Assembly: GCA_902791215.1 (NCBI GenBank)
Contig: CADAUZ010000005.1
Span: forward strand, 1 to 64,000
Reading direction: 5' to 3'
Length of the DNA stretch: 64,000 nucleotides
Source of the DNA: Oscillospiraceae bacterium
Lineage (GTDB): Bacteria > Bacillota > Clostridia > Oscillospirales > Oscillospiraceae
This document shows positions 1 to 64,000 of the stretch, piece after piece. Positions within the stretch are counted from its first letter, which is position 1; the number at the start of each line of letters is the position of its first letter. Both the position numbers and the translations under genes were made by a program. The notes below the pieces were generated by a model. That model searched no databases and was not told the origin of the DNA. It saw nothing but the letters and a program-made list of their open reading frames with translations.

Positions 1-1
1 G

Positions 2-274
2 GGCGGCATGACCAACTGCCAGAAGGAAATGGACAAGGCTGTCAAGTGCGGCTACTGGAACCTGTTCCGCTTCAACCCGGATGCAGAGAAGCCGTTCACG
101 CTCGACAGCAAGGAGCCTGCGGGCGGTTACCGCGAGTTCCTGATGAACGAGGCGCGCTACTCCAGACTTACTCGCGAGTTCCCGGAGAGAGCCGAGAGAC
201 TCTTTACCGCCAACGAGGAGGAAGCGAAGAAGCGCTACGAGCATCTCATGAAGCTCAAGGCCCTCTACGAATAA
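2..274 (+). CDS. nifJ: Pyruvate:ferredoxin oxidoreductase, C-terminal end (partial)
   Basis: This is the last 90 or so residues of a pyruvate:ferredoxin (flavodoxin) oxidoreductase, the iron-sulfur and thiamine-diphosphate enzyme that turns pyruvate and CoA into acetyl-CoA, CO2 and reduced ferredoxin in anaerobes. The frame is open to the left edge, so the start and catalytic domains lie outside the window. The segments GYWNLFRFNP and PFTLDSKEP followed by a charged helical tail are typical of the extreme C-terminus of this family as I know it. A strong intrinsic terminator follows the stop codon by about 20 bases, so this is the end of its transcript. The nature of the upstream part cannot be checked here. 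Confidence 0.85.
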   Translation, partial: GGMTNCQKEMDKAVKCGYWNLFRFNPDAEKPFTLDSKEPAGGYREFLMNEARYSRLTREFPERAERLFTANEEEAKKRYEHLMKLKALYE

Positions 275-296
275 TCCCGAAACAGCATAAATCTTC

Positions 297-327
297 GGGC
301 TTCGGCAACAATGCCGAAGCCCTTTTT
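297..327 (+). terminator. Rho-independent terminator after PFOR
   Basis: A perfect 11-bp stem (GGGCTTCGGCA with TGCCGAAGCCC) closes a 4-base loop and is followed by TTTTT. It lies 22 bases after the PFOR stop. Confidence 0.9.
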
Positions 328-395
328 GTATTGAAAACACCCCCGGTTCCGTGATGGAATCGGGGGTAAGTGCTTAGATTAGGGTTGCTTTACGC

Positions 396-1387
396 TCAGG
401 ATACGCGGGTAATCACAACGCCGTCACGGCTGCCGGGTACGGTATCGTCCCCGACTGTGAGAGTGAAGACTGCGCCGTTGCCTTCCCGAATCGTGTAGGT
501 GCCATACGGCAGCTCACCGATCCAGAACACGCCGGAGCTCTGGGAGGTCAGGTTAGTCAGCGTTTCCGTCGTTCCGTCCTGATGCTTTACCGTGTACGCC
601 GCTGTACCCGTGCCCTGGCAGACCGTGAAGCTGCGGCCGGACAGCGGCGTGTAGTCGTTGGCGCTGACCTTGCGCAGGATCACCTTGCGAAAGCCGCTTG
701 TGCCGTTCCAGTAGATGTAAGTGGGATGCTCGGTATCCGGTACATCCACCGCACCGGAGAGATAATCGCCGGTGTTGTTCTGCGCCGCCTCGTCGTCCCG
801 CGCGTTGCGGAAGGCGTGTAGCGTGGACTCTACGCGGTCGCCCAGCTCTGTTCTCACGTTATCCGCAAACAATGCGAACTGATGCTTGGACGGATAGTGA
901 TAATAGTCGCCGGGTTCGGAAACGTTTCCGTCAGCCCAGACCCAGATGGAACCTTCGGGCATTGACTTTGTGCTGTCTTCCGGATCGGTCAGGGCACCAC
1001 TGAGCACCAGAGTACGAAGCGGGTTGCGGTCGCTGTTATAGGCGATAGGCCCGTCGATCGTGCAATTCTTCAGCACCTTCAGCTTCAGGGCGGACACATC
1101 GGCTTTCTTTCCATCTTCATAGAAGAACGTTTCGGTTTGCGCGGCTTCAAAGCCCTCCGCCAGCTTCGCGTAGACCGCCGGGAAAAGCCTGGCCGTTCCT
1201 TCGCCTGTGGCGTCGTCGTCCTGCTCCCACAGGCTATGCCCCTGCGTATAGAGCAGCTTGTCCGATGCGTCCGTCAGCTTGCAGACAACCTCCTGGTTAT
1301 CAACGATGTAATAGCCATCCTCAGATGTTCCTTCGTCTGCGGCTCAAGAAACAGTTGACCGTTGGCCTCGGCGCGTATATACTCCAT
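396..1387 (-). pseudogene. Frameshifted copy of the C-terminus of the giant surface protein
   Basis: The sequence encodes a shorter relative of the last few hundred residues of the giant adhesin at 11217-25805. Shared segments include SIWVWAD, FRNAR, GDYLSG, KVILRKV, SGVFWIG and TLTVGDDT-GSRDGV near the end. A good ribosome site (AAAGGAGGC, 1397-1404) precedes an ATG at 1385-1387, giving MEYIRAEANGQLFLEPQTK. The frame then breaks near 1325-1345 and resumes as GTSEDGYYIVDNQEVVCKLT and onward to the stop at 396. No signal peptide is present, so even if repaired the product would start inside an adhesin. Like the giant protein it ends without LPXTG, SLH or membrane anchor. It could be a dead gene, a donor cassette for recombination, or carry a sequencing error at the shift. 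Confidence 0.65.
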
Positions 1388-1583
1388 CTTGAAGAGCCTC
1401 CTTTAGGGCGGAGTAATGCCTTTACCGGCATCCCACAGAAAAAGTGATTGACCCAAAATGATTTGAAAAGAAAAGACCAGGAAAGCTGCGGTTTTTTGCT
1501 TGCTTCTACGCCTGACAGACGGTATAATACGAGGTACAGAGAAGGTGCGTTCAAAAAAGATGCTTTCGGGAGGGGGTATGGCA

Positions 1584-3251
1584 ATGGCAATGAGCGTTTT
1601 TGTCGGCGGTGAGAATTTTGATGAGCTCCGCACCAGCGGGTGCTATTATGTGGATAAAACAGAGTTGCTTTATGAACTGAGGCAGGATTCAAAAAACAAA
1701 GTAACACTCTTTACCCGTCCCCGCCGTTTTGGAAAGACCCTGACCATGCGTATGATGGAAAGCTTCTTCGATATCCGGCGTGACAGCAGAGCAGTATTTG
1801 ATGGCCTTGCGATCATGAAGCATGAGGAGTTCTGCACCGAATGGATGAATCAGTACCCGGTGCTGTTCATCACGCTGAAGGATGCGGAGGGGCTGAACTT
1901 CCAAGGCGCTTATGGGATGCTGAGAAGCATTATCTCTGATTTGTGTGTTAAGCATTCTTATCTTGGTAGAAGCGAGAAAGCTGATTCTGACGATGCTGAA
2001 CGGTTCAAAAAGCTCAAAGCGAAAACAGCATCAGATGATGAAATCAAGGGGGCTCTGCTCCTTCTCACCCGCATGATGGCGGCCCACTACGGCAAGCCGG
2101 TGATCCTTTTGATCGACGAATACGATGTTCCTCTGGCAAAAGCCAATGAAGAGAAGGAAGCAGGGGAGCGATACTACGGGCAGATGCTGGATGTCATCCG
2201 CGGTATTATGAGCACGGCACTCAAGTCCAACGACTATTTGAAGTTCGCAGTTATAACCGGATGCCTGCGAATTGCTAAAGAGAGCATCTTCACCGGAGTA
2301 AATAATTTCAAATCCTATTCAGTTTTGGATGATAAGTTCAGCAAATATTTCGGCTTTACGCAGTCAGAGGTTGATGAATTGCTGAAAACAGCCGATTTGG
2401 AAGAGAAGCGCGATACCTTCCGGGAGTGGTACGATGGCTATATCTTTGGAAATGAGTATGTTTATTGCCCATGGGACGTGGTGAATTACACATCAGAGCT
2501 TTTATATAAGAAGACTGCCATGCCAAAAAACTACTGGGCCAATACCAGCGGCAACGGTATTATACGTGATTTTGCTGGGCACGATGACTTTGATGTTACA
2601 GATAAGTTTGAAACCCTGATGAACGGAGGAGCAATCGTTCAGACGATTTCAGATGAACTGACTTATGACAGCCTGCATGAAACCGAAGATAACCTCTGGA
2701 GTGTACTCCTGATGACCGGATATCTGACAAAGGCAGACCCAGAGGAAGACGGGAATACAGTATCTCTTCGCATTCCCAATGCGGAGATTGCCGATGTTTT
2801 CGAGACTGCGGTAGTAAGGCTGTTTCAGGAGAGGCTTGACAGGCGCAAACAGAGGGAACTCATGGATGCGTTCTGGAGCGGGGATGCTGATACGGCGACA
2901 AAGTTGGTATCTGATTTTCTGTTCGACACCATCAGCTTCCATGATTATCATGAGGATTATTACCATGCTTTCCTGACCGGAATTTTCATCGGCCTGGGTT
3001 ATGGCGTCAAGTCGAATCATGAGCAGGGGCTGGGCAGGACGGACATTACCCTGACGGATAAAAGAAACCGGCGAGCTCTTGTGATCGAGGCAAAGAAATC
3101 CGATTGTGAAGAGAATATGGAAAAGGATTGTAATGACACACTGAAACAGATTGTAGAGAAGAAATATGCAGAAGCTCTAAAAGGCTACAGACAGATTGAA
3201 TGCTATGGCATTGCTTTCTTCCAAAAGAGCGCTTTAGTGAAGAAACTATAG
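1584..3251 (+). CDS. AAA-ATPase-like protein with PD-(D/E)XK nuclease-type C-terminus
   Basis: The protein of about 555 residues belongs to the large AAA-ATPase-like (PF09820) plus PDDEXK_9 (PF08011) family, common in many copies in gut anaerobes. Its function is not established; a nuclease or mobile-element role is usually suggested. Seen here are the P-loop region TRPRRFGKTLTM near the N-terminus, a Walker B segment VILLIDEYDVPL in the middle, and the C-terminal nuclease-like pattern TDITLTDKRNRRALVIEAKK with the D...ExK arrangement. Three in-frame ATGs (1578, 1584, 1590) follow the ribosome site GGGAGGGGG at 1568-1576; 1584 gives the best spacing. It stands alone, with its own terminator downstream and a frameshifted adhesin fragment diverging upstream. 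Confidence 0.8.
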   Translation: MAMSVFVGGENFDELRTSGCYYVDKTELLYELRQDSKNKVTLFTRPRRFGKTLTMRMMESFFDIRRDSRAVFDGLAIMKHEEFCTEWMNQYPVLFITLKDAEGLNFQGAYGMLRSIISDLCVKHSYLGRSEKADSDDAERFKKLKAKTASDDEIKGALLLLTRMMAAHYGKPVILLIDEYDVPLAKANEEKEAGERYYGQMLDVIRGIMSTALKSNDYLKFAVITGCLRIAKESIFTGVNNFKSYSVLDDKFSKYFGFTQSEVDELLKTADLEEKRDTFREWYDGYIFGNEYVYCPWDVVNYTSELLYKKTAMPKNYWANTSGNGIIRDFAGHDDFDVTDKFETLMNGGAIVQTISDELTYDSLHETEDNLWSVLLMTGYLTKADPEEDGNTVSLRIPNAEIADVFETAVVRLFQERLDRRKQRELMDAFWSGDADTATKLVSDFLFDTISFHDYHEDYYHAFLTGIFIGLGYGVKSNHEQGLGRTDITLTDKRNRRALVIEAKKSDCEENMEKDCNDTLKQIVEKKYAEALKGYRQIECYGIAFFQKSALVKKL

Positions 3252-3259
3252 TCTATAAG

Positions 3260-3330
3260 CAGCCCACTGTGCAGTTATCCAACCGAGGAAATTTTTCCAA
3301 GTTGGAAAGCGGCATAGTGGGCTGTTTTTT
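3260..3330 (+). terminator. Terminator after the AAA-ATPase-like gene
   Basis: CAGCCCACT (3260-3268) pairs with AGTGGGCTG (3316-3324) and is followed by TTTTTT. The enclosed sequence can form a second small stem (CCAAC with GTTGG). Confidence 0.75.
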
Positions 3331-3622
3331 GTTTTCACCCGCACATACAGCATAAAAACTACAAGCCTCCAGAGTAGAAGTACAAAGTAAAAAGAATAAA
3401 CCAACATTTACTTTTTTTGCTCAAAATCCACCCGAAATTCACTTGAATAGTTCAAAAGGCCAAAAGCCAATCCTCGGCGGTAGAAGTCCTCAAACAACGA
3501 AAAAACACCGCTTAGAAAGTTCTTAAAAGGCGCAAGAAAAGCGCTTAATAAGAACAATCAAGAGACGTAAAACTGCCTTTTCGGCGCAATATGAGATACC
3601 CTATCCTCGGCGGCCATAGTGG
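3331..3622. other. Gap without a gene
   Basis: This is an A-rich stretch with no supportable coding region. The short string ATCCTCGGCGG occurs twice (about 3470 and 3603), and a loose inverted repeat around TTCTTA/TAAGAA lies near 3520-3560. I see no promoter or RNA gene. Confidence 0.4.
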
Positions 3623-4630
3623 GTGGACTTCCACTGGGGTGACTATATATATAATATGGAAGGCGAGGGCGAAATCACCCTCTCGTCCCTTCTGGAAAAG
3701 CTCGGCGTGACGGAGATCACCGCCGCCGACGTGACGGGTGTCAGCTTCACCAATCCTGATTACATAGAAATCGAGCAGCTTGACTCCGACTGGCTGCTCC
3801 GGTCCCTTGCGCCCTTCAACACCGAAGAGGCGCTGGTTCTCACGCTCAAAAACGGTGAGACAGTGACGATCAAGGTCACGGACGAGGGGGAAACGGTTAC
3901 TGCGCCTACACCGATTGAAGGGCTTGTCTACGACGGCGAGGAAAAAGCTCTGATCACGGCAGGAAGCACCACAGACGGTACTTTTTACTACGCAATTGGT
4001 TCCAACGCAGAAGTTGCCCCAGAGGACAACACTGAAGCAATAACAAACTGGAGCACAGAAATTCCAAAAGCCACGAATGCCGGGGATTACTATGTTTGGT
4101 ATAAGCTGATCGACAACGACAGTATTATTGTTTCTGAACAGAGTCTGACAGTAACTATCAGCCCTGCAACACATAACCTAAAGGTTACCATGAACGCAGG
4201 AGAATTTGACACTTCAACCAATACGATCAGCTATACTGTGGTTGTGGAGGCTGAAGGTGATTCCTTCTTTGGCGAGACGGATCATCCTGTTACAATCTCA
4301 ACCACCTCTGCGGATCTGACCTTTGACTCAGGCAGCTACACCTATGCCCACAAAGAAGGCTCGGATCATAACCAGGAAAGCCAGGTAAATGAGACGCCTG
4401 TTTCAGCGAATACTGAGACACTATTCACCGCCTCCTCACTCACTGTCTCACATATGTATGACGGTGACGTCATCACTCTGACTTATACAGCCAAGGTCGA
4501 CAACGCGGTTTATAACGCTTCAGAGAACGCGACTCAAGTAGTCAACACTGCCGCAATTACCTGGGAGCAATCTGAAAACCCGAATATTGTTATCATACCA
4601 CATGATATGCCCGGTGAAAAGCACTATTGA
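3623..4630 (+). pseudogene. Orphan fragment of a large secreted surface protein
   Basis: An open frame of about 335 codons begins at a weak GTG with no ribosome site and no signal peptide. Its first 90 residues (WGDYIYNMEGEGEITLSSLL and following) and the next module (EEKALITAGSTTDGTFYYAI, GDYYVWYKL) are recognisable pieces of the very large adhesins of gut Clostridia. In intact proteins these lie far inside the chain. The frame ends at 4630, but another frame runs on (DMIAEMPSGFEKKEETENEQ) up to the MITE-like element at 4689. The most economical reading is a broken internal part of an adhesin gene. A translated protein is not excluded but would be cytoplasmic. Confidence 0.5.
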
Positions 4631-4688
4631 TATGATCGCCGAGATGCCGTCCGGCTTTGAAAAGAAGGAGGAAACAGAAAATGAGCAA

Positions 4689-4993
4689 CTAATACTTCCC
4701 ACTTGATTTTTGCAGGGAAACGCCCTGTATATCGCACAGAATAGATTTCAAATAGAATTATGCAGCTATGTTTCCCCAAAATATGGCTGTAACGCATTCT
4801 GGATCTGCTCCGGTAACCGACTCATGAAACTGGCTGGCATATATCTCCTTTGGTATTTTGTTTGATTGGTAGCTACATTATACTACAAAATGAAGAAATA
4901 TGCTATTTTTTATATAAAAATAGTTCTGAAATTTAGAGATTTGCAATAGTATTCAAAAACATTTCTCACGAATTCACAAGTGGGAAGTATTAG
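4689..4993. mobile_element. MITE-like element with perfect 17-bp terminal inverted repeats
   Basis: CTAATACTTCCCACTTG at 4689-4705 is repeated exactly in inverse orientation (CAAGTGGGAAGTATTAG) at 4977-4993, enclosing about 270 bases of AT-rich sequence without an open frame. The size and perfect ends fit a miniature inverted-repeat element or a deleted insertion sequence. I see no clear target duplication. It follows directly on the decayed reading frames ending near 4688. The parent transposase family is not recognised. Confidence 0.55.
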
Positions 4994-5109
4994 ATATTTA
5001 TCTGATATCAGTTTTTTCTTCTCAGTCGTCCCGATCGAACCAGTCGTCAAAATCATGGTCGTACATGTCGTCCCAACCCGATACAAAACGCTTGCAGGAA
5101 CTGCTCACC

Positions 5110-5352
5110 CCATGATATACTGACTGCTGTGACGCTCCTGAGCCCGGGTGTATGTGCATCTGCGGAGAAGAACGGCCTCCGCTATTGGGAGGAAAAAGGC
5201 TTGGACAGCTTCAGACCGGACACCATCGTCTAAATTAAGAAGCCTGCTGTGTTTCTGGATGCGGAGCCTGACGCAGAGTACGGGATCGTCAGCATAGACA
5301 AGATGACTGCCAGCACGCCGGGGATAAAACAGCGACAGCATGTTCACAAAAA
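5110..5352 (+). pseudogene. Decayed coding fragment with in-frame stop
   Basis: One frame reads TLLSPGVCASAEKNGLRYWE, continues to RPDTIV, meets a TAA at about 5230, then continues in the same frame as KKPAVFLDAEPDAEYGIVSI and on to a stop near 5352. The coding-like composition on both sides of one stop suggests a nonsense-mutated remnant. Just upstream, on the minus strand at about 5021-5100, another short acidic tail (YDHDFDDWFDRDD) looks like the end of a different lost gene. I do not recognise either family. Confidence 0.3.
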
Positions 5353-5373
5353 ATCATAACGGAGGATTCTATC

Positions 5374-7254
5374 ATGCAGAAAAGGTTCCTTTCCCTGTTT
5401 CTGACCTTTCTAATGCTGTTCTCTCTCTGCAACATTTCAGCAAGGGGTGAGAATGACAATACCTGCGGGCTCAATGACATGGAAAATGCTTCTGCTGCCC
5501 AGACACAGCAGGGGCAGCTGAAAGTGGAGGATTTCTACCCGGTCCTGCGTGAAAGCTATGTGGGTACCCCTGTTCCCAAGCCGAACGGAACCAAACGGCT
5601 GGCGCGTGTCGTGATGGAGCAGAATGCAACTGAACTTCCGGTGATCGCGGAGCTTGCCTATGCGCCGGACGGCACGCTTGCCGGGGTCGTGACCTCTTTT
5701 GACGCCGCTGGGATCTATGACGACTGGGATCGGGATGCTGAAACCAAAACCGACGACCGGGGCCGCCTGATTTATGATGCGGACCCGACTCGCTGGGGCG
5801 GCGTCTACACTTATGCATACGCAGAGGATGGCCAGTCCTATACGCGCACCATCACACGGGCAGACGGCACGTCTGAACGGACCTTCTCTCTTGCTGATCT
5901 GCAGATTCAGGATCTTGTAAAAAAAGAACCAGGCTACGGCAAACCTTTGACATATGATGAAGAAGGACTCGTGATGAGCGCCAGCAAAGGCTACACCATG
6001 GATAACGCCGGAAATCTTGTGGAAATGACGGAGGAGTATCCCGCCTACCACTGGGAGACAGGAGTTACAACCCGGAACTCCATGAGCACAGAGCGTGTGG
6101 TGAATGCAACTGTTCTTAAAAGAACTGTTGTCCGGTCATACGGCAGCCCATTTGATGATGATTTTCTGATCTTCGACAGAGATGGTTACCTTGTTTCTTA
6201 TGTTCCCCTGACCACATTTGACGTTGTCTACGATTATTTCTATGAGGAACCGGAGCTCGTTACACCCGCACCTGTGGAGGAACTGACTGAGGCGGAGCGT
6301 TACGCGAAGGCCGAGGCTCTGATGGCCTCCGGTGACAAAGCTCACGCGGCTATGGTCTTTGGCGCCCTCGGAGAATACAAAGACTCGAAGGATCGCAGCT
6401 TTGCGCTGTGGCGGGAGATCATACTTCCGTGCACGCTCTCCGCCGGCGCATACAATACGGTCGGAATCCGCACTGACGGTACGGCGGTGTCTACAGTGTT
6501 CAAAGGAAACAACAGTGATAATTTTGGCCAGTGCAATCTCAGAGGCTGGACAGACATGGTATCAATCAACGCCAGTGACAATCAGACAGTTGGCGTGAGA
6601 GAGGACGGGACTGTGCTTGCTGTTGGCGAGAACGACTGCGGGCAGTGCAATGTCAGCGGCTGGACGGATATTGTGGCGGCAGCTACGGGCTACAAGCATA
6701 CGGTAGGGCTGAAGGCAAACGGCACTGTTACCTTCACCGGACAAGATTTCTGGGGAGACAGCAAAGTTCAGAATATGACCGATATCGTTTCGATTGCAAC
6801 AGGTTGCTATCACGTAGTTGGTCTGAAATCGGACGGCACGGTTGTCGTTGTAGGAAGCAACAATTACGGTCAGGGCGAGGTTAAGGGCTGGACAGACATT
6901 GTGGCAATCACGGCGGCGGGCAATACGACATTTGGCCTGAAATCGGACGGCACGTTTATGGCATGTGGCGAAAACCTCGGCAATTATAGTAATTGGACAG
7001 AAATGATGGCAATTGACGGAAGCGCTCGTCATGTAGTCGGTTTGAAATTGGACGGCACGGTTCTCGCCACAGGCGTAGAAGCGTTTCATGACAACGAGGT
7101 CGGCGATTGGACAGATATCGTGGCAATTGCCGCGGGAGACTTTCATACAGTCGGGATGAAATCGGACGGTACGTTTGTCGCCATTGGAAACAACAGCTAC
7201 GGCGGTCAGTGCAATATTACCGACTGGACGGACATCCGCCGTCCCGGCACATAA
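5374..7254 (+). CDS. Secreted RCC1-repeat (beta-propeller) protein
   Basis: A protein of 626 residues starts at an ATG 8 bases after GGAGG (5361-5365). Residues 1-25 form a signal peptide (MQKRFLSLFLTFLMLFSLCN). A middle region to about residue 300 contains sugar-or-YD-type text such as YAYAEDGQSYTRTITRADGT and has no family I can name. From about residue 345 to the end there are about seven repeats of the form T-VGLKSDGTVVVVGSNNYGQ...WTDIVAI, the RCC1 pattern, which in known proteins folds into a seven-bladed propeller. Such exported RCC1 proteins are common in gut Firmicutes and are assumed to bind ligands or partners at the cell surface; the role here is unknown. No wall-anchor motif is seen. 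A weak terminator-like hairpin follows. Confidence 0.8.
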   Translation: MQKRFLSLFLTFLMLFSLCNISARGENDNTCGLNDMENASAAQTQQGQLKVEDFYPVLRESYVGTPVPKPNGTKRLARVVMEQNATELPVIAELAYAPDGTLAGVVTSFDAAGIYDDWDRDAETKTDDRGRLIYDADPTRWGGVYTYAYAEDGQSYTRTITRADGTSERTFSLADLQIQDLVKKEPGYGKPLTYDEEGLVMSASKGYTMDNAGNLVEMTEEYPAYHWETGVTTRNSMSTERVVNATVLKRTVVRSYGSPFDDDFLIFDRDGYLVSYVPLTTFDVVYDYFYEEPELVTPAPVEELTEAERYAKAEALMASGDKAHAAMVFGALGEYKDSKDRSFALWREIILPCTLSAGAYNTVGIRTDGTAVSTVFKGNNSDNFGQCNLRGWTDMVSINASDNQTVGVREDGTVLAVGENDCGQCNVSGWTDIVAAATGYKHTVGLKANGTVTFTGQDFWGDSKVQNMTDIVSIATGCYHVVGLKSDGTVVVVGSNNYGQGEVKGWTDIVAITAAGNTTFGLKSDGTFMACGENLGNYSNWTEMMAIDGSARHVVGLKLDGTVLATGVEAFHDNEVGDWTDIVAIAAGDFHTVGMKSDGTFVAIGNNSYGGQCNITDWTDIRRPGT

Positions 7255-7282
7255 TCTTCTTATTTTTCATTGTTTTTAAAGA

Positions 7283-7312
7283 ATCACCCGGAGATCAGCA
7301 TCCCCGGGTGAT
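7283..7312 (+). terminator. Terminator-like hairpin after the RCC1 gene
   Basis: ATCACCCGG (7283-7291) pairs with CCGGGTGAT (7304-7312) and is followed by CTCTCTATTCT, a weak U-tract. It lies between this gene and a convergent holin remnant. Confidence 0.45.
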
Positions 7313-7316
7313 CTCT

Positions 7317-7520
7317 CTATTCTACCTTTTCTTCCCCGATCTCCGTTTCCGGTTCGCCACCCTCCTGCAACTTGTCAATCGCTTCCTTATACTGATCGAC
7401 TCTTGCCTTGAACCACTTCGGCATAGGAGCGCCGAGGCGTCCGCAGTTCTCGATGATGCTGCCGACCTCCGTCAGGATATGCCACAGCAGCACAATCGGG
7501 GTCAGCATCGGGCCAGACAA
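7317..7520 (-). pseudogene. Truncated phage-type holin (C-terminal remnant)
   Basis: About 65 codons remain of a toxin-secretion/phage-lysis holin. The segments IVLLWHILTEVGSIIENCGR and LGAPMPKWFK followed by a short charged tail match the C-terminal part of that family as I know it. The N-terminal transmembrane helices are missing; the upstream bases belong to the divergent HU promoter. The frame opens at a TTG with no ribosome site. It is probably what is left of a prophage lysis cassette, and no endolysin or other phage gene is nearby. Confidence 0.55.
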
Positions 7521-7549
7521 CCTATATCAAACGATTTTGCTTTCATCTC

Positions 7550-7578
7550 TTTACGCTCTGCATACAATCTGTTATAAT
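7550..7578 (+). promoter_or_regulatory. Sigma-A promoter for the HU gene
   Basis: The -10 is TATAAT (7573-7578) with a weak -35, TTTACG (7550-7555), at 17-base spacing. It lies 37 bases before the HU start. Confidence 0.6.
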
Positions 7579-7614
7579 CGTTTCTACCATTTCACAGATA
7601 AGGAGCCAATGATC

Positions 7615-7887
7615 ATGAATAAAACCGAACTCGTAAAGAAAGTCGCGGAAGAGAACGGCCTTACGCAGAAAGCTACCGCCGCGGTTGTCGATTCCGTCCT
7701 TAACACCATCATGAATTCCCTCGCCGCTCGTGAGCCTGTCTCTCTTTTGGGATTCGGCACCTTCACTTGCAGACACCGCGATGAGAGAACCGGTATAAAC
7801 CCGGCAACAGGTGAAGAGATGACCTTTGCGGCATCCAACACTCCGATCTTAAAACCGTCTAAGGCTTTTAAGGAAATGGTGAATTGA
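7615..7887 (+). CDS. hup: HU-family DNA-binding protein
   Basis: This 90-residue histone-like protein bends and compacts DNA as a dimer. It has the usual start MNKTELVKKVAEENGLTQK, the central LLGFGTFTCRHRDERTGINP with the conserved arm, and NPATGEEMTFAASNTPILKP before the C-terminal helix. Length and motif order are normal. The ATG at 7615 follows AAGGAG (7600-7605) with 9-base spacing; an ATG two codons earlier is possible. It has its own promoter, and a long imperfect hairpin follows 29 bases after the stop. The gene is flanked by decayed mobile sequences, so it may be an accessory HU rather than the main chromosomal copy. Confidence 0.93.
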   Translation: MNKTELVKKVAEENGLTQKATAAVVDSVLNTIMNSLAAREPVSLLGFGTFTCRHRDERTGINPATGEEMTFAASNTPILKPSKAFKEMVN

Positions 7888-7915
7888 TCACGGCATCCAG
7901 GGCATCATCAGGACA

Positions 7916-7974
7916 ATATGCTCCCTCTATGAGAGATAGTGTAAAAATCACTGTCAATCATGGAGGGAGCATAT
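7916..7974. repeat. Long near-perfect hairpin downstream of HU
   Basis: ATATGCTCCCTC (7916-7927) pairs with GAGGGAGCATAT (7963-7974), and pairing continues inward with few mismatches to a 7-base loop TAAAAAT. No U-tract follows, so it is not a standard terminator. It may be the residue of an insertion-sequence end or a palindromic mobile element. The bases from 7975 to 8098 hold no gene I can support. Confidence 0.5.
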
Positions 7975-8098
7975 CAGAATTGGTGGTGTCCTTTTCACAT
8001 TCCAGCGTTGCTGAAGTTCACGCGGCAGTGAAACACACGCGCTCTCCCAGCGGGGTGGGTCATATTCAGAATGGAGCTGATCCTGTGGAGGTCAAATA

Positions 8099-8689
8099 AT
8101 GCGTAGACCAAAAGATATCACCGGGCAGCACTTTGGTCACCTAACGGCGTTATATAATACTGGTGAGAAGAAAAGCAACTTTTACGTTTGGCATTGCGTC
8201 TGTGACTGCGGGAAGGAGAAGGATGTGCCTATCGGCTGTCTCACATCTGGCAATACGACCTCCTGTGGTTGTGCCAAAACCGGAATACACACGAAAGACA
8301 ATACAGGTCAGACATTTGGCCAGTTGACGGCTCTGTACCCGACCGAAGAAAGGAGCGGTTCCGCCGGTGTCTGGCACTGTAGATGTGCTTGCGGCGGTGA
8401 GAAGGATGTGCCTATCAAGTATCTCATATTGGGCAGAACGACCTCCTGCGGCTACGCGAAATTGAAATCGCACCCGAAAAATATCGCTGGTCAGACGTTC
8501 GACGATCTGACAGCCATTGAACCAACTGAGCGACGTGACCACCGTAGTGTCATATGGAAATGCCGCTGCGTCTGTGGGAATGAGGTTGAAGTTTCTTTGC
8601 ACCGTCTGCGGGCGGGAACGGTAAAGGACTGCGGATGCAGGAGACAGCTACGCAGACCAGAAGCTGACCCCTTTCTATCCGAGCGGTGA
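8099..8689 (+). CDS. Protein of three Cys-rich (zinc-ribbon-like) repeats
   Basis: A 196-residue protein made of three tandem units, each reading roughly D-TGQ-FG-LTALY-T, then WHCRCACGGEKDVPI and ending SCGC. Each unit carries a CxCxCG group and a later CGC group, so each probably folds around a metal ion. Units start near residues 5, 69 and 134. The same motif is known from phage and mobile-element proteins, sometimes beside HNH or AP2 domains, but its function is not established. The second unit has SCGY in place of SCGC. Past the stop, in another frame at about 8637-8755, a fourth unit is readable (KLTPFYPSGERRGSAVIW), interrupted by a stop. The ATG follows GGAGG by about 10 bases. A relative lies at 10477-11025. 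Confidence 0.65.
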   Translation: MRRPKDITGQHFGHLTALYNTGEKKSNFYVWHCVCDCGKEKDVPIGCLTSGNTTSCGCAKTGIHTKDNTGQTFGQLTALYPTEERSGSAGVWHCRCACGGEKDVPIKYLILGRTTSCGYAKLKSHPKNIAGQTFDDLTAIEPTERRDHRSVIWKCRCVCGNEVEVSLHRLRAGTVKDCGCRRQLRRPEADPFLSER

Positions 8690-8755
8690 GAGGAGAGGTT
8701 CCGCCGTCATTTGGCTTTAGCGCTGCTCACGCGGCGATGAAAATCCACCTGACGC
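8637..8755 (+). pseudogene. Decayed fourth Cys-rich repeat
   Basis: Shifted from the frame of the preceding gene, this stretch reads DQKLTPFYPSGERRGSAVIW, then a TAG, then RCSRGDEN. It matches the repeat pattern of the gene just before it. A frameshift near 8630 and a nonsense codon have cut the gene short by one repeat. Confidence 0.55.
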
Positions 8756-8793
8756 GAGTCTCTGCCTGTTGATTTCCGGATTTCCCGCGTTTC

Positions 8794-8822
8794 TTGAATT
8801 TGGCCCGACATTGTGCTAAAAT
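8794..8822 (+). promoter_or_regulatory. Promoter of the FMN-binding gene
   Basis: TTGAAT (8794-8799) and TAAAAT (8817-8822) are 17 bases apart, 47 bases upstream of the start at 8869. TATAAT at 8822-8827 is an alternative -10. Confidence 0.65.
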
Positions 8823-8868
8823 ATAATTGTTCGGATAGCAAAATTCGCCTGTAGGAGGGAAATTTCCC

Positions 8869-10043
8869 ATGCGCAAAACAATGTCATTGCTTCTATGCAT
8901 CTGTCTTCTCCTCTCTTTTGAGGCTTTATCCTTCGCCGACAGCTTCACGCCCGGCGACTATGAAGACACGGCGCAGGGCTACGGAGGACCGGTGAAGGTT
9001 AAACTTAGCTTTGACAACGAGAAGGTCGTCGCCGCCTTAGTGGAGGGGCCGGAGGAAACTGAGGGAATCGGTGGAGCGGCTATTGAGAGCTACAACACCC
9101 GGCTTGTGGGCATCCGCTCTGTCGACGAGGTGGACGCCGTCTCCGGGGCTACAAGGACATCCAATGCGGTTATAAAAGCAGTGGAGAGCTGCTTTGCCCA
9201 GGCACGGAACGCGGTGGCAGGCAATGCTCCTGTGTTTACCTTTCCTTCCAGAATCATCGCACCGCCGACGATCAGCGATATCAACGACAGCCAGATGCTG
9301 GTACCCTATTATCTTCAGGTATTCGGAAATGGTGATAGTTATTGCCTGAACATCATGCAGGAAAAGTATCTCTTGTTTTTATTCTATGACGAGAATGGAA
9401 ATTATTCTCATACGCAGATCATGACACGTGGGCTCTCTCTGGAAAATGGAAAAACGCTAGAGTATGATATATACTCTGCAAATTTAGACGATCTGGCGAT
9501 AGACAAATACGGTGAACTTCACGGTATTCGTTGGGATAAGGACTACAAAGAAAGATTGGGTTATACATTCAAATATCCTCATGGGCTTGCGTCAGTCGCA
9601 CAATTAGGATTGATCTATTACTCCGATGACGGTGCATATACAAACTATTATTGGAATCCGGGCACCAATGACGGCTGGTATTGTTACACCAGCAGCGGAA
9701 AAACGTATACGAAGCTCAACGTTGAAAAGCGTACAGATTTGATTCCGATTCCGACGCTGGTCTTCACTGGAGATATACACTGGCATTGTGGGACAAAAAC
9801 GCCGTGCCGCCCCTGACAACGCTGGAATTGCCGCGAAATCTGACCCGTATCGATTCGGAAGCCTTCATGGGTGTCAGCGCGCAGAAGATTGTTATACCGG
9901 ACAGATGCACGTATATTGGCTCCCGCGCTTTTGCAAACTGCCCGAATCTTGTGGAGATCAGCGTCCCTCATGGGATTTCAATTCCTTCGGATGCCTGTTC
10001 AGGCTGCGGAAATGTAACGGTTACTGAAAGACCTGCAAAATAG
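8869..10043 (+). pseudogene. Secreted FMN-binding / leucine-rich-repeat protein, frameshifted
   Basis: The gene starts at an ATG 9 bases after AGGAGGG (8853-8859) with a signal peptide of about 24 residues (MRKTMSLLLCICLLLSFEAL). Residues 30-110 are an FMN-binding domain of the RnfG/NqrC type. DAVSGATRTSNAVIKA carries the SGATxTS motif whose second threonine or serine takes covalent FMN in known members. The first frame runs to a stop at 9816. From about 9786 another frame continues with LTTLELPRNLTRIDSEAF and IGSRAFANCPNLVEI, a BspA-type leucine-rich repeat, ending at 10043 without its own ribosome site. A one-base change near 9770-9790 would join them into a 390-residue exported flavoprotein. 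It could equally be a sequencing error. Confidence 0.6.
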
Positions 10044-10476
10044 CCTGAAACTGTCGGCGCGCTGAACTTCTGTCTCCTGACCGCATTCATAAACGCATAC
10101 CTTGTGACATGCCGCGTACGATGTCCTATTGGATCATCAATTGGCCGTGTTCTCGAAACAGTCGATCCTGAACTATTCGCGACAAATCTGGAGATCCAGA
10201 GATATCTCGAAAGCAAGAAAGACGAGGCGTAACCTGAGCAGCCATCTGCTCCGGCCTATCGTAAAGGTGGAAGTACATTGGTGCGCAGCTCGATAAGCCG
10301 TGGCCGCTCATTATCATAACATTCGTTATCCAGTTTTATGTTAACTGTTAGCCGGTAATTTACACCCCTGAACTCCTCTATGATATGTTCCCTTTCGCTA
10401 TGAAAACCCAGTCGGGCATATCATTTGGTTGTCCAGGGGTGTTGTTTATTTTACGGCCAACTGGTGTGAATTCTCC
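10044..10476. other. Gap with a short unidentified C-terminal coding remnant
   Basis: Plus-strand bases 10128-10232 read PIGSSIGRVLETVDPELFAT and then NLEIQRYLESKKDEA before a TAA. This looks like the true end of a protein whose front has been lost; I do not recognise the family. Nothing else in the gap is supportable. Confidence 0.35.
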
Positions 10477-11025
10477 TCAGTTGAAGATAAACTCCTCAGG
10501 TGCGGGCCAATCGCCGTAGTGGGTGGCGACGAAGTCGGTTTTTCCTGCGGTTTTTGCCTTGGTCTCCTGCTCGATTTGATACACCGTCCGAAGATTGAAC
10601 AGATTACCGTAAATCTTATCCAACCCATTGTCCCCGGTATCGTAAGGCTTGGCATCGTCCCAAACGGCCTTGCCGCTTAGAAGAATCTTTGTTGTATACA
10701 ATTTTATATTTCCACAATCGCATGTGCATTTCCAGATTGTGTTCCCCGAAAGTGGTGCATCGTCAGTTTTACTCATCACTGTTAACTGCCCGATACGCTG
10801 GCCTGTAAGATCTGTTTCTTTGAACACATCCTGCAGGCATCCGCAGCTTTTGGTCGCGCCTTTTCTCAGGCTGGTTTGGAGGACATTGACCTTGTTTCCG
10901 CAGTCGCATTGGCATTCCCATTGACGGTACTTGGTTCCACTCGGGGAAATGTGGTTTTCCACTTCCCTGAGAACCACAAGCCGTCCAAATCTCTGGCCTG
11001 TTAGGTTTATTCCTTTTGTTTTCAT
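10477..11025 (-). CDS. Cys-rich (zinc-ribbon-like) repeat protein with unrelated C-terminus
   Basis: A 182-residue protein with two of the units seen at 8099-8689: NLTGQRFGRLVVL...WECQCDCGNKVNV...SCGC (residues 8-65) and DLTGQRIGQLTVM...WKCTCDCGNIKLY (residues 72-118). The second unit lacks its final CGC pair and passes directly into about 60 residues of another kind (AVWDDAKPYDTGDNGLDKIY, DWPAPEEF) that I do not recognise. The abrupt switch suggests a fusion of a repeat array to another gene's tail. The Shine-Dalgarno is weak (GAG). It is oriented opposite to its relative, 1.8 kb away. Metal binding is inferred from cysteine spacing; function is unknown. Confidence 0.6.
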   Translation of the reverse strand: MKTKGINLTGQRFGRLVVLREVENHISPSGTKYRQWECQCDCGNKVNVLQTSLRKGATKSCGCLQDVFKETDLTGQRIGQLTVMSKTDDAPLSGNTIWKCTCDCGNIKLYTTKILLSGKAVWDDAKPYDTGDNGLDKIYGNLFNLRTVYQIEQETKAKTAGKTDFVATHYGDWPAPEEFIFN

Positions 11026-11128
11026 AGTTTTAGTCTCAACTGGATGATCTCATTAAATATGGAGTGGAAGAATTAGATTGTATTCATTATATTTCCTATG
11101 TCGGATTTCATCACGCTGATGGTCTGCT

Positions 11129-11171
11129 GCTTCCGGTGTGGGCAACTATTGAGTTACCCACACGCGGAAGC
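11129..11171. terminator. Hairpin beyond the end of the giant surface-protein gene
   Basis: GCTTCCG...TGTGGG pairs with CCCACA...CGGAAGC around a short loop. On the plus strand it is followed by ATTGTTTTTC; on the minus strand no U-tract follows, so its orientation as a terminator is unclear. A smaller hairpin (GGGGT/ACCCC) lies at 11187-11201. Confidence 0.4.
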
Positions 11172-11216
11172 GATTGTTTTTCTTGTGGGGTCTGATACCC
11201 CAGCATTGAGAGGTGC

Positions 11217-14200
11217 TTAATGTTGTGTTTGCGCAGTCGATTCTTCGCGTGTTGCACGCGGGCCGCTGATCGTGACGCCGTCGCGGCTGCCGCTTGCGGT
11301 GTCGTCGCCGACGGTCAGCGTAAACCACTTATCCGGCGACTCTTCATGCAGATAGTACGTGCCAAACGGGAGCTTGCCGATCCAGAAGACGCCGGAGGAA
11401 AGAGAAGTGCCGGAAGCCTTCTCAGTTCCGTCAAAGCTGTAGATCTTGAACTCCTTGCCGGAAATTGCCGTGTAGTTTCCGTCCGCAACCTTGCGAAGGA
11501 TTACCTTGCGCTCGGCCTTGGAGATGTTCATGACTTGATACTGCCATACTTCAGGAGCAGGATCGGTAGAAGTCTTGACCTTGAAAACCTCAACGTCATA
11601 GCTTGTCGCTGTAGAGCTTGACTTCTTGTGCATTTCAAGCTCACCGGTACCGGAAATCTTCACCTCATAGATGGTTTCGTCAAGCTTATAAATGTGATCT
11701 TTTCCTTCTGGATCCTTTGCCGGCACCACTGTCTCTTTCAGATAGAAGGTCTTCGGCGGCACCTTGGACAGAAGAACTTCACCTTTTTCAAGCGTGACGA
11801 TGCTGCCGTTTTTATCCTTGTAGGTCGCGGTACCGTCGCTGGAAACTGTGGTAGCACGCTTGCCGTCACCTGTCACGGGTGTGCTTCCGGTGAAGGTCAT
11901 CTCAAACGGCGTTGTGCACGCCGGGTCTGAATAGAGCGTAAAGGTCGCACCGGGAAGCGGTTCACCGTAGCTGTCTATCTTGCGGAAGATCGCATCAAAG
12001 CCGCCGGTCCAATAGATGAAGTTCGCATTTTCTCCCTTCTGGCCTGTCAGGTAATCACCGCCGCAGCTGGTAGCGCTGTCGGGACGCGCGTTGCGGAAAG
12101 CCAGATAGGTATCGTCGTCAACTGCCTTGGAGGCGACCGCGAACGGCGTCATCATTTCATAGTGCTTCGGGCTGTCGGCCCAGACCCAGATACTGCCCGC
12201 GCCGCTACTAATATTATTTGTGACGACAATGGATGTGGGATCATCCCCGGTCTCCGCAAGGAAGATGTCCTGACGAGCTTTGGCATAGAGTTCGCCGCCA
12301 TTGGTTTCGCTCAGATCGCCCTCTTTGAAGTTGCCGTCGATACCCAGAGCATTATTTTTGAAGCTCGGCGCGCCGGAGATGTTCATCGTGACTTTCGTGG
12401 GGCTGAGATAAATGCCCGCGCCGTCGCAGGTTGTGCCGTTCGGAACAGAGTTACCGCTGATGGTGCCACCGCTGAGGTTCAGCGTACCTTCCTCCATGTA
12501 CACCGCGCCGCCATAGCCCTTTGTTGTGCCGTTCAAAACCTTGTTGTTGTAGATCATGCCTCCTGTAATGGTCACGCTGCCCTTTTTGACGCTGATGGCA
12601 CCGCCGTTGGCGTCCGCTTTATTCACCTCGTTGTTAAAAATCTCCGCGGTTCCGGAAACCGTCACGGTTCCGTTGCTTTCCACGCGGATCGCGCCGCCGC
12701 CAAAATTGGTTGTTTTGGAGTTTTTCAGTACCGCACCGTCCTCGACATTCAAGGCTCCGGCGTTCACCATCACAATGCCGCCGTTGGCATTGGCGGATTT
12801 GCCGCCGTCCTTATTCCCGTCCAGCACGATGTCGGTCAGGGTCAGGCTTCCCTTGGCTGTGAACATGGAGCTACCGTTGAAGTTACGGACGATATTTGCA
12901 ACTGTTCCCCACGTACCAACGTAGGGATATCCGTCTGCTGCATTGGATTTCGCCGTAGTCAGGGTAACGACGTTCCCGCTGTTGACCGTGACCGCCCTTG
13001 CCATACTGTAGTTTTCGATAAGCATCTCCACGCTGAGCGTTTCCGATCCGCCATACTCGAATCTTTCATAGCGATTGGTGAAAGCATTGTAATAGTACAG
13101 GTCGGGTTTGCTGTTGACCACATCAAACGCGCCGGTATTGTTGTTGCTGGACAGGGTGGAATAGACCGCAGGAAGCGGTTTCCCGCTATGCGCATCCAGA
13201 GTATACAGCAATACACCGCCGTTTTTTGAGGAGGTCAGCTTGCATACCGCATTGAGGTTGTCGAAATACGCGTCGGACTGATACTTGGAATTGACGTCCT
13301 CCCTGTAAAGGTTTTCGCCGATCGTTCCGGACACGCTATGATCTCCGCTCGTTCCCGAGGAGCGATAGGTGGTTGTCACATAATGCGCACTTCGCTCGGG
13401 TGATAGAACCTCCTCGACCTTATAATACACATGGCCACCATCTATCTCCGCCGGGAGGTTATCCACCGTTACGCTCTCTCTGTTTTTAAGCGTGAATTGA
13501 GCAAACCCGTTTTCGATTTTGATCGGTTCCCTTTCTCCATCATCCTTTCCGTCATAGGTGAAATTGGAATTGAATCCATAGATTCCAACGCCGCCCTCCG
13601 TTTTGGAGAAAGTGACCTGGAAGGTGAAATTCTCGCTGAGATCGGTGTCAAGACCGCTGATGACCGTTTTTGAGACCTGGAGGGAGAAAATCCTGACCCA
13701 GTGGATCTTCTCGCTATCTCCAAGCTGCAAACCACCCTTGAGTCCGTTGCGGTCATTGACGAAGCAGTAGAGGAAATCCGTATTGCTGCTATTGGCAAAC
13801 TTGCCGAAGGGCTTTGTTTCCAGACCGTGTTTGTCATACTGTGACGTGTTTTTCTCGGCGGGGGAGTCGCCCGGGCTCTCCACACCCGGAACATAGATGC
13901 CGATATAGGAGTTTCTGGCGATGCCCCGTGAGTTGATGATGTCATTGGTGTCCGTTATCAGCTCCACGTTGCAGGGGGCGGTTCTCCCGTCCTTGACCGC
14001 GGTATTGCCGGAAACCGTCACGCGATTGGAGAGATTCAGACGGGTATTCTTGTTATTGCCAAGGAAAATACCGCCACCCTCCACACCGGCATGATTTCCG
14101 GTGATGGAACCGCCAGACATGTTCATGACCTTTTGCGCGTTCAGGTATACGCCTCCGCCCTTTTCCGTCGCCGTGCAGCCGATGATACGGGCGCCGCCGG

Positions 14201-17200
14201 ATATGTCAAACGACGTACCTTTCTCAAAATACACACCGCCGCCGTTTTTTGCGGAGCACTGGGAGATGTTGCCCGAGGTAAATTCAATTTTTCCGGCGTC
14301 ATTGCTCTTCCAGACGCCGCCGCCGTTGCCCGTCGCGGTGCCGCAGTTATAGATCGCGCCGCCCTCAATATAGAGGGACGCGCCGCCGTTGACATAGACG
14401 CCTCCGCCATGATTGGCGTTGCTGATGCTGCAGTTCTGCAAAACGGAGTTGGCCGCCAGCGTCACGGTGGTGCCGTTGCTTGCGTTGATCAGTCCGCCGT
14501 TGGCCGTCGAGGTCTTCGGAGAAGTTTTGTCCGTCGAAGCGCCGTCCAGCGTGATATTTGTCAGCGTCAGGTTCACGCCTGTTGTAATGAGGGAATTGCC
14601 AGCCGTATAAGTGCGCTTGACCGTGGCATAGGTGCCCGCCCGCCCGGTATAGGGATACCCGTCGGTGTCCGTGTTGCTTGCGGTGGTCAGCGTCACCAGT
14701 TTACGGGTGTTGTAGGAACCGGTGGTGATATAGGTCTCCGTCTCAAATGTGCTGACCAGCAGCTTCACCTTGATCTCTTCCGCTTCCAGATCAATCGGAG
14801 TCCTGGGCTCCGCATCGCCCTTTCGATAGAGCGCCGGGTTTTCCTGCCGCAGATAACTGAAGGGGCTGAGCTTGCTGCCGTTGCCGTTGGGATATTCGGT
14901 GCTGTTTGTATGATAATCCAGCCGATCGAACACTGCCGGGTCCTTGCAGTCCGCGTCCAGGTACAGCAGATGACCGGAGGAATCCGTGATTTTGCAGACC
15001 ACGCTGCCGCGCCAGATGAGTTTTAGGGGGGCCGCGCGGTCAAACACGCCGTAAAGTCCGCCGGAATCTGCCACGAACACATGGCTGCCCTCGGTGAAGC
15101 CGGCGAAGGTCTCCTCCGTTCTGGTGCCGAATTGCTGCGTGGCCTTGCCGGGGTTGACGACGCGGATCTCGCCGTCGAGGCCGCAAAGCACTTCTACGCT
15201 TCCGGCAACGCTTGACTTGTTGTTGTTATTCCACCACAGCCGAACATCAGAAGGCGCACCCGAACCATTGGTATTATCTTTGACCGTTGTTGAATCCAGC
15301 CGGGAGGCCCCTTCCGTACCTACCGTCAATTTGTAATTGTCCGGAAGAAAAACGCCTCCCGCATTCGTCCAGGCATCTGCCGGACTTGCAGTGATCCGGT
15401 TTTTGGTAATGTTCGTGTTGTTCTTCAGCGTTAGTTGTGCATAGGAATAAATACCGCCGCCGAGGCCGCCGGAGGAGTTGTTCTGGATGGTAGAACTGTC
15501 GACGGACAATACTCGAGACCTATTGTCATTATCACCGACCCAAATGCCGCCGCCATTCTTTTTAGCGGTGTTATCCGAGATGCTACAGCCGGTAAAGCTT
15601 GTGGACCGCACCCGATAGACGGCAACGCCGCCGCCCTCGTTTCCGGTGGACTTGTTGCCGGAGATGACAGCGTTTGTCACGGTCAGAGAGCTGCCGTCAA
15701 CGTCGCGGTTATGATAGACGCCGCCGCCCTTTCCCACCGCCGTGCAGTTTTTGATCTCGGTGTGGCGTGTTTCGATTCCACCACTGATTATATTTCCAGA
15801 CAGATCCTTGTAGACGTCCCCGTCTTTAAGCACGGTAACGGCTTTGTTATCACCGTCAAGGTAGTAATACCCGTCGCCGATGATGAATTCCTTCGCCGCA
15901 CTGTAGACGCCGCCGCCATAATCGGAGGCTCTGGCGTCATTGATGGAAGTGCCGTATATCTCCACCTTAACGGCATTCCCGCTGGTAAGGCCGACAGCGC
16001 CGCCAAACTTGGACGAGGTATTGTTGAAGCTGGTGTTGATGATCGTCGTATGTGTGGAGGTGCTTCGGAAGCCGCCGCCGTTGCCGGGATTCGTGCCGGT
16101 AACATGGCAGTCGTTAAACGTACAGTCAATGACCGTTGTATGACATTCCGTGGTAGGACTCGCGTGTTTCAGGGCATACACATTAAAGCCGCCGCCGTTT
16201 CGGTCCGTGGCGATACAGTGGTCAAATGTACATCCGGTCACCGTGATGTTGTGGGAGCCGAGCTCCAGGCCGCCTGCCGCCTTGGATTTGCAGCTGGTAA
16301 AGGTGCAGTTACTGACCGTGGAAGAGGTGTTTCCGGCTTTGTTTTCAAGTTCGACCTTGTGGAACACCGCGCCCGCCTGCCAGTCCGCTTCGCAGGAGGT
16401 GAAGGTGGAGTCCTTCAGCGTCATATGATCCACATAGGCGTGGATCGCGCCGCCGCCGTCACGGGGACCGGTCTTTGTGGAATAGCAGTAGAGGAAACTG
16501 CAATCCGTAACTGTCAGGGAAGAGCCTTTTCCGTGTTTACCGTCTGTGATGGCGACAAAGAGCGCGCCGCCGTTGCCGGCGTAAATATTCAAGAATTTGA
16601 CGTTCTGCACGGTTACGTTGCAATCCTTTGTGCTCACCGCGCCGCCGTCGCTGCTGCCGCGGACACTCTTGCCGTCGATGATCAGATTCTTGACGGTAAA
16701 GGTGGTGCCGGCGGGGTTGTCGGCGACTCCCGTGGCGGTAAGCATGGCAGCCGTGTTCTCCTGGTCGCGGCTGATGGTGGCGCGAGTTTCCCCTTCCGCG
16801 GCGGGAGTATATTTGCTCACGCCTGTGCTTGCGGTGGTCAGGGTGATGTGATAGCCCGCGGGGACCTCCAGCTTGTCGGAGGCCGGGAGCAGATAGTCCG
16901 TCAGCATCTCGATGGAGGCGGTCTTGTTGTACGGCGCGTCTTGCATGTACTTACTGACAAAGGTCATGGCCTTTTTCAGCGTGGAGAACAGGTATTCCGT
17001 TTCTGTACCGTCCACCGTATAGCCGGTGATCTCCCCGTTTTCCAGGGCAGTATCAGCATTCACCTCCGCGATTGAAGTCGTTCTGATCTTGCAGATCGTC
17101 CTGTCGTCGCCGAAGATGATCTGATACGTCCCGGCTTTGTTCAGAGTCTTCCCGGTCAGGGGGGCAAATGTACCACCGGGAGTCACTGGGATCGTCTGCG

Positions 17201-20200
17201 GCGTGTCCATCCCGGAGCCGTCGTCTTTCGTCGTTCTGAGCTCTACTGTTGTGCTGTCTTCGGTCTCAAATTTGCCGGTGAGCGTATAGTTCGTATTGCG
17301 TCCGCCGGGGATCAGAAGGGTCACGGAAGCGCCGGCGGCCAATACAAGATCGTCCGCCTTTACCGGCAGCAGCGCCGACCGGATCGCGCCGTTTTTGGCG
17401 AAGGTCATGCCGTAGCCAGCCACAGCGTCGGTGTCAACAACGCTCTTTGTGTTTGTGCCGGTCTCCAGGACAAGATCACTGACCGTCAGCGGCATGTCGG
17501 TGTTGTTCTCAACGGAGATATAGGCCGGCTCCGCGTAATAGATGACGAGATCCTTGTTTTCCACATTCGGAAGCACGACCGGTGTATCATCGTGCTTTGT
17601 GACCATCCACCGGCTTTCATCCTTGTCCCAGTATAGCTTGGTCAGATACTCATCAAACTGGGTCGAGACGTTTTTGATGTACGCGCCGGCATAGGCTGCC
17701 GTCGTGGTCAGCCCCAGAGATTGGTTCTTATAGAGATCCTCCGCCACCGCGGAGAGAGCCACATATCCATTCTCCCCCATGACGGGATAATAGGGGTTGA
17801 TAGTCTTTTTAAAAACCTGACCAGAGTCATTCGGGGGGAACCCAACGCTCATGAAGGGATTGGGCTGGTAGCAAACAACAATCGAAATCCCCTTGCCCCA
17901 ATACAGCTTTTTGGCAGAGATCTCCGACACGACCGCAAACGAGGCATCCCGGTCGTTTGTCACCTTATCCTTGTTGGCGTCGCTGGTATAGGAGGCGAAT
18001 TTCGCGCCGGGCACGCCGCGTTTGTCCATCATGCCGTCCGAAACGTAAACGCCCACCTCCGCGGCAGTGGTAATGCCGCTGATAGTGATCACATCGTCGG
18101 AATCCCGATCCAGATAAACATTGCTCGCATTGCCGTTCATCATGTTTCCGGTCACCCGCACACCGCCGGAGAGGACCAGCCGGGCGCCGTCAGAGCCCAC
18201 GCCCACCGCGCCGCCCGCAGTGGCGGTGTTGCCGGTGACCGAGCCGCCGGACAGGTTGGCATTACCGGTGCTGACATAGAAGCCCGCGCCGTTTTTTGCT
18301 GTGTTGGCGACATTGTCTTCTGTGCCGCCGATGGTGCCGCCGCTCATCTCCAGCGTGCCGCTCCCGATATAGACTGCGCCGCCATTTTCCGCCGCGCTGT
18401 TGCCGGTGAGCGTACCGCTGCTGGCGCCGACATTGCCGCTGCCCGCATAGACCGCGCCGCCGCTTCCGGTAACAGCGGCATTGTTTGTGAAAGCAGCGCC
18501 GGACAGGGTGAGACTGCCCGCATCCGAGTATACCGCGCCGCCGTCCGCCTGCGCCTTGAGGCCGCTGAACGTGCCGCCCTTCAAAATCAAAGCTGCATTT
18601 TCTGAATAAATCGCGCCGCCGTATTGGGCGGAGACTGCATTGGGGTCGGAAACATCTCCGGTAAAGCTGCCGCCGGAAACCTCTATGCTGCCGCTGGCGG
18701 CATAGATCGCGCCGCCGATCTCGGCGCTGTTAGCGCTGAACGTGCCGCCGGAAACCGTCATGGTCTCGCTGCCGGAATAATAGATCGCGCCGCCGTTTGA
18801 TGCGGTGTTGCCGGTAAACTCCGCGCCGTTCTGAATGCTGACGGTCCCGGAGCTGACGCTGATCGCGCCGCCGTTTGATGCGGTGTTGCCGGTAAACTCC
18901 GCGCCGCTCTTAATGTTCAGTGTGCCTCTTTCCTGGAAGATCGCGGCGCCGGCGCCCGAATTCTTCGCATTTTTCAGGACAGCTCCCTCGTTCGCGGTGA
19001 GCAGTCCGAGATTGTACACCATCGAGCTTCCGGCGAAAACGCCGTTCCCGTCCAGCGTAACGTTTTTCAAGCTGAGTTCGCCGTAGTTTCTGATCAGGGG
19101 CGCGGCGGTGAAGGCTTCGTCCCGGTAAACAGTATGCTTCTCGCCTGGCTTACTGGTCAGGGCAATATTGAAACCGGAAGGGATTTCCAGTGCATCCCAG
19201 TCAGGGATTACATAGTCCCTCATCATCTCGATGGCACCCTCGCCGTCCAGGTTGTTCTGGATGTATTTCAGCGCACTGTTCAGGGTATAGAAAGTCTCAT
19301 AAATCAAAGTATTGGTATTATGAACACGACAGATTTCAAATGGCTTGTTCATAAGCTCGACTTTCGTGTCGCTGCTCACAGAGAAGGTTACACTGCCGGT
19401 ATCTTCTGATGCCGTAACTTCGGCGGACACGTCATTGACCTTCGCCTGAAGCGTGAAATTCATGTTGATCTTCTCGGTGACAGTATATTCGCCGTTTCCG
19501 AGACTTTGAATACGAATATCACTGCCGTCTTTCACCGTGAGCAAGATGCTTCCGGGCTCAGTGCTTGTGGCAGGCGTTGCCTCGACGGTGGCATTCCCGG
19601 TGCCTTCTATGTTGTAGCTTGTGCGGGTTATGGCATTGGATGTAACCGTGATCTCAAAGCTCAGATCGGGGTTGATTCCGGCATTCTCGCCGTCCACCGC
19701 TTTGGTGATGCGAAGCTCACTGCCGCGCTGCCGGTAGATCACGTACAGCGTGTCTCCTTCAAGGGGCGTCCACTCGTCTCCGTCAACGCTCCACTGACGG
19801 CTTCCGTCATAATAACGCAGATAGAGCTTTTTCTCCTTACCATTAACCGCATCGACGTTCCCCGCGCCAGACGCGCCGACACCGAAGCTGTCATACACAA
19901 GCGTGAGGGTTTCCCCTGCCTCCGCGTCGTCCAGCAGAGGCGGCGCGCTGAAGACCCCGGACGCGGTGCGCTGGCTGATCTCCAGCGGGTTCCCACTCAG
20001 TGTGAGGACCTGTCCGGTGACCGCTTCTTCGCCGGTATTTGAATCTACGGCGATCGCGCCGTTTCCCGCAATGGGGCTGTTCAGAACGGTGTTCGGCAGA
20101 GAGCCGTTCAAGGAATTGAATTCCTCTCCGTTATATCTTACGGGTGTAATTGTGCTCAGGCTGCCGCTCTGGCCCTCCTTCACATAGGCGAGCTTCACCC

Positions 20201-23200
20201 GCCGATCGGCGTTTTCGATCGAATAGACAAGGAAGATCTGTTTGCCGTTTTCATCCTTGCCCTCATCATCGTTCAAAACAACTGTCGAGTTATCCGCAAG
20301 CTTCACTGTGACCTTGTTATTATTCTCGCCATCCAGATACAAACTGGTTATTCTATTTGTATCGCTGACATTCTCCGCGCTGTTGCTGAGGCAGGCATAG
20401 GCATAGGTATAGCCGCTTTCCGGTATGACATACGCGCTGAGGCTGGCCGCAACAGTCAAATCAATCGGTGTTGCCGAAACCCGAAGGGTATCCGTATTCT
20501 TCCACCCGTCCCGGTCAACCTTATTTGAGGAAACCACATGATAGGGGATTTTCACCATGTTCGCCAAGTGGGCGTAGAGAACCAGGGAACCCGTGAGCTT
20601 TGTCTTTGCGAAATCGAAGGCGTATTCTTCATTGCCGTCTGCCCTGGTGCTCCAGAAGTCGAAGCTCAATCCTGCCTTCTCAACCGTTCCCTCCGGCTCA
20701 GCAAGCAGGGCGTTGACATAGGTTTCGATAGAATACCGGCCATTGTGTTCACTGTCGGCATCGTCAATCAGGGTATAGCCGTCCCACCCCGTTCCACTGA
20801 ACGCGGCGCCGGAGTTATACGTTTCGTTCTTATCAAAATATACCGTGATCTTCCATTCCGCGTACAGCGTTTTGGGCTCTGCGATATCCACATAATACGG
20901 ATCGCTGTTCTCGTCCTGATAGCTGCCGAGAGCGTAGTGCGTCCCACTGCCGTCGGGTTTGGTGTTCCAGCCGGACAGAGTCGCCCGGGAATCATCCGGA
21001 GCTGTAAAGCCCTCGCCGGTGCTGAGCAGAATGGGCGAGTTGTTGACAAGACCGGCGACGGTCAGTTTGTCCGCCGTTCTCACAATCGTGTGTGTATTGA
21101 GTCTTTCCGGTTTATCCCCATCCATGACCGGACTGCCGTCTGTGCCGACCTTATAGGGATAACCACCGTCGGCCGTTTCGGAGACCGTGCCGCCGTTGGC
21201 GTCATAGACGATGGTCGCAGTCTTGATCGTGGTATAAACGGCATCGAGATAGACGATTTTCTTGCCGTTGACCGTCACGGCCTGTTCACCGTCCAGCTTG
21301 AACAGCTCGCCGGGATGATACACCCTTCCGCTGTCGTCGCCGCGAACCTTCCAGCCGATAAAGGAATGCCCTTCCGGCGCGTCGGCGTAGCCGTTCAGAA
21401 TAATCTCGGACTGATCGGAGTATCCCGCCGCGCTGGTCGCACCGGAGCCGTCGCTGATCCGACCTGCCAGATGTACGCCATTCACTGTTACATCCGCGTT
21501 ATAATACAGATAATAGATTCCCGCAAGCTTCCAGTGGAGCCGAAGCGTCGTATTACCTTCGATCAAATGACCAAATTCATAGCGCGTTTCCGTTCCGTCC
21601 GGATTCACCTGATACCAGCCGTCATAGAGATAAACGCCGGGGGCGGTTCTGAACGTGGTAAGCTCCGTGGCATCAGCGACATTCTGGGTGTACCAGGTCA
21701 GGCGGTTGCTGCCGGGATGCGCCTGCACATAGTCATAATCGTGATTCACATAATAATAACTGCCAGATTCGGACGGCGCGTAGTTTCTGGTGACCCAGGT
21801 GTACTCCTGGATATAGTCGCTCTGATAGGTTTTCCAGAAATAGGTGGAGCCGTTCCCGTTCAGATCGCCATAGTTGGGATCGATTTTGACCAGATACCAC
21901 GCTTTCGTCCAGCCGCCGTAGATGGTCAGATCATGATCCGGCATCGTATCCTTTGTATCCTTTTCGAAGTTCACCGGAGCGGTGCAGCCGAGGTCGTAGT
22001 ACCAGCCGAACTCGTAGCCGGACATTTCTGTTCTCCCCGGAGAAGATGGCGTGACGCCCGAAAGAGCGGAGCCGATTACCAGATTCGGGATGGTCACATC
22101 ATATCCATTCTCCGAATTGATAAAATGGAAGGTCAGGGAAACCGCTCCGGTACCGGGTGTTACGGTATTGTCCTTATCGTAGAACAGGTTAAACACAGTC
22201 GTTCCATCGTAGGAGACCGTCTTCATGCCGGTGAATACATTGTTATCTGCGTTCGTATCCGTAAGGGTTTTATTTGCATTGAAGGTATAGTGGGCATAGG
22301 GGTTTGGATCAGCGTCGCCAAGCTGAGCATCCGGATGTGCGCTGTTGTAGTTTCCGTTGATATTGAGCGCTTCATAATCGGCAAGCACGCCTTCCGTAAC
22401 GGCGCTGTTCACGCCGCTCTCTGTCGTTACAACCGTAACGGACGTTCCCGGCACGTCCTCCCCCGTAAAACTCTCCGCATAGTCATACGTCTTGGCGCTG
22501 TCGGCGATCCCGTCCTCGTCGGACGCCCTCTGTTTCCAGATGATCACGGCATAGCTTGACTCCGCAGCTGTCCAGGCGGCATACAGAGTAACATTTTTTG
22601 ACAGTTGGAGATACGCCCCTTCCCCTGCTACCGAAATGATGCCCTTATCATAGTCCGTTACAGTAAGCAAGGCGCCGTTCTCATACGTCAGTTTTGTTCC
22701 GGTTCCGTTCTGCGCGTCTGTCCCCTCGTTCTCTACGCCCAGATACCAGCCCTGGAAGGTATAGCCTGGGCGTGTGGGGATGTAGCGGTCATGAATCACG
22801 CTTTGTTCGAGTGTTCCACCGGCAGCAACAGAGGCAGGCGCATAGTAGGTCGCTCCGGTTCCCGAATTACCCGACACAAAGCTCAGCCAATGAACCTTCT
22901 CGAAGATGGGATAGAGGTCGGTATCGCCGGTGACTGTCAAAGAGGTATCCGTGATCTTATCATTTTTTCCCTCACCCGCAGTGGGGATCGGAGTCAGCGA
23001 CCATCCGTAAAATGTATACTCAGGAAAACCGTTCTCATCCCCAGCGTAGTAATAGGTGGCGCTGACGCCGCTGATATCGACAGTACCGGAGCCACCATCG
23101 AGTTCGATTCGTTCTACCTCCAGAACAGGATAGGACTCCGTATCCGCGTCGCGCTGGCCATGGAAGGTCACATACGCATAGTCGGTAAACACGGCATAGA

Positions 23201-25805
23201 GGTTTACGCTCGTTTCCTGATTCTCCGTCGTATACGCCTGAGGCTGGGTAAAATCAAATGGTTCATTCTCCAGATCATTTTCCGAGCTGCCCTTGTACCA
23301 GCCTTTAAACTCAGCCTGAGGATGATTGGGGTTTTTGGACGGGTTGAGCGGGGCTATGAGCGTTTCTCCGTTTTTAATCGTCTGTGAGGCGACCTGATTG
23401 CCCTGATCGTCATAAAAAACGTATGCCTGATACTCGCCAAAATTGTTGTACGAGTAAAAATAGTACGTACACAGGGTGTCCTTTTCTCCCGTAATCACAT
23501 ACACCGAGAATCCGTCCGCTACAAACTCCACGGCGCCGTCGTTCAGGGTATAGTCGACCTTCTCCACCTCTTCGCCGAAGTGGAGCAGATTCAGTTCGTC
23601 CGCCGCGCTCACATCCGTGTCCAGCAGGGCGATGCTGACCTTCACGCCGCTCGCGGGCTGAACCTCGTCGCCGGTGTCGGGATCGGTGAGGCTGATATCG
23701 AACGCGCGGGCAAACGCGAAGTCCTCCGCGTCGGTTCCGAGCGCTTCCGCGCTCTGGTTTACATAATCTTCTTTCTCGCCATCGCCCAGCTCTCGAACCG
23801 TAAGGTTCGCGTTTTCGGGCATATTCGCGTCCTGATCGTAGGTCACGCTGACGCGGTAAGTATTGCCGTCACCGGCGGTGATGTATGTCGTGAGCGTGAC
23901 CTGCACAACCAGGTAGACCGAGAAGCTCTCCGCCATGAAGCGGATGCTGTTGCCCTCCACGGTGAAGTCCGTGATTTGCTCGGCGGCACCGTCGTTATGG
24001 ATATGCCACAGCTCCAGCTCTATCCCCTCGCGGATGGCGGGATCGGTGATGCTCACCTCGAGCGGCGCGCCTGCCTCGGGCTGGTACTCCATGCCGCCAA
24101 GCTGCAGGGTGATATCGTAGGCCGCAAGGACCTCACGGCGCGGTGCGTCCGGAGCGGCGTCAAACACGCCGTCATCAGAAAGGAGCGGCTGCGCTCCGGC
24201 GTTGTCCGGATCAAAATTGGCGTACTGCTCGGTGACATTGCTCGTCTCGACGGTAATGGCCGCCGGAGTCTGTCCGCTTACGGAGATCGTGCCTTCTATA
24301 TTTGAATAGGTATTATGATCAGCCTCACCGCTGAGCTGCTCTTCGTCGGACTTCTCTTCCCCGGCGGGGTTCTGTTCCTCAGTGGGGTTCTGCTCCTCGG
24401 CGGACTTCTCTTCCCTGGCGGGGTTCTGTTCCTCGGTGGGATTCTGTTCCTCAGTGGGGTTCTGTTCCTCGGTGGGGTTCTGCTTCCCGGCGGGGTTCTG
24501 TTCTTCGGTGGGATTCTGTTCCTCAGTGGGGTTCTGTTCCTCAGTGGGGTTCTGTTCCTCAGTGGGGTTCTGCTCCTCGGCGGGCTTTTCCTCCTCGGCG
24601 GGGTTCTGCTCCTCGGCGGGGTTCTGTTCCTCAGTGGGGTTCTGCTCCCCGGCGGGCTTCTCCTCCTCGGCGAGCTTCTCCTCTTCGGCGGGCTTCTCCT
24701 CTTCGGCGGGCTTCTCCTCGATCACCTGAGCCGCTTCATACTCGCGCTTCGCTGCCGCGTACTCTTCCGCCTGAGCGTCGGCTTCGGCGGCGCGCTCTGC
24801 CTCTGCGGCGGCGCGGTCGGCCTGCGCTCTTGCGTTCTCCGCAGCCTGGGCTGCGCGCTGCGCGTTCTCGGCTGCCTGCACTGCGTCCGCTTCAAAGCTC
24901 GCAAGCTCCCCGTTCAGGAAGTCGGCGTTCTCCCAGGCGAGCTTCGCGTCATTCCGGGCCCGGTCTGCTTCCTCACGCACACGCGCAAGCGTCTCTTCTT
25001 CCTCTGCTCTGTTTGCCCCTTCGACCGCAGCTTCGATCTCTTCCCGGATCGCTTCGACCTCTTCCTTGCTCTCCAGGAGTACTTCTGTCTCCTTTTCAGC
25101 GTCGGCGGGTTTATTTACATTCTGTTCCTCAGATTTGATTTCTTCGTTTTCTGTCTTATCATGCTTCTGATCCTTCGCCTGTTCTTTTGCCTGTTCCTCG
25201 GCAGGCTCTGCACTGGTCTGCGGCGCTTCCTTTTCCGGTTCAAGTCCCAGCTCTTCCTCAAGAAGGTGTGCAAAGAGCTCCAGGCGCTGTGCTGTCTCTG
25301 CGGTCTGTTCGGCGTTCTGCACGGCGCTCTCGGCTTCTGCCCGTCTGTCCATGGCAAAGGCATAGGCATTGCCCGCTTCTTCCTGCGCGATCGAGGCCGC
25401 TTCGGCGGACCAGTCCGCCTCGTCTCTGGCACGCGCGACAAACGCCTGGGCACGCTCGGCGGCCTGCTTCGCCATCTGGACATAATACAGCGCATCGTCG
25501 GCACTTTCGGCCTGCTGAGCTTCCAACGCGGCCTGGGCCGCTTCGTCGGCGGCTTTCGCCGCTTCATCGGCAAACTCTCCGGCGGACTGCGCGCCCATCA
25601 GCGCAGCCTCCAGCGGTGTGACCTCTGCGGCAGCATCTGTCTGTTCTATGATCTCATACGGCTGCTCTTCCCCCTGCGCGTAGGCCGCAGGAGCCCCTAC
25701 GGCCGCAAGCGAAAAGCACTCCGCCAATACCAGCAGAAATGCGATCATCCTGCGCACGGCAGCGGCACTCCTTCTGTTATTTAAGGTATCATATATAGAA
25801 GTCAT
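11217..25805 (-). CDS. Giant secreted multidomain surface protein (4862 residues)
   Basis: The chosen ATG (25803-25805) follows AGAGG at 8 bases and gives a signal peptide ending AYA at about residue 44. Then come an Ala/Glu-rich coiled coil (50-360), a Pro-Glu-Gln tract of 6-residue repeats (360-490), two immunoglobulin-like modules (to about 770), and a long run of InlB B-repeat/Flg_new-type modules (780-1760). Three right-handed beta-helix blocks follow, with GGAIY/GGAVY repeats (about 2190-2600, 2950-3935, 4280-4490). A Cna-B-like module (4040-4140) lies between the last two blocks, and SpaA/Cna-B-like modules come at the end (4600-4862). The domain types point to an adhesin or biofilm scaffold at the cell surface. 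No LPXTG, SLH or terminal membrane helix is present; the chain ends REESTAQTQH. All long plus-strand frames inside it are antisense shadows. Confidence 0.85.
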   Translation of the reverse strand: MTSIYDTLNNRRSAAAVRRMIAFLLVLAECFSLAAVGAPAAYAQGEEQPYEIIEQTDAAAEVTPLEAALMGAQSAGEFADEAAKAADEAAQAALEAQQAESADDALYYVQMAKQAAERAQAFVARARDEADWSAEAASIAQEEAGNAYAFAMDRRAEAESAVQNAEQTAETAQRLELFAHLLEEELGLEPEKEAPQTSAEPAEEQAKEQAKDQKHDKTENEEIKSEEQNVNKPADAEKETEVLLESKEEVEAIREEIEAAVEGANRAEEEETLARVREEADRARNDAKLAWENADFLNGELASFEADAVQAAENAQRAAQAAENARAQADRAAAEAERAAEADAQAEEYAAAKREYEAAQVIEEKPAEEEKPAEEEKLAEEEKPAGEQNPTEEQNPAEEQNPAEEEKPAEEQNPTEEQNPTEEQNPTEEQNPTEEQNPAGKQNPTEEQNPTEEQNPTEEQNPAREEKSAEEQNPTEEQNPAGEEKSDEEQLSGEADHNTYSNIEGTISVSGQTPAAITVETSNVTEQYANFDPDNAGAQPLLSDDGVFDAAPDAPRREVLAAYDITLQLGGMEYQPEAGAPLEVSITDPAIREGIELELWHIHNDGAAEQITDFTVEGNSIRFMAESFSVYLVVQVTLTTYITAGDGNTYRVSVTYDQDANMPENANLTVRELGDGEKEDYVNQSAEALGTDAEDFAFARAFDISLTDPDTGDEVQPASGVKVSIALLDTDVSAADELNLLHFGEEVEKVDYTLNDGAVEFVADGFSVYVITGEKDTLCTYYFYSYNNFGEYQAYVFYDDQGNQVASQTIKNGETLIAPLNPSKNPNHPQAEFKGWYKGSSENDLENEPFDFTQPQAYTTENQETSVNLYAVFTDYAYVTFHGQRDADTESYPVLEVERIELDGGSGTVDISGVSATYYYAGDENGFPEYTFYGWSLTPIPTAGEGKNDKITDTSLTVTGDTDLYPIFEKVHWLSFVSGNSGTGATYYAPASVAAGGTLEQSVIHDRYIPTRPGYTFQGWYLGVENEGTDAQNGTGTKLTYENGALLTVTDYDKGIISVAGEGAYLQLSKNVTLYAAWTAAESSYAVIIWKQRASDEDGIADSAKTYDYAESFTGEDVPGTSVTVVTTESGVNSAVTEGVLADYEALNINGNYNSAHPDAQLGDADPNPYAHYTFNANKTLTDTNADNNVFTGMKTVSYDGTTVFNLFYDKDNTVTPGTGAVSLTFHFINSENGYDVTIPNLVIGSALSGVTPSSPGRTEMSGYEFGWYYDLGCTAPVNFEKDTKDTMPDHDLTIYGGWTKAWYLVKIDPNYGDLNGNGSTYFWKTYQSDYIQEYTWVTRNYAPSESGSYYYVNHDYDYVQAHPGSNRLTWYTQNVADATELTTFRTAPGVYLYDGWYQVNPDGTETRYEFGHLIEGNTTLRLHWKLAGIYYLYYNADVTVNGVHLAGRISDGSGATSAAGYSDQSEIILNGYADAPEGHSFIGWKVRGDDSGRVYHPGELFKLDGEQAVTVNGKKIVYLDAVYTTIKTATIVYDANGGTVSETADGGYPYKVGTDGSPVMDGDKPERLNTHTIVRTADKLTVAGLVNNSPILLSTGEGFTAPDDSRATLSGWNTKPDGSGTHYALGSYQDENSDPYYVDIAEPKTLYAEWKITVYFDKNETYNSGAAFSGTGWDGYTLIDDADSEHNGRYSIETYVNALLAEPEGTVEKAGLSFDFWSTRADGNEEYAFDFAKTKLTGSLVLYAHLANMVKIPYHVVSSNKVDRDGWKNTDTLRVSATPIDLTVAASLSAYVIPESGYTYAYACLSNSAENVSDTNRITSLYLDGENNNKVTVKLADNSTVVLNDDEGKDENGKQIFLVYSIENADRRVKLAYVKEGQSGSLSTITPVRYNGEEFNSLNGSLPNTVLNSPIAGNGAIAVDSNTGEEAVTGQVLTLSGNPLEISQRTASGVFSAPPLLDDAEAGETLTLVYDSFGVGASGAGNVDAVNGKEKKLYLRYYDGSRQWSVDGDEWTPLEGDTLYVIYRQRGSELRITKAVDGENAGINPDLSFEITVTSNAITRTSYNIEGTGNATVEATPATSTEPGSILLTVKDGSDIRIQSLGNGEYTVTEKINMNFTLQAKVNDVSAEVTASEDTGSVTFSVSSDTKVELMNKPFEICRVHNTNTLIYETFYTLNSALKYIQNNLDGEGAIEMMRDYVIPDWDALEIPSGFNIALTSKPGEKHTVYRDEAFTAAPLIRNYGELSLKNVTLDGNGVFAGSSMVYNLGLLTANEGAVLKNAKNSGAGAAIFQERGTLNIKSGAEFTGNTASNGGAISVSSGTVSIQNGAEFTGNTASNGGAIYYSGSETMTVSGGTFSANSAEIGGAIYAASGSIEVSGGSFTGDVSDPNAVSAQYGGAIYSENAALILKGGTFSGLKAQADGGAVYSDAGSLTLSGAAFTNNAAVTGSGGAVYAGSGNVGASSGTLTGNSAAENGGAVYIGSGTLEMSGGTIGGTEDNVANTAKNGAGFYVSTGNANLSGGSVTGNTATAGGAVGVGSDGARLVLSGGVRVTGNMMNGNASNVYLDRDSDDVITISGITTAAEVGVYVSDGMMDKRGVPGAKFASYTSDANKDKVTNDRDASFAVVSEISAKKLYWGKGISIVVCYQPNPFMSVGFPPNDSGQVFKKTINPYYPVMGENGYVALSAVAEDLYKNQSLGLTTTAAYAGAYIKNVSTQFDEYLTKLYWDKDESRWMVTKHDDTPVVLPNVENKDLVIYYAEPAYISVENNTDMPLTVSDLVLETGTNTKSVVDTDAVAGYGMTFAKNGAIRSALLPVKADDLVLAAGASVTLLIPGGRNTNYTLTGKFETEDSTTVELRTTKDDGSGMDTPQTIPVTPGGTFAPLTGKTLNKAGTYQIIFGDDRTICKIRTTSIAEVNADTALENGEITGYTVDGTETEYLFSTLKKAMTFVSKYMQDAPYNKTASIEMLTDYLLPASDKLEVPAGYHITLTTASTGVSKYTPAAEGETRATISRDQENTAAMLTATGVADNPAGTTFTVKNLIIDGKSVRGSSDGGAVSTKDCNVTVQNVKFLNIYAGNGGALFVAITDGKHGKGSSLTVTDCSFLYCYSTKTGPRDGGGAIHAYVDHMTLKDSTFTSCEADWQAGAVFHKVELENKAGNTSSTVSNCTFTSCKSKAAGGLELGSHNITVTGCTFDHCIATDRNGGGFNVYALKHASPTTECHTTVIDCTFNDCHVTGTNPGNGGGFRSTSTHTTIINTSFNNTSSKFGGAVGLTSGNAVKVEIYGTSINDARASDYGGGVYSAAKEFIIGDGYYYLDGDNKAVTVLKDGDVYKDLSGNIISGGIETRHTEIKNCTAVGKGGGVYHNRDVDGSSLTVTNAVISGNKSTGNEGGGVAVYRVRSTSFTGCSISDNTAKKNGGGIWVGDNDNRSRVLSVDSSTIQNNSSGGLGGGIYSYAQLTLKNNTNITKNRITASPADAWTNAGGVFLPDNYKLTVGTEGASRLDSTTVKDNTNGSGAPSDVRLWWNNNNKSSVAGSVEVLCGLDGEIRVVNPGKATQQFGTRTEETFAGFTEGSHVFVADSGGLYGVFDRAAPLKLIWRGSVVCKITDSSGHLLYLDADCKDPAVFDRLDYHTNSTEYPNGNGSKLSPFSYLRQENPALYRKGDAEPRTPIDLEAEEIKVKLLVSTFETETYITTGSYNTRKLVTLTTASNTDTDGYPYTGRAGTYATVKRTYTAGNSLITTGVNLTLTNITLDGASTDKTSPKTSTANGGLINASNGTTVTLAANSVLQNCSISNANHGGGVYVNGGASLYIEGGAIYNCGTATGNGGGVWKSNDAGKIEFTSGNISQCSAKNGGGVYFEKGTSFDISGGARIIGCTATEKGGGVYLNAQKVMNMSGGSITGNHAGVEGGGIFLGNNKNTRLNLSNRVTVSGNTAVKDGRTAPCNVELITDTNDIINSRGIARNSYIGIYVPGVESPGDSPAEKNTSQYDKHGLETKPFGKFANSSNTDFLYCFVNDRNGLKGGLQLGDSEKIHWVRIFSLQVSKTVISGLDTDLSENFTFQVTFSKTEGGVGIYGFNSNFTYDGKDDGEREPIKIENGFAQFTLKNRESVTVDNLPAEIDGGHVYYKVEEVLSPERSAHYVTTTYRSSGTSGDHSVSGTIGENLYREDVNSKYQSDAYFDNLNAVCKLTSSKNGGVLLYTLDAHSGKPLPAVYSTLSSNNNTGAFDVVNSKPDLYYYNAFTNRYERFEYGGSETLSVEMLIENYSMARAVTVNSGNVVTLTTAKSNAADGYPYVGTWGTVANIVRNFNGSSMFTAKGSLTLTDIVLDGNKDGGKSANANGGIVMVNAGALNVEDGAVLKNSKTTNFGGGAIRVESNGTVTVSGTAEIFNNEVNKADANGGAISVKKGSVTITGGMIYNNKVLNGTTKGYGGAVYMEEGTLNLSGGTISGNSVPNGTTCDGAGIYLSPTKVTMNISGAPSFKNNALGIDGNFKEGDLSETNGGELYAKARQDIFLAETGDDPTSIVVTNNISSGAGSIWVWADSPKHYEMMTPFAVASKAVDDDTYLAFRNARPDSATSCGGDYLTGQKGENANFIYWTGGFDAIFRKIDSYGEPLPGATFTLYSDPACTTPFEMTFTGSTPVTGDGKRATTVSSDGTATYKDKNGSIVTLEKGEVLLSKVPPKTFYLKETVVPAKDPEGKDHIYKLDETIYEVKISGTGELEMHKKSSSTATSYDVEVFKVKTSTDPAPEVWQYQVMNISKAERKVILRKVADGNYTAISGKEFKIYSFDGTEKASGTSLSSGVFWIGKLPFGTYYLHEESPDKWFTLTVGDDTASGSRDGVTISGPRATREESTAQTQH
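24335..24722 (-). repeat. 18-bp tandem repeats encoding a Pro-Glu-Gln tract
   Basis: About 20 units of the 6-residue type EEQNPT, EEQNPA or EEEKPA follow each other in the giant protein, between its coiled coil and its folded modules. Such tracts are usually extended spacers through the cell wall. Near-identical 18-bp units make length change by slippage likely. Confidence 0.8.
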
Positions 25806-25914
25806 TTCGTTTACCTCTCTAAAAAAGCGGTACAATCTGAATACTATTACCAATCAAGTTTAAAAATACTTAAAAAAACTGAATTAGCTTAAAATCTATA
25901 TTCGTATTCAACAT

Positions 25915-25943
25915 ATTATAACATTGTTTGTCCAGCCATTCAA
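25915..25943 (-). promoter_or_regulatory. Promoter of the giant surface-protein gene
   Basis: On the minus strand, TTGAAT (25938-25943) and TATAAT (25915-25920) are 17 bases apart. It predicts a leader of about 100 bases before the ATG at 25805. The sequence between 25806 and 26050 is otherwise AT-rich and holds no gene. Confidence 0.75.
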
Positions 25944-26050
25944 GAAGAAATTATGTCACCCGACGATTTTGTTTTTCATACACGCGGCTTTATTCGGCTC
26001 AAGCAAGCCTGCTGTTCGATACTGAGACACATATCTATATCTAAATAGGA

Positions 26051-26230
26051 AGAGACTGTCTCAAAACAGCTTACACCCCGAACGAAAGCGAAGGACCTTT
26101 CTTCGAAAGTTTTTTATAACCTTCAAAAGAAAGATCCTTCGCTATAAGAAAGCATTCTATATCACGCGTTTCCCGCGCGGCTGAATGCCCCTCAGGATGA
26201 TTAAGCAGAAAATACTTTGAGACAGCCTCT
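26051..26230. mobile_element. 180-bp MITE-like element with TGTCTCAAA ends
   Basis: AGAGACTGTCTCAAA (26051-26065) is matched in inverse orientation by TTTGAGACAGCCTCT (26216-26230), one mismatch. Ends of the type GGCTGTCTCAAA are common on IS5/IS1182-type elements of Clostridia as I know them. The interior has a long hairpin (GCGAAGGA...TCCTTCGC, about 26082-26139) but no transposase. The element sits between the end of the kinase gene and the promoter of the giant adhesin gene. Confidence 0.55.
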
Positions 26231-26254
26231 GTTTCTGATATTACGGCGCTGGGA

Positions 26255-26977
26255 TCAATAGTAACTGTAACTGCCGTACTGATACTTTTTGCCGGAGCCC
26301 TCCATGGCGCCGTTGACGACAAAGCCGAGAATGTTGACATTGGCGTAGTTGAGCTGCTGCATACACTCGTTGAGCAGGCCGCGGGGGCATGCGTTTTCAC
26401 GGATGACGACCAGCATGCCGTCCAGCTCCTGTGCAACCGACACCGCGTCAACGACAGCGCCGATAGGCGGCAGGTCGACCACGATGAAGTCGTAAGCCTG
26501 GGACAGGAGCTCAAAGAGCCTGGCACAGCGCTCAGAATTGAGCAGCTCCGACGGGTTCTCCGGCATCTCGCCGCTGGGGATGATGTCCAGTTGGGTGGTG
26601 GTGCTGGAATACCTGCGCACGGAGGCGGAGATATCGTTGATGTTGCCGCGGATCAGCTCACTCAGGCCGGGGACACGCTCGAGCCCCAGCTTTTCGTGGA
26701 TGGAGGCACGGCGCAGGTCCGCGTCGACAAGCAGGGTCTTCTTTCCCAGCTCTGCCAGCGAATAGGCCAGGTTTAGAGAAATCGTGCTTTTGCCGTCGCC
26801 GGGCTGTGCGCTGGTGACGCCCACCAGATGACAGCTCATGTCATCCGCGGGAAAGCTGACGACCAGATTCGTGCGCAGGCGCTTGAAGGCCTCCTTGGCC
26901 GCGAAGCTGAGATTCTCGCAGACAGGGGCTTTCCCCTTGCTCGGTTTGGAGACGGATTGAGAATTTTTGTTTGCCAT
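26255..26977 (-). CDS. Bacterial tyrosine kinase of capsule/exopolysaccharide control (CpsD/CapB type)
   Basis: This 240-residue cytoplasmic BY-kinase works with the membrane protein encoded just upstream to control polymer length and export. Visible are the Walker A SAQPGDGKSTISLNLAYSLA, Walker A' LLVDADLRR, Walker B FIVVDLPPIG and a C-terminal tyrosine cluster YQYGSYSYY, the usual site of autophosphorylation. The N-terminal part has the KEAFKRLRTNL segment typical of the family. The ATG at 26977 lies 8 bases after GGGAGA; a GTG two codons earlier is less likely. The start is 3 bases from the stop of the upstream gene, so the two are co-transcribed. No glycosyltransferase genes follow; a MITE-like element and the giant adhesin come next. 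Confidence 0.9.
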   Translation of the reverse strand: MANKNSQSVSKPSKGKAPVCENLSFAAKEAFKRLRTNLVVSFPADDMSCHLVGVTSAQPGDGKSTISLNLAYSLAELGKKTLLVDADLRRASIHEKLGLERVPGLSELIRGNINDISASVRRYSSTTTQLDIIPSGEMPENPSELLNSERCARLFELLSQAYDFIVVDLPPIGAVVDAVSVAQELDGMLVVIRENACPRGLLNECMQQLNYANVNILGFVVNGAMEGSGKKYQYGSYSYY

Positions 26978-26979
26978 GC

Positions 26980-27753
26980 TCACTTGTCTCCCTTCTTCTT
27001 ATCCCCGTAATAAGAGGAGTAATAGTAGCCCTTCTTCTCCGAAAGACGCATATCCGGGATCATGGCGAGGACCTTGATATCCGGGTAGAGCTGGCGCAGC
27101 TCGTCGGTGGAGTGGATCAGCTGGTCGTTCTGCTCGCTGATGATGAAGCGGACCGCGACCACACCGGCTGCCAGGACGGCACCGGCCAAAAAGCCGATCA
27201 GCAGATTCTTAGCATAGCTCGGACCAGCACGGTGGGCCGGGATAATGGCATAGTCCACGATACGCACATTGCTGCCGTCGACGATCTCGGAGATACGCTC
27301 TGGCAGGACCTCGGCGATCGTGTTGGCGATCTTCTCAGACTCCGTGGGGCTCAGCGTGGTGACCGTGACGTCAAAGGCGGCGGTGCCGGTAACAACCTTG
27401 GTGTTGATCATCTTTGCGAGCTGTTCCGAGGTATACGGGAGCTGCGCCTTTTCGATGATATCCTCCAGCGTGGTCCTGGATTTCAGGATATAAATATAAG
27501 TATTGACCAGGGCGTTGGATGCATTCAGCTCGCCGGCAGAGATGGAGTAGCTCATGGAGCCGATGGAGATAGAGCTGTTGTTTACGTAGAAGGAGGCGGT
27601 GGCCTCATAGGTCGGGCTGATAAACAAGGCCGTGACAGCGAACACCGCCGAGGCGACGAGCAGGGCGACCAGAATGATCACAAGCGCGTGCCGCCACATC
27701 TCTTTGAACAGCTTCAGCAGATCTATTTCGATTTCGTCATTTCTGTTGCTCAT
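26980..27753 (-). CDS. Wzz/CpsC-type polysaccharide chain-length protein
   Basis: A 257-residue membrane protein of the Wzz/YveK family, the activator and partner of the CpsD-type kinase. There are two membrane helices, at residues 24-46 (ALVIILVALLVASAVFAVTA) and 185-207 (LLIGFLAGAVLAAGVVAVRF), flanking an extracellular loop. The conserved RAGPSYAK precedes the second helix and a cytoplasmic tail follows. The tail ends with YYYSSYYG, an unusual extra tyrosine cluster that might also be phosphorylated; this is inference. GAGAGGATG precedes the ATG. The gene lies between an SGNH-like membrane protein and the kinase in one minus-strand unit. Confidence 0.88.
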   Translation of the reverse strand: MSNRNDEIEIDLLKLFKEMWRHALVIILVALLVASAVFAVTALFISPTYEATASFYVNNSSISIGSMSYSISAGELNASNALVNTYIYILKSRTTLEDIIEKAQLPYTSEQLAKMINTKVVTGTAAFDVTVTTLSPTESEKIANTIAEVLPERISEIVDGSNVRIVDYAIIPAHRAGPSYAKNLLIGFLAGAVLAAGVVAVRFIISEQNDQLIHSTDELRQLYPDIKVLAMIPDMRLSEKKGYYYSSYYGDKKKGDK

Positions 27754-27779
27754 AGTTTCATCCTCTCATATCCGCCTGT

Positions 27780-29069
27780 TCACTTGAGGACCGTGTTGAT
27801 GATCGCGTCAAAGTAGCCGGGGTTATTCTTGATGATCTGCTTTGTCGTCTCTGTAAGATTCAACTCCTGCTTGATCTCGTCAAAATAGCCGAGGCTATCC
27901 ATGCGGGTATAGATCAGCCTGCCGATCAGCTTGTGGGCAAGGCTGTTGAGCTCCTCGCTGTGGGAGGCCACTTTGAAGCTCGGCGGAACGATCTCCTGCG
28001 AAATGTAATATTTATCCTCACCGGTGGGCGAGATCCCGGCGTCGGTATAGCCGTCGCCGATCAGGTATTTGCGGATGCTGATGTAGCGGCTGCCGAAGGC
28101 GGAGAGCATGGCGCTGTCCACAGCATTCATCGCACTGGTGGAGGCGGCATAGATGTTATGTGAGTAGGGGCCGATGACGATAAAGCGCTCCGGGTTCTGG
28201 GCCTGGCGCGACAGCAGCGTCTTGACCTGCTGCACGAGATCATCCGCCGAGGAGTATTCGCCGTACATTCCGATCAGCACCACATGGATATAGTTCTTAT
28301 ACAGGTCCTCGGACGAGGTCTTCACGATGGTTCCCGCGGGAATGAAGGTCTCCTCACCGGGGGTAAGTCTGGTAAAGGTATAGCGGAGTGAGCCGTTATA
28401 GGCATAATCCTCCATATTCAGGCGGAGCTGACCCTCGATGCCCGCGATCACCACAGGGTTCACGCCCAGATCGCCGCCGGTAAGCGGTGTGACATTCTTT
28501 CCCTCCATGGAGGTGAGGACAATGCTGACGGGCGTGCTGCCCGCCGGGATCGTGATATCCTGGTAGGTGATATAGGGGTCAACGCCCGCGCGGCCCATGA
28601 TCGTATAGGTCGACTCCTTGCCGGAGGCCATGTTGACCACCGGGATGCTCAGCTTGTACTTGCTCCAGTCCAGACGCGCAAAATCAAGCGCGTTTTCAAC
28701 TGTGCTGCTGAAATCATAGATATCGCACATGTAGGTATTGATATAGGTCTGCAGCACATAGGGATAGTTGAGCGAGCCGGAGACCGCGGCGGTCGCATTG
28801 TCGCCCCAGCACACAATACCGGGGACATACTGCTGAACCGTCTCCATCTGCCGGGCGTACTGCTCGTCGATGGCGGACACGGATTCCTGGCGCGCCTCGC
28901 TCTGCTGTCGCTGCTGCTGCTCATAGATCTTGGAAAGCTCCTCATCATGAGCCCGGTTCTCCGCCTGTATCTGCATCACAAAATAGGCGAGCACGGCAAC
29001 GACGGCCACAATCAGCAATCCGAGGAAAATATTCAGAATGATTCTTTTCTTTTTCGTGTTTTCCCACAT
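27780..29069 (-). CDS. Membrane-anchored SGNH-hydrolase-like protein of the EPS group
   Basis: A 429-residue protein with one N-terminal membrane helix (residues 9-32), a Gln/Glu-rich coiled segment (35-75) and a large extracytoplasmic domain. VPGIVCWGDNATAAVSG resembles block I of SGNH/GDSL hydrolases, but the nucleophile position reads GDN instead of GDS. A later HVVLIGMYGEYSS and RFIVIGPYSHN look like further blocks of the same fold, and a histidine near VASHSEEL could be the catalytic one. In EPS and LCP neighbourhoods such proteins often act as acyl-ester hydrolases or acetyltransferases. The missing serine makes activity uncertain. It is 27 bases upstream of the Wzz gene in the same unit. 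Confidence 0.6.
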   Translation of the reverse strand: MWENTKKKRIILNIFLGLLIVAVVAVLAYFVMQIQAENRAHDEELSKIYEQQQRQQSEARQESVSAIDEQYARQMETVQQYVPGIVCWGDNATAAVSGSLNYPYVLQTYINTYMCDIYDFSSTVENALDFARLDWSKYKLSIPVVNMASGKESTYTIMGRAGVDPYITYQDITIPAGSTPVSIVLTSMEGKNVTPLTGGDLGVNPVVIAGIEGQLRLNMEDYAYNGSLRYTFTRLTPGEETFIPAGTIVKTSSEDLYKNYIHVVLIGMYGEYSSADDLVQQVKTLLSRQAQNPERFIVIGPYSHNIYAASTSAMNAVDSAMLSAFGSRYISIRKYLIGDGYTDAGISPTGEDKYYISQEIVPPSFKVASHSEELNSLAHKLIGRLIYTRMDSLGYFDEIKQELNLTETTKQIIKNNPGYFDAIINTVLK

Positions 29070-29097
29070 AGGCTTGATTCTCCGCTCTGTTCAGTCA

Positions 29098-30069
29098 TTA
29101 AGCGCAAAACACCGAATGCACGCATTCCCAGAGGGAATGCTCATCCACATTGTATTCAGCAAACCGCTCCCCCTCCTGATAAGCGCCTTTGGGCGTTACG
29201 GCGGGGCGAACTTCATACTCATTGATATTCTCCAGCATTCTGGAGATATTGTCCACCGTCAGGTCGGTGCACAGGAATTTTTCGACGGCACGGAAAGCCC
29301 TCATCGTAAAATCCGGGTCCTTGGCGGCGAGATTCTTTGCCTGCTCCGTAAAGGCCGTGATATACAGACGGTGGTGTCCCATGCGCCGGAGGTTATCGTC
29401 CAGAAGGCTCGTGTCTCTGTAGCGCACAAAGCGCAGAGCCTCCGACCCGTGCAGGGTGATCGTCGCACCTTTCACATAGTTTTTGCCGAGCCCCGGAATA
29501 TCGTCTTCCAAGGTCAGCGTGACCCCGCCTACCAGATCGTTTGCGGGCGGAACCACGTCCATGCTGAAGCCGAGGAAGGAATCGATCGGCACGCCGAACA
29601 GAAGGGTCTCCGCTGCAAGCCGCGTGTTCTCGCAGCTGTCCTCCTTGCCGGAGCCATAGCTGTGTGCCATGGTGATCTGCATGCGCTGAACAACTCCGGA
29701 GGTCGTTTTTACATCGCACATGGTATCACGGCAGATCTGAAACGGCGTGATAGTCTTCGCGCTGTGATCAAATACCAGCACCACCAGAAAGTCTGCCATA
29801 TTGAAGTTATACGGCAGTCCTTCATACTGCTTGCTGTCATCGGCGTAATTGTCCGTGCCGATGAGCAGGACGGAACTCATGTTCCGCTTCAGCGGATACT
29901 CTTTCCCCTGGTAGGTAATAGACGGTCTGTAGCGATATGCGGCTTCATCCGCGCTCACAAGCCCGGCATCCTGCATTTCGGCACGCTTCTGAAAATAGAT
30001 GACACCGGCTATGATGGCGAAAACGCCCAGCAGTTCCACAATGAGCAGCAGCAGTTTCTTTTTTTTCAT
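29098..30069 (-). CDS. LytR-CpsA-Psr (LCP) family ligase
   Basis: A 323-residue membrane-anchored enzyme of the LCP family. Known members transfer lipid-linked wall polymers or capsule to peptidoglycan. A helix at residues 5-25 is followed by the LCP domain: SSVLLIGTDNYADD, FNMADFLVVLVFDH, ITPFQICRDTMCDV, and LHGSEALRFVRYRDTSLLDD with NLRRMGHHR, which carry the conserved Arg and Asp residues. The ATG is unusual: only about 18 bases separate it from a stable hairpin (30088-30110) and no clear ribosome site is seen. It heads the SGNH, CpsC and CpsD genes on the minus strand, so it probably attaches the polymer whose length they control. Confidence 0.88.
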   Translation of the reverse strand: MKKKKLLLLIVELLGVFAIIAGVIYFQKRAEMQDAGLVSADEAAYRYRPSITYQGKEYPLKRNMSSVLLIGTDNYADDSKQYEGLPYNFNMADFLVVLVFDHSAKTITPFQICRDTMCDVKTTSGVVQRMQITMAHSYGSGKEDSCENTRLAAETLLFGVPIDSFLGFSMDVVPPANDLVGGVTLTLEDDIPGLGKNYVKGATITLHGSEALRFVRYRDTSLLDDNLRRMGHHRLYITAFTEQAKNLAAKDPDFTMRAFRAVEKFLCTDLTVDNISRMLENINEYEVRPAVTPKGAYQEGERFAEYNVDEHSLWECVHSVFCA

Positions 30070-30087
30070 AATACGCTTGACACAAAT

Positions 30088-30110
30088 AAAGGACGGTCGA
30101 GCCGTCCTTT
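30088..30110. terminator. Terminator or attenuator hairpin in front of the LCP gene
   Basis: AAAGGACGG and CCGTCCTTT form a perfect 9-bp stem with a 5-base loop. On the minus strand, ATTTGTG follows. It lies 29 bases after the stop of the small secreted protein and 19 bases before the LCP start, so it either ends the first transcript or modulates read-through into the EPS group. Confidence 0.65.
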
Positions 30111-30138
30111 ATTGTCTGATCATTGCAAAATGATTTGA

Positions 30139-30615
30139 TTACTTTTCTTTTGCGATAACAAGAGTGGAGAAGCCAGGCTCGACAGGGACCTTGTAGCGGT
30201 TTGCACCGACAGACTCAAGATCGCCGGGGGCGAACTTGGACACGTTGTCCTTATCGTAGACCACATAGACAACCTCACCAGTTCTGAGCTCAACGATGAC
30301 GTAAGTCTGTCCGTCTTCGTCAACGGCGATCAGGTAGGAGTCGGTAGGCAGAGCACCCTCGCCGGTAACGACACTGAGTGCATCGTTAACGGTGGCGCGC
30401 TGCTCAGAGGTCAGGTCTCCGTTGGCAACGATGGTGATCTTCTTGCCGTCCTCACCCTTGATATATCTCTGGGTACGGGCGGGAAGATCATAGCTGGAAA
30501 CTACCGCTGCAGAAGAAGAACCACCGCCTCTGGAAGGAGAGGGTGCAGCATAGGCCACGACGCCGAGGCTGAGGATAATTGTCATAGCAAGAACAAACGC
30601 AAGCAGCTTTTTCAT
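30139..30615 (-). CDS. Small secreted protein of unknown function
   Basis: A 158-residue protein with a clear signal peptide (MKKLLAFVLAMTIILSLGVV, cleavage near AYA at about 24) and then a Ser/Gly linker. The mature domain of about 120 residues includes LTSEQRATVNDALSVV, DSYLIAVDEDGQTYVIVEL and a beta-rich end. I do not recognise a family; similar small exported proteins of gut Firmicutes are uncharacterised. The ATG at 30615 follows GGAGG at 8 bases. It has a strong promoter and a leader of about 100 bases, and a hairpin follows its stop, so it may be expressed well above the EPS genes downstream. Confidence 0.75.
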   Translation of the reverse strand: MKKLLAFVLAMTIILSLGVVAYAAPSPSRGGGSSSAAVVSSYDLPARTQRYIKGEDGKKITIVANGDLTSEQRATVNDALSVVTGEGALPTDSYLIAVDEDGQTYVIVELRTGEVVYVVYDKDNVSKFAPGDLESVGANRYKVPVEPGFSTLVIAKEK

Positions 30616-30722
30616 CTGAAAAACCTCCAAAATCCATTAATATTTGCAGAAAATCGGGCGACAGTACTCAGCAGACTAATATTGCAGAGACGCCGCTTCA
30701 AATTCTACGATTACATGTGTGT

Positions 30723-30751
30723 ATAGTATCACAACCGGGATAAATGTGCAA
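30723..30751 (-). promoter_or_regulatory. Promoter of the small secreted protein
   Basis: Minus-strand TTGCAC (30746-30751) and TACTAT (30723-30728) are 17 bases apart, roughly 110 bases before the ATG. Confidence 0.7.
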
Positions 30752-30841
30752 GACCTTCCGTAAAAAAATTTTCACAATTTTTTCAGCTCTATTCCACATC
30801 TTCAGTGGACAATTCACGAAAGCAGGCTGCACGGTCAATCC

Positions 30842-31882
30842 TTATGCGCGTTTGTTTCTGCCCCAGAAGGTGTTGTAGCGGTCGGGCTTCCACTCCGGCT
30901 TTACGTCCTTCACCGCTTCGGCCGCAGTGATAACGGCGTCGCCGTTGTCGATGTCGATGAGGGTGTAGCGGTCGTTGCCCATGTCGAGCTCCTTCATGTA
31001 GCTGAGCTGGCGGAGGCCGTGACGGCTCTCGACACGCTCGACCAGGGCCTTGCCGCCGCCGTCGGGCAGATTGTAGATGAGATCCATGCAGGCGTTGTCC
31101 ACAGCCAGGATGTCCAGCGAGGCGAGGATGCCGATGTCGGGGGTGACGACGGGGGTCGCGCCGGGGCCTGCGCAGTCACAGTCGACGGACATGTTGCGCA
31201 TGGTGTTGATGTAGCAGACATGCGGTGCGAAGTGGTCGATGGTGGCCTTGGTGCTCTCGCTGATGCGCTCCATCAGCTCTTCCTCCGCGATGCTCCACAT
31301 ATCGTCGGAGCCGACGGCGGTGTGGATCTCCTTCTTGCCGATGCGTCCGTCGGCGCAGCCGATGCCGATGTTCTTGTTGCTGCCGCCGAAGCCGCCCATC
31401 ACGTGGCCCTTGAAATGGGTCAGCACCAGAAGGGAATCGTAGTTGAGCATGCTTTTGCCGACATGCATCTCGGTAAACCACTTGCCGCCCTTGACGGGGA
31501 GCGCGGCCACGCCCTCGGCGTCGGTGATATCCACGGGGCAGAAGGTCCAGCCGTTGATCTCCAGCGTCTTGCGGTGGGCCTCGGTGGTGTAGCGGCTGCC
31601 CTCATAGTAGGTGTTGGTTTCGATGATGGTCGCGTCGGGAAGGCGCTGCTCGATCAGCTCCTTCACCCAGGGGCGCGGGATGATGTTCGGGCCCTCGGCC
31701 TCGCCGGTGTGCAGCTTGATGGCCACCTTGCCGGTCAGGACGCTGCTTACCTTATCATAAATCTTTTTCATGCCCTCTTCGGACAGATCGCGGGTGAAAA
31801 ACACCACGGAGCTGTCGCCGGTGCGCTCGTTAAAGGGGACGTATTTGTTGCCGTCCTTGCCGGGGATGGGTTTGTTGTTCAT
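30842..31882 (-). CDS. DUF362 protein
   Basis: A 346-residue cytoplasmic protein of the DUF362 family, proteins of unknown biochemical role often linked to iron-sulfur chemistry. Visible family features are GKVAIKLHTGEAEGPNIIPR near residue 50, the central LVLTHFKGHVMGGFGGSNKN with GIGCADGRIGKKEIH, and Cys residues in SVDCDCAGPG. There is no ferredoxin-like 4Fe-4S domain, which some longer members have. AAGGAGG precedes the ATG. It has its own promoter (31941-31969) and follows the terminator of the heat-shock operon, so it is a separate unit. Confidence 0.85.
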   Translation of the reverse strand: MNNKPIPGKDGNKYVPFNERTGDSSVVFFTRDLSEEGMKKIYDKVSSVLTGKVAIKLHTGEAEGPNIIPRPWVKELIEQRLPDATIIETNTYYEGSRYTTEAHRKTLEINGWTFCPVDITDAEGVAALPVKGGKWFTEMHVGKSMLNYDSLLVLTHFKGHVMGGFGGSNKNIGIGCADGRIGKKEIHTAVGSDDMWSIAEEELMERISESTKATIDHFAPHVCYINTMRNMSVDCDCAGPGATPVVTPDIGILASLDILAVDNACMDLIYNLPDGGGKALVERVESRHGLRQLSYMKELDMGNDRYTLIDIDNGDAVITAAEAVKDVKPEWKPDRYNTFWGRNKRA

Positions 31883-31940
31883 TGTATTTCCTCCTTCTGG
31901 AATGATACAGCAGATCAGTGCTTGTTGAATGGTCTATTAT

Positions 31941-31969
31941 AATGTATCATTCTTCTGACGCCGTGTCAA
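31941..31969 (-). promoter_or_regulatory. Promoter of the DUF362 gene
   Basis: Minus-strand TTGACA (31964-31969) and TACATT (31941-31946) are separated by 17 bases. Confidence 0.7.
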
Positions 31970-31984
31970 CGAGTATTTTATAAA

Positions 31985-32030
31985 CAAAAAAGCGCTGTCC
32001 CGGTGCGGAAAAACGTGTTTCGGGACAGCG
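31985..32030 (-). terminator. Terminator of the heat-shock operon
   Basis: CGCTGTCCCG pairs with CGGGACAGCG around an 18-base loop, and on the minus strand CTTTTTTG follows. It ends the hrcA-grpE-dnaK-dnaJ transcript 18 bases after the dnaJ stop. Confidence 0.9.
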
Positions 32031-32047
32031 TTCTTACTATAATTATA

Positions 32048-33175
32048 TCATTTTTTCTTCCGTCCGAAGATGCTGCGGCCCGCGTCGCCGTCGAGCTCGC
32101 CCATGGAGGCGGCATACTGGCGCAGCAGCTCCTTCTGGGAGCCGGTGAGATTTTTCGGCACCTTGATGGAGACAGTGACAAACTGGTCTCCCCTGCCCGA
32201 GCCTCTGAGGTACGGGATGCCCTTGCCGCGGAGCCGAAACACCGCGCCGGGCTGTGTGCCCTCGGGGATGGTGAGCTTGACTTTTCCGTCCAGGGTGGGT
32301 ACCTCCACCTCGGCGCCGAGCACGGCCTGGGCGTAGCTGATCTCCTGGTCGAGAAGGACGGAGGTGCCGTCGCGCTCGAATCTGGCATGGGGGCGCACGA
32401 TGACGCTCACCAGCAGATCGCCCGCGGGGCCGCCGTTTACGCCGGCGTTGCCGCCGCCCGGCTTGGAGATGGTCTGGCCGTCGTCGATGCCGGCGGGGAT
32501 GTTGACCTCCACCTTGTGCTGACGGCGCACGGCGCCCATACCCCGGCAGGTCTTGCAGGGCTGGTGGATGATCCTGCCGGTGCCGCGGCACTTGGAGCAC
32601 TGGGTGCTCGACTGCATCATGCCGAAGGGCGTGCGCTGGCTGACGGTGACGGAGCCGGTGCCCTTGCAGTCGGGGCAGATCTCCGGCGTGGTGCCGGGCG
32701 CGCAGCCCGTACCCTTACAGTCGGTGCAGGTCTCGACCTTGGCGACCGTGACCTCCTTCTTGCAGCCGAAGGCGGCCTCCTCAAAGCTGATGTTCACGGT
32801 GGCGCGGACGCTCTCTCCCCGGCGCGGCGCGTTGGGATTGGAGCGGGTCGAGCCGCCGAAGCCGCCGAAGATATCGCTGAAAATGTCGCCGAAGCCGCCG
32901 AAACCGCCAAAGCCGTCAAAGCCGCCCGCGCCGAAGCCCGCGTTGGGGTCGAAGGCGGCGTGACCGTACTGGTCGTATTTCTTGCGCTTTTCCTCGTCGG
33001 AGAGGATCTCGTAGGCCTCGTTCGCCTCCTTGAAGCGCTCCTCGCAGGCCTTGTCGCCCGGGTGCAGGTCGGGGTGGTTTTCCTTGGTCAGCTTTCTGTA
33101 TGCTTTTTTGATCTCATCGGCTGTGGCGTCCTTCTTGACGCCCAATACCTCATAATAATCTCTCTTATCGGCCAT
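32048..33175 (-). CDS. dnaJ: Chaperone DnaJ (Hsp40)
   Basis: A full-length DnaJ of 375 residues, the co-chaperone that delivers unfolded proteins to DnaK and stimulates its ATPase. The J domain (residues 5-70) has the HPD tripeptide in [12 protein letters not shown] Gly/Phe-rich region follows (80-115, [19 protein letters not shown]), then four CxxCxGxG zinc motifs ([32 protein letters not shown], residues about 150-210) and the two-part substrate domain. It is the last gene of the hrcA operon and is followed directly by the terminator. Confidence 0.97.
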
Positions 33176-33268
33176 ACGGGCCTCCTAAAAACGATAGTCT
33201 GCAGACAGCCGTATGAGGCGGAGTGGTTTTGCTCCGCCTCAGGCTGTAGTTCCGGTTAAACGAATGGA

Positions 33269-35119
<1,851 letters not shown>

Positions 35120-35184
35120 TTTTGTTTCCTCCTGTATATGTGATATATTTTTTAACTACTTTATAACTTAACGGCAGATGCCGG

Positions 35185-35787
35185 TCAGTTTGCAACTTTT
35201 ACCATGGCGAAGCGGACCACCTTGTCGCCCAGCATGAAGCCCTGCTGGAAGACCTCCACGATCTCGTTCTCGCCCTTTTCCTCGTCGTCCACATGCATGA
35301 CCGCGTTGTGGAAGGCGGGGTCGAATTTCTTGCCGAGGCAGTCCATCTCGGTCACGCCCAGCTTCTCCATCGTGGCCCTGAACTGGGCCATGATCATCTC
35401 GACGCCCTTCTTGTAGGCCTCATCCTCGGTCGGCTGGTTGAGGGCGCGGACAAGATTGTCATACACCGGAAGGAAGCTTATGAGGGTGTTGGCCCGCACA
35501 TCGGCGTAGATGGCGTCCTTTTCCTTCTGGGTGCGCTTGCGGAAGTTGTCGTACTCGGCGCACAGGCGCAGGTACTTATCGTTCATGGCGGCAAGCTCGT
35601 CGGTCTTGGGCTTTGCCTCCTCCGGCTTTTCCGCTTCCTTTTCCTCCGGCTTTTCCGCTCCCTTTTCCTCGGGCTTCGCCTCCGTCTCGGGGGCCGCCTT
35701 TTCTTCTTCCTCTACGGTCTCTTCCGAAGCTTCCCCGGTCTTTTCTTCCTTGACCTCTTCGGCCTCGGTCTGCTTCTTCTTACTCAT
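35185..35787 (-). CDS. grpE: Nucleotide exchange factor GrpE
   Basis: A 200-residue GrpE, which opens DnaK's nucleotide site to release ADP. The first 65 residues are a Glu/Lys/Ala-rich disordered or coiled tail (EEKAAPETEAKPEEKGAEKP), longer than in many relatives. The conserved domain then follows with LRLCAEYDNFRKRTQKEKD, FDPAFHNAVMHVDD and VFQQGFMLGDKVVRFAMVKV. Its start overlaps the hrcA stop by 8 bases (GGAAATGAGTAA), showing translational coupling in the operon. Confidence 0.96.
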   Translation of the reverse strand: MSKKKQTEAEEVKEEKTGEASEETVEEEEKAAPETEAKPEEKGAEKPEEKEAEKPEEAKPKTDELAAMNDKYLRLCAEYDNFRKRTQKEKDAIYADVRANTLISFLPVYDNLVRALNQPTEDEAYKKGVEMIMAQFRATMEKLGVTEMDCLGKKFDPAFHNAVMHVDDEEKGENEIVEVFQQGFMLGDKVVRFAMVKVAN

Positions 35788-36865
35788 TTCCTGTATCTCC
35801 CTTGATGATCAGTTTATTGTGCATGCCCTCCGGCGGCGCTTCCCCGCTGCCTAGTCTGCGCGACAGGCCCGCTGCCAGGATGGAGAGCTTGGCGGCCACG
35901 GCGGAGTAATCCATGCGCGTCGGCCCGACTACGCCGATCATGCCTTTGGTATTGTCGCCCGCGTCATAGGTCGCGATGACGACGCTGGAATCCTTGAGTT
36001 CCTCGGCCACGTTCTCCGGGCCGATGAGGACCTTGATCTCCCCGGCTTCCTCCATTCTCTGATCCGGCGGGAGGATATAGCCGCCGCCGGAGAGATAGCC
36101 CATCAGGCGGTGGGCCTTGTCGGGATCGCGAAACTCCGGCTGATTGAGAAGCCTGTTCTCCCCGCTCACATACGCGGAGGGAGCCGCCGCCTCGGTCAAA
36201 ACCTCGATGGCGAAGGCCGCGATGACGGAGGTGACGCCCATGGTGTCGTCCGCCGCCCGCTCGGTCGAATGGATGAGAAGCGGTGTGACGGCACCCTCGG
36301 TGATGCCGGTAAAGCCGGAATTGAACAGGATAGCCAGGCGCTGCACCAGCTTCTGATCCACCGACACCGGAAGCTTCACAAGCTTGTTTTTCACCGTGTT
36401 GTCACTGAGCATGACGACGATGATGAAGGTGTTGGCGTCCACATAGATGATGTCGAAGCGCTTGATGGTCACCGCCGTGCGGGTGGTGAGAGCCAGGGCC
36501 GGATAATCCGTGAGCTGGGAGGCAAGGCGGCTGACATCGCTGATGGTGTCGTCCAGCTCCCGGAGCTTCTGGTTCATGCGGCGGTTGATGTCCTCGGTCT
36601 CCTCCAGGCTCAGGCGCTGCTTTTCCATCAGCTCGTTTACATACATGCGGTAGCCCATGGGGGTCGGGACGCGGCCCGCGGAGGTATGGGGCTGTTCGAG
36701 ATAGCCGAGACTCACAAGCTCGGCAAGCTCGTTGCGGATCGTGGCGGAGGAGCAGCCGAGTCCCGCCTTGGAGGCGATGGCTTTGCTGCCCACCGGCTCC
36801 GCCGTGCGGACGTACTCGTCGACAACGGCTGCCAGAATTTTCTTTTTTCTCTCGCTAATAGACAT
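35780..36865 (-). CDS. hrcA: Heat-inducible repressor HrcA
   Basis: A 361-residue HrcA, the repressor that binds CIRCE operators and needs GroEL to stay folded, so heat shock releases its genes. The N-terminal winged helix (residues 1-75) contains SKAIASKAGLGCSSATIRNE and LGYLEQPHTSAGRVPT, typical of the family; the remaining GAF-like part has VVGPTRMDYS near the end. The ATG at 36865 follows GGAGAG; an upstream in-frame ATG lacks support. It is the first gene of its own target operon, 50 bases downstream of the CIRCE site, so it is autoregulated. Confidence 0.96.
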   Translation of the reverse strand: MSISERKKKILAAVVDEYVRTAEPVGSKAIASKAGLGCSSATIRNELAELVSLGYLEQPHTSAGRVPTPMGYRMYVNELMEKQRLSLEETEDINRRMNQKLRELDDTISDVSRLASQLTDYPALALTTRTAVTIKRFDIIYVDANTFIIVVMLSDNTVKNKLVKLPVSVDQKLVQRLAILFNSGFTGITEGAVTPLLIHSTERAADDTMGVTSVIAAFAIEVLTEAAAPSAYVSGENRLLNQPEFRDPDKAHRLMGYLSGGGYILPPDQRMEEAGEIKVLIGPENVAEELKDSSVVIATYDAGDNTKGMIGVVGPTRMDYSAVAAKLSILAAGLSRRLGSGEAPPEGMHNKLIIKGDTGNE

Positions 36866-36914
36866 TTCGTCTCTCCGCCCGGCCTGGGTCTTTAGCACTC
36901 TCGGCTTTCGACTG

Positions 36915-36941
36915 TTGGCACTCTTTCCTTTCGAGTGCTAA
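36915..36941. promoter_or_regulatory. CIRCE operator of the hrcA operon
   Basis: TTGGCACTC, nine bases, then GAGTGCTAA: one mismatch from the TTAGCACTC-N9-GAGTGCTAA consensus. An additional exact half-site TTAGCACTC lies at 36892-36900. HrcA is the expected ligand. Confidence 0.95.
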
Positions 36942-36968
36942 TATAGCATTCCTCCCCCGCTTTGTCAA
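36940..36968 (-). promoter_or_regulatory. Promoter of the hrcA-grpE-dnaK-dnaJ operon
   Basis: Minus-strand TTGACA (36963-36968) and TATATT (36940-36945), spacing 17. The -10 overlaps the last bases of the CIRCE element, so HrcA binding would block RNA polymerase. Confidence 0.9.
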
Positions 36969-37032
36969 GCCTTCCCCGCTCGCCGCGCAGAAAATTCACA
37001 TTTTGTACAAATGCATTTTTCCTTTTTCTGTA

Positions 37033-37061
37033 TTTACAAGTTTCAATTTATGAAGTATTAT
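37033..37061 (+). promoter_or_regulatory. Promoter of the MarR gene
   Basis: TTTACA (37033-37038) and TATTAT (37056-37061), spacing 17, lie 50 bases before the start at 37111. It diverges from the heat-shock promoter. Confidence 0.65.
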
Positions 37062-37110
37062 AGTGACAAAGGAAAATTTATTAGAATACACTATAAAGGA
37101 GGATTTGTCA

Positions 37111-37557
37111 ATGCTTGAATCCATGCTTGAAAAACACTTCAGCGACGTATACAATAAGTTCAAACTCCAGTTTTACCGCCGCGTGTTCGAGCTGGTGCGG
37201 GAACGGGACGGCTCCCTGTCCGCGATGGAGGCCTTCTCCCTCGAGGTCATCTACATGCTGGGCGAGCCGACGGTCAGCCAGTTTGCGGATTTTCTGAACA
37301 TCTCCCAGTCAAACGCGACCTACAAAGTCAATAACCTCATCAAAAAGGGCTATCTGGAACGCCAGAACTCCATCGTTGACCGGCGCGAGTATCATCTGAT
37401 CCTCTCGGAAAAATACTATACATATATGAATCTTTACGCAAACTATGAAATGACGGTCATGCGCCGGGTGCTCGAGCGCTTCCCCGAGGAGGATGTCGCT
37501 GTCTTCGACCGGATTTTGCAGGTCATGTCGTCCGAACTCATGCCCGAGTGCAAGTAA
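37111..37557 (+). CDS. MarR-family transcriptional regulator
   Basis: A 148-residue winged-helix regulator. The DNA-binding part shows FADFLNISQSNATYKVNNLI followed by KKGYLERQNSIVDRREYHL, the recognition helix and wing of MarR proteins, which bind palindromes as dimers and usually respond to small ligands. The ATG at 37111 follows AAAGGAGG (37095-37102). It is 27 bases upstream of a sugar-type transporter gene on the same strand and probably controls it and itself. The ligand is unknown. Confidence 0.85.
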   Translation: MLESMLEKHFSDVYNKFKLQFYRRVFELVRERDGSLSAMEAFSLEVIYMLGEPTVSQFADFLNISQSNATYKVNNLIKKGYLERQNSIVDRREYHLILSEKYYTYMNLYANYEMTVMRRVLERFPEEDVAVFDRILQVMSSELMPECK

Positions 37558-37584
37558 AAATCTGATCTCCGGAGGTACTTTCCC

Positions 37585-39024
37585 ATGAGCAAAGCGGAAA
37601 CCGGTCTGAAGCTCAACTATAAGCGCACCTTTCTCATCGGCTTTGCCTTCTTCGGCATCCTGCTTTTGTGGCAGGTGTACGACTCCTGGTGCCCCACATT
37701 CCTGACGGACATCTTTGCCAGGCGCATGTACGGCCTGTCCTCGGCCCAGCTCAAGGCGGGCGACCCGGCCAAGATCCTGAACGTGCAGTGGCTGGTGGGC
37801 ATCATCATGGCCTGCGACAACCTGGCCGCCCTGATCCTGCTGCCCATCTTCGGAAACCTCTCCGACAAGACGCACACCCCCATCGGCAAGCGCATGCCCT
37901 ATATCCTGACGGGCACCTTCGTCTCCGCCGTGGCCTTCCCCTTCATCCCCTTCTTCTTCCACCACAACAACATCCTCGGCATGGTGATCCTGATGGGGAT
38001 CGTGCTGATGTTCATGATGATGTACCGCAACCCCGCCGTCGCCCTCATGCCGGACATTACGCCGAAGCCCCTGCGGGCCAAGGCAAACGGCATCATCAAC
38101 ATCATGGGCTACCTCGGCGGCGCGTTTGCCACCGTGCTCGGCATCTTCCTCAAGCTCTCCGACTACATCAACGCCGCCGACGAGGCGCGCAAGATCTGGA
38201 CCATCGAGCTGCCGTTTCTCATTGCGTCGGTGCTGATGGTGATCTCCGCGCTGGTGCTGTTCTTCACGATCCGGGAAAACGAGATTGCCGAGGAGATGAA
38301 GGAGCAGATGGCCGAGGGCGAACGCCTCGCCGCCATCGAGACCCCGGTGGACGACGACAAGCCCATGTCGAAGGCCAACAAAACGATGCTGCTCGCGATC
38401 CTGGGCGCGGAGTTTCTGTGGTTCATGTCGGATAACGCCATCGGCACCTATATCGGCAACTATGTCATCTACTATTTAAATTCCGTTTCGAGTGCGACCA
38501 TGGTGCTGACCATCGCGGGCGGCCTTGCCTCCGTCGTGGGCTTTGCCATCGCGGGCGGCATTGCCGACAAGATCGGGCGCAAGTGGACCATCTCCTGCGG
38601 CCTCGGCATCACGTTCGCGGCCCTCATCATCATGTGTACCGTGGCCCCCACGGGCGTCACCGCCCCCAACGCCGCCCACGGGGAGTTCACCTTCCCGACC
38701 ATCCTGTATGTGGTCTGGGCCATCAAGGGCTTCGGCATGGCGCTGGTGCACAACTGCTCCTTCCCCATGGTGGTGGAGCTGTGCTCGTCGAAGAAGATCG
38801 GCAAGTTCACCGGCTACTACTACGCCGCCTCCATGTCCGCCCAGACGGTCACGCCCATCCTGCTGGGCCTGATGTTCAACCGCACCGGCGCCTGGCGCAC
38901 GCTGCCGGTCTACTCCTGCACGCTGACGGTGCTGTCCTTTATTGTGTTCACCGCGCTTGTGAAGAACATCAAGGCGCGCAAGATGGAGAACGTAGTGGGG
39001 CTCGAGGCACTGGACGGAGATTGA
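37585..39024 (+). CDS. GPH/SLC45-type sugar:cation symporter (MFS)
   Basis: A 479-residue membrane protein with about 12 helices. The loop GNLSDKTHTPIGKRMPYIL between helices 2 and 3 is the signature of the glycoside-pentoside-hexuronide and SLC45-like transporters of the major facilitator superfamily. AGGIADKIGRKWTISCGLG marks the matching loop of the second half. A hydrophilic central loop (REDEIAEEM-like, residues 230-265) separates the halves. These proteins import sugars or glycosides with H+ or Na+; the exact substrate cannot be read. It follows the MarR gene by 27 bases, and a clear terminator follows, so the pair forms a two-gene operon. Confidence 0.85.
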   Translation: MSKAETGLKLNYKRTFLIGFAFFGILLLWQVYDSWCPTFLTDIFARRMYGLSSAQLKAGDPAKILNVQWLVGIIMACDNLAALILLPIFGNLSDKTHTPIGKRMPYILTGTFVSAVAFPFIPFFFHHNNILGMVILMGIVLMFMMMYRNPAVALMPDITPKPLRAKANGIINIMGYLGGAFATVLGIFLKLSDYINAADEARKIWTIELPFLIASVLMVISALVLFFTIRENEIAEEMKEQMAEGERLAAIETPVDDDKPMSKANKTMLLAILGAEFLWFMSDNAIGTYIGNYVIYYLNSVSSATMVLTIAGGLASVVGFAIAGGIADKIGRKWTISCGLGITFAALIIMCTVAPTGVTAPNAAHGEFTFPTILYVVWAIKGFGMALVHNCSFPMVVELCSSKKIGKFTGYYYAASMSAQTVTPILLGLMFNRTGAWRTLPVYSCTLTVLSFIVFTALVKNIKARKMENVVGLEALDGD

Positions 39025-39045
39025 TTATTGCATGTAATATATAGA

Positions 39046-39080
39046 GTTTTTCCGAGGCGTATGTCCTCGGAAAAACGGTT
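39046..39080 (+). terminator. Terminator of the MarR-transporter operon
   Basis: GTTTTTCCGAGG (39046-39057) pairs perfectly with CCTCGGAAAAAC (39065-39076); GGTTTT follows. Confidence 0.85.
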
Positions 39081-39134
39081 TTAAACGATCTGTTTTTCAA
39101 ATATCTGGATGAAATAATAACGGAGGTGTCTGCC

Positions 39135-39977
39135 ATGAACGAAAACTTCTCCCAAAAAATCAAAAAAGCCGCCGTGATCGGCGGATGTACCGCAGCGGCG
39201 GCGGGGCTGCCGGTGTTCCTGCTGGCCCCCGGCAAGGCCACCAAGCGGCAGAAGGCTCCCTTCTACGGGCGGAGCTTCGCCCACCGCGGCCTGCATACCG
39301 AGGATAAGAGCGTGCCGGAAAATTCGCTGGAGGCCTTTCGTCTCGCGGGCCGCGCGGGCTACGGCGTGGAGCTGGACGTGCAGCTGACGAAGGACGGGCA
39401 GGTGGTGGTCTTCCATGACGACACCCTGGACCGCGTCTGCGGCGTGCCCGGAAAGCTCGAGGACAAGAGCTACGACGAATTAAAGCTTCTGTCCCTCTGC
39501 GGCACCAACCAGCGCATCCCCCTTTTGACCGAGGTGCTGGAGGTCTACCAGGGCCGCGGGCCGCTGCTGGTGGAGCTGAAAACCGGCAGCCGCAACCGGG
39601 AGCTGTGCGAGAAGACCTACGCCATCCTCTCCGACTATCCCGGCGAGGTGTGCATCGAGAGCTTCAACCCCTTCATCGTGCGCTGGTTCAGACTGCACGC
39701 CAAGGACATCGTGCGCGGGCAGCTCGCCACCTGGCCGAAGGATTACGGGGACGCGGTCTCCAAAGGCAAAGCCTTCCTCCTGAGCCGCTGTCTTCTGAAT
39801 TTTCTGGCCCGGCCCCAGTTCATCGCCTACCGCGCGGGGCTCCGCCCGCTCGGCGTGCAGCTATCCGAGGCGCTGGGCGCGATGAATTTTGTCTGGACCG
39901 CCCGCAACGAGCGCGCCGAGCGCGGCCGCGACGCGGTGATCTTCGAGTTTTACCGCCCGCAGCTGCGGATCAAGTAA
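39135..39977 (+). CDS. Glycerophosphodiester phosphodiesterase
   Basis: A 280-residue GDPD-family enzyme, which cleaves glycerophosphodiesters or related phosphodiesters to an alcohol and glycerol-3-phosphate. The barrel's active-site segments are present: FAHRGLHTEDKSVPENSLEA (catalytic His-Arg and Glu-Asn), GVELDVQLTKDG (metal-binding Glu and Asp) and VVFHDDTLDRVCG (second His). PLLVELKTG and CIESFNPFIV are later strands. A single hydrophobic stretch at residues 12-30 suggests a membrane anchor or uncleaved signal. The ATG at 39135 is 8 bases after GGAGG; a GTG at 39126 lies inside that site and is rejected. It stands alone. Confidence 0.9.
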   Translation: MNENFSQKIKKAAVIGGCTAAAAGLPVFLLAPGKATKRQKAPFYGRSFAHRGLHTEDKSVPENSLEAFRLAGRAGYGVELDVQLTKDGQVVVFHDDTLDRVCGVPGKLEDKSYDELKLLSLCGTNQRIPLLTEVLEVYQGRGPLLVELKTGSRNRELCEKTYAILSDYPGEVCIESFNPFIVRWFRLHAKDIVRGQLATWPKDYGDAVSKGKAFLLSRCLLNFLARPQFIAYRAGLRPLGVQLSEALGAMNFVWTARNERAERGRDAVIFEFYRPQLRIK

Positions 39978-40042
39978 ACGCATTGAAGTACGGCTGCGGC
40001 TCTTGAATATTTAGCAAGCAAAGGAACCGATTGATACAATTT

Positions 40043-40191
40043 GGCCCCCTTGCCTAAAGGGGGCTGGCACCAGTGTCGCAACACTGGTGACTGGGGGATA
40101 CAGTTTTAGCGAGCCGCTCAAAAAACGCGCATTTTTGTATCCCTCCGTCAGCTCGCAAGCTCGCTGCCACCTCCTTTTAGGCAAGGGAGGC
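40043..40191. repeat. Interspersed palindromic repeat (about 149 bp)
   Basis: GGCCCCCTTGCCTAAAGG at the left end is mirrored by CCTTTTAGGCAAGGGAGGC at the right, and an inner GGGGGATAC is mirrored by GTATCCCTC. Small hairpins such as CACCAGTGT/ACACTGGTG lie inside. There is no open frame. I know similar non-coding units as high-copy intergenic repeats in gut Clostridia, probably MITEs; only one copy is in this window. Confidence 0.6.
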
Positions 40192-40240
40192 ACAGTTTCC
40201 CGTCTACCTGCGCATCATAAACATATCACACGAATAAATC

Positions 40241-40282
40241 ATGGGCGAATACGTATTGCACACGCTTTACGTATTCGCCCAT
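40241..40282. terminator. Long hairpin at the end of the AAA+ gene
   Basis: ATGGGCGAATACGTA (40241-40255) pairs perfectly with TACGTATTCGCCCAT (40268-40282). On the minus strand GATTTATTCG follows. It probably separates the convergent GDPD and AAA+ genes. Confidence 0.5.
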
Positions 40283-40313
40283 ATATTATGTAAACTTTTA
40301 GGTTCCACCGCAC

Positions 40314-40355
40314 GGGTCGATCAGGGCACTGCGCCCTTTATGGGTGGATCGACCC
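40314..40355. terminator. Second hairpin downstream of the AAA+ gene
   Basis: GGGTCGATC pairs with GATCGACCC, with inner pairing between AGGGC and GCCCT. It lies 26 bases after the AAA+ stop on the minus strand, without a clear U-tract. Confidence 0.4.
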
Positions 40356-40381
40356 TTACGGAGAAAGCGAGGGTTTCATCC

Positions 40382-41896
40382 TTATTTCTCGGCCTTCTCT
40401 TCGGCTTTCTTTTTTACCCTCTTCTCAGCCTTGTCTTCGGCCTTATCCTCGCTCTTTTCTTCAGCCTTTTCCTCTTCGTCCTCGTTGTCGAACAGGTCCT
40501 CGGGCAGGACGGTCATGAGGTCCTCCTTGGTGGGGTTTTCCAGCTTGGCGACGCGGTTGGACTGGCGGACGATCATGTCTTCAAAGCAGTTGCGCACGTC
40601 GCGGCCGTTGCCGAAGTTGTCACTGCGGTTTTCGTACAGATCGACAAACGCCTCCAGCGCCGCCTTGTCGGCTTCCTCCGTGAGGGTATAGCCGTTCTTT
40701 CTGCAGCGGATGCGGAACATCTCCATGAGCTGCTCGCCGTTGTAGTCCGGGAAGAAAATGTACTTGTTGAAGCGGGACTCGAGGCCGGGGTTGGAGTTGA
40801 TGAACTTCTCCATGGGGCCGGTGTAGCCCGCGACAATGACGATCAGCTCGTCGCGGTGGTCCTCCATGGCCTTGAGGATGGTCTCGATGGCCTCGCGGCC
40901 GAAGTCGTTCTCGCCGCCGGAGGACAGGGAGTAGGCCTCGTCGATGAACAGCACGCCGCCGATGGCCTTCTTGATGACCTCCTGAGTCTTGAGGGCGGTC
41001 TGGCCCACGTAGCCCGCGACCAGGCCGGAGCGGTCCACCTCCACAAGCTGGCCCTTTTCCAGCACGCCGATGGCGGCGTAGAGGCCGGAGACGATGCGGG
41101 CAACCGTGGTCTTGCCGGTGCCGGGATTTCCCAGGAAAACCATGTGCAGGCTCATGGGCGGCACGGGCAGGTCGTTTGCCTCGCGGAGCTTTCGCACCTT
41201 CATGAGGTTAACAAGGTTCTTGATGTCGCGCTTGACCTCGTCCAGGCCGACAAGCTCGTTGAGCTCCGCCATGAGGGTGTCGAAGTCGGGCTTGGGCTCT
41301 TCCTTCTTCTCCTCCGTCTTGGCAGCGGTCTCGCCGCCGGAGGTCTGGGCACGCACCTTGTTTTTCTCGATGAAGCTGGGCTCGCCGCTGGTGACGAACT
41401 CCAGGGGGTTGAGCGGCTCCTTGCTCTTGCGCACGCCGGTGGTGTCGCAGATGGCGTTGAGCTTGTCGGTGCACTCGGTAATGAAGGCGGCCTCCTCGTA
41501 GGTCACGTCGTCGTCCACCGCGGCAAGGTACAGCAGGATATTGGTCAGCATCCGGATAAAGGTGCGGGAAGCCTCGGTGCCGCGCTTTGCGTCACTCTCG
41601 GCAAGGTTCCAGTAGAACACCGGGGGCAGGAAGACCTCCCCCTCCACAATGGAGTTTGTCAGCGACCACAGCAGCCACTTCGGCTGGGGCTGGCCGCGGG
41701 AATAAAGCTGGTTTGCCATGTCCACATGACGCTGGGTGATGCCGCTGCCGCGGCTCCAGAGGTTGAGGGCGCAGCGGGTCATGAACTCGTCAAGCTCCTT
41801 GGCCATCGACGAGCCGCCGAGGCGGTAAAAGGCGTCGGTATTGGCGGTGTAGATCTTATGAAATTCCTCCGGGGTCCGGGTCCAGGTGGTGGGCAT
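40382..41896 (-). CDS. AAA+ ATPase of the CbbX/SpoVK type with charged tail
   Basis: A 504-residue cytoplasmic protein. The N-terminal 160 residues are helical (LLYLAAVDDDVTYEEAAFI resembles a TerB-like segment). Residues 210-460 form an AAA+ domain of the CbbX/SpoVK/EccA class: VGLDEVKRDIKNLVNLMKVR, Walker A GNPGTGKTTVARIVSG, Walker B GGVLFIDEAYSL, and SNPGLESRFNKYIFFPDY with the arginine finger. The final 40 residues are Glu/Lys repeats (EKAEEKSEDKAEDKAEK). Family members remodel proteins as hexamers; the client here is unknown. The ATG follows AAGGAG by 8 bases, under its own promoter at 41933-41961. Confidence 0.85.
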   Translation of the reverse strand: MPTTWTRTPEEFHKIYTANTDAFYRLGGSSMAKELDEFMTRCALNLWSRGSGITQRHVDMANQLYSRGQPQPKWLLWSLTNSIVEGEVFLPPVFYWNLAESDAKRGTEASRTFIRMLTNILLYLAAVDDDVTYEEAAFITECTDKLNAICDTTGVRKSKEPLNPLEFVTSGEPSFIEKNKVRAQTSGGETAAKTEEKKEEPKPDFDTLMAELNELVGLDEVKRDIKNLVNLMKVRKLREANDLPVPPMSLHMVFLGNPGTGKTTVARIVSGLYAAIGVLEKGQLVEVDRSGLVAGYVGQTALKTQEVIKKAIGGVLFIDEAYSLSSGGENDFGREAIETILKAMEDHRDELIVIVAGYTGPMEKFINSNPGLESRFNKYIFFPDYNGEQLMEMFRIRCRKNGYTLTEEADKAALEAFVDLYENRSDNFGNGRDVRNCFEDMIVRQSNRVAKLENPTKEDLMTVLPEDLFDNEDEEEKAEEKSEDKAEDKAEKRVKKKAEEKAEK

Positions 41897-41932
41897 GGCA
41901 GTACGCTCCTTTATTTCTTTCTCATAAAGGTT

Positions 41933-41961
41933 ATTATAGTATCATTTTGCGCTGTGTGCAA
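41933..41961 (-). promoter_or_regulatory. Promoter of the AAA+ gene
   Basis: Minus-strand TTGCAC (41956-41961) and TATAAT (41933-41938), spacing 17. Confidence 0.75.
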
Positions 41962-41989
41962 GAGCTTTGTTGCGGAAAAACGGCACAAA

Positions 41990-42020
41990 GCAGCCGCACC
42001 CGGTCAAAAGGTGCGGCTGC
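41990..42020 (-). terminator. Terminator of the DUF2442 gene
   Basis: GCAGCCGCACC and GGTGCGGCTGC form a perfect 11-bp stem with a 9-base loop, 8 bases after the DUF2442 stop. A weak TTTGTGCC follows on the minus strand. Confidence 0.7.
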
Positions 42021-42027
42021 AGGGTTT

Positions 42028-42276
42028 TCATTGGACGATTTTGCTCAGCTCATAGAGCTCATGCGGGGCAATGTCCTGGCCATCCCGCCATTCGATGCCG
42101 GTGCCGCCGGGAAGGAGGCGGACAGAACGAAAATATGCTTCGTCCTTCAATTCCCCGTACCATGTGCCCTCTGCATAGGGGGTTACATCGAACAGCTTGA
42201 TTTCTCCCGTCTCATAGTACAGGCGCAGCTTCATAAAAGAAAGGGGTTCTACCTTTGTCAGTCTCGGCTGGAGCAT
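42028..42276 (-). CDS. DUF2442 protein
   Basis: An 82-residue protein of the DUF2442 family, small proteins found next to DUF4160 partners across bacteria and suspected of toxin-antitoxin or regulatory roles, which is not proven. Family text visible: LRLYYETGEIKLFDVTPY, FRSVRLLPGGTGIEWRDGQD and IAPHELYELS. The ATG at 42276 follows AAGGAGGG at 7 bases. The DUF4160 partner lies 13 bases upstream but is interrupted by a stop codon, so this protein may now act alone. Confidence 0.85.
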   Translation of the reverse strand: MLQPRLTKVEPLSFMKLRLYYETGEIKLFDVTPYAEGTWYGELKDEAYFRSVRLLPGGTGIEWRDGQDIAPHELYELSKIVQ

Positions 42277-42289
42277 CCTGTATCCCTCC

Positions 42290-42556
42290 TTAACGCAGCG
42301 GGTCGATGCGGAAAAACTGTTCCCCGTTAGACAGCAGTTTCCAGTTGGCCTCCAGATCTTCCCGGTGAACCTCCATCCATGCCTCAAGAAGCTTCATTTT
42401 TCCTTTTGGGATGGAACCTTCCAAAACCGTACCGTCCAAAGCGATCACGATTTCTTACCCCGCATATTCCGCATGGATATGAGGCAGATTGTGCCGACCG
42501 CCGACCTCTCTGTACATGCGGACTATGATTCCATAAAACGTGCTCAATACAGGCAT
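42290..42556 (-). pseudogene. DUF4160 gene with in-frame stop at codon 34
   Basis: The frame starts MPVLSTFYGIIVRMYREVGG, with the family motif HNLPHIHAEYAG, then meets TAA (42455-42457), and continues without a shift as EIVIALDGTVLEGSIPKGK to the stop at 42290. A glutamine or similar residue is expected there (CAA to TAA is one change). The total of 88 codons is normal for DUF4160. GAGGTGAG precedes the ATG. It is the usual upstream partner of DUF2442. The gene looks recently inactivated, unless the stop is suppressed or a base-call error. Confidence 0.8.
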
Positions 42557-42625
42557 ATCTTCTCACCTCGTATTTATGATACCAGAAAAAACAACAACGG
42601 TCAATCATTGGAATCAGTGCAAGAC

Positions 42626-43074
42626 TTAAATGATCTTTTCCACGCTGTACATGCTCTCGAGCAAGGCGTAGATGGGGCGCCAGAGACGGTCGGCGGTCCA
42701 GAGGCTGATGCCGCCGAGGCCGTATTCCCCTACCAGTCTGAGCCGCGCGCGGATGCTTCTCGCGTCCTCGAACCACACCACATGGCGGCGGTTCGATGTG
42801 TCGGTGTAGTGGAAGTACGGCGCCTCGGCGGTTTTGTCATACCGGATCTCCGCCCAGCGGGAGGCGGCGAGCTCCTGGGCCGCCGCATTTGACAGCACCC
42901 GTGCCGCCGTCCCCTGCTTCCAGGGCAGGGTCCAGTCGTAGGCATAATTGGAAAAGCCCATGAGGATTTTTCCCGCGGGCATGACTGTGACGGCGTAGTC
43001 CAGCACCCGGCGGATACGGTCCACCGGCGACACCGCCTGCGGTGCGCCGTAGGTGTAGCCCCACTCATATGGGT
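42626..43074 (-). pseudogene. 3' half of a GH18 (YaaH-like) glycosidase cut by the ICE
   Basis: About 150 codons remain of a family-18 glycoside hydrolase of the spore-cortex or YaaH type, which cleaves N-acetylglucosamine-containing polymers. Visible are YEWGYTYGAPQAVSPVDRIR, ILMGFSNYAYDWTLPWKQG, FHYTDTSNRRHVVWFEDAR and GLGGISLWTADRLW, the end of the barrel. The catalytic DxxDxDxE segment and N-terminal LysM region are absent. Upstream of about 43,074 the frame runs on to 43153 in sequence that does not fit the family and belongs to the element's end. The missing 5' half is expected at the far end of the ICE, outside the window. Confidence 0.75.
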
Positions 43075-43192
43075 GGTGGTTGATAGCACACACTTTTTCG
43101 ACTTGAAATTGAAAAAAGCCTTGATTTTCAACGGTTTCCGGCATTTGTGCCATGATGCGCCACTCACCCCCTGAGTGGTGTTTGTTAGCACA
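43072..43192. repeat. Imperfect direct repeats at the ICE end (possible recombinase arms)
   Basis: GGTGGTGGTTGATAGCACA (43072-43090) and AGTGGTGTTTGTTAGCACA (43174-43192) are about 101 bases apart and share most positions. A small hairpin CCACTCA/TGAGTGG lies at 43161-43179. Their place between the GH18 break and the recombinase gene suggests attachment-site or recombinase-binding sequence. Confidence 0.45.
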
Positions 43193-43231
43193 AAATCATC
43201 ATTTTTAATATGTATTCCGGTGTCAGCAGCT

Positions 43232-44911
43232 TCAATTTGAAGTTTGGGTGACTTCTTCGGCAACGGCGACAGCAAGATCATAAAGCTTTTCCTGCATATC
43301 TGAGAAGCGAAAATAGACTTCCATGTGTTCGGGATCATGGTACACGATCCGGTCAAGCAGTTCCGTTACGATCTCGCGGTCAAGGCGCTGAATGGTGCTA
43401 TAGGCTTCAAAGAATTTCACAAATTCATCGTCCTGCCTGCGGCTCTTCTCCAGCTCGGACATGCTCTTTCGGTTGTTCTGGATACTGGCCTCCTGCTCTT
43501 CAATCTCGGCGTCATACTTCTTAGCAAAGCGGATGTAGTCATCCTGTGTGATCAAACCGCTTGCGTAATCGTCGTACACCTTGAACTTTGCTTCCGTAAG
43601 CCTTTTCTTCTCGCGCTCGGCTTTCTGAATTGCGACAGCGTATTCATTGGAGATTGATCCCCACTTCTGGTTTTTCACACAGTCCAGCACCGCTTTTGCG
43701 TCGACCATCTCGCGGATCTGTTGCTGTAATACGTTCAGTATCATCTTATGTATTCTTTCCTCAGTGACCGAAACACATTGGCATTTTTCCGGCGCTCTTG
43801 TCCGTGTCGGGCAGCGAAAACGAACATACCCATTACTTACTACACGATTCATGCAATGCCCGCAACTGCCACAAATTATGTAGCCAGAAAGAATATGGAC
43901 TTTCTCCTTTTGGGGCGCGGTTCTTGTGTGCCGGGCAAAACGATCATGAGCAAGAGCAAAAACATCATCTGAGATAATCGCCTCATGCGTACCTTCAACA
44001 ACAGTCCATTCCTCTTCTTTCGTTTCTACGGTCTTTTTTGAGCGGTAGGAGATGCTTTTGTGTTTCCCCTGAACCATGTTTCCAATATACACTTCATTCT
44101 TCAAAATCGTATTTATGGTCGTTATAGCCCAGGATTTTGTTTTAGGATAATTCCGCGCGTGCGTGATAAAGCTTTTTGCGCCTTTTTGCACCTGATACTC
44201 GCCCGGCGTCATGATGTGCAGTTCGTTCATTTTCTTCGCTATGCGTGCGACGGGCATACCGCCCACATACAGTTCAAAGATTAAACGCACAATATCAGCC
44301 TCTTCCGGGTCTATGACCAGCCTGTGGTGGTTTTCGGGGTCTTTCTGATACCCAAAGGGCGCATAGTTCCCGATAAATTCACCGCGTCCCTGCTTCATGG
44401 CAAGTGTGGACTTGATCTTGATGGATAACTGACGGATATAGTCATCATTTACGATATTGGAAAAGGAAACGATAGCGCTGCAATACCCCCGCGGATCTCT
44501 TACACTGTCCAGATTGTTCAGGACTGAGATCACGCGAATACCCTTTTGCGGGAAGTAGTCCTCCATCAGACGCCCAAGCTCCGGGTAGTTTCGCCCAAGG
44601 CGGGAATTGTCTTTGAAGATAACGCAATTGATGATCCCTGCTTCTATATCCCGGATCATGTCCTGATAGCGGGGGCGGTTGAAGGTGCCGCCGCCGTATC
44701 CATCGTCAGAGTATACCGTTACAGACGTGATGTTCTCTCCCTGCCGTCGAAGATACTCAAGATGGTTTTGATTGATCTCATGCTGGTTCTGTATACTGTC
44801 GCTTTCCGGCTTATCCCCGTCCTCTTTGCTGAGGCGGTTATATTCCCCAACCCTCCATTCTTTTTTCTCAAATTCATCTATCTCTCTTTTGTTGTTCTGC
44901 ACAAAGGTCAT
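43232..44911 (-). CDS. Large serine recombinase (TndX/TnpX-like ICE integrase)
   Basis: A 559-residue site-specific recombinase that cuts and rejoins attachment sites through a serine-DNA bond. The resolvase domain holds GEYNRLSKEDGD with the catalytic serine, VYSDDGYGGGTFNRPRYQDM and CVIFKDNSRLGRNYPELGRL with the conserved arginines. The recombinase domain (FGYQKDPENHHRLVIDPEEA, WAITTINTILKNEVYIGNMV) and a zinc ribbon (GYIICGSCGHCMNR ... RCPTRTRAPEKCQC) follow, then a long coiled coil. The ATG at 44911 follows GGAAAGGAAA; a more upstream start lacks a ribosome site. It has a strong promoter with a palindromic operator downstream of it and lies 160 bases from the element's end, as in Tn5397-like elements. 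Confidence 0.95.
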   Translation of the reverse strand: MTFVQNNKREIDEFEKKEWRVGEYNRLSKEDGDKPESDSIQNQHEINQNHLEYLRRQGENITSVTVYSDDGYGGGTFNRPRYQDMIRDIEAGIINCVIFKDNSRLGRNYPELGRLMEDYFPQKGIRVISVLNNLDSVRDPRGYCSAIVSFSNIVNDDYIRQLSIKIKSTLAMKQGRGEFIGNYAPFGYQKDPENHHRLVIDPEEADIVRLIFELYVGGMPVARIAKKMNELHIMTPGEYQVQKGAKSFITHARNYPKTKSWAITTINTILKNEVYIGNMVQGKHKSISYRSKKTVETKEEEWTVVEGTHEAIISDDVFALAHDRFARHTRTAPQKEKVHILSGYIICGSCGHCMNRVVSNGYVRFRCPTRTRAPEKCQCVSVTEERIHKMILNVLQQQIREMVDAKAVLDCVKNQKWGSISNEYAVAIQKAEREKKRLTEAKFKVYDDYASGLITQDDYIRFAKKYDAEIEEQEASIQNNRKSMSELEKSRRQDDEFVKFFEAYSTIQRLDREIVTELLDRIVYHDPEHMEVYFRFSDMQEKLYDLAVAVAEEVTQTSN

Positions 44912-44942
44912 ATTTTTCCTTTCCGCCGAAAACAAGGTAGAA

Positions 44943-44991
44943 ATAGTATAACCCTATACTATTATTATACCACACACGAAAAACGTGTCAA
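44943..44991 (-). promoter_or_regulatory. Recombinase promoter with palindromic operator
   Basis: Minus-strand TTGACA (44986-44991) and TATAAT (44964-44969), spacing 16. Immediately downstream, over the start site, lies a perfect inverted repeat ATAGTATA-ACCC-TATACTAT (44943-44962), a likely repressor site. The -35 overlaps the stop codon of the 50-residue gene upstream. Confidence 0.8.
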
Positions 44992-45140
44992 ATTTTCGCG
45001 CTTTTTATGTAGTATTTGCTCATTATTCTTATCATTAAGTCTTGCAAGCTCGGTTTATCCTGCGCATAGTGGACAACCACTGTCAAGCCGTCGCTGAGCT
45101 GAATACTCCGGGCTTTTTCCGTACTGCACACCTGATCCAT
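44988..45140 (-). CDS. Small ICE protein of 50 residues
   Basis: The frame reads MDQVCSTEKARSIQLSDGLT and VVVHYAQDKPSLQDLMIRIM before a basic tail, and ends at TGA (44988-44990). GGGAGG precedes the ATG at a suitable distance, so it is probably translated. I recall similar short proteins beside serine recombinases in Firmicutes elements, but no function is known; one role could be control of excision. Its stop lies inside the -35 of the recombinase promoter, so its transcription would run directly through that promoter. Confidence 0.6.
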   Translation of the reverse strand: MDQVCSTEKARSIQLSDGLTVVVHYAQDKPSLQDLMIRIMSKYYIKSAKI

Positions 45141-45199
45141 ATCATCGCCTCCCATATCAGCTTATGAGCAACAGTACGCAGATTATATTTTGATTGTAG

Positions 45200-45226
45200 A
45201 AATGCGTTTCACGGTGAAACGCATTT
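45200..45226. promoter_or_regulatory. ICE palindrome 1 (parS-like, 1-base centre)
   Basis: A perfect 27-bp palindrome with an odd centre: 13 bases, G, 13 bases; the core is CGTTTCACGGTGAAACG. It touches the stop codon of the DUF3789-like gene (45225-45227). Confidence 0.85.
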
Positions 45227-45320
45227 AATCATCACGGTCATCATGTCCGGCCTGAAGCAAACACATATAGAACACGCTGATTGTGCTTCCGAGAAACATA
45301 CCGATCATAAACTTAATCAT
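45225..45320 (-). CDS. Tiny membrane protein of the DUF3789 type (31 residues)
   Basis: The frame reads MIKFMIGMFLGSTISVFYMC, one membrane helix, then a short acidic tail LLQAGHDDRDD. It matches my memory of DUF3789 proteins, very short membrane proteins carried by Firmicutes conjugative elements; their function is unknown. AGAGGA precedes the ATG at 45320 by 7-8 bases. A copy of the ICE palindrome lies on each side, the downstream one overlapping its stop codon. Confidence 0.65.
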   Translation of the reverse strand: MIKFMIGMFLGSTISVFYMCLLQAGHDDRDD

Positions 45321-45338
45321 TGTGATTTCCTCTTTTCC

Positions 45339-45363
45339 AATCCGTTTCACCGTGAAACGGATT
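45339..45363. promoter_or_regulatory. ICE palindrome 2
   Basis: A perfect 25-bp palindrome: AATCCGTTTCAC, C, GTGAAACGGATT. It lies just upstream of the ribosome site of the DUF3789-like gene and downstream of a terminator. Confidence 0.85.
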
Positions 45364-45378
45364 TTTGACTTGATATGA

Positions 45379-45407
45379 CAAAATCCGCACTCTCATGTAG
45401 TGCGGAT
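45379..45407 (-). terminator. Terminator upstream of the DUF3789-like gene
   Basis: ATCCGCACT pairs with AGTGCGGAT around a 7-base loop; on the minus strand TTTTG follows. It lies 9 bases after the stop of the short frame 45416-45712. Confidence 0.75.
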
Positions 45408-45415
45408 CAGGGGTA

Positions 45416-45712
45416 TCACGATTTATTCAAAGGCGAAAACAGACGGCGGCGGGGCGGGCCGCTCCGTAGGATATGTTTATTCGTGCCTCCCTCCATGCTT
45501 ATGGCGGGACGTTTGACTCTGTGACGTGCCATCAACGTAAGTATCATTATACCTGCTTGCGGATCATTGCCGGCTGCCATGCCATAGGCTGCATACAGCG
45601 GTGGTGTTGTTCGCTCCGTTGTCGATCTGTTCACCTCCTTACCGACTGACGATCCCGGCGCACCCGCTGCCTGGCTTCCCGCAAGCAGAACGTATCTGCC
45701 TGCCCTATTCAC
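45416..45712 (-). CDS. Possible small ICE gene (start unclear)
   Basis: An open frame ends 9 bases before a good terminator and contains a strong Shine-Dalgarno, AAGGAGGTG, but no standard start codon follows it at the right distance. Only GTG inside the ribosome site, or later internal ATGs, are available. The frame reads RSTTERTTPPLYAAYGMAAG and NDPQAGIMILTLMARH, which looks coding-like, then a Pro/Arg-rich tail. I recognise no family. It may use an unusual start, be a short leader, or be decayed. Confidence 0.3.
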   Translation of the reverse strand: MNRAGRYVLLAGSQAAGAPGSSVGKEVNRSTTERTTPPLYAAYGMAAGNDPQAGIMILTLMARHRVKRPAISMEGGTNKHILRSGPPRRRLFSPLNKS

Positions 45713-45719
45713 TTGTGAA

Positions 45720-45744
45720 AATGCGTTTCATGGTGAAACGTATT
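45720..45744. promoter_or_regulatory. ICE palindrome 3
   Basis: AATGCGTTTCAT, G, GTGAAACGTATT: the same site with two unpaired positions. It lies between the HTH gene and the short frame 45416-45712. Confidence 0.75.
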
Positions 45745-45812
45745 ATTAGACTGGTTTCCCAGCCCGCAGAAACACGCTGCCAGCGGCGGCGCGCTTCTGC
45801 CGGATGGAAAGC

Positions 45813-46055
45813 TCACGGGTCGAAATCATCCGGGGGATCAGCAAACCGAAAAGTAAAGATAGCGGCATATAAGGCGTTTTCCGCGAAGTATCTCAAATCC
45901 TCATCAGGATATGTCCGGATATTGCCGTTCTCGTCCTCATAGCTTTGCAGACAGAGGCTTGCGATAAAGCCCTCATACTGCTTTTTAATTGCTTCCGCAG
46001 CTTCAATATCATTCATTTTTGCTGCCTTGATTACTGCAAATGGAATCAGCTTCAT
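45813..46055 (-). CDS. Conjugative-transposon HTH protein (ORF8-like)
   Basis: An 80-residue protein matching the small helix-turn-helix proteins of Tn916-type elements (HTH_16, ORF8-like). Visible are MKLIPFAVIKAAKMNDIEAA, IKKQYEGFIASLCLQSYEDE and a conserved Tyr-Phe region DLRYFAENALYAAIF. In Tn916 the equivalent gene pairs with the sigma-like ORF7 in controlling conjugation genes. Here too it overlaps the preceding sigma-like gene by 4 bases (ATGA), indicating coupled translation. Confidence 0.8.
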   Translation of the reverse strand: MKLIPFAVIKAAKMNDIEAAEAIKKQYEGFIASLCLQSYEDENGNIRTYPDEDLRYFAENALYAAIFTFRFADPPDDFDP

Positions 46056-46480
46056 CCTTTGCCTCTCATCAATTCCTGTAATTTCTCCATGCCGTCGTGC
46101 CTCCGGTCACGGACTGTCGTTCTGGCGAGGTTCAAGGCTTTCCCGATCTCCACATCATTTTTGCCCATAATATAAGAGAGGAGTAAGACATTGCGCCGCT
46201 GCGGAGGAATTAAGCGCAAGGCTTTCGCAAGATCTTCATTCATGACAGGGATTGCTAAACCATTTATTTCAAAAACCTCCGCTGCCATATCCTGTGCAGA
46301 CAAGTTGTTGTCTGGCAGATCAAGAGCGTTATTATTGTTTTCATCTAAAACGGTCAAAGGGATTTCATGTTGTGCTCGGAGACTCTTTTTCCGAAGCCCA
46401 CGTTTCACGGCGTTGTTAATGGCGGTCATGCAGTAGGCGTTAAAGGTGATTTCGTTAAAGCGTTCATACCGGTTGCTCAT
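46052..46480 (-). CDS. Sigma-70-like regulator of the ICE (ORF7-like)
   Basis: A 142-residue protein related to sigma factors. Its second half shows LRLIPPQRRNVLLLSYIMGK, NDVEIGKALNLARTTVRDRR, a region-4-type helix-turn-helix that recognises -35 elements. The N-terminal part (FNAYCMTAINNAVKRGLRKK) resembles a short region 2. In Tn916-like elements ORF7 activates transfer genes when excision is induced. It is the first gene of a two-gene unit with the HTH protein. Its own promoter was not identified with confidence in the 400 bases upstream. Confidence 0.8.
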   Translation of the reverse strand: MSNRYERFNEITFNAYCMTAINNAVKRGLRKKSLRAQHEIPLTVLDENNNNALDLPDNNLSAQDMAAEVFEINGLAIPVMNEDLAKALRLIPPQRRNVLLLSYIMGKNDVEIGKALNLARTTVRDRRHDGMEKLQELMRGKG

Positions 46481-46613
46481 TTCTGTACCTCTCTTTTTGT
46501 GCTTTCTACTCTATAACAGTCCGGTGATGACCCCAAAAGGCGGATATTCGCAATATCCTCAAAAACCTCCCATAACAAAATTGTTTTCATCATTTTTCGC
46601 GTGATGGGGCGAC

Positions 46614-46637
46614 AAAAAAGCGCCCATTTCTGGACGC
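46614..46637 (-). terminator. Distal terminator of the restriction operon
   Basis: Minus-strand GCGTCC-AGAAAT-GGGCGC followed by TTTTTT. Confidence 0.75.
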
Positions 46638-46715
46638 TGATTTGACAGTGCTTGTTGTTTATCTAAAGCTGAGTGTAGCCATTTATTCCCATGTATTCAA
46701 GAAAAAAGCGTCGAA

Positions 46716-46742
46716 AAATGCGTTTCACGGTGAAACGCATTT
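46716..46742. promoter_or_regulatory. ICE palindrome 4
   Basis: A perfect 27-bp palindrome identical to palindrome 1 over its whole length, about 146 bases beyond the hsdR stop. Confidence 0.85.
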
Positions 46743-46847
46743 CCATGCTCACATTAAGATTCCACTAAGAGTTTTGCACGTCAAAGCAAAAAACTACTCA
46801 ATACAGTGGAGTTCTCTACTTTACTGACTTGTTAATATAAACCAAGA

Positions 46848-46882
46848 AAAGGGAAAGCACCTGAGATTGGTACTTTCCCTTT
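46848..46882 (-). terminator. Proximal terminator after hsdR
   Basis: AAAGGGAAAG (minus strand) pairs with CTTTCCCTTT around a partly paired loop, 6 bases beyond the hsdR stop; TCTTGGTTTAT follows. Confidence 0.7.
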
Positions 46883-46887
46883 GAGCT

Positions 46888-49800
46888 TTAATCGCTATAC
46901 TTTTTGAAGTTCTCTGCCTGTTCAAGAATGTCGTTATATACCTTCTCGTAGATTTCCGGCGGTGTCGGCGGATAACCGTGTTTTGCCAAAATGATAATAA
47001 TATCTGTTTGCATGATGGCCTTGATTTGGGCGCTGTTTGCCCAATCAGCATACTTTTCTTTATCCCGCAGGGCTGCACGGATTTCTTTCGCAAGTTCGAT
47101 GTTTTCACTCTCCGGGAAATCAAACTTGAATCTCTCTGCAACTGCTGTGAGAATATCAAAAAATGCCTTTTCTTCGTAATCAATGCCCATAGCATTGAAT
47201 GATTCTTGTTCTTCTTTTATCTTTTGAAGAAGATCAAGCAACTGATCAGCAACATCGTCAAGGATACTTTTTACATAGTCAGCATCCGACATGCGGCTAT
47301 TGTAGTTATCGAGAACATCCTGCAATCGTTCTTCAAAGGTCTTTGCCTTGATTTTGTTGACTTTCTTGAACTCGCTGACTTTCTTTTTTAATAGTTGTGT
47401 CAGTATTTTGACTTTGGTGTTTGGCAGCTTGATCCGGCTAATTCGGTTAAGATATTCTTCACTGAACAAGTCCACGGCTTCGGCGTTCACGCTGGTATCT
47501 GTTGAGAAAACTTCCTCAACTCCCTCGGATTTTATGGCTTCCTCCAACATTTTTTGGACATGTGCGTTCATGGTATCTGTGTCTGGAGCATCGCCCTTGG
47601 TCAGCTTAAACAGAATAGAGCGCACAGCTTTATAGTAGTGGATAAGGTCAAGCTCATACTTGGTAAAGTCTTTCCCGCTGTTGCATAGATTAAACGCCTT
47701 TGAAAGTCTGAGAACATTGGACATGAAGCGTTGCTCCAGCTCTTTTGTCTTCTGGACAAACTCAGCGGCTTCATTTAAGCATTGCAGCTTTTCTCCAGGT
47801 GTCCCGGTGAAGTATTTGGTATTGTCAAAGCCGTGCATTATGGCGTCAAGTACTTCAAGCTGATCCCGGACTACGCGGATCGCAGCCTGAACGTTATCGT
47901 CGTCGAAGCCGTCCTCATGGAAATCTGTGTATGTTCGCAATGCGGCCAACAGGCCGAGCTTGATTCCAATGAAATCAACGATAAGCCCGCTGTCCTTCCC
48001 GGCGTATGACCTGTTCACGCGGGAAACAGTCTGGATAATTGTATGGCTCTGCGTGATGGGCTTGTCTATGTAGATTGTATCAAGGAAGGGCACATCAAAC
48101 CCGGTGAGCCAGAGGTCAACGACAATCGCAATCTTAAAATTGCTGTGAATATTCTTGAATTGGGTTGCCGCGGTTTTACGAACAGAATCCGTGCCGAGCA
48201 GGTCGTACATAGCCCGTTCGTCGTCCTTTGACCTCGTTGCCACAAACTGACACATAGGCATTGGGATCAGTTCTTTCTTGTCCTGCTCAGAGAGTTCAAC
48301 ACCGTCCGGCGCGACCTTCAACTCGAACCACTCCGGACGTTTTGATTTTAGAATGTTATAGAACTTGAACGCTATCGGGCGGGTCATGCAGACAAACATA
48401 CATTTCCCCGCAACAGTGGAGCCCTCTCGAACGCGCGTTTCATAATGGTCGATGAAGTAATCAGCAACAGAATTAAGCACATCATCATCACCAACAATGG
48501 CCTCAAGGCTTGTAACCTCTTTCTTGCTGGCTTCGACCTGGTACTCGTTGCTTCCGGCGGCAAGGCACTGTTTATAGTATTCCTCAATCTCCTGTACCTT
48601 CTCATCGTCGAGGACGGCCCTCGCAGGCCGACCGTCATATACGAGACGGACAGTTATTCCATCCTTAACAGAATCCGTCATGGTGTATTGGTCAATGACA
48701 GGCCCGAATACATCCATAGTGGCATCCACCGGCGTTCCTGTGAAACCGATATATGTTGCCTGCGGCAAAGCGGTATGGAGGAACTTTGCAAAGCCATAGC
48801 GTTTCAAAACTTCGTCGGACTTCACAACCAGCTTCATGTCCAAATTGTTGCTCGTTCGGTGTGCCTCGTCAGAAATACAGATGATATTTTGGCGGGTGCT
48901 GAGTTCACCAAACTCGTCTGCAAACTTCTGAATCGTCGTCAGGTACACGCCCCCGCTGGCCGTCTTTGCCAGAACATCCTGCAGCTGCTCCCGGCTATCC
49001 ATTTCTACGACACTATTATCACCGATGAACTTCTTGGAATTCAGGAACTGACGGGAAAGCTGATCGTCCAGGTCGGAACGGTCAGTAATCAAAACGACTG
49101 TGGGAGAATGAAGGCTTGGCTCGTGCATGATAAGCCGTGTCAAAAACAGCATGATAAAGCTCTTGCCACATCCGGTCGTGCCGAAGTATGTACCGCCTTT
49201 GCCATCACCAATGGGCTTTTGGTGTGACAGAATGTTAGCCAACAGCTTCCGCGCAGCGAAGTATTGCGGATAACTGGCTACCACTTTCACATTCTTGCCG
49301 TTATCTGTATCGGGGAAATAGATGAAATTATGGATTATGTCGTACAGGCGTTCCTTCCGAAACATGCCCTGTATCATCGTATCCAGTGCGTCTATACCGT
49401 CTGCCGGGCGATCATTTGCTTCAATGCGCCGCCAGGAATAGAAATGCTCATAGTCTGCAAAAATGCTGCCGGCTTTCGTATTTACGCCGTCAGAAAGGAC
49501 AGCAAAGCAGTTATACTTGAAAAGCTCCGGGATGTCCCGCATGTAGCGTGTAGTGATTTGTACGTAGGCATCATGGATCGTTGTGTCTTCTTTAATGGCA
49601 GACTTGAACTCCATTACCACAACGGGCAAACCATTTATGTATACGATGGCATCCGGGCGGCGTGTTGCCTTCGGCCCTTTGACGGTCATCTGATTGACGA
49701 TCTTGACTATATTCTTATTTTCAGTTTCGTCAAAGTCAATCAGGCGCAAATAGAAGTCCTTTGCGCTTCGGTCTTCTCGGACGAAGTTTTCCCCTTCAAC

Positions 49801-50064
49801 CATTCTATGAAACATGCTGCGGTTGGCGCTGTACACCGGCAGCGCGGAAGCGTACCGGAGGGAGCGGATGATGGAACTGATCTCGGAGCCGGTGATGCCC
49901 TGCGGGGCGTACTTCACCGCAAGGAATGCAGAGAGATCTTCTTCAATCAGAACGTCCGTCAGTTCTCTATGAAGGTCATCTCCGGAGACGTAATCGTAGC
50001 CCTCCGCTATGAACTTGTCTATTATAGCCTGTTCAAGAACGGCCTCAGAAAAGATAGCTGGCAT
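46888..50064 (-). CDS. hsdR: Type I restriction enzyme, R subunit
   Basis: The 1058-residue motor-nuclease subunit of a type I restriction system: it binds with HsdM and HsdS, translocates DNA using ATP and cuts at a distance. The nuclease core RRPDAIVYINGLPVVVMEFK (residues about 135-155) has the D...ExK residues. The helicase has Walker A GTTGCGKSFIMLFLTRL (about 290), DEAHRT (about 400), IGFTGTP, and later VVDLWLTGFDVPFLDTIYID and QTVSRVNRSYAGKD. The helical C-terminal part binds the methylase complex. The ATG follows AAGGAG, 6 bases beyond the stop of the small upstream gene, so it belongs to the hsdM-hsdS-orf-hsdR operon and ends at two terminators. Length and motifs look intact. Confidence 0.96.
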   Translation of the reverse strand: MPAIFSEAVLEQAIIDKFIAEGYDYVSGDDLHRELTDVLIEEDLSAFLAVKYAPQGITGSEISSIIRSLRYASALPVYSANRSMFHRMVEGENFVREDRSAKDFYLRLIDFDETENKNIVKIVNQMTVKGPKATRRPDAIVYINGLPVVVMEFKSAIKEDTTIHDAYVQITTRYMRDIPELFKYNCFAVLSDGVNTKAGSIFADYEHFYSWRRIEANDRPADGIDALDTMIQGMFRKERLYDIIHNFIYFPDTDNGKNVKVVASYPQYFAARKLLANILSHQKPIGDGKGGTYFGTTGCGKSFIMLFLTRLIMHEPSLHSPTVVLITDRSDLDDQLSRQFLNSKKFIGDNSVVEMDSREQLQDVLAKTASGGVYLTTIQKFADEFGELSTRQNIICISDEAHRTSNNLDMKLVVKSDEVLKRYGFAKFLHTALPQATYIGFTGTPVDATMDVFGPVIDQYTMTDSVKDGITVRLVYDGRPARAVLDDEKVQEIEEYYKQCLAAGSNEYQVEASKKEVTSLEAIVGDDDVLNSVADYFIDHYETRVREGSTVAGKCMFVCMTRPIAFKFYNILKSKRPEWFELKVAPDGVELSEQDKKELIPMPMCQFVATRSKDDERAMYDLLGTDSVRKTAATQFKNIHSNFKIAIVVDLWLTGFDVPFLDTIYIDKPITQSHTIIQTVSRVNRSYAGKDSGLIVDFIGIKLGLLAALRTYTDFHEDGFDDDNVQAAIRVVRDQLEVLDAIMHGFDNTKYFTGTPGEKLQCLNEAAEFVQKTKELEQRFMSNVLRLSKAFNLCNSGKDFTKYELDLIHYYKAVRSILFKLTKGDAPDTDTMNAHVQKMLEEAIKSEGVEEVFSTDTSVNAEAVDLFSEEYLNRISRIKLPNTKVKILTQLLKKKVSEFKKVNKIKAKTFEERLQDVLDNYNSRMSDADYVKSILDDVADQLLDLLQKIKEEQESFNAMGIDYEEKAFFDILTAVAERFKFDFPESENIELAKEIRAALRDKEKYADWANSAQIKAIMQTDIIIILAKHGYPPTPPEIYEKVYNDILEQAENFKKYSD

Positions 50065-50069
50065 TTACA

Positions 50070-50507
50070 TCACTCTCCTTCGTCATAGTCGATGATAAAA
50101 TACGGGCTCATACTATGTCTTGATACGGCAGAAAGCGGACTCCCAGATGAAGACACCGTACACTTTCCCATGACGCTTTTGTCCGCTTTTTCGATTAGCG
50201 TCACTCTGAACCACGTTTTTACGGTTCCAGCGATATTCCGGTAGTACTCAGGGATACCAGATAATTCAGGCGTTTCATAAGAAATATCGTCTACGTGGAG
50301 CCAATACCGTTTGTTCGTCCCACTATGGATGAGCAGTACACGCTTATCATCAGCAGACAATATTTCAGTTCTGTTTTTTTCCGATACTCGCGCTCCGAAC
50401 TTGCCATACCAGACGAAACCATATCGTTCAATTATTCTTTTGTGTTCCGCGATAGTACCGTCTTTCGGCGCGATATTATCTGCAAAACGTAATGCTATAG
50501 TCTTCAT
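50070..50507 (-). CDS. Unknown protein between hsdS and hsdR (possible PUA/EVE-like fold)
   Basis: A 145-residue protein beginning MKTIALRFADNIAPKDGTIA. RYGFVWYGKFGARVSEKN and KRVLLIHSGTNKRYWLHVDD follow, then IPEYYRNIAGTVKTWFRV and a variable end. The pattern of a Trp-Tyr-Gly-Lys strand, a hydrophobic LLIHSG strand and a paired Trp later reminds me of the EVE/PUA-like domains that read modified bases, but this is inference and I do not know a named family. It sits inside the restriction operon (21 bases after hsdS, 6 before hsdR) with a GAGAGG ribosome site, so it is almost certainly co-expressed and may tune target recognition or protect modified DNA. Confidence 0.6.
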   Translation of the reverse strand: MKTIALRFADNIAPKDGTIAEHKRIIERYGFVWYGKFGARVSEKNRTEILSADDKRVLLIHSGTNKRYWLHVDDISYETPELSGIPEYYRNIAGTVKTWFRVTLIEKADKSVMGKCTVSSSGSPLSAVSRHSMSPYFIIDYDEGE

Positions 50508-50528
50508 AAACTCTGCCTCTCAACCATA

Positions 50529-51659
50529 TCATATTGTCCCTATGGAAAGGCGGCTCATGATAAGCGATGTCAATTTGTTTAACAATACCATCTCATGAAG
50601 GTTATTCTTCACCGTAGAAAACAACGGTGTTAATTCCTTTTCAACCTGTTCTAAAACACCTCTCTCGACGGAAACAATCTGAAAGTTTTCAAACAGTGAT
50701 TTGTTAATATTAATCATTGTAGATCCGGCGTCTCCAAGAGCACGTAATTCTTCTCGACTCTTCTTTAGAGCACAGTATATGTATCTTGGAAAACGAGTAA
50801 TAACTGCATTGATCTGTTGGTTTGTTTGGGCTTCACAAGAAGTCAGAGAGACTTCACCAGCATTTGCCCCGATACATGAAACAATAACTGAATCAGGTGG
50901 TAAGTATTTATTTGATTGGCTATCAGCACCCAATTTGGATAAGGCACTCTCCCACGACACAACGTATAGGTTATCATGCATGTCAGGGGTTTTGATAAAA
51001 GGGACATCATTTCCATAGTATTCAGGAGCATCCGTAGACGGTGTTTTTCCTGTTAAGACTTTTCCATACTCTTTTAAGGACTTTTTTTCTATACTATTCT
51101 TTGTGGCTTCTTCGAAAATAGAGAATGACTGAGCTTCTATGATTTCATTTACCTTCCGTAGCAGTGCGATACGGTCAGTGATGACCTGATAATCCCGGAC
51201 GATCTTCTGCTGCTCCGGGAGCGGCGGGACAGGGAGCTCAACGCCACACATACAGTCCCAGTCGAAGACCTCTCGGGCACTGCCGTTGGACATGAAACGG
51301 GCATAGCGGTCAAACTCCGGGCGCATGAACCAGAGCATCAGATATTCAGGGAGCAACTGATCTTCGTCAACGATTTCAAAGACTGTACAAATGCTGCTGA
51401 CAATGATTTTCTCTCCCGTTGTATTCAGGGATATAGCAATTTTGTCGCCACGTCGGGATGTATCAGGGATATATGCAAACTGCTTCGGTGCAACGACCTT
51501 ATAGCTGTCAAAGGTGACGCCTACCAGATTGGCATGGGTCACTATGAAGTCTTTGGTGACGGATATCCCGTAGAGATTGTCTTCTCCGAGGGATCCGTCG
51601 CTATTTCTTTCATCGACCGGGCGTATATAACTGCCCAGCTTATTATAATTCGATCTCAT
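50529..51659 (-). CDS. hsdS: Type I restriction enzyme, specificity subunit
   Basis: A 376-residue HsdS with two target-recognition domains. The first (1-145) ends at the conserved VELPVPPLPEQQKIVRDYQ, followed by the helical spacer (150-185). The second (about 190-330) includes YGKVLTGKTPSTDAPEYYGN and NNINKSLFENF-like text, followed by a last helix bundle. Each domain reads one half of a split DNA sequence, and the spacer sets the gap. The start lies inside the end of hsdM (17-base overlap). Only one hsdS copy is present, with no recombinase or inverted partner beside it, so switching by inversion is not suggested here. Confidence 0.93.
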   Translation of the reverse strand: MRSNYNKLGSYIRPVDERNSDGSLGEDNLYGISVTKDFIVTHANLVGVTFDSYKVVAPKQFAYIPDTSRRGDKIAISLNTTGEKIIVSSICTVFEIVDEDQLLPEYLMLWFMRPEFDRYARFMSNGSAREVFDWDCMCGVELPVPPLPEQQKIVRDYQVITDRIALLRKVNEIIEAQSFSIFEEATKNSIEKKSLKEYGKVLTGKTPSTDAPEYYGNDVPFIKTPDMHDNLYVVSWESALSKLGADSQSNKYLPPDSVIVSCIGANAGEVSLTSCEAQTNQQINAVITRFPRYIYCALKKSREELRALGDAGSTMININKSLFENFQIVSVERGVLEQVEKELTPLFSTVKNNLHEMVLLNKLTSLIMSRLSIGTI

Positions 51660-53229
51660 AGCCCAGTCCTTTCATTACTTCCAGCAGGTCTTGTCTGGAC
51701 TGCTGCTCCTGAACGAGTAATTCCTTCAGCTCGCCCTGAAGCTGAGACATCTTTTCCTCATAGCCGACGGACTCGTCCCGGTTTACAAACTCGATATACC
51801 GGCTGGGAACAAGGCTGTAATCCCTCTCGACGATTTCGCCTTTCTTGGCAGCATAACAGAATTCCGGGATATCCTCGTAAGGAGTTTCATACCCCTCAAA
51901 TCGCCATGATTTGAACCGGTCTACGATGATGGCGCGGTCTTCCTCTGTGAATTCGATGTATTTTTTCTCGTATGGATGACCCATCTGCCGAAGATCCATA
52001 AAAAGGACTTCATCGGAGCGGTCACGGAAAGTAACATCGCCGCCGGGTCGCTTCTCAATGCGGGACTTTTTATTCTTGTTCAGTATCCATGCCGTGACGG
52101 AAATATCCGTGGTGTAGAACATATTTCGAGGCAGGATAACGATAGCCTCAACGCGGTCATTCTCAATCAGGCGCTTCCGGATCTCATACTCGTCATTGCC
52201 CTCTGTTCCAGCAGACAGCGCGCCGTTTGCCAGCAGCACCACGCCGACACCGTTCTGCCCGAGTTTGGACAGTGTATTCAGAAGCCAGCCATAGTTGGCA
52301 TTACTGGTCGGAGGCGTCGGATACCCGTTCCAACGAGGGTCATCATTCAGCTGATTGGCCTCGCGCCAGTCCTTCTGGTTGAAGGGCGGGTTTTCCAGTG
52401 AGAAATCCGCTTTCAGGTCTTTATGCTGGTCGTTCAGGAAGGTGTTTGCAGCCTCCGCGCCGAGGTTCGCAGAGATGCCCCGGATCGCGAGGTTCATCTT
52501 AGCCAGGCGCCGGGTCGTATCCGTCAGCTCCTGGCCGTAGATGGATACGTTCAGGCGGTTGCCCTTGTGCTCGTCCACAAAGCGCATAGACTGAACAAAC
52601 ATGCCACCGGAGCCACAGGCTCCGTCATATACAACACCGGAATACGGCTCGATCAGTTCGCAGAGTAAAGCGACAACTGTTCTCGGTGTATAAAACTCCC
52701 CCTTACCTTTGCCCTCTTTCAAAGCAAACTGACGCAAGCAATACTCATAAACACGACCAAAAACATCCTTATCGCCACCTACCTGAAGGTCTATCCCGTT
52801 GATCAGATCAAGCAAAGAGGACAAGCCGCTGGGGTCCATGTGAAGGCGTGAATAATAGTTATCCGGCAAAGCTCCTTCCAGTGTCGGGTTCTTCATTTCA
52901 ATCTCATGCAGCGCGGTATCAATCTTGATTGCAATATCAGGCTGCTTTGCGTTCTCCATGATAAAGGCCCAGCGCGCACACTCCGGGATATAAAACACAT
53001 TGTCTTTCGTGTAGAAAGGCATCATTTCCAGAAAAGCCTGTTGGCCTGCGGCAATCATCTGTTCCCGGTGATCATTGAATCGGTCATTCGCATATTTCAA
53101 AAAGATCATGGACAGAACAACATGCTTGTACTCGGCTGGCTCCACCTTGCCGCGCAATTTGTTCGCTGCATCCCAAATGGTCTGCTCAATGGGCTTCTGT
53201 TCCTTTGCCTTTTTCTCTCCCCGTGCCAT
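51643..53229 (-). CDS. hsdM: Type I restriction enzyme, methylase subunit
   Basis: A 528-residue adenine-N6 methyltransferase. The N-terminal helical domain includes KLRGKVEPAEYKHVVLSMIF. Motif I VYDGACGSGGMFVQS (about residue 203) binds S-adenosylmethionine and motif IV NPPFNQKDW (about 279) is the catalytic NPPF. It methylates the host DNA at the HsdS-defined site and is required for cutting. It is the first gene of the operon with its own promoter at 53281-53309 and AAAGGAG before the ATG. A copy of the ICE palindrome lies about 30 bases upstream of that promoter. Confidence 0.96.
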   Translation of the reverse strand: MARGEKKAKEQKPIEQTIWDAANKLRGKVEPAEYKHVVLSMIFLKYANDRFNDHREQMIAAGQQAFLEMMPFYTKDNVFYIPECARWAFIMENAKQPDIAIKIDTALHEIEMKNPTLEGALPDNYYSRLHMDPSGLSSLLDLINGIDLQVGGDKDVFGRVYEYCLRQFALKEGKGKGEFYTPRTVVALLCELIEPYSGVVYDGACGSGGMFVQSMRFVDEHKGNRLNVSIYGQELTDTTRRLAKMNLAIRGISANLGAEAANTFLNDQHKDLKADFSLENPPFNQKDWREANQLNDDPRWNGYPTPPTSNANYGWLLNTLSKLGQNGVGVVLLANGALSAGTEGNDEYEIRKRLIENDRVEAIVILPRNMFYTTDISVTAWILNKNKKSRIEKRPGGDVTFRDRSDEVLFMDLRQMGHPYEKKYIEFTEEDRAIIVDRFKSWRFEGYETPYEDIPEFCYAAKKGEIVERDYSLVPSRYIEFVNRDESVGYEEKMSQLQGELKELLVQEQQSRQDLLEVMKGLGYEIEL

Positions 53230-53280
53230 TCTGCAATTCTCCTTTGTACGCTACGATTTGAAATATGATCGTTTTCCTTA

Positions 53281-53309
53281 ATTATACAGTGTTGGATTGG
53301 CTATTGCAA
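53281..53309 (-). promoter_or_regulatory. Promoter of the type I restriction operon
   Basis: Minus-strand TTGCAA (53304-53309) and TATAAT (53281-53286), spacing 17, about 45 bases before the hsdM start. Confidence 0.8.
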
Positions 53310-53340
53310 GGTGACTTTTCCAATGATTTAGGTATAAAGA

Positions 53341-53365
53341 AATGCGTTTCACGGTGAAACGCATT
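53341..53365. promoter_or_regulatory. ICE palindrome 5
   Basis: A perfect 25-bp palindrome with the common core. It overlaps the stop codon of the SLOG-like gene (53364-53366) and lies upstream of the restriction-operon promoter. Confidence 0.85.
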
Positions 53366-53900
53366 AGAAAGTTAGCTTTGGTGGTGTAATGACAATCACT
53401 TCCCGGCCTATATGCTTTGCGTATCGGAGCGCCGTGGCAAATGTCTTGTCCTGCGTCGTTTCCTCCGCCTGGACGGGTATGATGATCTCACAGAGGTCAA
53501 TCGCCTCCAGCAGCATATCCAATTCGCAGGTTGGCGTCTTGCGGAGGGAAACCGGCGCCGAGGCGCTGCACCTTTCTAGAATTGAAAAGTATCTGTCCCG
53601 CAGATCGGGCGACCACTTTGCCGCCTGCTCCTCATAGGGCTGAAGGCAGTTCAGCTCGATCTGCCTGTTCTCTTCAATCATAGAAAGAAGAATCTCCGCG
53701 CAATAGATCCCGACCCCGGCGTCCAGCGGGATATAAAACCGGGTCACGCCGCCGGCCTGCATCAACGACAGCTTGTGCAATAACAGCAGCTTGAACGCGC
53801 AGCAGCGTTCATCCTCTTCATCATAGCCCCATCTGAAACACATGGGCGGTTCCGCAATTATCGCGCAGCTCTTTTTGTTCATATCCTTCACGCTTTCCAT
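53364..53900 (-). CDS. SLOG-superfamily (DUF1273/YspA-like) protein
   Basis: A protein of about 178 residues with the pattern of the SLOG proteins often carried by conjugative elements: FRWGYDEEDERCCAFKLLLL, then VTRFYIPLDAGVGIYCAEIL and LQPYEEQAAKWSPDLRDRYF. SLOG domains bind nucleotides or nucleotide-derived ligands; the usual early TGHR motif is replaced here by AEPPMC, so ligand binding may differ. Two starts are possible, 53900 and 53882; the second has AAGGAT too close, so I chose 53900, which leaves only a 15-base leader from the promoter at 53922-53950. It diverges from an XRE regulator gene 136 bases away. Confidence 0.65.
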   Translation of the reverse strand: MESVKDMNKKSCAIIAEPPMCFRWGYDEEDERCCAFKLLLLHKLSLMQAGGVTRFYIPLDAGVGIYCAEILLSMIEENRQIELNCLQPYEEQAAKWSPDLRDRYFSILERCSASAPVSLRKTPTCELDMLLEAIDLCEIIIPVQAEETTQDKTFATALRYAKHIGREVIVITPPKLTF

Positions 53901-53921
53901 TCTTGATTGGGTGCTGTTGAG

Positions 53922-53950
53922 ATTATACAAGATAAATTCGTGTATTTCAA
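53922..53950 (-). promoter_or_regulatory. Promoter of the SLOG-like gene
   Basis: Minus-strand TTGAAA (53945-53950) and TATAAT (53922-53927), spacing 17. Confidence 0.75.
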
Positions 53951-54036
53951 TGATATACCAAATTTTTTCAGGTATATTCCCGGCTCCTATATTGTAAAAT
54001 GACTACGCTATTTGATTCAGAAGATGGTGAAAGTCG

Positions 54037-54345
54037 ATGGAAAGAGAAGAATTTACCGCCCGCCTGGTCAAGCTGCGCATGAACAAGGGCGTTTCCGCAA
54101 GAGACATGAGCCTGTCTTTGGGGCAGAGCGAGAACTATATCAACGAGATTGAGAACGGAAAAGCGTATCCCTCTATGCAGGCGTTCTTCTATATTTGCGA
54201 TTATTTCAACATCACACCGCAGGAGTTCTTTGACACAGAGCGTCCCGATCCAAGCGGGTCGAATCTGCTGGCACAGAGAATCCGAGGGCTTTCGCCTGAT
54301 AAACTCAGGATTATTTCGACAATGATAGATAGCTGGGAAAAATGA
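54037..54345 (+). CDS. XRE-family helix-turn-helix regulator
   Basis: A 102-residue DNA-binding protein. Residues 8-62 form an XRE/Cro-type domain: LVKLRMNKGVSARDMSLSLG, QSENYINEIENGKAYPSMQA, FFYICDYFNITPQEFF. The remaining helix (LLAQRIRGLSPDKLRIISTM) is a usual tail in this class. It is transcribed away from the SLOG-like gene and could repress both. GGTGAAAG precedes the ATG and a clean terminator follows. The target is unknown. Confidence 0.88.
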   Translation: MEREEFTARLVKLRMNKGVSARDMSLSLGQSENYINEIENGKAYPSMQAFFYICDYFNITPQEFFDTERPDPSGSNLLAQRIRGLSPDKLRIISTMIDSWEK

Positions 54346-54373
54346 CGGGATAGGCTTGAACTATCCCGTTTTT
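54345..54373 (+). terminator. Terminator of the XRE regulator
   Basis: ACGGGATA pairs with TATCCCGT and is followed by TTTTG. Confidence 0.85.
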
Positions 54374-54379
54374 GTATAG

Positions 54380-54410
54380 AAAAAGGACGCGGCACAGATG
54401 CACCGCGTCC
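54380..54410 (-). terminator. Terminator of the membrane protein gene
   Basis: GGACGCGG (54385-54392) pairs with CCGCGTCC (54403-54410); on the minus strand TTTTT follows. Confidence 0.85.
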
Positions 54411-54428
54411 AAAAACGCTTAATAATAA

Positions 54429-55316
54429 TTATTCTTTGACGGTTTCATCAGAAGTATTGTTATTTGGGGCAGTTTGGAATCCCTCCTGCATTACATCTCT
54501 CATTCCTCTAACCTGATATCTAGCCATCTTTTGCCAATAGTAGGCACTTCTATCAATAGAGGAAATTGTATCCTGCAAATTTCTGCATGTTGAAGTCGGA
54601 AAATGCTGGCCTGCATAATTGTCAGCTACTGAATCAATCTCATCACACTCTACTTCTATTTTTGTATCATTAACGATTTTTACTTTGTAGTGATAATTAA
54701 TTCTCTGATTTGCAAGCGTTGAATAGACAACCTTGCAGTCAAAAGATAAATCGTGTGGTGTCTTTTCTTTGTTCATTGCAAGAATGGATTCAAATTGGCG
54801 TTGATCAGCAAGCCGCATAATGATCTTTTCGTGACTTCTCAAGAGAGCAGATTTGTTTGAAGTAGAGTATTCCATCTTCTTATCGGTACTACGATTAGTT
54901 AATATAGTTGAGGACTGTATAGAAATGTCAACTATATCATTCTCCGTATTATTTTCAATCACCAAAAATCTGCAAGTCTGTTTTTGCCTCAAATCGTCTC
55001 TATCATAGAACTCGAAACCGTCTTCACCGGAGAAAAGCAATACCCTGTTATAATCATTTTGAATGAGCAGTCTATCTAAAAAATTATCCATGTTCGTAAG
55101 GAGAAGCGAAGGCTTAATCACAACATATTTACTTTGCTTGATTTGTTCTATACGTTCAGCGGCATACTTTTCTTCCTGCTGTTTAAGCTGTATCTTTGTT
55201 TGCTTATTCGTATAAACAACTGCGATAATTGTTGCGGCTGCTGCGAGAATACCCGAAAGAATTGTAACTGCAATTACCCACCAGTCTGTAGCTACTATGA
55301 CCTGGAGTTGTTCCAT
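54429..55316 (-). CDS. Membrane-anchored protein of unknown function, AT-rich
   Basis: A 295-residue protein with one membrane helix (residues 13-36, VIAVTILSGILAAAATIIAV) near the N-terminus and then a basic coiled segment (NKQTKIQLKQQEEKYAAERI). The main domain of 230 residues, with strands such as CRFLVIENNTENDIVDISIQ, ends in a polar tail. By the positive-inside rule the large domain is probably cytoplasmic. I recognise no family. The gene is clearly richer in A and T than the conjugation genes, as is the unknown gene at 56145, which suggests separate acquisition. Such single-helix proteins are frequent in phage-defence neighbourhoods. Its own terminator is at 54380-54410. Confidence 0.6.
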   Translation of the reverse strand: MEQLQVIVATDWWVIAVTILSGILAAAATIIAVVYTNKQTKIQLKQQEEKYAAERIEQIKQSKYVVIKPSLLLTNMDNFLDRLLIQNDYNRVLLFSGEDGFEFYDRDDLRQKQTCRFLVIENNTENDIVDISIQSSTILTNRSTDKKMEYSTSNKSALLRSHEKIIMRLADQRQFESILAMNKEKTPHDLSFDCKVVYSTLANQRINYHYKVKIVNDTKIEVECDEIDSVADNYAGQHFPTSTCRNLQDTISSIDRSAYYWQKMARYQVRGMRDVMQEGFQTAPNNNTSDETVKE

Positions 55317-55512
55317 ATCTATATCTCCTAATTTCCATTATCATTTGCTAGTAATACGCTAATTGTTAAAACGCAGTGTTTTCAAATGAGCTCAATACTA
55401 CTCCCTCCCGTATTGTATCATCATATAAATGACAATACAAGCAAGCTTTTCTTTAAAGACCAGCAATTAAAGAGTGAAGTTTACATAATATTTTTCACAG
55501 GGAGTTATTAAG
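55317..55512. other. AT-rich gap where a toxin gene would be expected
   Basis: The 196 bases after the RelB-type antitoxin (minus strand) hold no open frame of toxin size, so no RelE/YafQ partner is present. Confidence 0.5.
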
Positions 55513-55809
55513 TCAGGCAAGCCCACGTTCCAGTTCGTCAAAGACCTGGTCATACGGGCGTCCTGCCCCGGCAAGTGACTGTTCATAGCTGTGCTGGATT
55601 TTGGCGTCCAATTCTGCCGTACTCATGGTATCCAGCGTTTTCGGCTCCACCGGGATCGTCAGGGAGAAGGGAACGCCATGCCGGTAGATGATCTGGCGAT
55701 ACAAGGAGTTAATGACCACTGAAACCGGAATACCCAGCTTCTGCAAAATATTCTCTGCTTCTGTCTTCACATCGTATTCCACGCGGGCGCTGACCATTGC
55801 GTCTTTCAT
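55513..55809 (-). CDS. RelB/DinJ-type antitoxin without toxin (first copy)
   Basis: A 98-residue protein with the ribbon-helix-helix start MKDAMVSARVEYDVKTEAEN and ILQKLGIPVSVVINSLYRQI, the DNA-binding and dimer part of the RelB/DinJ antitoxins. GVPFSLTIPVEPKTLDTMS and a C-terminal toxin-binding tail follow. The ATG at 55809 follows AAAGGTGG; a more upstream start adds only MPLKGGVF. Normally a toxin gene of the RelE/YafQ type overlaps the end; none is found here. It may act in trans, neutralising toxins of other elements or the host, or be the survivor of a decayed module. Confidence 0.82.
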   Translation of the reverse strand: MKDAMVSARVEYDVKTEAENILQKLGIPVSVVINSLYRQIIYRHGVPFSLTIPVEPKTLDTMSTAELDAKIQHSYEQSLAGAGRPYDQVFDELERGLA

Positions 55810-55918
55810 GAAAACACCACCTTTAAGGGGCATTGTACTATAATGTTATGCGGTTTGCAATACATTAGTCAAACCTTATGGGGTTCATGGCCTTATAAGA
55901 AGATGCGCTTCAATAATT

Positions 55919-55943
55919 AATGCGTTTCACGATGAAACGTATT
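55919..55943. promoter_or_regulatory. ICE palindrome 6
   Basis: AATGCGTTTCAC, G, ATGAAACGTATT: the common site with two unpaired positions. It lies between the divergent antitoxin gene and the unknown gene at 56145, in a gap (55810-56144) with no gene; a TATAAT at about 56062 may be part of the latter's promoter. Confidence 0.75.
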
Positions 55944-56144
55944 TTTTGCACTTAACAAGCTAATTAAAGAGCAGAGGCACATATGAAGTATGTTTCCTGC
56001 GCTCCATGTTCTTTGCATCAAGCAACATAACAAACCGATATATACAAATAGCCTTTATTATGATATAATGATAGTCGAAAAATGATGATTTAAGTCGTTG
56101 AAGCTTATCCATTTTTAGGTAATCCAATAGAGAGGAGAAACAAT

Positions 56145-57836
56145 ATGCAGGATTTAAGCTCAACAATGTTTTATAAGGCTAAGTTTACTGTAACGGCAAA
56201 TGAGCCAACTGCTGATTTGTTGTGGACGCTGATTATGGAAATTCGCGGATGGCTTCTCAGCAAGTGGAATATTGGCGGACATACTATTATTGATTCTAAA
56301 ATGAAGGCATGGACGCGATTCAAAAATGGTGGGAAAATATTTGATGAGGAAAAAACCAACCACGTTTATGCAGAGTCGGTATTTCACATCTCAGAGGACA
56401 GTGCAGTAAAATCGTGGGCTTGTAAAATCGTTGAAAAGAAAGACCCTGTTGAGGGATATGCTCAAAGAGAATGGACAACAGAAATAGGCTATCAGTCAAA
56501 AACTGACATGTCTGCTGAGATTTCATATGTTGTTACATACAACGACATGCCAGGCTTTATTGGTTTTTGTGAGGATAATCCTGTTATAACTGTTCCTCGT
56601 GTAATCAGGAAACTACTCGATCATGACAAAATTATCTGTTCAATTGGCCCTGATACATTGACAAACGATCCAATATGGCTTAATCCAGGCGACTATCCTT
56701 CTTTTGAAAAAGTCCTATTTAACCCTGAGCGTGAAGTACCCGTCATTTACATTAGTCCATGCCGATCTAGTGAAGATGCAGATGATACGGATTTGTTGAT
56801 GCTCGTCAATCCTATAAAACTGGCAAAAAGTGTTGCTGCTAACGCTCTGGTCTATTGTTCTAACAAGATCGATTTTGCAAGTGAAATGAGATGGTTTATT
56901 GACGAGAGATATGGCTGTGCAGGAGGAGCAATTCGCTTGTATCGTCCCAAAATTAATATAAACGACCATAATGACCGTTTTAAACACAGATTTATACCTG
57001 CTGCCTTTATACGTGAAAATGGTGAAGAGTGTGTGTTTGATATTTTTCGCAGAGCACTTGCTCAAGATGTCCATTTTTATGAGACAATGTTTCGACTGGA
57101 TAGCTGTAAAGCTCTTGTTGACGAAGATGAACGGCATAAGAAAATAAAAGCGATACGAGCCAAAAGTGAGACAGAAATTGACGAGGCAATGCGAGAGTAT
57201 CTTGATGAATCGGACAAGCGTGAAGCAGCGGAGAGACGTGCACGGGAATATAAAGAAGAACTAGATAGACTAAAGTCAGATAATTACAATTTGGAGCTTC
57301 AAGTTGATGCTTTGAGAGAAACAGCATCACAAGCAAAAATGATTGAAGCCGCGAGTCAAAATGTACGAACTATAAGTGATTATCCCAATACGCCGCAAGC
57401 TATTGCCAAATATTTTGAAACAGTCTACCCAGACCGTGTTGTCTTCACAGAGCGTGCATACCGGTCAATGAATGAATGCCAAACTCGTAGTGATTTTCTT
57501 TGGGAGGTATTTTATCATGTTGCGAACGATTTGTATGACTTATTACATGAAAATCCTGCCCAAGCGTATAAGGAGTTTACGCAAAGAACAGGATGGGACT
57601 GTTCACGTGGAGTTGGCTCAATGACCCATGTTGACAGAAGTCTGATGAAACAATACTTTGATGTTTACAACGGGCAAGAGATCAACATTGAGGCACATAT
57701 TAAAAATGGAACAAAAGATAATGATCCTAAATCTATTCGGCTCTATTTTGCCTATGAACCTCAATTAGTTGATAAGATTATAATTGGACATTGTGGTAAG
57801 CACCTTGATAATTATAGCACGAAGAAAATTAGGTAA
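56145..57836 (+). CDS. Unknown AT-rich 563-residue protein, possible defence cargo
   Basis: The start follows GAGGAG at about 9 bases. Four parts can be seen. Residues 1-190 form a compact domain (LLWTLIMEIRGWLLSKWNIG, EWTTEIGYQSK). Residues 190-320 are an alpha/beta region with VPVIYISPCRSSEDADDTDL and ANALVYCSNKIDFASEMRWF. A coiled coil covers about 330-410 (AMREYLDESDKREAAERRA). The C-terminal domain (about 420-563) ends with IRLYFAYEPQLVDKIIIGHC and GKHLDNYSTKKI, a strand-rich ending reminiscent of small RelE-like toxin or nuclease folds, though this is only an impression. I cannot assign a family. The strong AT bias, solitary position and place beside a restriction system and antitoxins make a phage-defence or abortive-infection role plausible but unproven. 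There is no signal peptide or membrane helix. Confidence 0.7.
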   Translation: MQDLSSTMFYKAKFTVTANEPTADLLWTLIMEIRGWLLSKWNIGGHTIIDSKMKAWTRFKNGGKIFDEEKTNHVYAESVFHISEDSAVKSWACKIVEKKDPVEGYAQREWTTEIGYQSKTDMSAEISYVVTYNDMPGFIGFCEDNPVITVPRVIRKLLDHDKIICSIGPDTLTNDPIWLNPGDYPSFEKVLFNPEREVPVIYISPCRSSEDADDTDLLMLVNPIKLAKSVAANALVYCSNKIDFASEMRWFIDERYGCAGGAIRLYRPKININDHNDRFKHRFIPAAFIRENGEECVFDIFRRALAQDVHFYETMFRLDSCKALVDEDERHKKIKAIRAKSETEIDEAMREYLDESDKREAAERRAREYKEELDRLKSDNYNLELQVDALRETASQAKMIEAASQNVRTISDYPNTPQAIAKYFETVYPDRVVFTERAYRSMNECQTRSDFLWEVFYHVANDLYDLLHENPAQAYKEFTQRTGWDCSRGVGSMTHVDRSLMKQYFDVYNGQEINIEAHIKNGTKDNDPKSIRLYFAYEPQLVDKIIIGHCGKHLDNYSTKKIR

Positions 57837-57886
57837 ACATCACGTTCTGATATTTAGAAAAACAAATTTGCGAACGATATACGTGA

Positions 57887-57932
57887 CAATTAATGTAAGG
57901 CATTCAATATAATGAATGCCTTACATTAATTG
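57887..57932. repeat. Perfect 20-bp hairpin after the unknown gene
   Basis: CAATTAATGTAAGGCATTCA (57887-57906) pairs without mismatch with its complement (57913-57932) around a 6-base loop. No U-tract follows. It may be a terminator or a recombination scar marking the cargo boundary. Confidence 0.65.
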
Positions 57933-57983
57933 CTTGGGCTTTTCCACGATATATTGACGCAACGGAGCAATAATGTGTTTCTA

Positions 57984-58096
57984 TGGTCGGTCAGGCCATC
58001 GCTCTCCTAATCGTAGAAGATCAGGTCGCCGGGGCTTGGCTCATAGTCCATGTACTGCCATTGGTCGCGCTCCCGGAACCATTCCACATACGGGAT
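57984..58096 (-). pseudogene. Fragment of a CHAP domain (decayed copy)
   Basis: This stretch is a near-copy of about 59440-59552 inside the intact hydrolase gene: it covers the part around SPGDLIFYDWE, with substitutions. It lacks the active-site cysteine and histidine regions on both sides. Together with the fragment at 58696-59066 it is the residue of a second copy of that gene. Confidence 0.75.
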
Positions 58097-58170
58097 AGGT
58101 TCAATTTCTTGGGGCGGATAGCGTAACATCTTACGAAAGAATCAGGAGTGAATATTTCACCCCTGATTCT

Positions 58171-58288
58171 TCAAGCTGCGTTTTGTTCAAGCATCTCCAG
58201 AAAATCTCTCGATGTGACGATAAACGGATCTGCCGGAAAATGCGTCCAGTTCCCGGATCGTATCCAGCGCCCCATAACAGCGCATCAT
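58171..58288 (-). pseudogene. Remnant of a PIN-type toxin partnered with the second RelB
   Basis: The antitoxin's stop overlaps an ATG (58286-58288), the usual coupling to a toxin gene. The frame starts MMRCYGALDTIRELDAFSG and then, in a shifted frame, reads ADPFIVTSRDFLEMLEQNAA to a stop at 58171, a recognisable end of a PIN-domain (VapC-like) protein. Only about 40 codons are left where some 130 are expected, so the catalytic acidic residues have been deleted. The toxin cannot be active. Confidence 0.55.
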
Positions 58289-58584
58289 GAGCCCTCCCCA
58301 TGCCGAACTTTGCGGATTTCCTCATTTATTTCATCAATAGACATGTCCTGTATTCCGTTCTCCTTTGTTTGCGCACGGAGAGCGGAAAACGCCTCCGCTC
58401 CGGATAGTCTGGGTTGCCCAGCACTTGATGCCGAAATTTCAAAAGGTATACGGCGTTCCCGAACGACTGCCCGCGCAAATACATTGATGGCGGTGGTCAT
58501 GCTCATACCAAAATCCTCACACAGCGAGTCAAAATCATTCTTTAAGTCCTCGTCCATACGGACACTAAAAGTTGCCTGTCCCAT
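58285..58584 (-). CDS. RelB/DinJ-type antitoxin (second copy), toxin decayed
   Basis: A 99-residue antitoxin: MGQATFSVRMDEDLKNDFDS with LCEDFGMSMTTAINVFARAV is the ribbon-helix-helix domain, followed by ERRIPFEIS and a C-terminal tail with DMSIDEINEEIRKVRHGE that would wrap the toxin. AAAGGAGGTG precedes the ATG at 58584. Its stop overlaps the start of a truncated PIN-type toxin, so the antitoxin is now alone. The two antitoxins of this element differ in sequence and belong to different subgroups. Confidence 0.85.
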   Translation of the reverse strand: MGQATFSVRMDEDLKNDFDSLCEDFGMSMTTAINVFARAVVRERRIPFEISASSAGQPRLSGAEAFSALRAQTKENGIQDMSIDEINEEIRKVRHGEGS

Positions 58585-58695
58585 AACATGCACCTCCTTT
58601 ATATATATTCTATTCAATTAGGTTCAAAATGTCAACATTTGTGAACGTATTTGGAATCAAAATGATATTATGTCATAGATTCCTTGCACCATAAA

Positions 58696-59066
58696 TCAGT
58701 AGGCCGGTGTTCCGTACCCATAAATCGGCGCGGTGGCGAGGTAGGGGCTGTTCTCAATACCTCGGCAAGTGTTTGGACGCCGACCATGATGGAGTATTCG
58801 GGATCGGTGATGCCTCCTGGCTCACGGGGATACTCGGTGTTGTATCCGCTCTCCGAGCATTGCATGGGGTCGCTGGTCTGGCCTCCGCTCTTCTGCATCA
58901 TCACGGCGGCGATCAAGTCCTCGAATTCAGGGATGCCAAACTCTGCGGCATACTGCCGGATCAGAGGCTGGTAGCCCTCTATATCCTCACTGACAGGCAC
59001 AAAGTTGTCGCGGCCTTTGCCGGTATAAAGGCTCTGCGTTAGACGCGGACATAGTGGAGGAAGCAC
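58696..59066 (-). pseudogene. Decayed duplicate of the lysozyme-CHAP hydrolase
   Basis: The first part is a close copy of the lysozyme-like domain of the gene at 59304-61799 (TGKGRDNFVPVSEDIEGYQP, FGIPEFEDLIAAVMM). It then jumps, with a frame change, to the very end of that gene (ENSPYLATAPIYGYGTPAY), so everything between is deleted. The catalytic glutamate of the QESGG motif is changed to lysine (KSGG). There is no membrane segment or repeat region upstream. It is non-functional and marks a duplication of the hydrolase gene. Confidence 0.8.
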
Positions 59067-59146
59067 AACGGGACAGCGCCATATGATGACGCTGCCTCGT
59101 TCCTGTTGTGAGCTATACTTCCATTTGAATATGAAATTGTCAGTTT

Positions 59147-59171
59147 AATACGTTTCACGGTGAAATGCATT
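59147..59171. promoter_or_regulatory. ICE palindrome 7
   Basis: AATACGTTTCAC, G, GTGAAATGCATT: the common site with two unpaired positions, 133 bases beyond the stop of the hydrolase gene, in a 237-base gap with no gene. Confidence 0.75.
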
Positions 59172-59303
59172 GCTTTGTGCTAACGTGATAATTGCGGCTT
59201 GTTTAGAGGCTTATATAAGAAATTGGAATAATGCAATGCCCGTTGCACAATTCTGATTTTTGTGACTGATTATAGAGGAAAGATCTCATACAGAGTACAA
59301 CGT

Positions 59304-61799
59304 TTAGTAGGCCGGTGTTCCGTACCCATAGATCGGCGCGGTGGCGAGGTAGTGGCTGTTTTCGATGCAGGCGTCACCGGCGTTGCCCTCAATGCTGTAC
59401 ACGATACCGTCCTCCACGCGCTCAACGATGCCCACATGGTCAGCCAGTCCGTCGCTCTCCCAATCGTAAAAAATCAGGTCGCCGGGGCTTGGCTCATAGT
59501 CCATGTACTGCCATTGGTCGCGCTCCCGGAACCATTCCACATACGGGATCACATTCAGCTCCTTCGGCAGTATGCCCGCGTCCAGGTAGCCGCATTGGTC
59601 GGCGCACCAGCTTACAAAGATCGCGCACCATTCCACACGGTAAGGATAGCCATACCACTCGCAGTATTTCAGCCCGCCCTCGTTGCCGATCTGCGTCTGT
59701 GCCACGGCAACAATGGCAGCGTCCCCCTCGCTCATAAAGGAGCGTCCGATGGGGTAATAACGGAGAACATGGGACACATAGGCTTTGTCGCCGTAGCCCG
59801 ACCATCCGTACTGCTCGGCCATCATGTCGGAATACTCAATCGCGTTAAGCTCGGAATAGCCGCCGTAGTTGGACAGCGCCCAGGAGATATAGCCGGAGCC
59901 GTAGTTATAGCCTTGCAGAGCCAGTGAGATACCGTCCAGATCGACGGGACTATCCACACCAGCCATATCAAGGACTTCGGCAAGCGTCTGGACGCCGACT
60001 TTGATGGAGTATTCGGGATCGGTGATGCCGCCCGGCTCACGGGGATACTCGGTGTTGTATCCGCTCTCAGAGCATTGCATGGGATCGCTGGTCTGGCCTC
60101 CGCTTTCCTGCATCATTACGGCGGCGATCAAGTCCTCGTATTCGGGGATGCCAAACTCCGCGGCGTACTTTCGGATCAGAGGCCGGTAGCCCTCCACGTC
60201 CTCACTGACGGGCACAAAGTTGTCGCGGCCTTTGCCGGTGCTTGTCAGCATGGAGGCCACGCCCATAACCACGACAAAGGGGATCAGGATCAGAATAAGG
60301 ATGCCCGCTGCATAGATCAGCGTTTCCCGGCTGGGCGTGAGCGCCCTGCTTACTGCGACACTGAGCGCTTTTATGACCTTGCTGCCGGTGCTGACTGTGC
60401 CGGAAGTCAGTTCCTTGACCGCTTTCTCACGGGCGGCTTTCCGGCCTTGCTCTTTGATGAGCTGTTTCTTTGCGGCTTTGATTGAGGAAGTATTACGGGG
60501 CAGCGCCGTCTGACGCTGCCCCGCAACTGTGATGGGAGATTTTACGCTTTCTCGGATTTCTCGCTTTTTGGGCTGGATGCGTGGTTTTACGCTTTCGGCC
60601 TCATTCTTTATTGGGCTGACCGCCGGTGCTTCGCTTGCCTGAAGGATAGGCGCGGTTTCTTTCTCTCCGTCAAGAAAAGTCTGGAGCATCTGCTTTTGAG
60701 GCTTTTCGGCTCTGGGAGCCGGAGCCTCGGCGTAATCCGTTTCATGGTGAAACGCATTTTTGCCCTGTTCGGCTCTGGCCTGCCGGTACTCTTTGACGGC
60801 CTCGCGGCGCATACGCTCCTGGGGCGTTGATGCTTTGGGAGTCGGAATCTCGGCGTAATCCGTTTCAAGGTGAAACGCATTTTTGCTTTGTTCAGCTTTG
60901 GTCCGCCGGTACTCTTTGACCGCCTCACGGCGCATACGCTCCTGGGGTGTTGATGCTTTTGGAGCCGGAGCCTCGGAGTAATCCGTTTCACGGTGAAACG
61001 CATTTTTGCTTTGTTCAGCTTTAGCCTGCCGGTACTCTTTGACCGCTTCCCGGCGCATACGCTCTTGAGGCGTCGGTGGCTTGGGAGCCGGAGCTTCGGT
61101 GTAATCCGTTTCATGGTGAAACGCATTTTTACTCTGTTCAGATCTGGTCTGTTGGTACTCTTTGACCGTTTCCCGGCGCATACGCTCCTGGGGTGTCGGT
61201 GTTCTGAGAACTGGAGCCTCGGAGTAATCCGTTTCATGGTGAAACGCATTTTTGCCCTGTTCGGCTTTGGCCTGTCGGTATTCCCGGACAGCCTCCCAGC
61301 GCATACGCTCCTGGGATGTTGGTGTTCTGGGAGCCGATGCTTCGATATAATCCGTTTCACGGTGAAACGCATTTGGGCTCTGTTCGGCTTTGGCCTGCTG
61401 GCACTCTTTGACTGTTTCCCGGCGCATACGCTCCTGAGGTGTTGGTACTTTAGGTGCTGGAGCCTCATGCCGCGTGTAGGCATGAGAGGGACGAGCTTTC
61501 GGTTCCGGGGCCTCGCGGTAATCCGTTTCACGGTGAAACGGATTATTTTCATGCCGTGGATAGCGGATTATCTCATGAACCGCGCCAGAGGTATAAGATT
61601 CCACTTTATCCGTCGCGGAGTATGGTTCCTGATCCTGCTGCGAAGCTGCGCTTTGCTGGGTCTCCCGGACTTGCTTTCTTGCCGCTTCAATCGCCTTATA
61701 GCGCCCGGCCCGCCGCACGGCTGCTTTCGGGGTGAGCTTGCTGTCCGGCTTTTCCTTGATATGCTTTCCCCGGACAGCCTCTTTCTTTTTCCTCTCCAT
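59304..61799 (-). CDS. ICE cell-wall hydrolase: repeats, membrane helix, lysozyme-like and CHAP domains
   Basis: An 831-residue protein of the kind conjugative elements use to open the wall at the transfer pore (CwlT/ORF14 analogue). Residues 1-370 are charged and hold seven copies of NAFHRETDY, six in 41-residue tandem repeats (PTPQERMRREAVKEYRQA and so on). A membrane helix is at about 493-518 (LIYAAGILILILIPFVVVMG). A lysozyme-like domain follows, with AAVMMQESGGQTSDPMQCSE (catalytic Glu), then a CHAP domain with VEWCAIFVSWCADQCG (catalytic Cys) and ADHVGIVE (His). The repeat region would be cytoplasmic and is much longer than I know for such proteins. Each NAFH-ETDY is encoded by the ICE palindrome, so the DNA may have a second job. 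It directly follows the VirB4-like gene. Confidence 0.9.
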   Translation of the reverse strand: MERKKKEAVRGKHIKEKPDSKLTPKAAVRRAGRYKAIEAARKQVRETQQSAASQQDQEPYSATDKVESYTSGAVHEIIRYPRHENNPFHRETDYREAPEPKARPSHAYTRHEAPAPKVPTPQERMRRETVKECQQAKAEQSPNAFHRETDYIEASAPRTPTSQERMRWEAVREYRQAKAEQGKNAFHHETDYSEAPVLRTPTPQERMRRETVKEYQQTRSEQSKNAFHHETDYTEAPAPKPPTPQERMRREAVKEYRQAKAEQSKNAFHRETDYSEAPAPKASTPQERMRREAVKEYRRTKAEQSKNAFHLETDYAEIPTPKASTPQERMRREAVKEYRQARAEQGKNAFHHETDYAEAPAPRAEKPQKQMLQTFLDGEKETAPILQASEAPAVSPIKNEAESVKPRIQPKKREIRESVKSPITVAGQRQTALPRNTSSIKAAKKQLIKEQGRKAAREKAVKELTSGTVSTGSKVIKALSVAVSRALTPSRETLIYAAGILILILIPFVVVMGVASMLTSTGKGRDNFVPVSEDVEGYRPLIRKYAAEFGIPEYEDLIAAVMMQESGGQTSDPMQCSESGYNTEYPREPGGITDPEYSIKVGVQTLAEVLDMAGVDSPVDLDGISLALQGYNYGSGYISWALSNYGGYSELNAIEYSDMMAEQYGWSGYGDKAYVSHVLRYYPIGRSFMSEGDAAIVAVAQTQIGNEGGLKYCEWYGYPYRVEWCAIFVSWCADQCGYLDAGILPKELNVIPYVEWFRERDQWQYMDYEPSPGDLIFYDWESDGLADHVGIVERVEDGIVYSIEGNAGDACIENSHYLATAPIYGYGTPAY
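60734..61544. repeat. Array of seven ICE palindromes inside the hydrolase gene
   Basis: Sites are centred at 60746, 60869, 60992, 61115, 61238 and 61361, each exactly 123 bases from the next, and at 61532, 171 bases further. All share AATCCGTTTCA at the left and GTGAAACG at the right; the copy at 61532 is a perfect 25-bp palindrome. In the coding frame each gives N(A/P)FH-(R/H/L)-ETD with identical codons except the central one and the Ala/Pro codon. The 123-base unit equals 41 codons, so reading frame and site spacing are both kept. Confidence 0.9.
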
Positions 61800-61800
61800 A

Positions 61801-64000
61801 TCAGCCGCGCCCTGGTGTCGTGTTCATGAGCCTGTAAAGTTCTGTGTCACGCGGTACGGAGCAGTCAAACGGGATCACAGCGCCAGATACCCGGAGCAGT
61901 CCGTGACCCGGCTCTGCGTCAGTGACATAGCCCATCTGTGTATCGGAGATATGAAGCAGATTAGAAAGCTCCGCCCGGTCGGTTGCCGCCTGATTGAACA
62001 GCATGAGAAATTCAGAGTTTGCGAACATGAGCCTTGCTGTGTCGGATCGCAGACATTCCTCTATATTCTGAGTAGCTGCTGTCATGATACCGCCGTACTT
62101 GCGGAAGCGCTTCCATGCGTTATACAGCATTTCGGCGGAATAATGGTGACGGAAGTACAAATAAACCTCGTCCAGAAAGACCCAGGTGAATTTTCCGCGC
62201 TTTCGGTTTTCCATGACGCGGTTCTGTATGGCCTCCAGCGTGACCACCAATGCCGTCGGTCGCAAGGCTTCGCCCATTTCGTAGAGATCCAGCACGACAA
62301 TGCGGTTGCTCATGTCTACGTCGGACTGATGGGCAAAGACATTCAAGCTGCCCTCGGTGATCAGCTCGGCGGTGAGAGCCAGCTCCCGCGCCTCCGGCTC
62401 CTTTTGCTTGAGGACTTCGTTTCGCCAGTCGGTGAGCAGCGGCGCCGGGGCCTTGCCTTTCAGATAGGGCTTGTAGATGTTGGCGGTGCAGCGGTCAATG
62501 ATGGACTTGTAGCTGCCCTTGATCGCGCCGTTTGCCATTTGCTGCTCCAGGATGCTGGTGATGAGCCCGGATTTCTGCGCAATCAGGTTTTCGTCATTGA
62601 AGCCGAAAACGACCTCCAGCGGATTCAGGTGGTGGGCGCTGTGCGGGCTGATCTCCACGACCTCGCCCCCAAAAGCGCGGGCCAGTGTTCCGTACTCGCG
62701 CTCTGCGTCCACAATGATCACATCGTCGTCCGTGCCGAGTACAACATTCATGATCGTGGACTTCATGCCCATAGACTTGCCGGAGCCGGACACACCCAGA
62801 TAAAACGCATGAGGCGACACAAGCCGCTTGCGGTCACAGATAAGGGGATTTTTAGAAACTTCATTGATGCCGTAGGACAGACCGCCGGGGTCCTGGATCT
62901 CCTGTGCCCGAAACGGGATCGCCACGGCGCAGCTCTCTGTCGTGAGGGTATGTAAGGCATGGATGCGGCGCAGGCCATAGGGCAAGGCGGTGTTCAAACC
63001 GTCCTCCTGCTGGAAGCGGGCAGAGGAAATGTCGCAAAGATGCTCCTTACCGATGGCGATCAGGCTCTCGGTGTCGGCGTCAAGCTGTTCCAGAGAATCG
63101 GCAGTATGGACAAGGGTTATGAGGGAGAAGATCATGCGCTGGTCATTCATGGTCAGATCGTCCATGTACTCGCGGGAATTGTCCCGCTTCTGCTCCATCG
63201 TCCGGGGAACCTCGGCGGTGAAGTTGTTGCGGCTGTTCTGTCGCTGCTGCCAGCGGGTTATGTCGGTTTCCACACCGAGGATAATACTCTCCACTTCCTT
63301 GACCGCTTCATCTGTAGGCACAGGGATCAGGTCGATAGAGAGGATAAGGTCACGGGCATATTCGGTGATGTCGGAAATGAGATCGTCCGTGAGGAAAGAA
63401 GCATAAGTGCGTAGGAACAGGGCGCGCCCAAACTTGTTTCCAAACTCAAAGTGGTTTCGCCGGAATGTGATCCCATCCGGGCAGATCAGGTTTCGGAAAT
63501 CCTTGGCGCTGTGCATATAACGGTAATCGTCGTAGTCAAAATACTGCTCATAGCCGGGACGGAAAAAGTCGTGGAGAATACGCAGCCGGTCATAGTTCAT
63601 GGCGGGCTGGATGCCGGAGTCGAGGCGGGAAAAGGTCTTTTGCAGATTCGTTTCGGCCCGCCGGAAATACTTTGCGCTTTCCTCGATGCGCTTTGCCGGG
63701 ATAGACAGGGTGACAAAGCGCTCCTGGACAAGATTGTTGCTCTGCGCCGCCCGGTCGATCATGATCCGGTTGGCTTCCTCCCGGTAGTGGTCGAGCCAGT
63801 CGTCCTTGTATGCCAACAAGATACGGCGCTCAAATTCTGCGGGGTTGAGCCGGTGGTTGACGATGGTGATCTTGGCGGTGGCGTCCGTGGGCAGGGAGTT
63901 CAGCGCCCCACAATAGGCTTTGAAGATGCTTTTCTGTGTCTCCTGCGAGGCGGCAATATAGTTTACATCGGTCAGCTTCCAGCTCCGGCTGTGCTTTCTG
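61801..64000 (-). CDS. VirB4-like conjugation ATPase (5' end outside the window)
   Basis: At least 733 residues of a VirB4/TraE-type ATPase that powers assembly and DNA transfer of the ICE's type IV secretion channel. The frame is open to the right edge; RSWKLTDVNYIAAS and NSLPTDATAKITIVNHRLNP near the edge are family text from the N-terminal part. The motor has Walker A YLGVSGSGKSMGMKSTIMN, then DVIIVDAEREYG, a Walker B region WVFLDEVYLYF, and TAATQNIEECL. The stop is 2 bases before the start of the hydrolase gene, so both are in one transfer operon, the standard order in Tn916/Tn1549-like elements. Confidence 0.93.
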   Translation of the reverse strand, partial: RKHSRSWKLTDVNYIAASQETQKSIFKAYCGALNSLPTDATAKITIVNHRLNPAEFERRILLAYKDDWLDHYREEANRIMIDRAAQSNNLVQERFVTLSIPAKRIEESAKYFRRAETNLQKTFSRLDSGIQPAMNYDRLRILHDFFRPGYEQYFDYDDYRYMHSAKDFRNLICPDGITFRRNHFEFGNKFGRALFLRTYASFLTDDLISDITEYARDLILSIDLIPVPTDEAVKEVESIILGVETDITRWQQRQNSRNNFTAEVPRTMEQKRDNSREYMDDLTMNDQRMIFSLITLVHTADSLEQLDADTESLIAIGKEHLCDISSARFQQEDGLNTALPYGLRRIHALHTLTTESCAVAIPFRAQEIQDPGGLSYGINEVSKNPLICDRKRLVSPHAFYLGVSGSGKSMGMKSTIMNVVLGTDDDVIIVDAEREYGTLARAFGGEVVEISPHSAHHLNPLEVVFGFNDENLIAQKSGLITSILEQQMANGAIKGSYKSIIDRCTANIYKPYLKGKAPAPLLTDWRNEVLKQKEPEARELALTAELITEGSLNVFAHQSDVDMSNRIVVLDLYEMGEALRPTALVVTLEAIQNRVMENRKRGKFTWVFLDEVYLYFRHHYSAEMLYNAWKRFRKYGGIMTAATQNIEECLRSDTARLMFANSEFLMLFNQAATDRAELSNLLHISDTQMGYVTDAEPGHGLLRVSGAVIPFDCSVPRDTELYRLMNTTPGRG

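Follow-up and report, generated by a model that had tools for sequence, protein, structure and literature searches.

Proteins that combine a ParB_N domain with a helix-turn-helix are known from the chromosomal ParB-parS and Noc-NBS systems, in which GTTTCAC is the parS half-site (PMC7383237) and both parS (TGTTTCAC-GTGAAACA) and NBS (TATTTCCC-GGGAAATA) are built without a spacer. A one-base centre is found in the KorB operator O_B of RK2, TTTAGC(c/g)GCTAAA (PMC2680271). KorB is a ParB-family protein of a conjugative element, has disordered segments and exerts long-range gene control (PMC11790492, PMC2680271, PMC5577506); its operators are dispersed over RK2 at 12 sites (PMC10954446), and RK2 encodes a ParA as well, IncC, together with KorA as a partner of KorB. 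Most IncC plasmids carry 12-14 dispersed ParB sites, one of them before the par operon. They encode a ParA, their core TTTCACATGTGAAA is spacerless and ParB binding was seen by EMSA, and the satellite SGI1 captures their parS sites without par genes (PMC10954446). On ICEclc, the ParB-domain protein BisD controls transfer genes (PMC7423338, PMC9286271) and has been termed a CTP clamp (PMC12704722). BisD acts with BisC and has parA in the same cluster, and the available parts of PMC7423338 and PMC9286271 describe no comparable dispersed site set. Orphan ParB-like proteins of mobile elements have no ParA partner, and in PMC12704722 and PMC5512222, as far as these were available, no cognate site set is given for ICE ParBs of the kind described below.

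Here, we analysed a window of 64,000 nucleotides from a gut-type, Clostridia-type bacterium. This window includes the left end of an ICE, where a large serine recombinase is encoded (43232..44935, minus strand); the element runs on along contig C5 to ~92.7 kb. A sequence-only reading had reported about 14 copies of a palindrome with a one-base centre (core GTTTCAC-N-GTGAAAC), and all 14 were recovered in their places as matches to GTTTCACNGTGAAAC with at most one mismatch. With up to two mismatches, 100 shuffles gave a mean of 0.28 matches and a maximum of 2. Seven sites lie within an 831-aa hydrolase gene (59304..61799, minus strand) and seven outside it. Among the latter, the palindromes at 45201..45225 (centre 45213) and 46717..46741 (centre 46729) are perfect over 27 bp, and those at 45339..45363 (centre 45351, with C/G at the variable outer pair) and 53341..53365 (centre 53353) over 25 bp; the copies at 45720..45744 (centre 45732), 55919..55943 (centre 55931) and 59147..59171 (centre 59159) have one core mismatch each. 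Centres 45732 and 46729 fall inside small ORFs from a mechanical gene pick, which we do not trust. The outer arms are AT-rich and conserved. A looser scan of C5:42001-122000 detected 25 centres, every one within 45213-92400; perfect arms of at least 12 bases (at least 25 bp) occur at 13 of these 25 and at 5 of the window's 14 sites. The half-site is that of parS, but the halves are one base apart and not joined as in the spacerless 16-bp TGTTTCAC-GTGAAACA. It differs from the NBS half-site TATTTCCC and from TTTAGC of O_B, and the one-base centre has a precedent in the KorB operator.

The palindromes are confined to the ICE. The exact pattern GTTTCAYNRTGAAAC occurs 23 times in the 3.19-Mb genome, 23 of 23 inside the element at C5:45206-92407, and the reversed pattern has no match in the whole genome. 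As had been noted for the chromosomal portion, we found no site in positions 1-45205 of the window with up to two mismatches. Elsewhere in the order, where 393 genomes were scanned, GTTTCAYNRTGAAAC was matched once in each of 11 and never more than once, compared with 18 matches of the reversed control over the whole set.

The prediction that a ParB-like protein is encoded further along the ICE was borne out by a parB gene beyond the window (C5:77592-79748, minus strand). Its product has two ParB_N domains and matches PF02195 with 74.5 bits in two stretches and TIGR00180 with 102.8 bits, above the curated cut-off of 58.45. A profile of ten ParB cores matches ParB and Noc structures, as well as KorB at 1.2e-4, and in the three printed alignments (7ol9, 1vz0, 6sdk) it extends past ParB_N into the helix-turn-helix. 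ParB proteins bind nucleotides through motifs of the GxRR and N-L-x-R types; the conserved columns of the ICE-type proteins comprise SGxRR plus the N and R of DGNLHRE, so that the motif is recognisable at the sequence level. An AlphaFold model of the full protein (31 sequences aligned) was unusable, with a mean pLDDT of 43.6 and a pTM of 0.22. Viral contigs yielded 24 distant ParB loci with best segments at most 36% identical and zero exact matches to AATGCGTTTCACNGTGAAACGCATT, and a plasmid collection yielded 7 ParB records, all below 60% identity. At 1e-28, the ParB core was matched in five of 391 class-level genomes, namely the genome itself and four others whose ParBs are short (34-41%). 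A search of the open-access literature, with most subscription journals beyond its reach, recognised no description of these sites. We consider it very probable that the palindromes are DNA-loading sites of this protein, an orphan member of the ParB family.

The sequence-only reading had also suggested looking for both parA-like and parB-like genes in the rest of the ICE. The ParB-family gene was found, but searches with a single Pfam family and a single Walker pattern detected no ParA with it: PF13614 has no match within the ICE, and KGG[VT]GK[TS] does not occur in the fetched, partial stretches of 29 ParB-carrying loci. The strict ParA-binding motif given in the available part of PMC12704722 is present in none of 29 ICE-type ParBs and its relaxed form in one, the broken G367_C12 frame; this is a weak test, because the host ParB (LGIGL) also misses the strict form. 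These results weaken the proposal that the sites serve autonomous partitioning of the excised circle. In an unlikely variant, the sites would be ParB-type centromeres, and the ICE ParB would recruit the ParA of the host for partitioning an excised circle replicated by RepA_N. The ICE does encode a RepA_N initiator, the host does have a ParA, and multi-site systems of conjugative plasmids serve partition, in the IncC case with a ParA of their own (PMC10954446); the lack of PF13614 in the ICE and of KGG[VT]GK[TS] in the fetched stretches argues against it, as does, with the weakness just stated, the absence of the ParA-binding motif. The host ParA and ParB genes adjoin canonical parS on contig C12, a different contig from that of the ICE, and no canonical parS (16-mer, up to two mismatches) was found on C5. 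In their pattern these locations match the sequence-only reading, in which the one-base spacer would avoid the host ParB.

Comparison with related ICEs revealed the same kind of palindrome with other half-sites, GTCTCAC, GTCTCAA and GTCCCAA. In an unsupervised count of palindrome words, 22 of the 29 loci had at the top a word with a one-base centre that belongs to this family; these loci were collected through ParB, so co-occurrence of sites and ParB among them is partly built in. In a less biased test, on genomes of the family, GTYTCACNGTGARAC was present in 10 of the 12 that are ParB-positive, compared with 31 of all 390 (p=1.3e-10). Of the 29 loci, 22 have a site 43-51 bp ahead of the start of parB, which in one case is degenerate. 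Eight of 18 site position classes hold at least two site types, and the 122 orthologous pairs of exact words comprise 76 that are alike, 45 that are changed in both arms and a single pair changed in one arm. We used the exact words because an earlier count (110 of 282 pairs), since set aside, lumped genuine changes of type together with differences of one base within the same type.

The both-arm count alone is compatible with intrinsic terminators or attenuators acting in both directions at gene ends, because changes in both arms also preserve a hairpin. Many of the sites do form hairpins, which counts somewhat against the ParB reading. Five of six folded sites give -12.5 to -16.6 kcal/mol, and a terminator scan of 44900-62000 found 33 candidates against 16.5 expected, among them two intergenic sites with 11-pair stems and one with 7, as well as five of the seven coding copies, on the antisense strand. 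Among the relatives displayed, the palindrome preceding parB frequently begins directly after a stop codon. The claim that the sites sit at gene ends holds in part: centre 53353 overlaps the stop codon of the gene at 53364-53930 (minus strand) and several more are no further than 25 bp from a stop codon, but other sites are upstream of genes or inside coding repeats, and in relatives sites precede mobC, virD4 and parB. Contact with stop codons arises partly because one of the three frames through the palindrome contains TGA. A terminator can work with any suitable stem, yet each element keeps to one core word, which differs between elements in step with ParB, and the one coding copy folded on the sense strand is weak (-8.9 kcal/mol, z -0.94). 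We therefore regard termination as a highly improbable role.

In favour of ParB as the protein that reads the sites, its core tracks the half-site more closely than does any of ten other ICE genes. Nearest neighbours agree in site type in 25 of 27 cases for the ParB core compared with 8/18 to 12/14 for the others, and the close-group AUC is 1.00 compared with 0.33-0.70, some of the other genes being represented on fewer loci. Linkage accounts for part of this agreement, because some loci were typed from no more than 1-3 sites, including one next to parB. In a set restricted to 4 and 3 loci typed also away from parB, the AUC remains 1.00 for ParB and is 0.85 for MSCRAMM; the relaxase also reaches 1.00, on 3 vs 1 loci. 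At one locus (L064), a GTCTCAC site precedes the relaxase genes, yet the ParB is of the GTTTCAC class. ParB residue 455 is M in 7/7 GTTTCAC ParBs and another residue in 20/20 others, a correspondence with site base -5 that we take only as a lead because the seven are close relatives.

Some carriers of the sites gave no ParB match. In the less biased test above, this is true at 1e-40 for 9 of 16 genomes with at least three sites; one of the nine (G139) has a distant ParB at 2.5e-30, six inspected in part showed no ParB core in the fetched stretches, and G714 and G635 make up the nine. On three loci, L157, L158 and L159, sites occur together with RepA_N, in the latter two also with MobC and a sigma-like gene, and the ParB core was not found in the stretch fetched. 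Piracy, decay or missing contigs are possible explanations for such short elements, which can be likened to SGI1. They also fit operators of another ICE protein (RepA_N, sigma-like or MobC) that travels with ParB. Against this, RepA_N predicts site type with an AUC of 0.46, MobC with 0.60 and the relaxase with 0.54 (MobC and relaxase on 4 vs 1 loci) compared with 1.00 for the ParB core, and GTTTCAC is the half-site of parS (PMC7383237). We regard such an operator role, too, as highly improbable.

The coding copies show a constraint at the codon level. The hydrolase gene contains six tandem repeats of 41 aa (123 bp) with one palindrome each, at 60734..60758, 61103..61127 and 61226..61250 (encoding NAFHHETD), 60857..60881 (NAFHLETD), and 60980..61004 and 61349..61373 (NAFHRETD). 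A further copy at 61520..61544, perfect over 27 bp, encodes NPFHRETD and lies 57 aa before the first repeat. Across the six repeats, none of the 8 codon columns of the palindrome varies synonymously, compared with 20 of the 33 others (Fisher p=0.003); over a wider codon range (-4 to 7), 2 of 12 site columns do. On a contig with GTCTCAC sites, an orthologue reads NVSHHETH where the ICE hydrolase reads NAFHRETD, and its codons spell the GTCTCAC site; the part of this contig that was fetched holds no ParB core. A site for DNA binding thus appears to have moulded these protein-coding repeats. Spread of a short palindrome of mobile or repeat type, with no protein to bind it, could account for sites in gaps, gene ends and coding sequence, and for the array by tandem duplication, but is hardly credible given the confinement to one element, the shared positions with joint both-arm changes in diverged elements and the codon-level constraint.

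Loading of the ICE's own ParB at the palindromes would proceed as follows. A ParB dimer would read two GTTTCAC half-sites with the separation of one base pair that KorB operators have, and the AT-rich outer arms would probably assist. It would then close with nucleotide (CTP in known relatives) and slide off as a clamp. With ~25 loading points in ~49 kb, it could cover the entire element. The result would most likely be element-wide gene control together with coating rather than ParA-driven partition; on balance we favour such a KorB- or BisD-like role as the main function, ahead of autonomous partition. The ICE differs from KorB and RK2 in the two ParB_N domains of its protein, its Clostridia-type host, its number of sites (about twenty-five) and the presence of some of them within coding repeats.

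We tentatively propose that each ICE lineage keeps its own DNA 'address code', consisting of up to ~25 lineage-specific ParB palindromes placed element-wide, even within coding repeats. When ParB specificity changes, the copies may be rewritten, so that co-resident ICEs would stay distinct, and short satellites without ParB may bear the code so that a helper ICE handles them. This satellite question is testable and parallels SGI1. The related elements provide a natural series of ParBs with matched, differing sites (four to five half-site types), in which the evolution of ParB specificity and spacing can be followed, and suggest a family of Clostridia-type ICEs with a KorB-like whole-element system.

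The sequence-only reading had placed 14 parS-like palindromes, each with GTTTCAC/GTGAAAC half-sites around a one-base centre, in the integrated element (ICE), and all 14 were found at those positions. Allowing up to two mismatches, GTTTCACNGTGAAAC matched 14 times in the 64-kb window versus 0.28 expected from shuffles. Counting across element and host, as that reading had proposed, gave 23 matches to GTTTCAYNRTGAAAC in the 3.19-Mb genome, every one at C5:45206-92407 (C5 being contig CADAUZ010000005.1), and none to the reversed pattern. A looser script applied to C5:42001-122000 returned 25 site centres, 13 of them with perfect arms of at least 12 bases; the consensus in this ICE is AATnCGTTTCAC-S-GTGAAACGnATT. 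In an order-wide count over 394 genomes, this genome contributed 23 matches and 11 others one apiece; the reversed control gave 18 in total.

The ICE extends from about 43.1 to 92.7 kb of C5. It interrupts a gene that we take to be LysM-GH18-like, of the spore-hydrolase type, whose halves flank the element at window 42626-43100 and C5:92774-93661. Family searches identified a large serine recombinase, a RepA_N initiator, a relaxase, a coupling protein, ArdA and DUF3801; a VirB4-like gene is presumably also present, and we take the gene content to resemble that of Tn1549-like elements. A cargo block between palindromes (window 46888-53229) is, judged by its motifs, type I restriction-modification-like in appearance.

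For the ParB-like or other dimeric protein predicted further along the ICE there is a candidate: C5:77592-79748 specifies a 718-aa ParB-family protein with two ParB_N domains, a linker with a combined Pro, Ala, Glu and Lys content of 78%, and a helix-turn-helix (HTH). The two-domain form is not universal: judged by the GxRR motif, several distant relatives (e.g., the loci or genomes G184, G161, G310, and G139) have a single domain.

ParB relatives on genome contigs, taken with their flanks, gave 29 loci including our own (10 from named contigs; G685 and L069 are one contig). When half-site words with 0-3 spacer bases were counted per locus without supervision, a palindrome-family word with a one-base centre ranked first in 22 of the 29 (L068 in its three-base register). 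The other seven were the short contigs G545, L066, and L070; L067, where two sites are outranked by another word with three; G685 and L069, with a frameshifted ParB; and G367_C12, whose ParB frame is broken by fusion. The latter frame is fused to an unrelated, long protein of surface type, 2177 aa for the whole, and only two degenerate sites are left nearby. The ParB core (second ParB_N plus HTH) is 89-100% identical to our own in loci with GTTTCAC half-sites, 51-82% with GTCTCAC, 43-44% with GTCCCAA, 34-42% with GTCTCAA, and 36% in the one locus with CCCTCAA. Outer arms are AAATGCG-like in most, the exceptions being G139 and the TTG-like arms of G055, G718, and G677. Genome-wide, GTYYCAMNKTGRRAC matched 165 times in 16 genomes versus 12 for its reversed control, and GTYTCAYNRTGARAC 108 times versus 0 in nine genomes behind the loci, that of L069 apparently being G685 again.

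Since these ICEs are mosaics, their genes can be compared against one another for how well they track the site type. The nearest neighbour of the ParB core has the same site type in 25/27 cases, with types assigned by us and in some loci from one to three sites, the parB-adjacent one included. Judged from the tree, the two misses should be G139, which alone represents its type, and G367_C7, the sister of G139. Agreement was 19/25 for RepA_N, 15/23 for DUF3846, 12/19 for ArdC, 14/19 each for MobC and relaxase, 11/17 for DUF3801, 8/18 for a 258-aa protein, 6/12 for VirD4, 6/10 for pilin, and 12/14 for sortase. Within the close group (7 GTTTCAC vs 4 GTCTCAC loci) ParB reached an AUC of 1.00 versus 0.33-0.70 for ten other genes, some with only 3 vs 1 loci. 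In a restricted set of 4 and 3 loci, with the type evident also away from parB, the ParB AUC was still 1.00, as was that of the relaxase (3 vs 1 loci); MSCRAMM, compared in this set only, gave 0.85 and the other eight genes 0.44-0.73. Matching orthologous sites through masked flanks yielded 282 non-independent pairs, and among the 122 built of exact half-site words 76 were the same; both arms differed in 45, and a single arm in 1. At least two site types occur in 8/18 position classes of perfect sites, the class upstream of mobC having four types, and six hybrid sites carry one half per type.

A site centre lies 43-51 bp upstream of the parB start in 22/29 loci, including G367_C12 with three mismatches. 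The seven exceptions are our ICE (771 bp), G685 and L069 (432), G310 and G340 (29 and 72-74), G367_C1, where the script chose a different start codon, and G055, at a contig edge. In our ICE, a small gene pair at C5:79851-80484, the second presumably PIN-like by eye, separates the site at 80519 from parB. In the sequences inspected, the parB-preceding site often starts directly after a stop codon, upstream of the ribosome site; mobC and virD4 are also preceded by a site in several elements. Upstream of mobC (C5:72200-72350, also in L063 and L064), a conserved block beside the site has a CCCCTAAAACCCC-like end and is a possible transfer origin. Several of the sites fold into stable hairpins and so may have a second role as terminators.

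The 831-aa hydrolase gene (window 59304-61799) carries 41-aa repeats with one palindrome apiece; a partial copy (window 58668-59066; 77% identity over 118 aa) adjoins it. Across six aligned repeats, synonymous variation occurs in 0/8 palindrome codon columns (-2 to 5) versus 20/33 others (Fisher p=0.003), and in 2/12 site columns over the wider range -4 to 7. Orthologues on other contigs keep the palindrome-bearing array, one copy in G1125 having TAT instead of TTT. Contig G1127_C7 has mostly GTCTCAC sites and, in the portion read, no ParB core; its array reads NVSHHETH, NVSHGETH, NLSHGETS, with codons TCT CAC and GAG/GAA ACA; the NAFHxETD form uses TTT CAC and GAA ACG. Because this peptide differs while its codons spell GTCTCAC, it seems to be the DNA site, not the peptide, that is conserved.

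The sites also occur apart from a ParB match. GTYTCACNGTGARAC is found in 31/390 genomes of the family, among them 10 of the 12 ParB-positive genomes (400 searched); the remaining two, G184 and G367, are of the GTCTCAA type. Sixteen genomes have at least three sites, and nine of these gave no ParB match at 1e-40, although one, G139, has a distant match (2.5e-30). Six of the nine were read in part (loci L157-L162), leaving aside G714 and G635. L160 and L162 resemble ICE fragments: besides VirD4 genes they carry VirB4 or VirB6. L157, L158, L159, and L161 hold some of the genes for a recombinase, RepA_N, MobC, and the sigma-like protein; L161 has a partial relaxase match as well, and the stretches read gave no match to ParB core, VirB4, VirB6 or VirD4. 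L157 has nine centres within two mismatches of GTTTCAC; its nine sites belong to another subtype, GTGTTTCAC, and fall in a stretch of about 9 kb (G616:C13:27.9-36.4 kb) with RepA_N and recombinase nearby. Such ParB-less carriers may be satellites using a helper ParB or decayed ICE remains, and draft assemblies may lack contigs. Satellite use of a helper ParB is demonstrated for SGI1 with IncC plasmids (PMC10954446).

Of the parA- and parB-like genes that the sequence-only reading suggested seeking in the ICE, only parB turned up: the ParA search (PF13614) of the ICE had no match, and the pattern KGG[VT]GK[TS] was not found in the stretches read at 29 loci. The host has adjacent ParA and ParB on contig C12, with two parS sites in the vicinity, one exact and the other with a single mismatch; C5 has no canonical parS at up to two mismatches. 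On present evidence the ICE system is none of a ParABS system, canonical parS or KorB-O_B. KorB is the closest working model: its operators likewise have a one-base centre (PMC2680271), and disorder (PMC5577506) and silencing at a distance as a CTP clamp (PMC11790492) are described. BisD is a ParB-domain protein able to run an ICE transfer programme (PMC7423338, PMC9286271). Among the functions first put forward for the sites, partition now looks improbable and ranks below element-wide regulation; the remaining odds are shared by transfer or incompatibility roles and rivals. The ICE system is a member of the ParB family, and in our best reading its ParB would be a clamp with many predicted loading sites. 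We favour element-wide regulation and coating, somewhat better than an even bet, as what these predicted sites serve.
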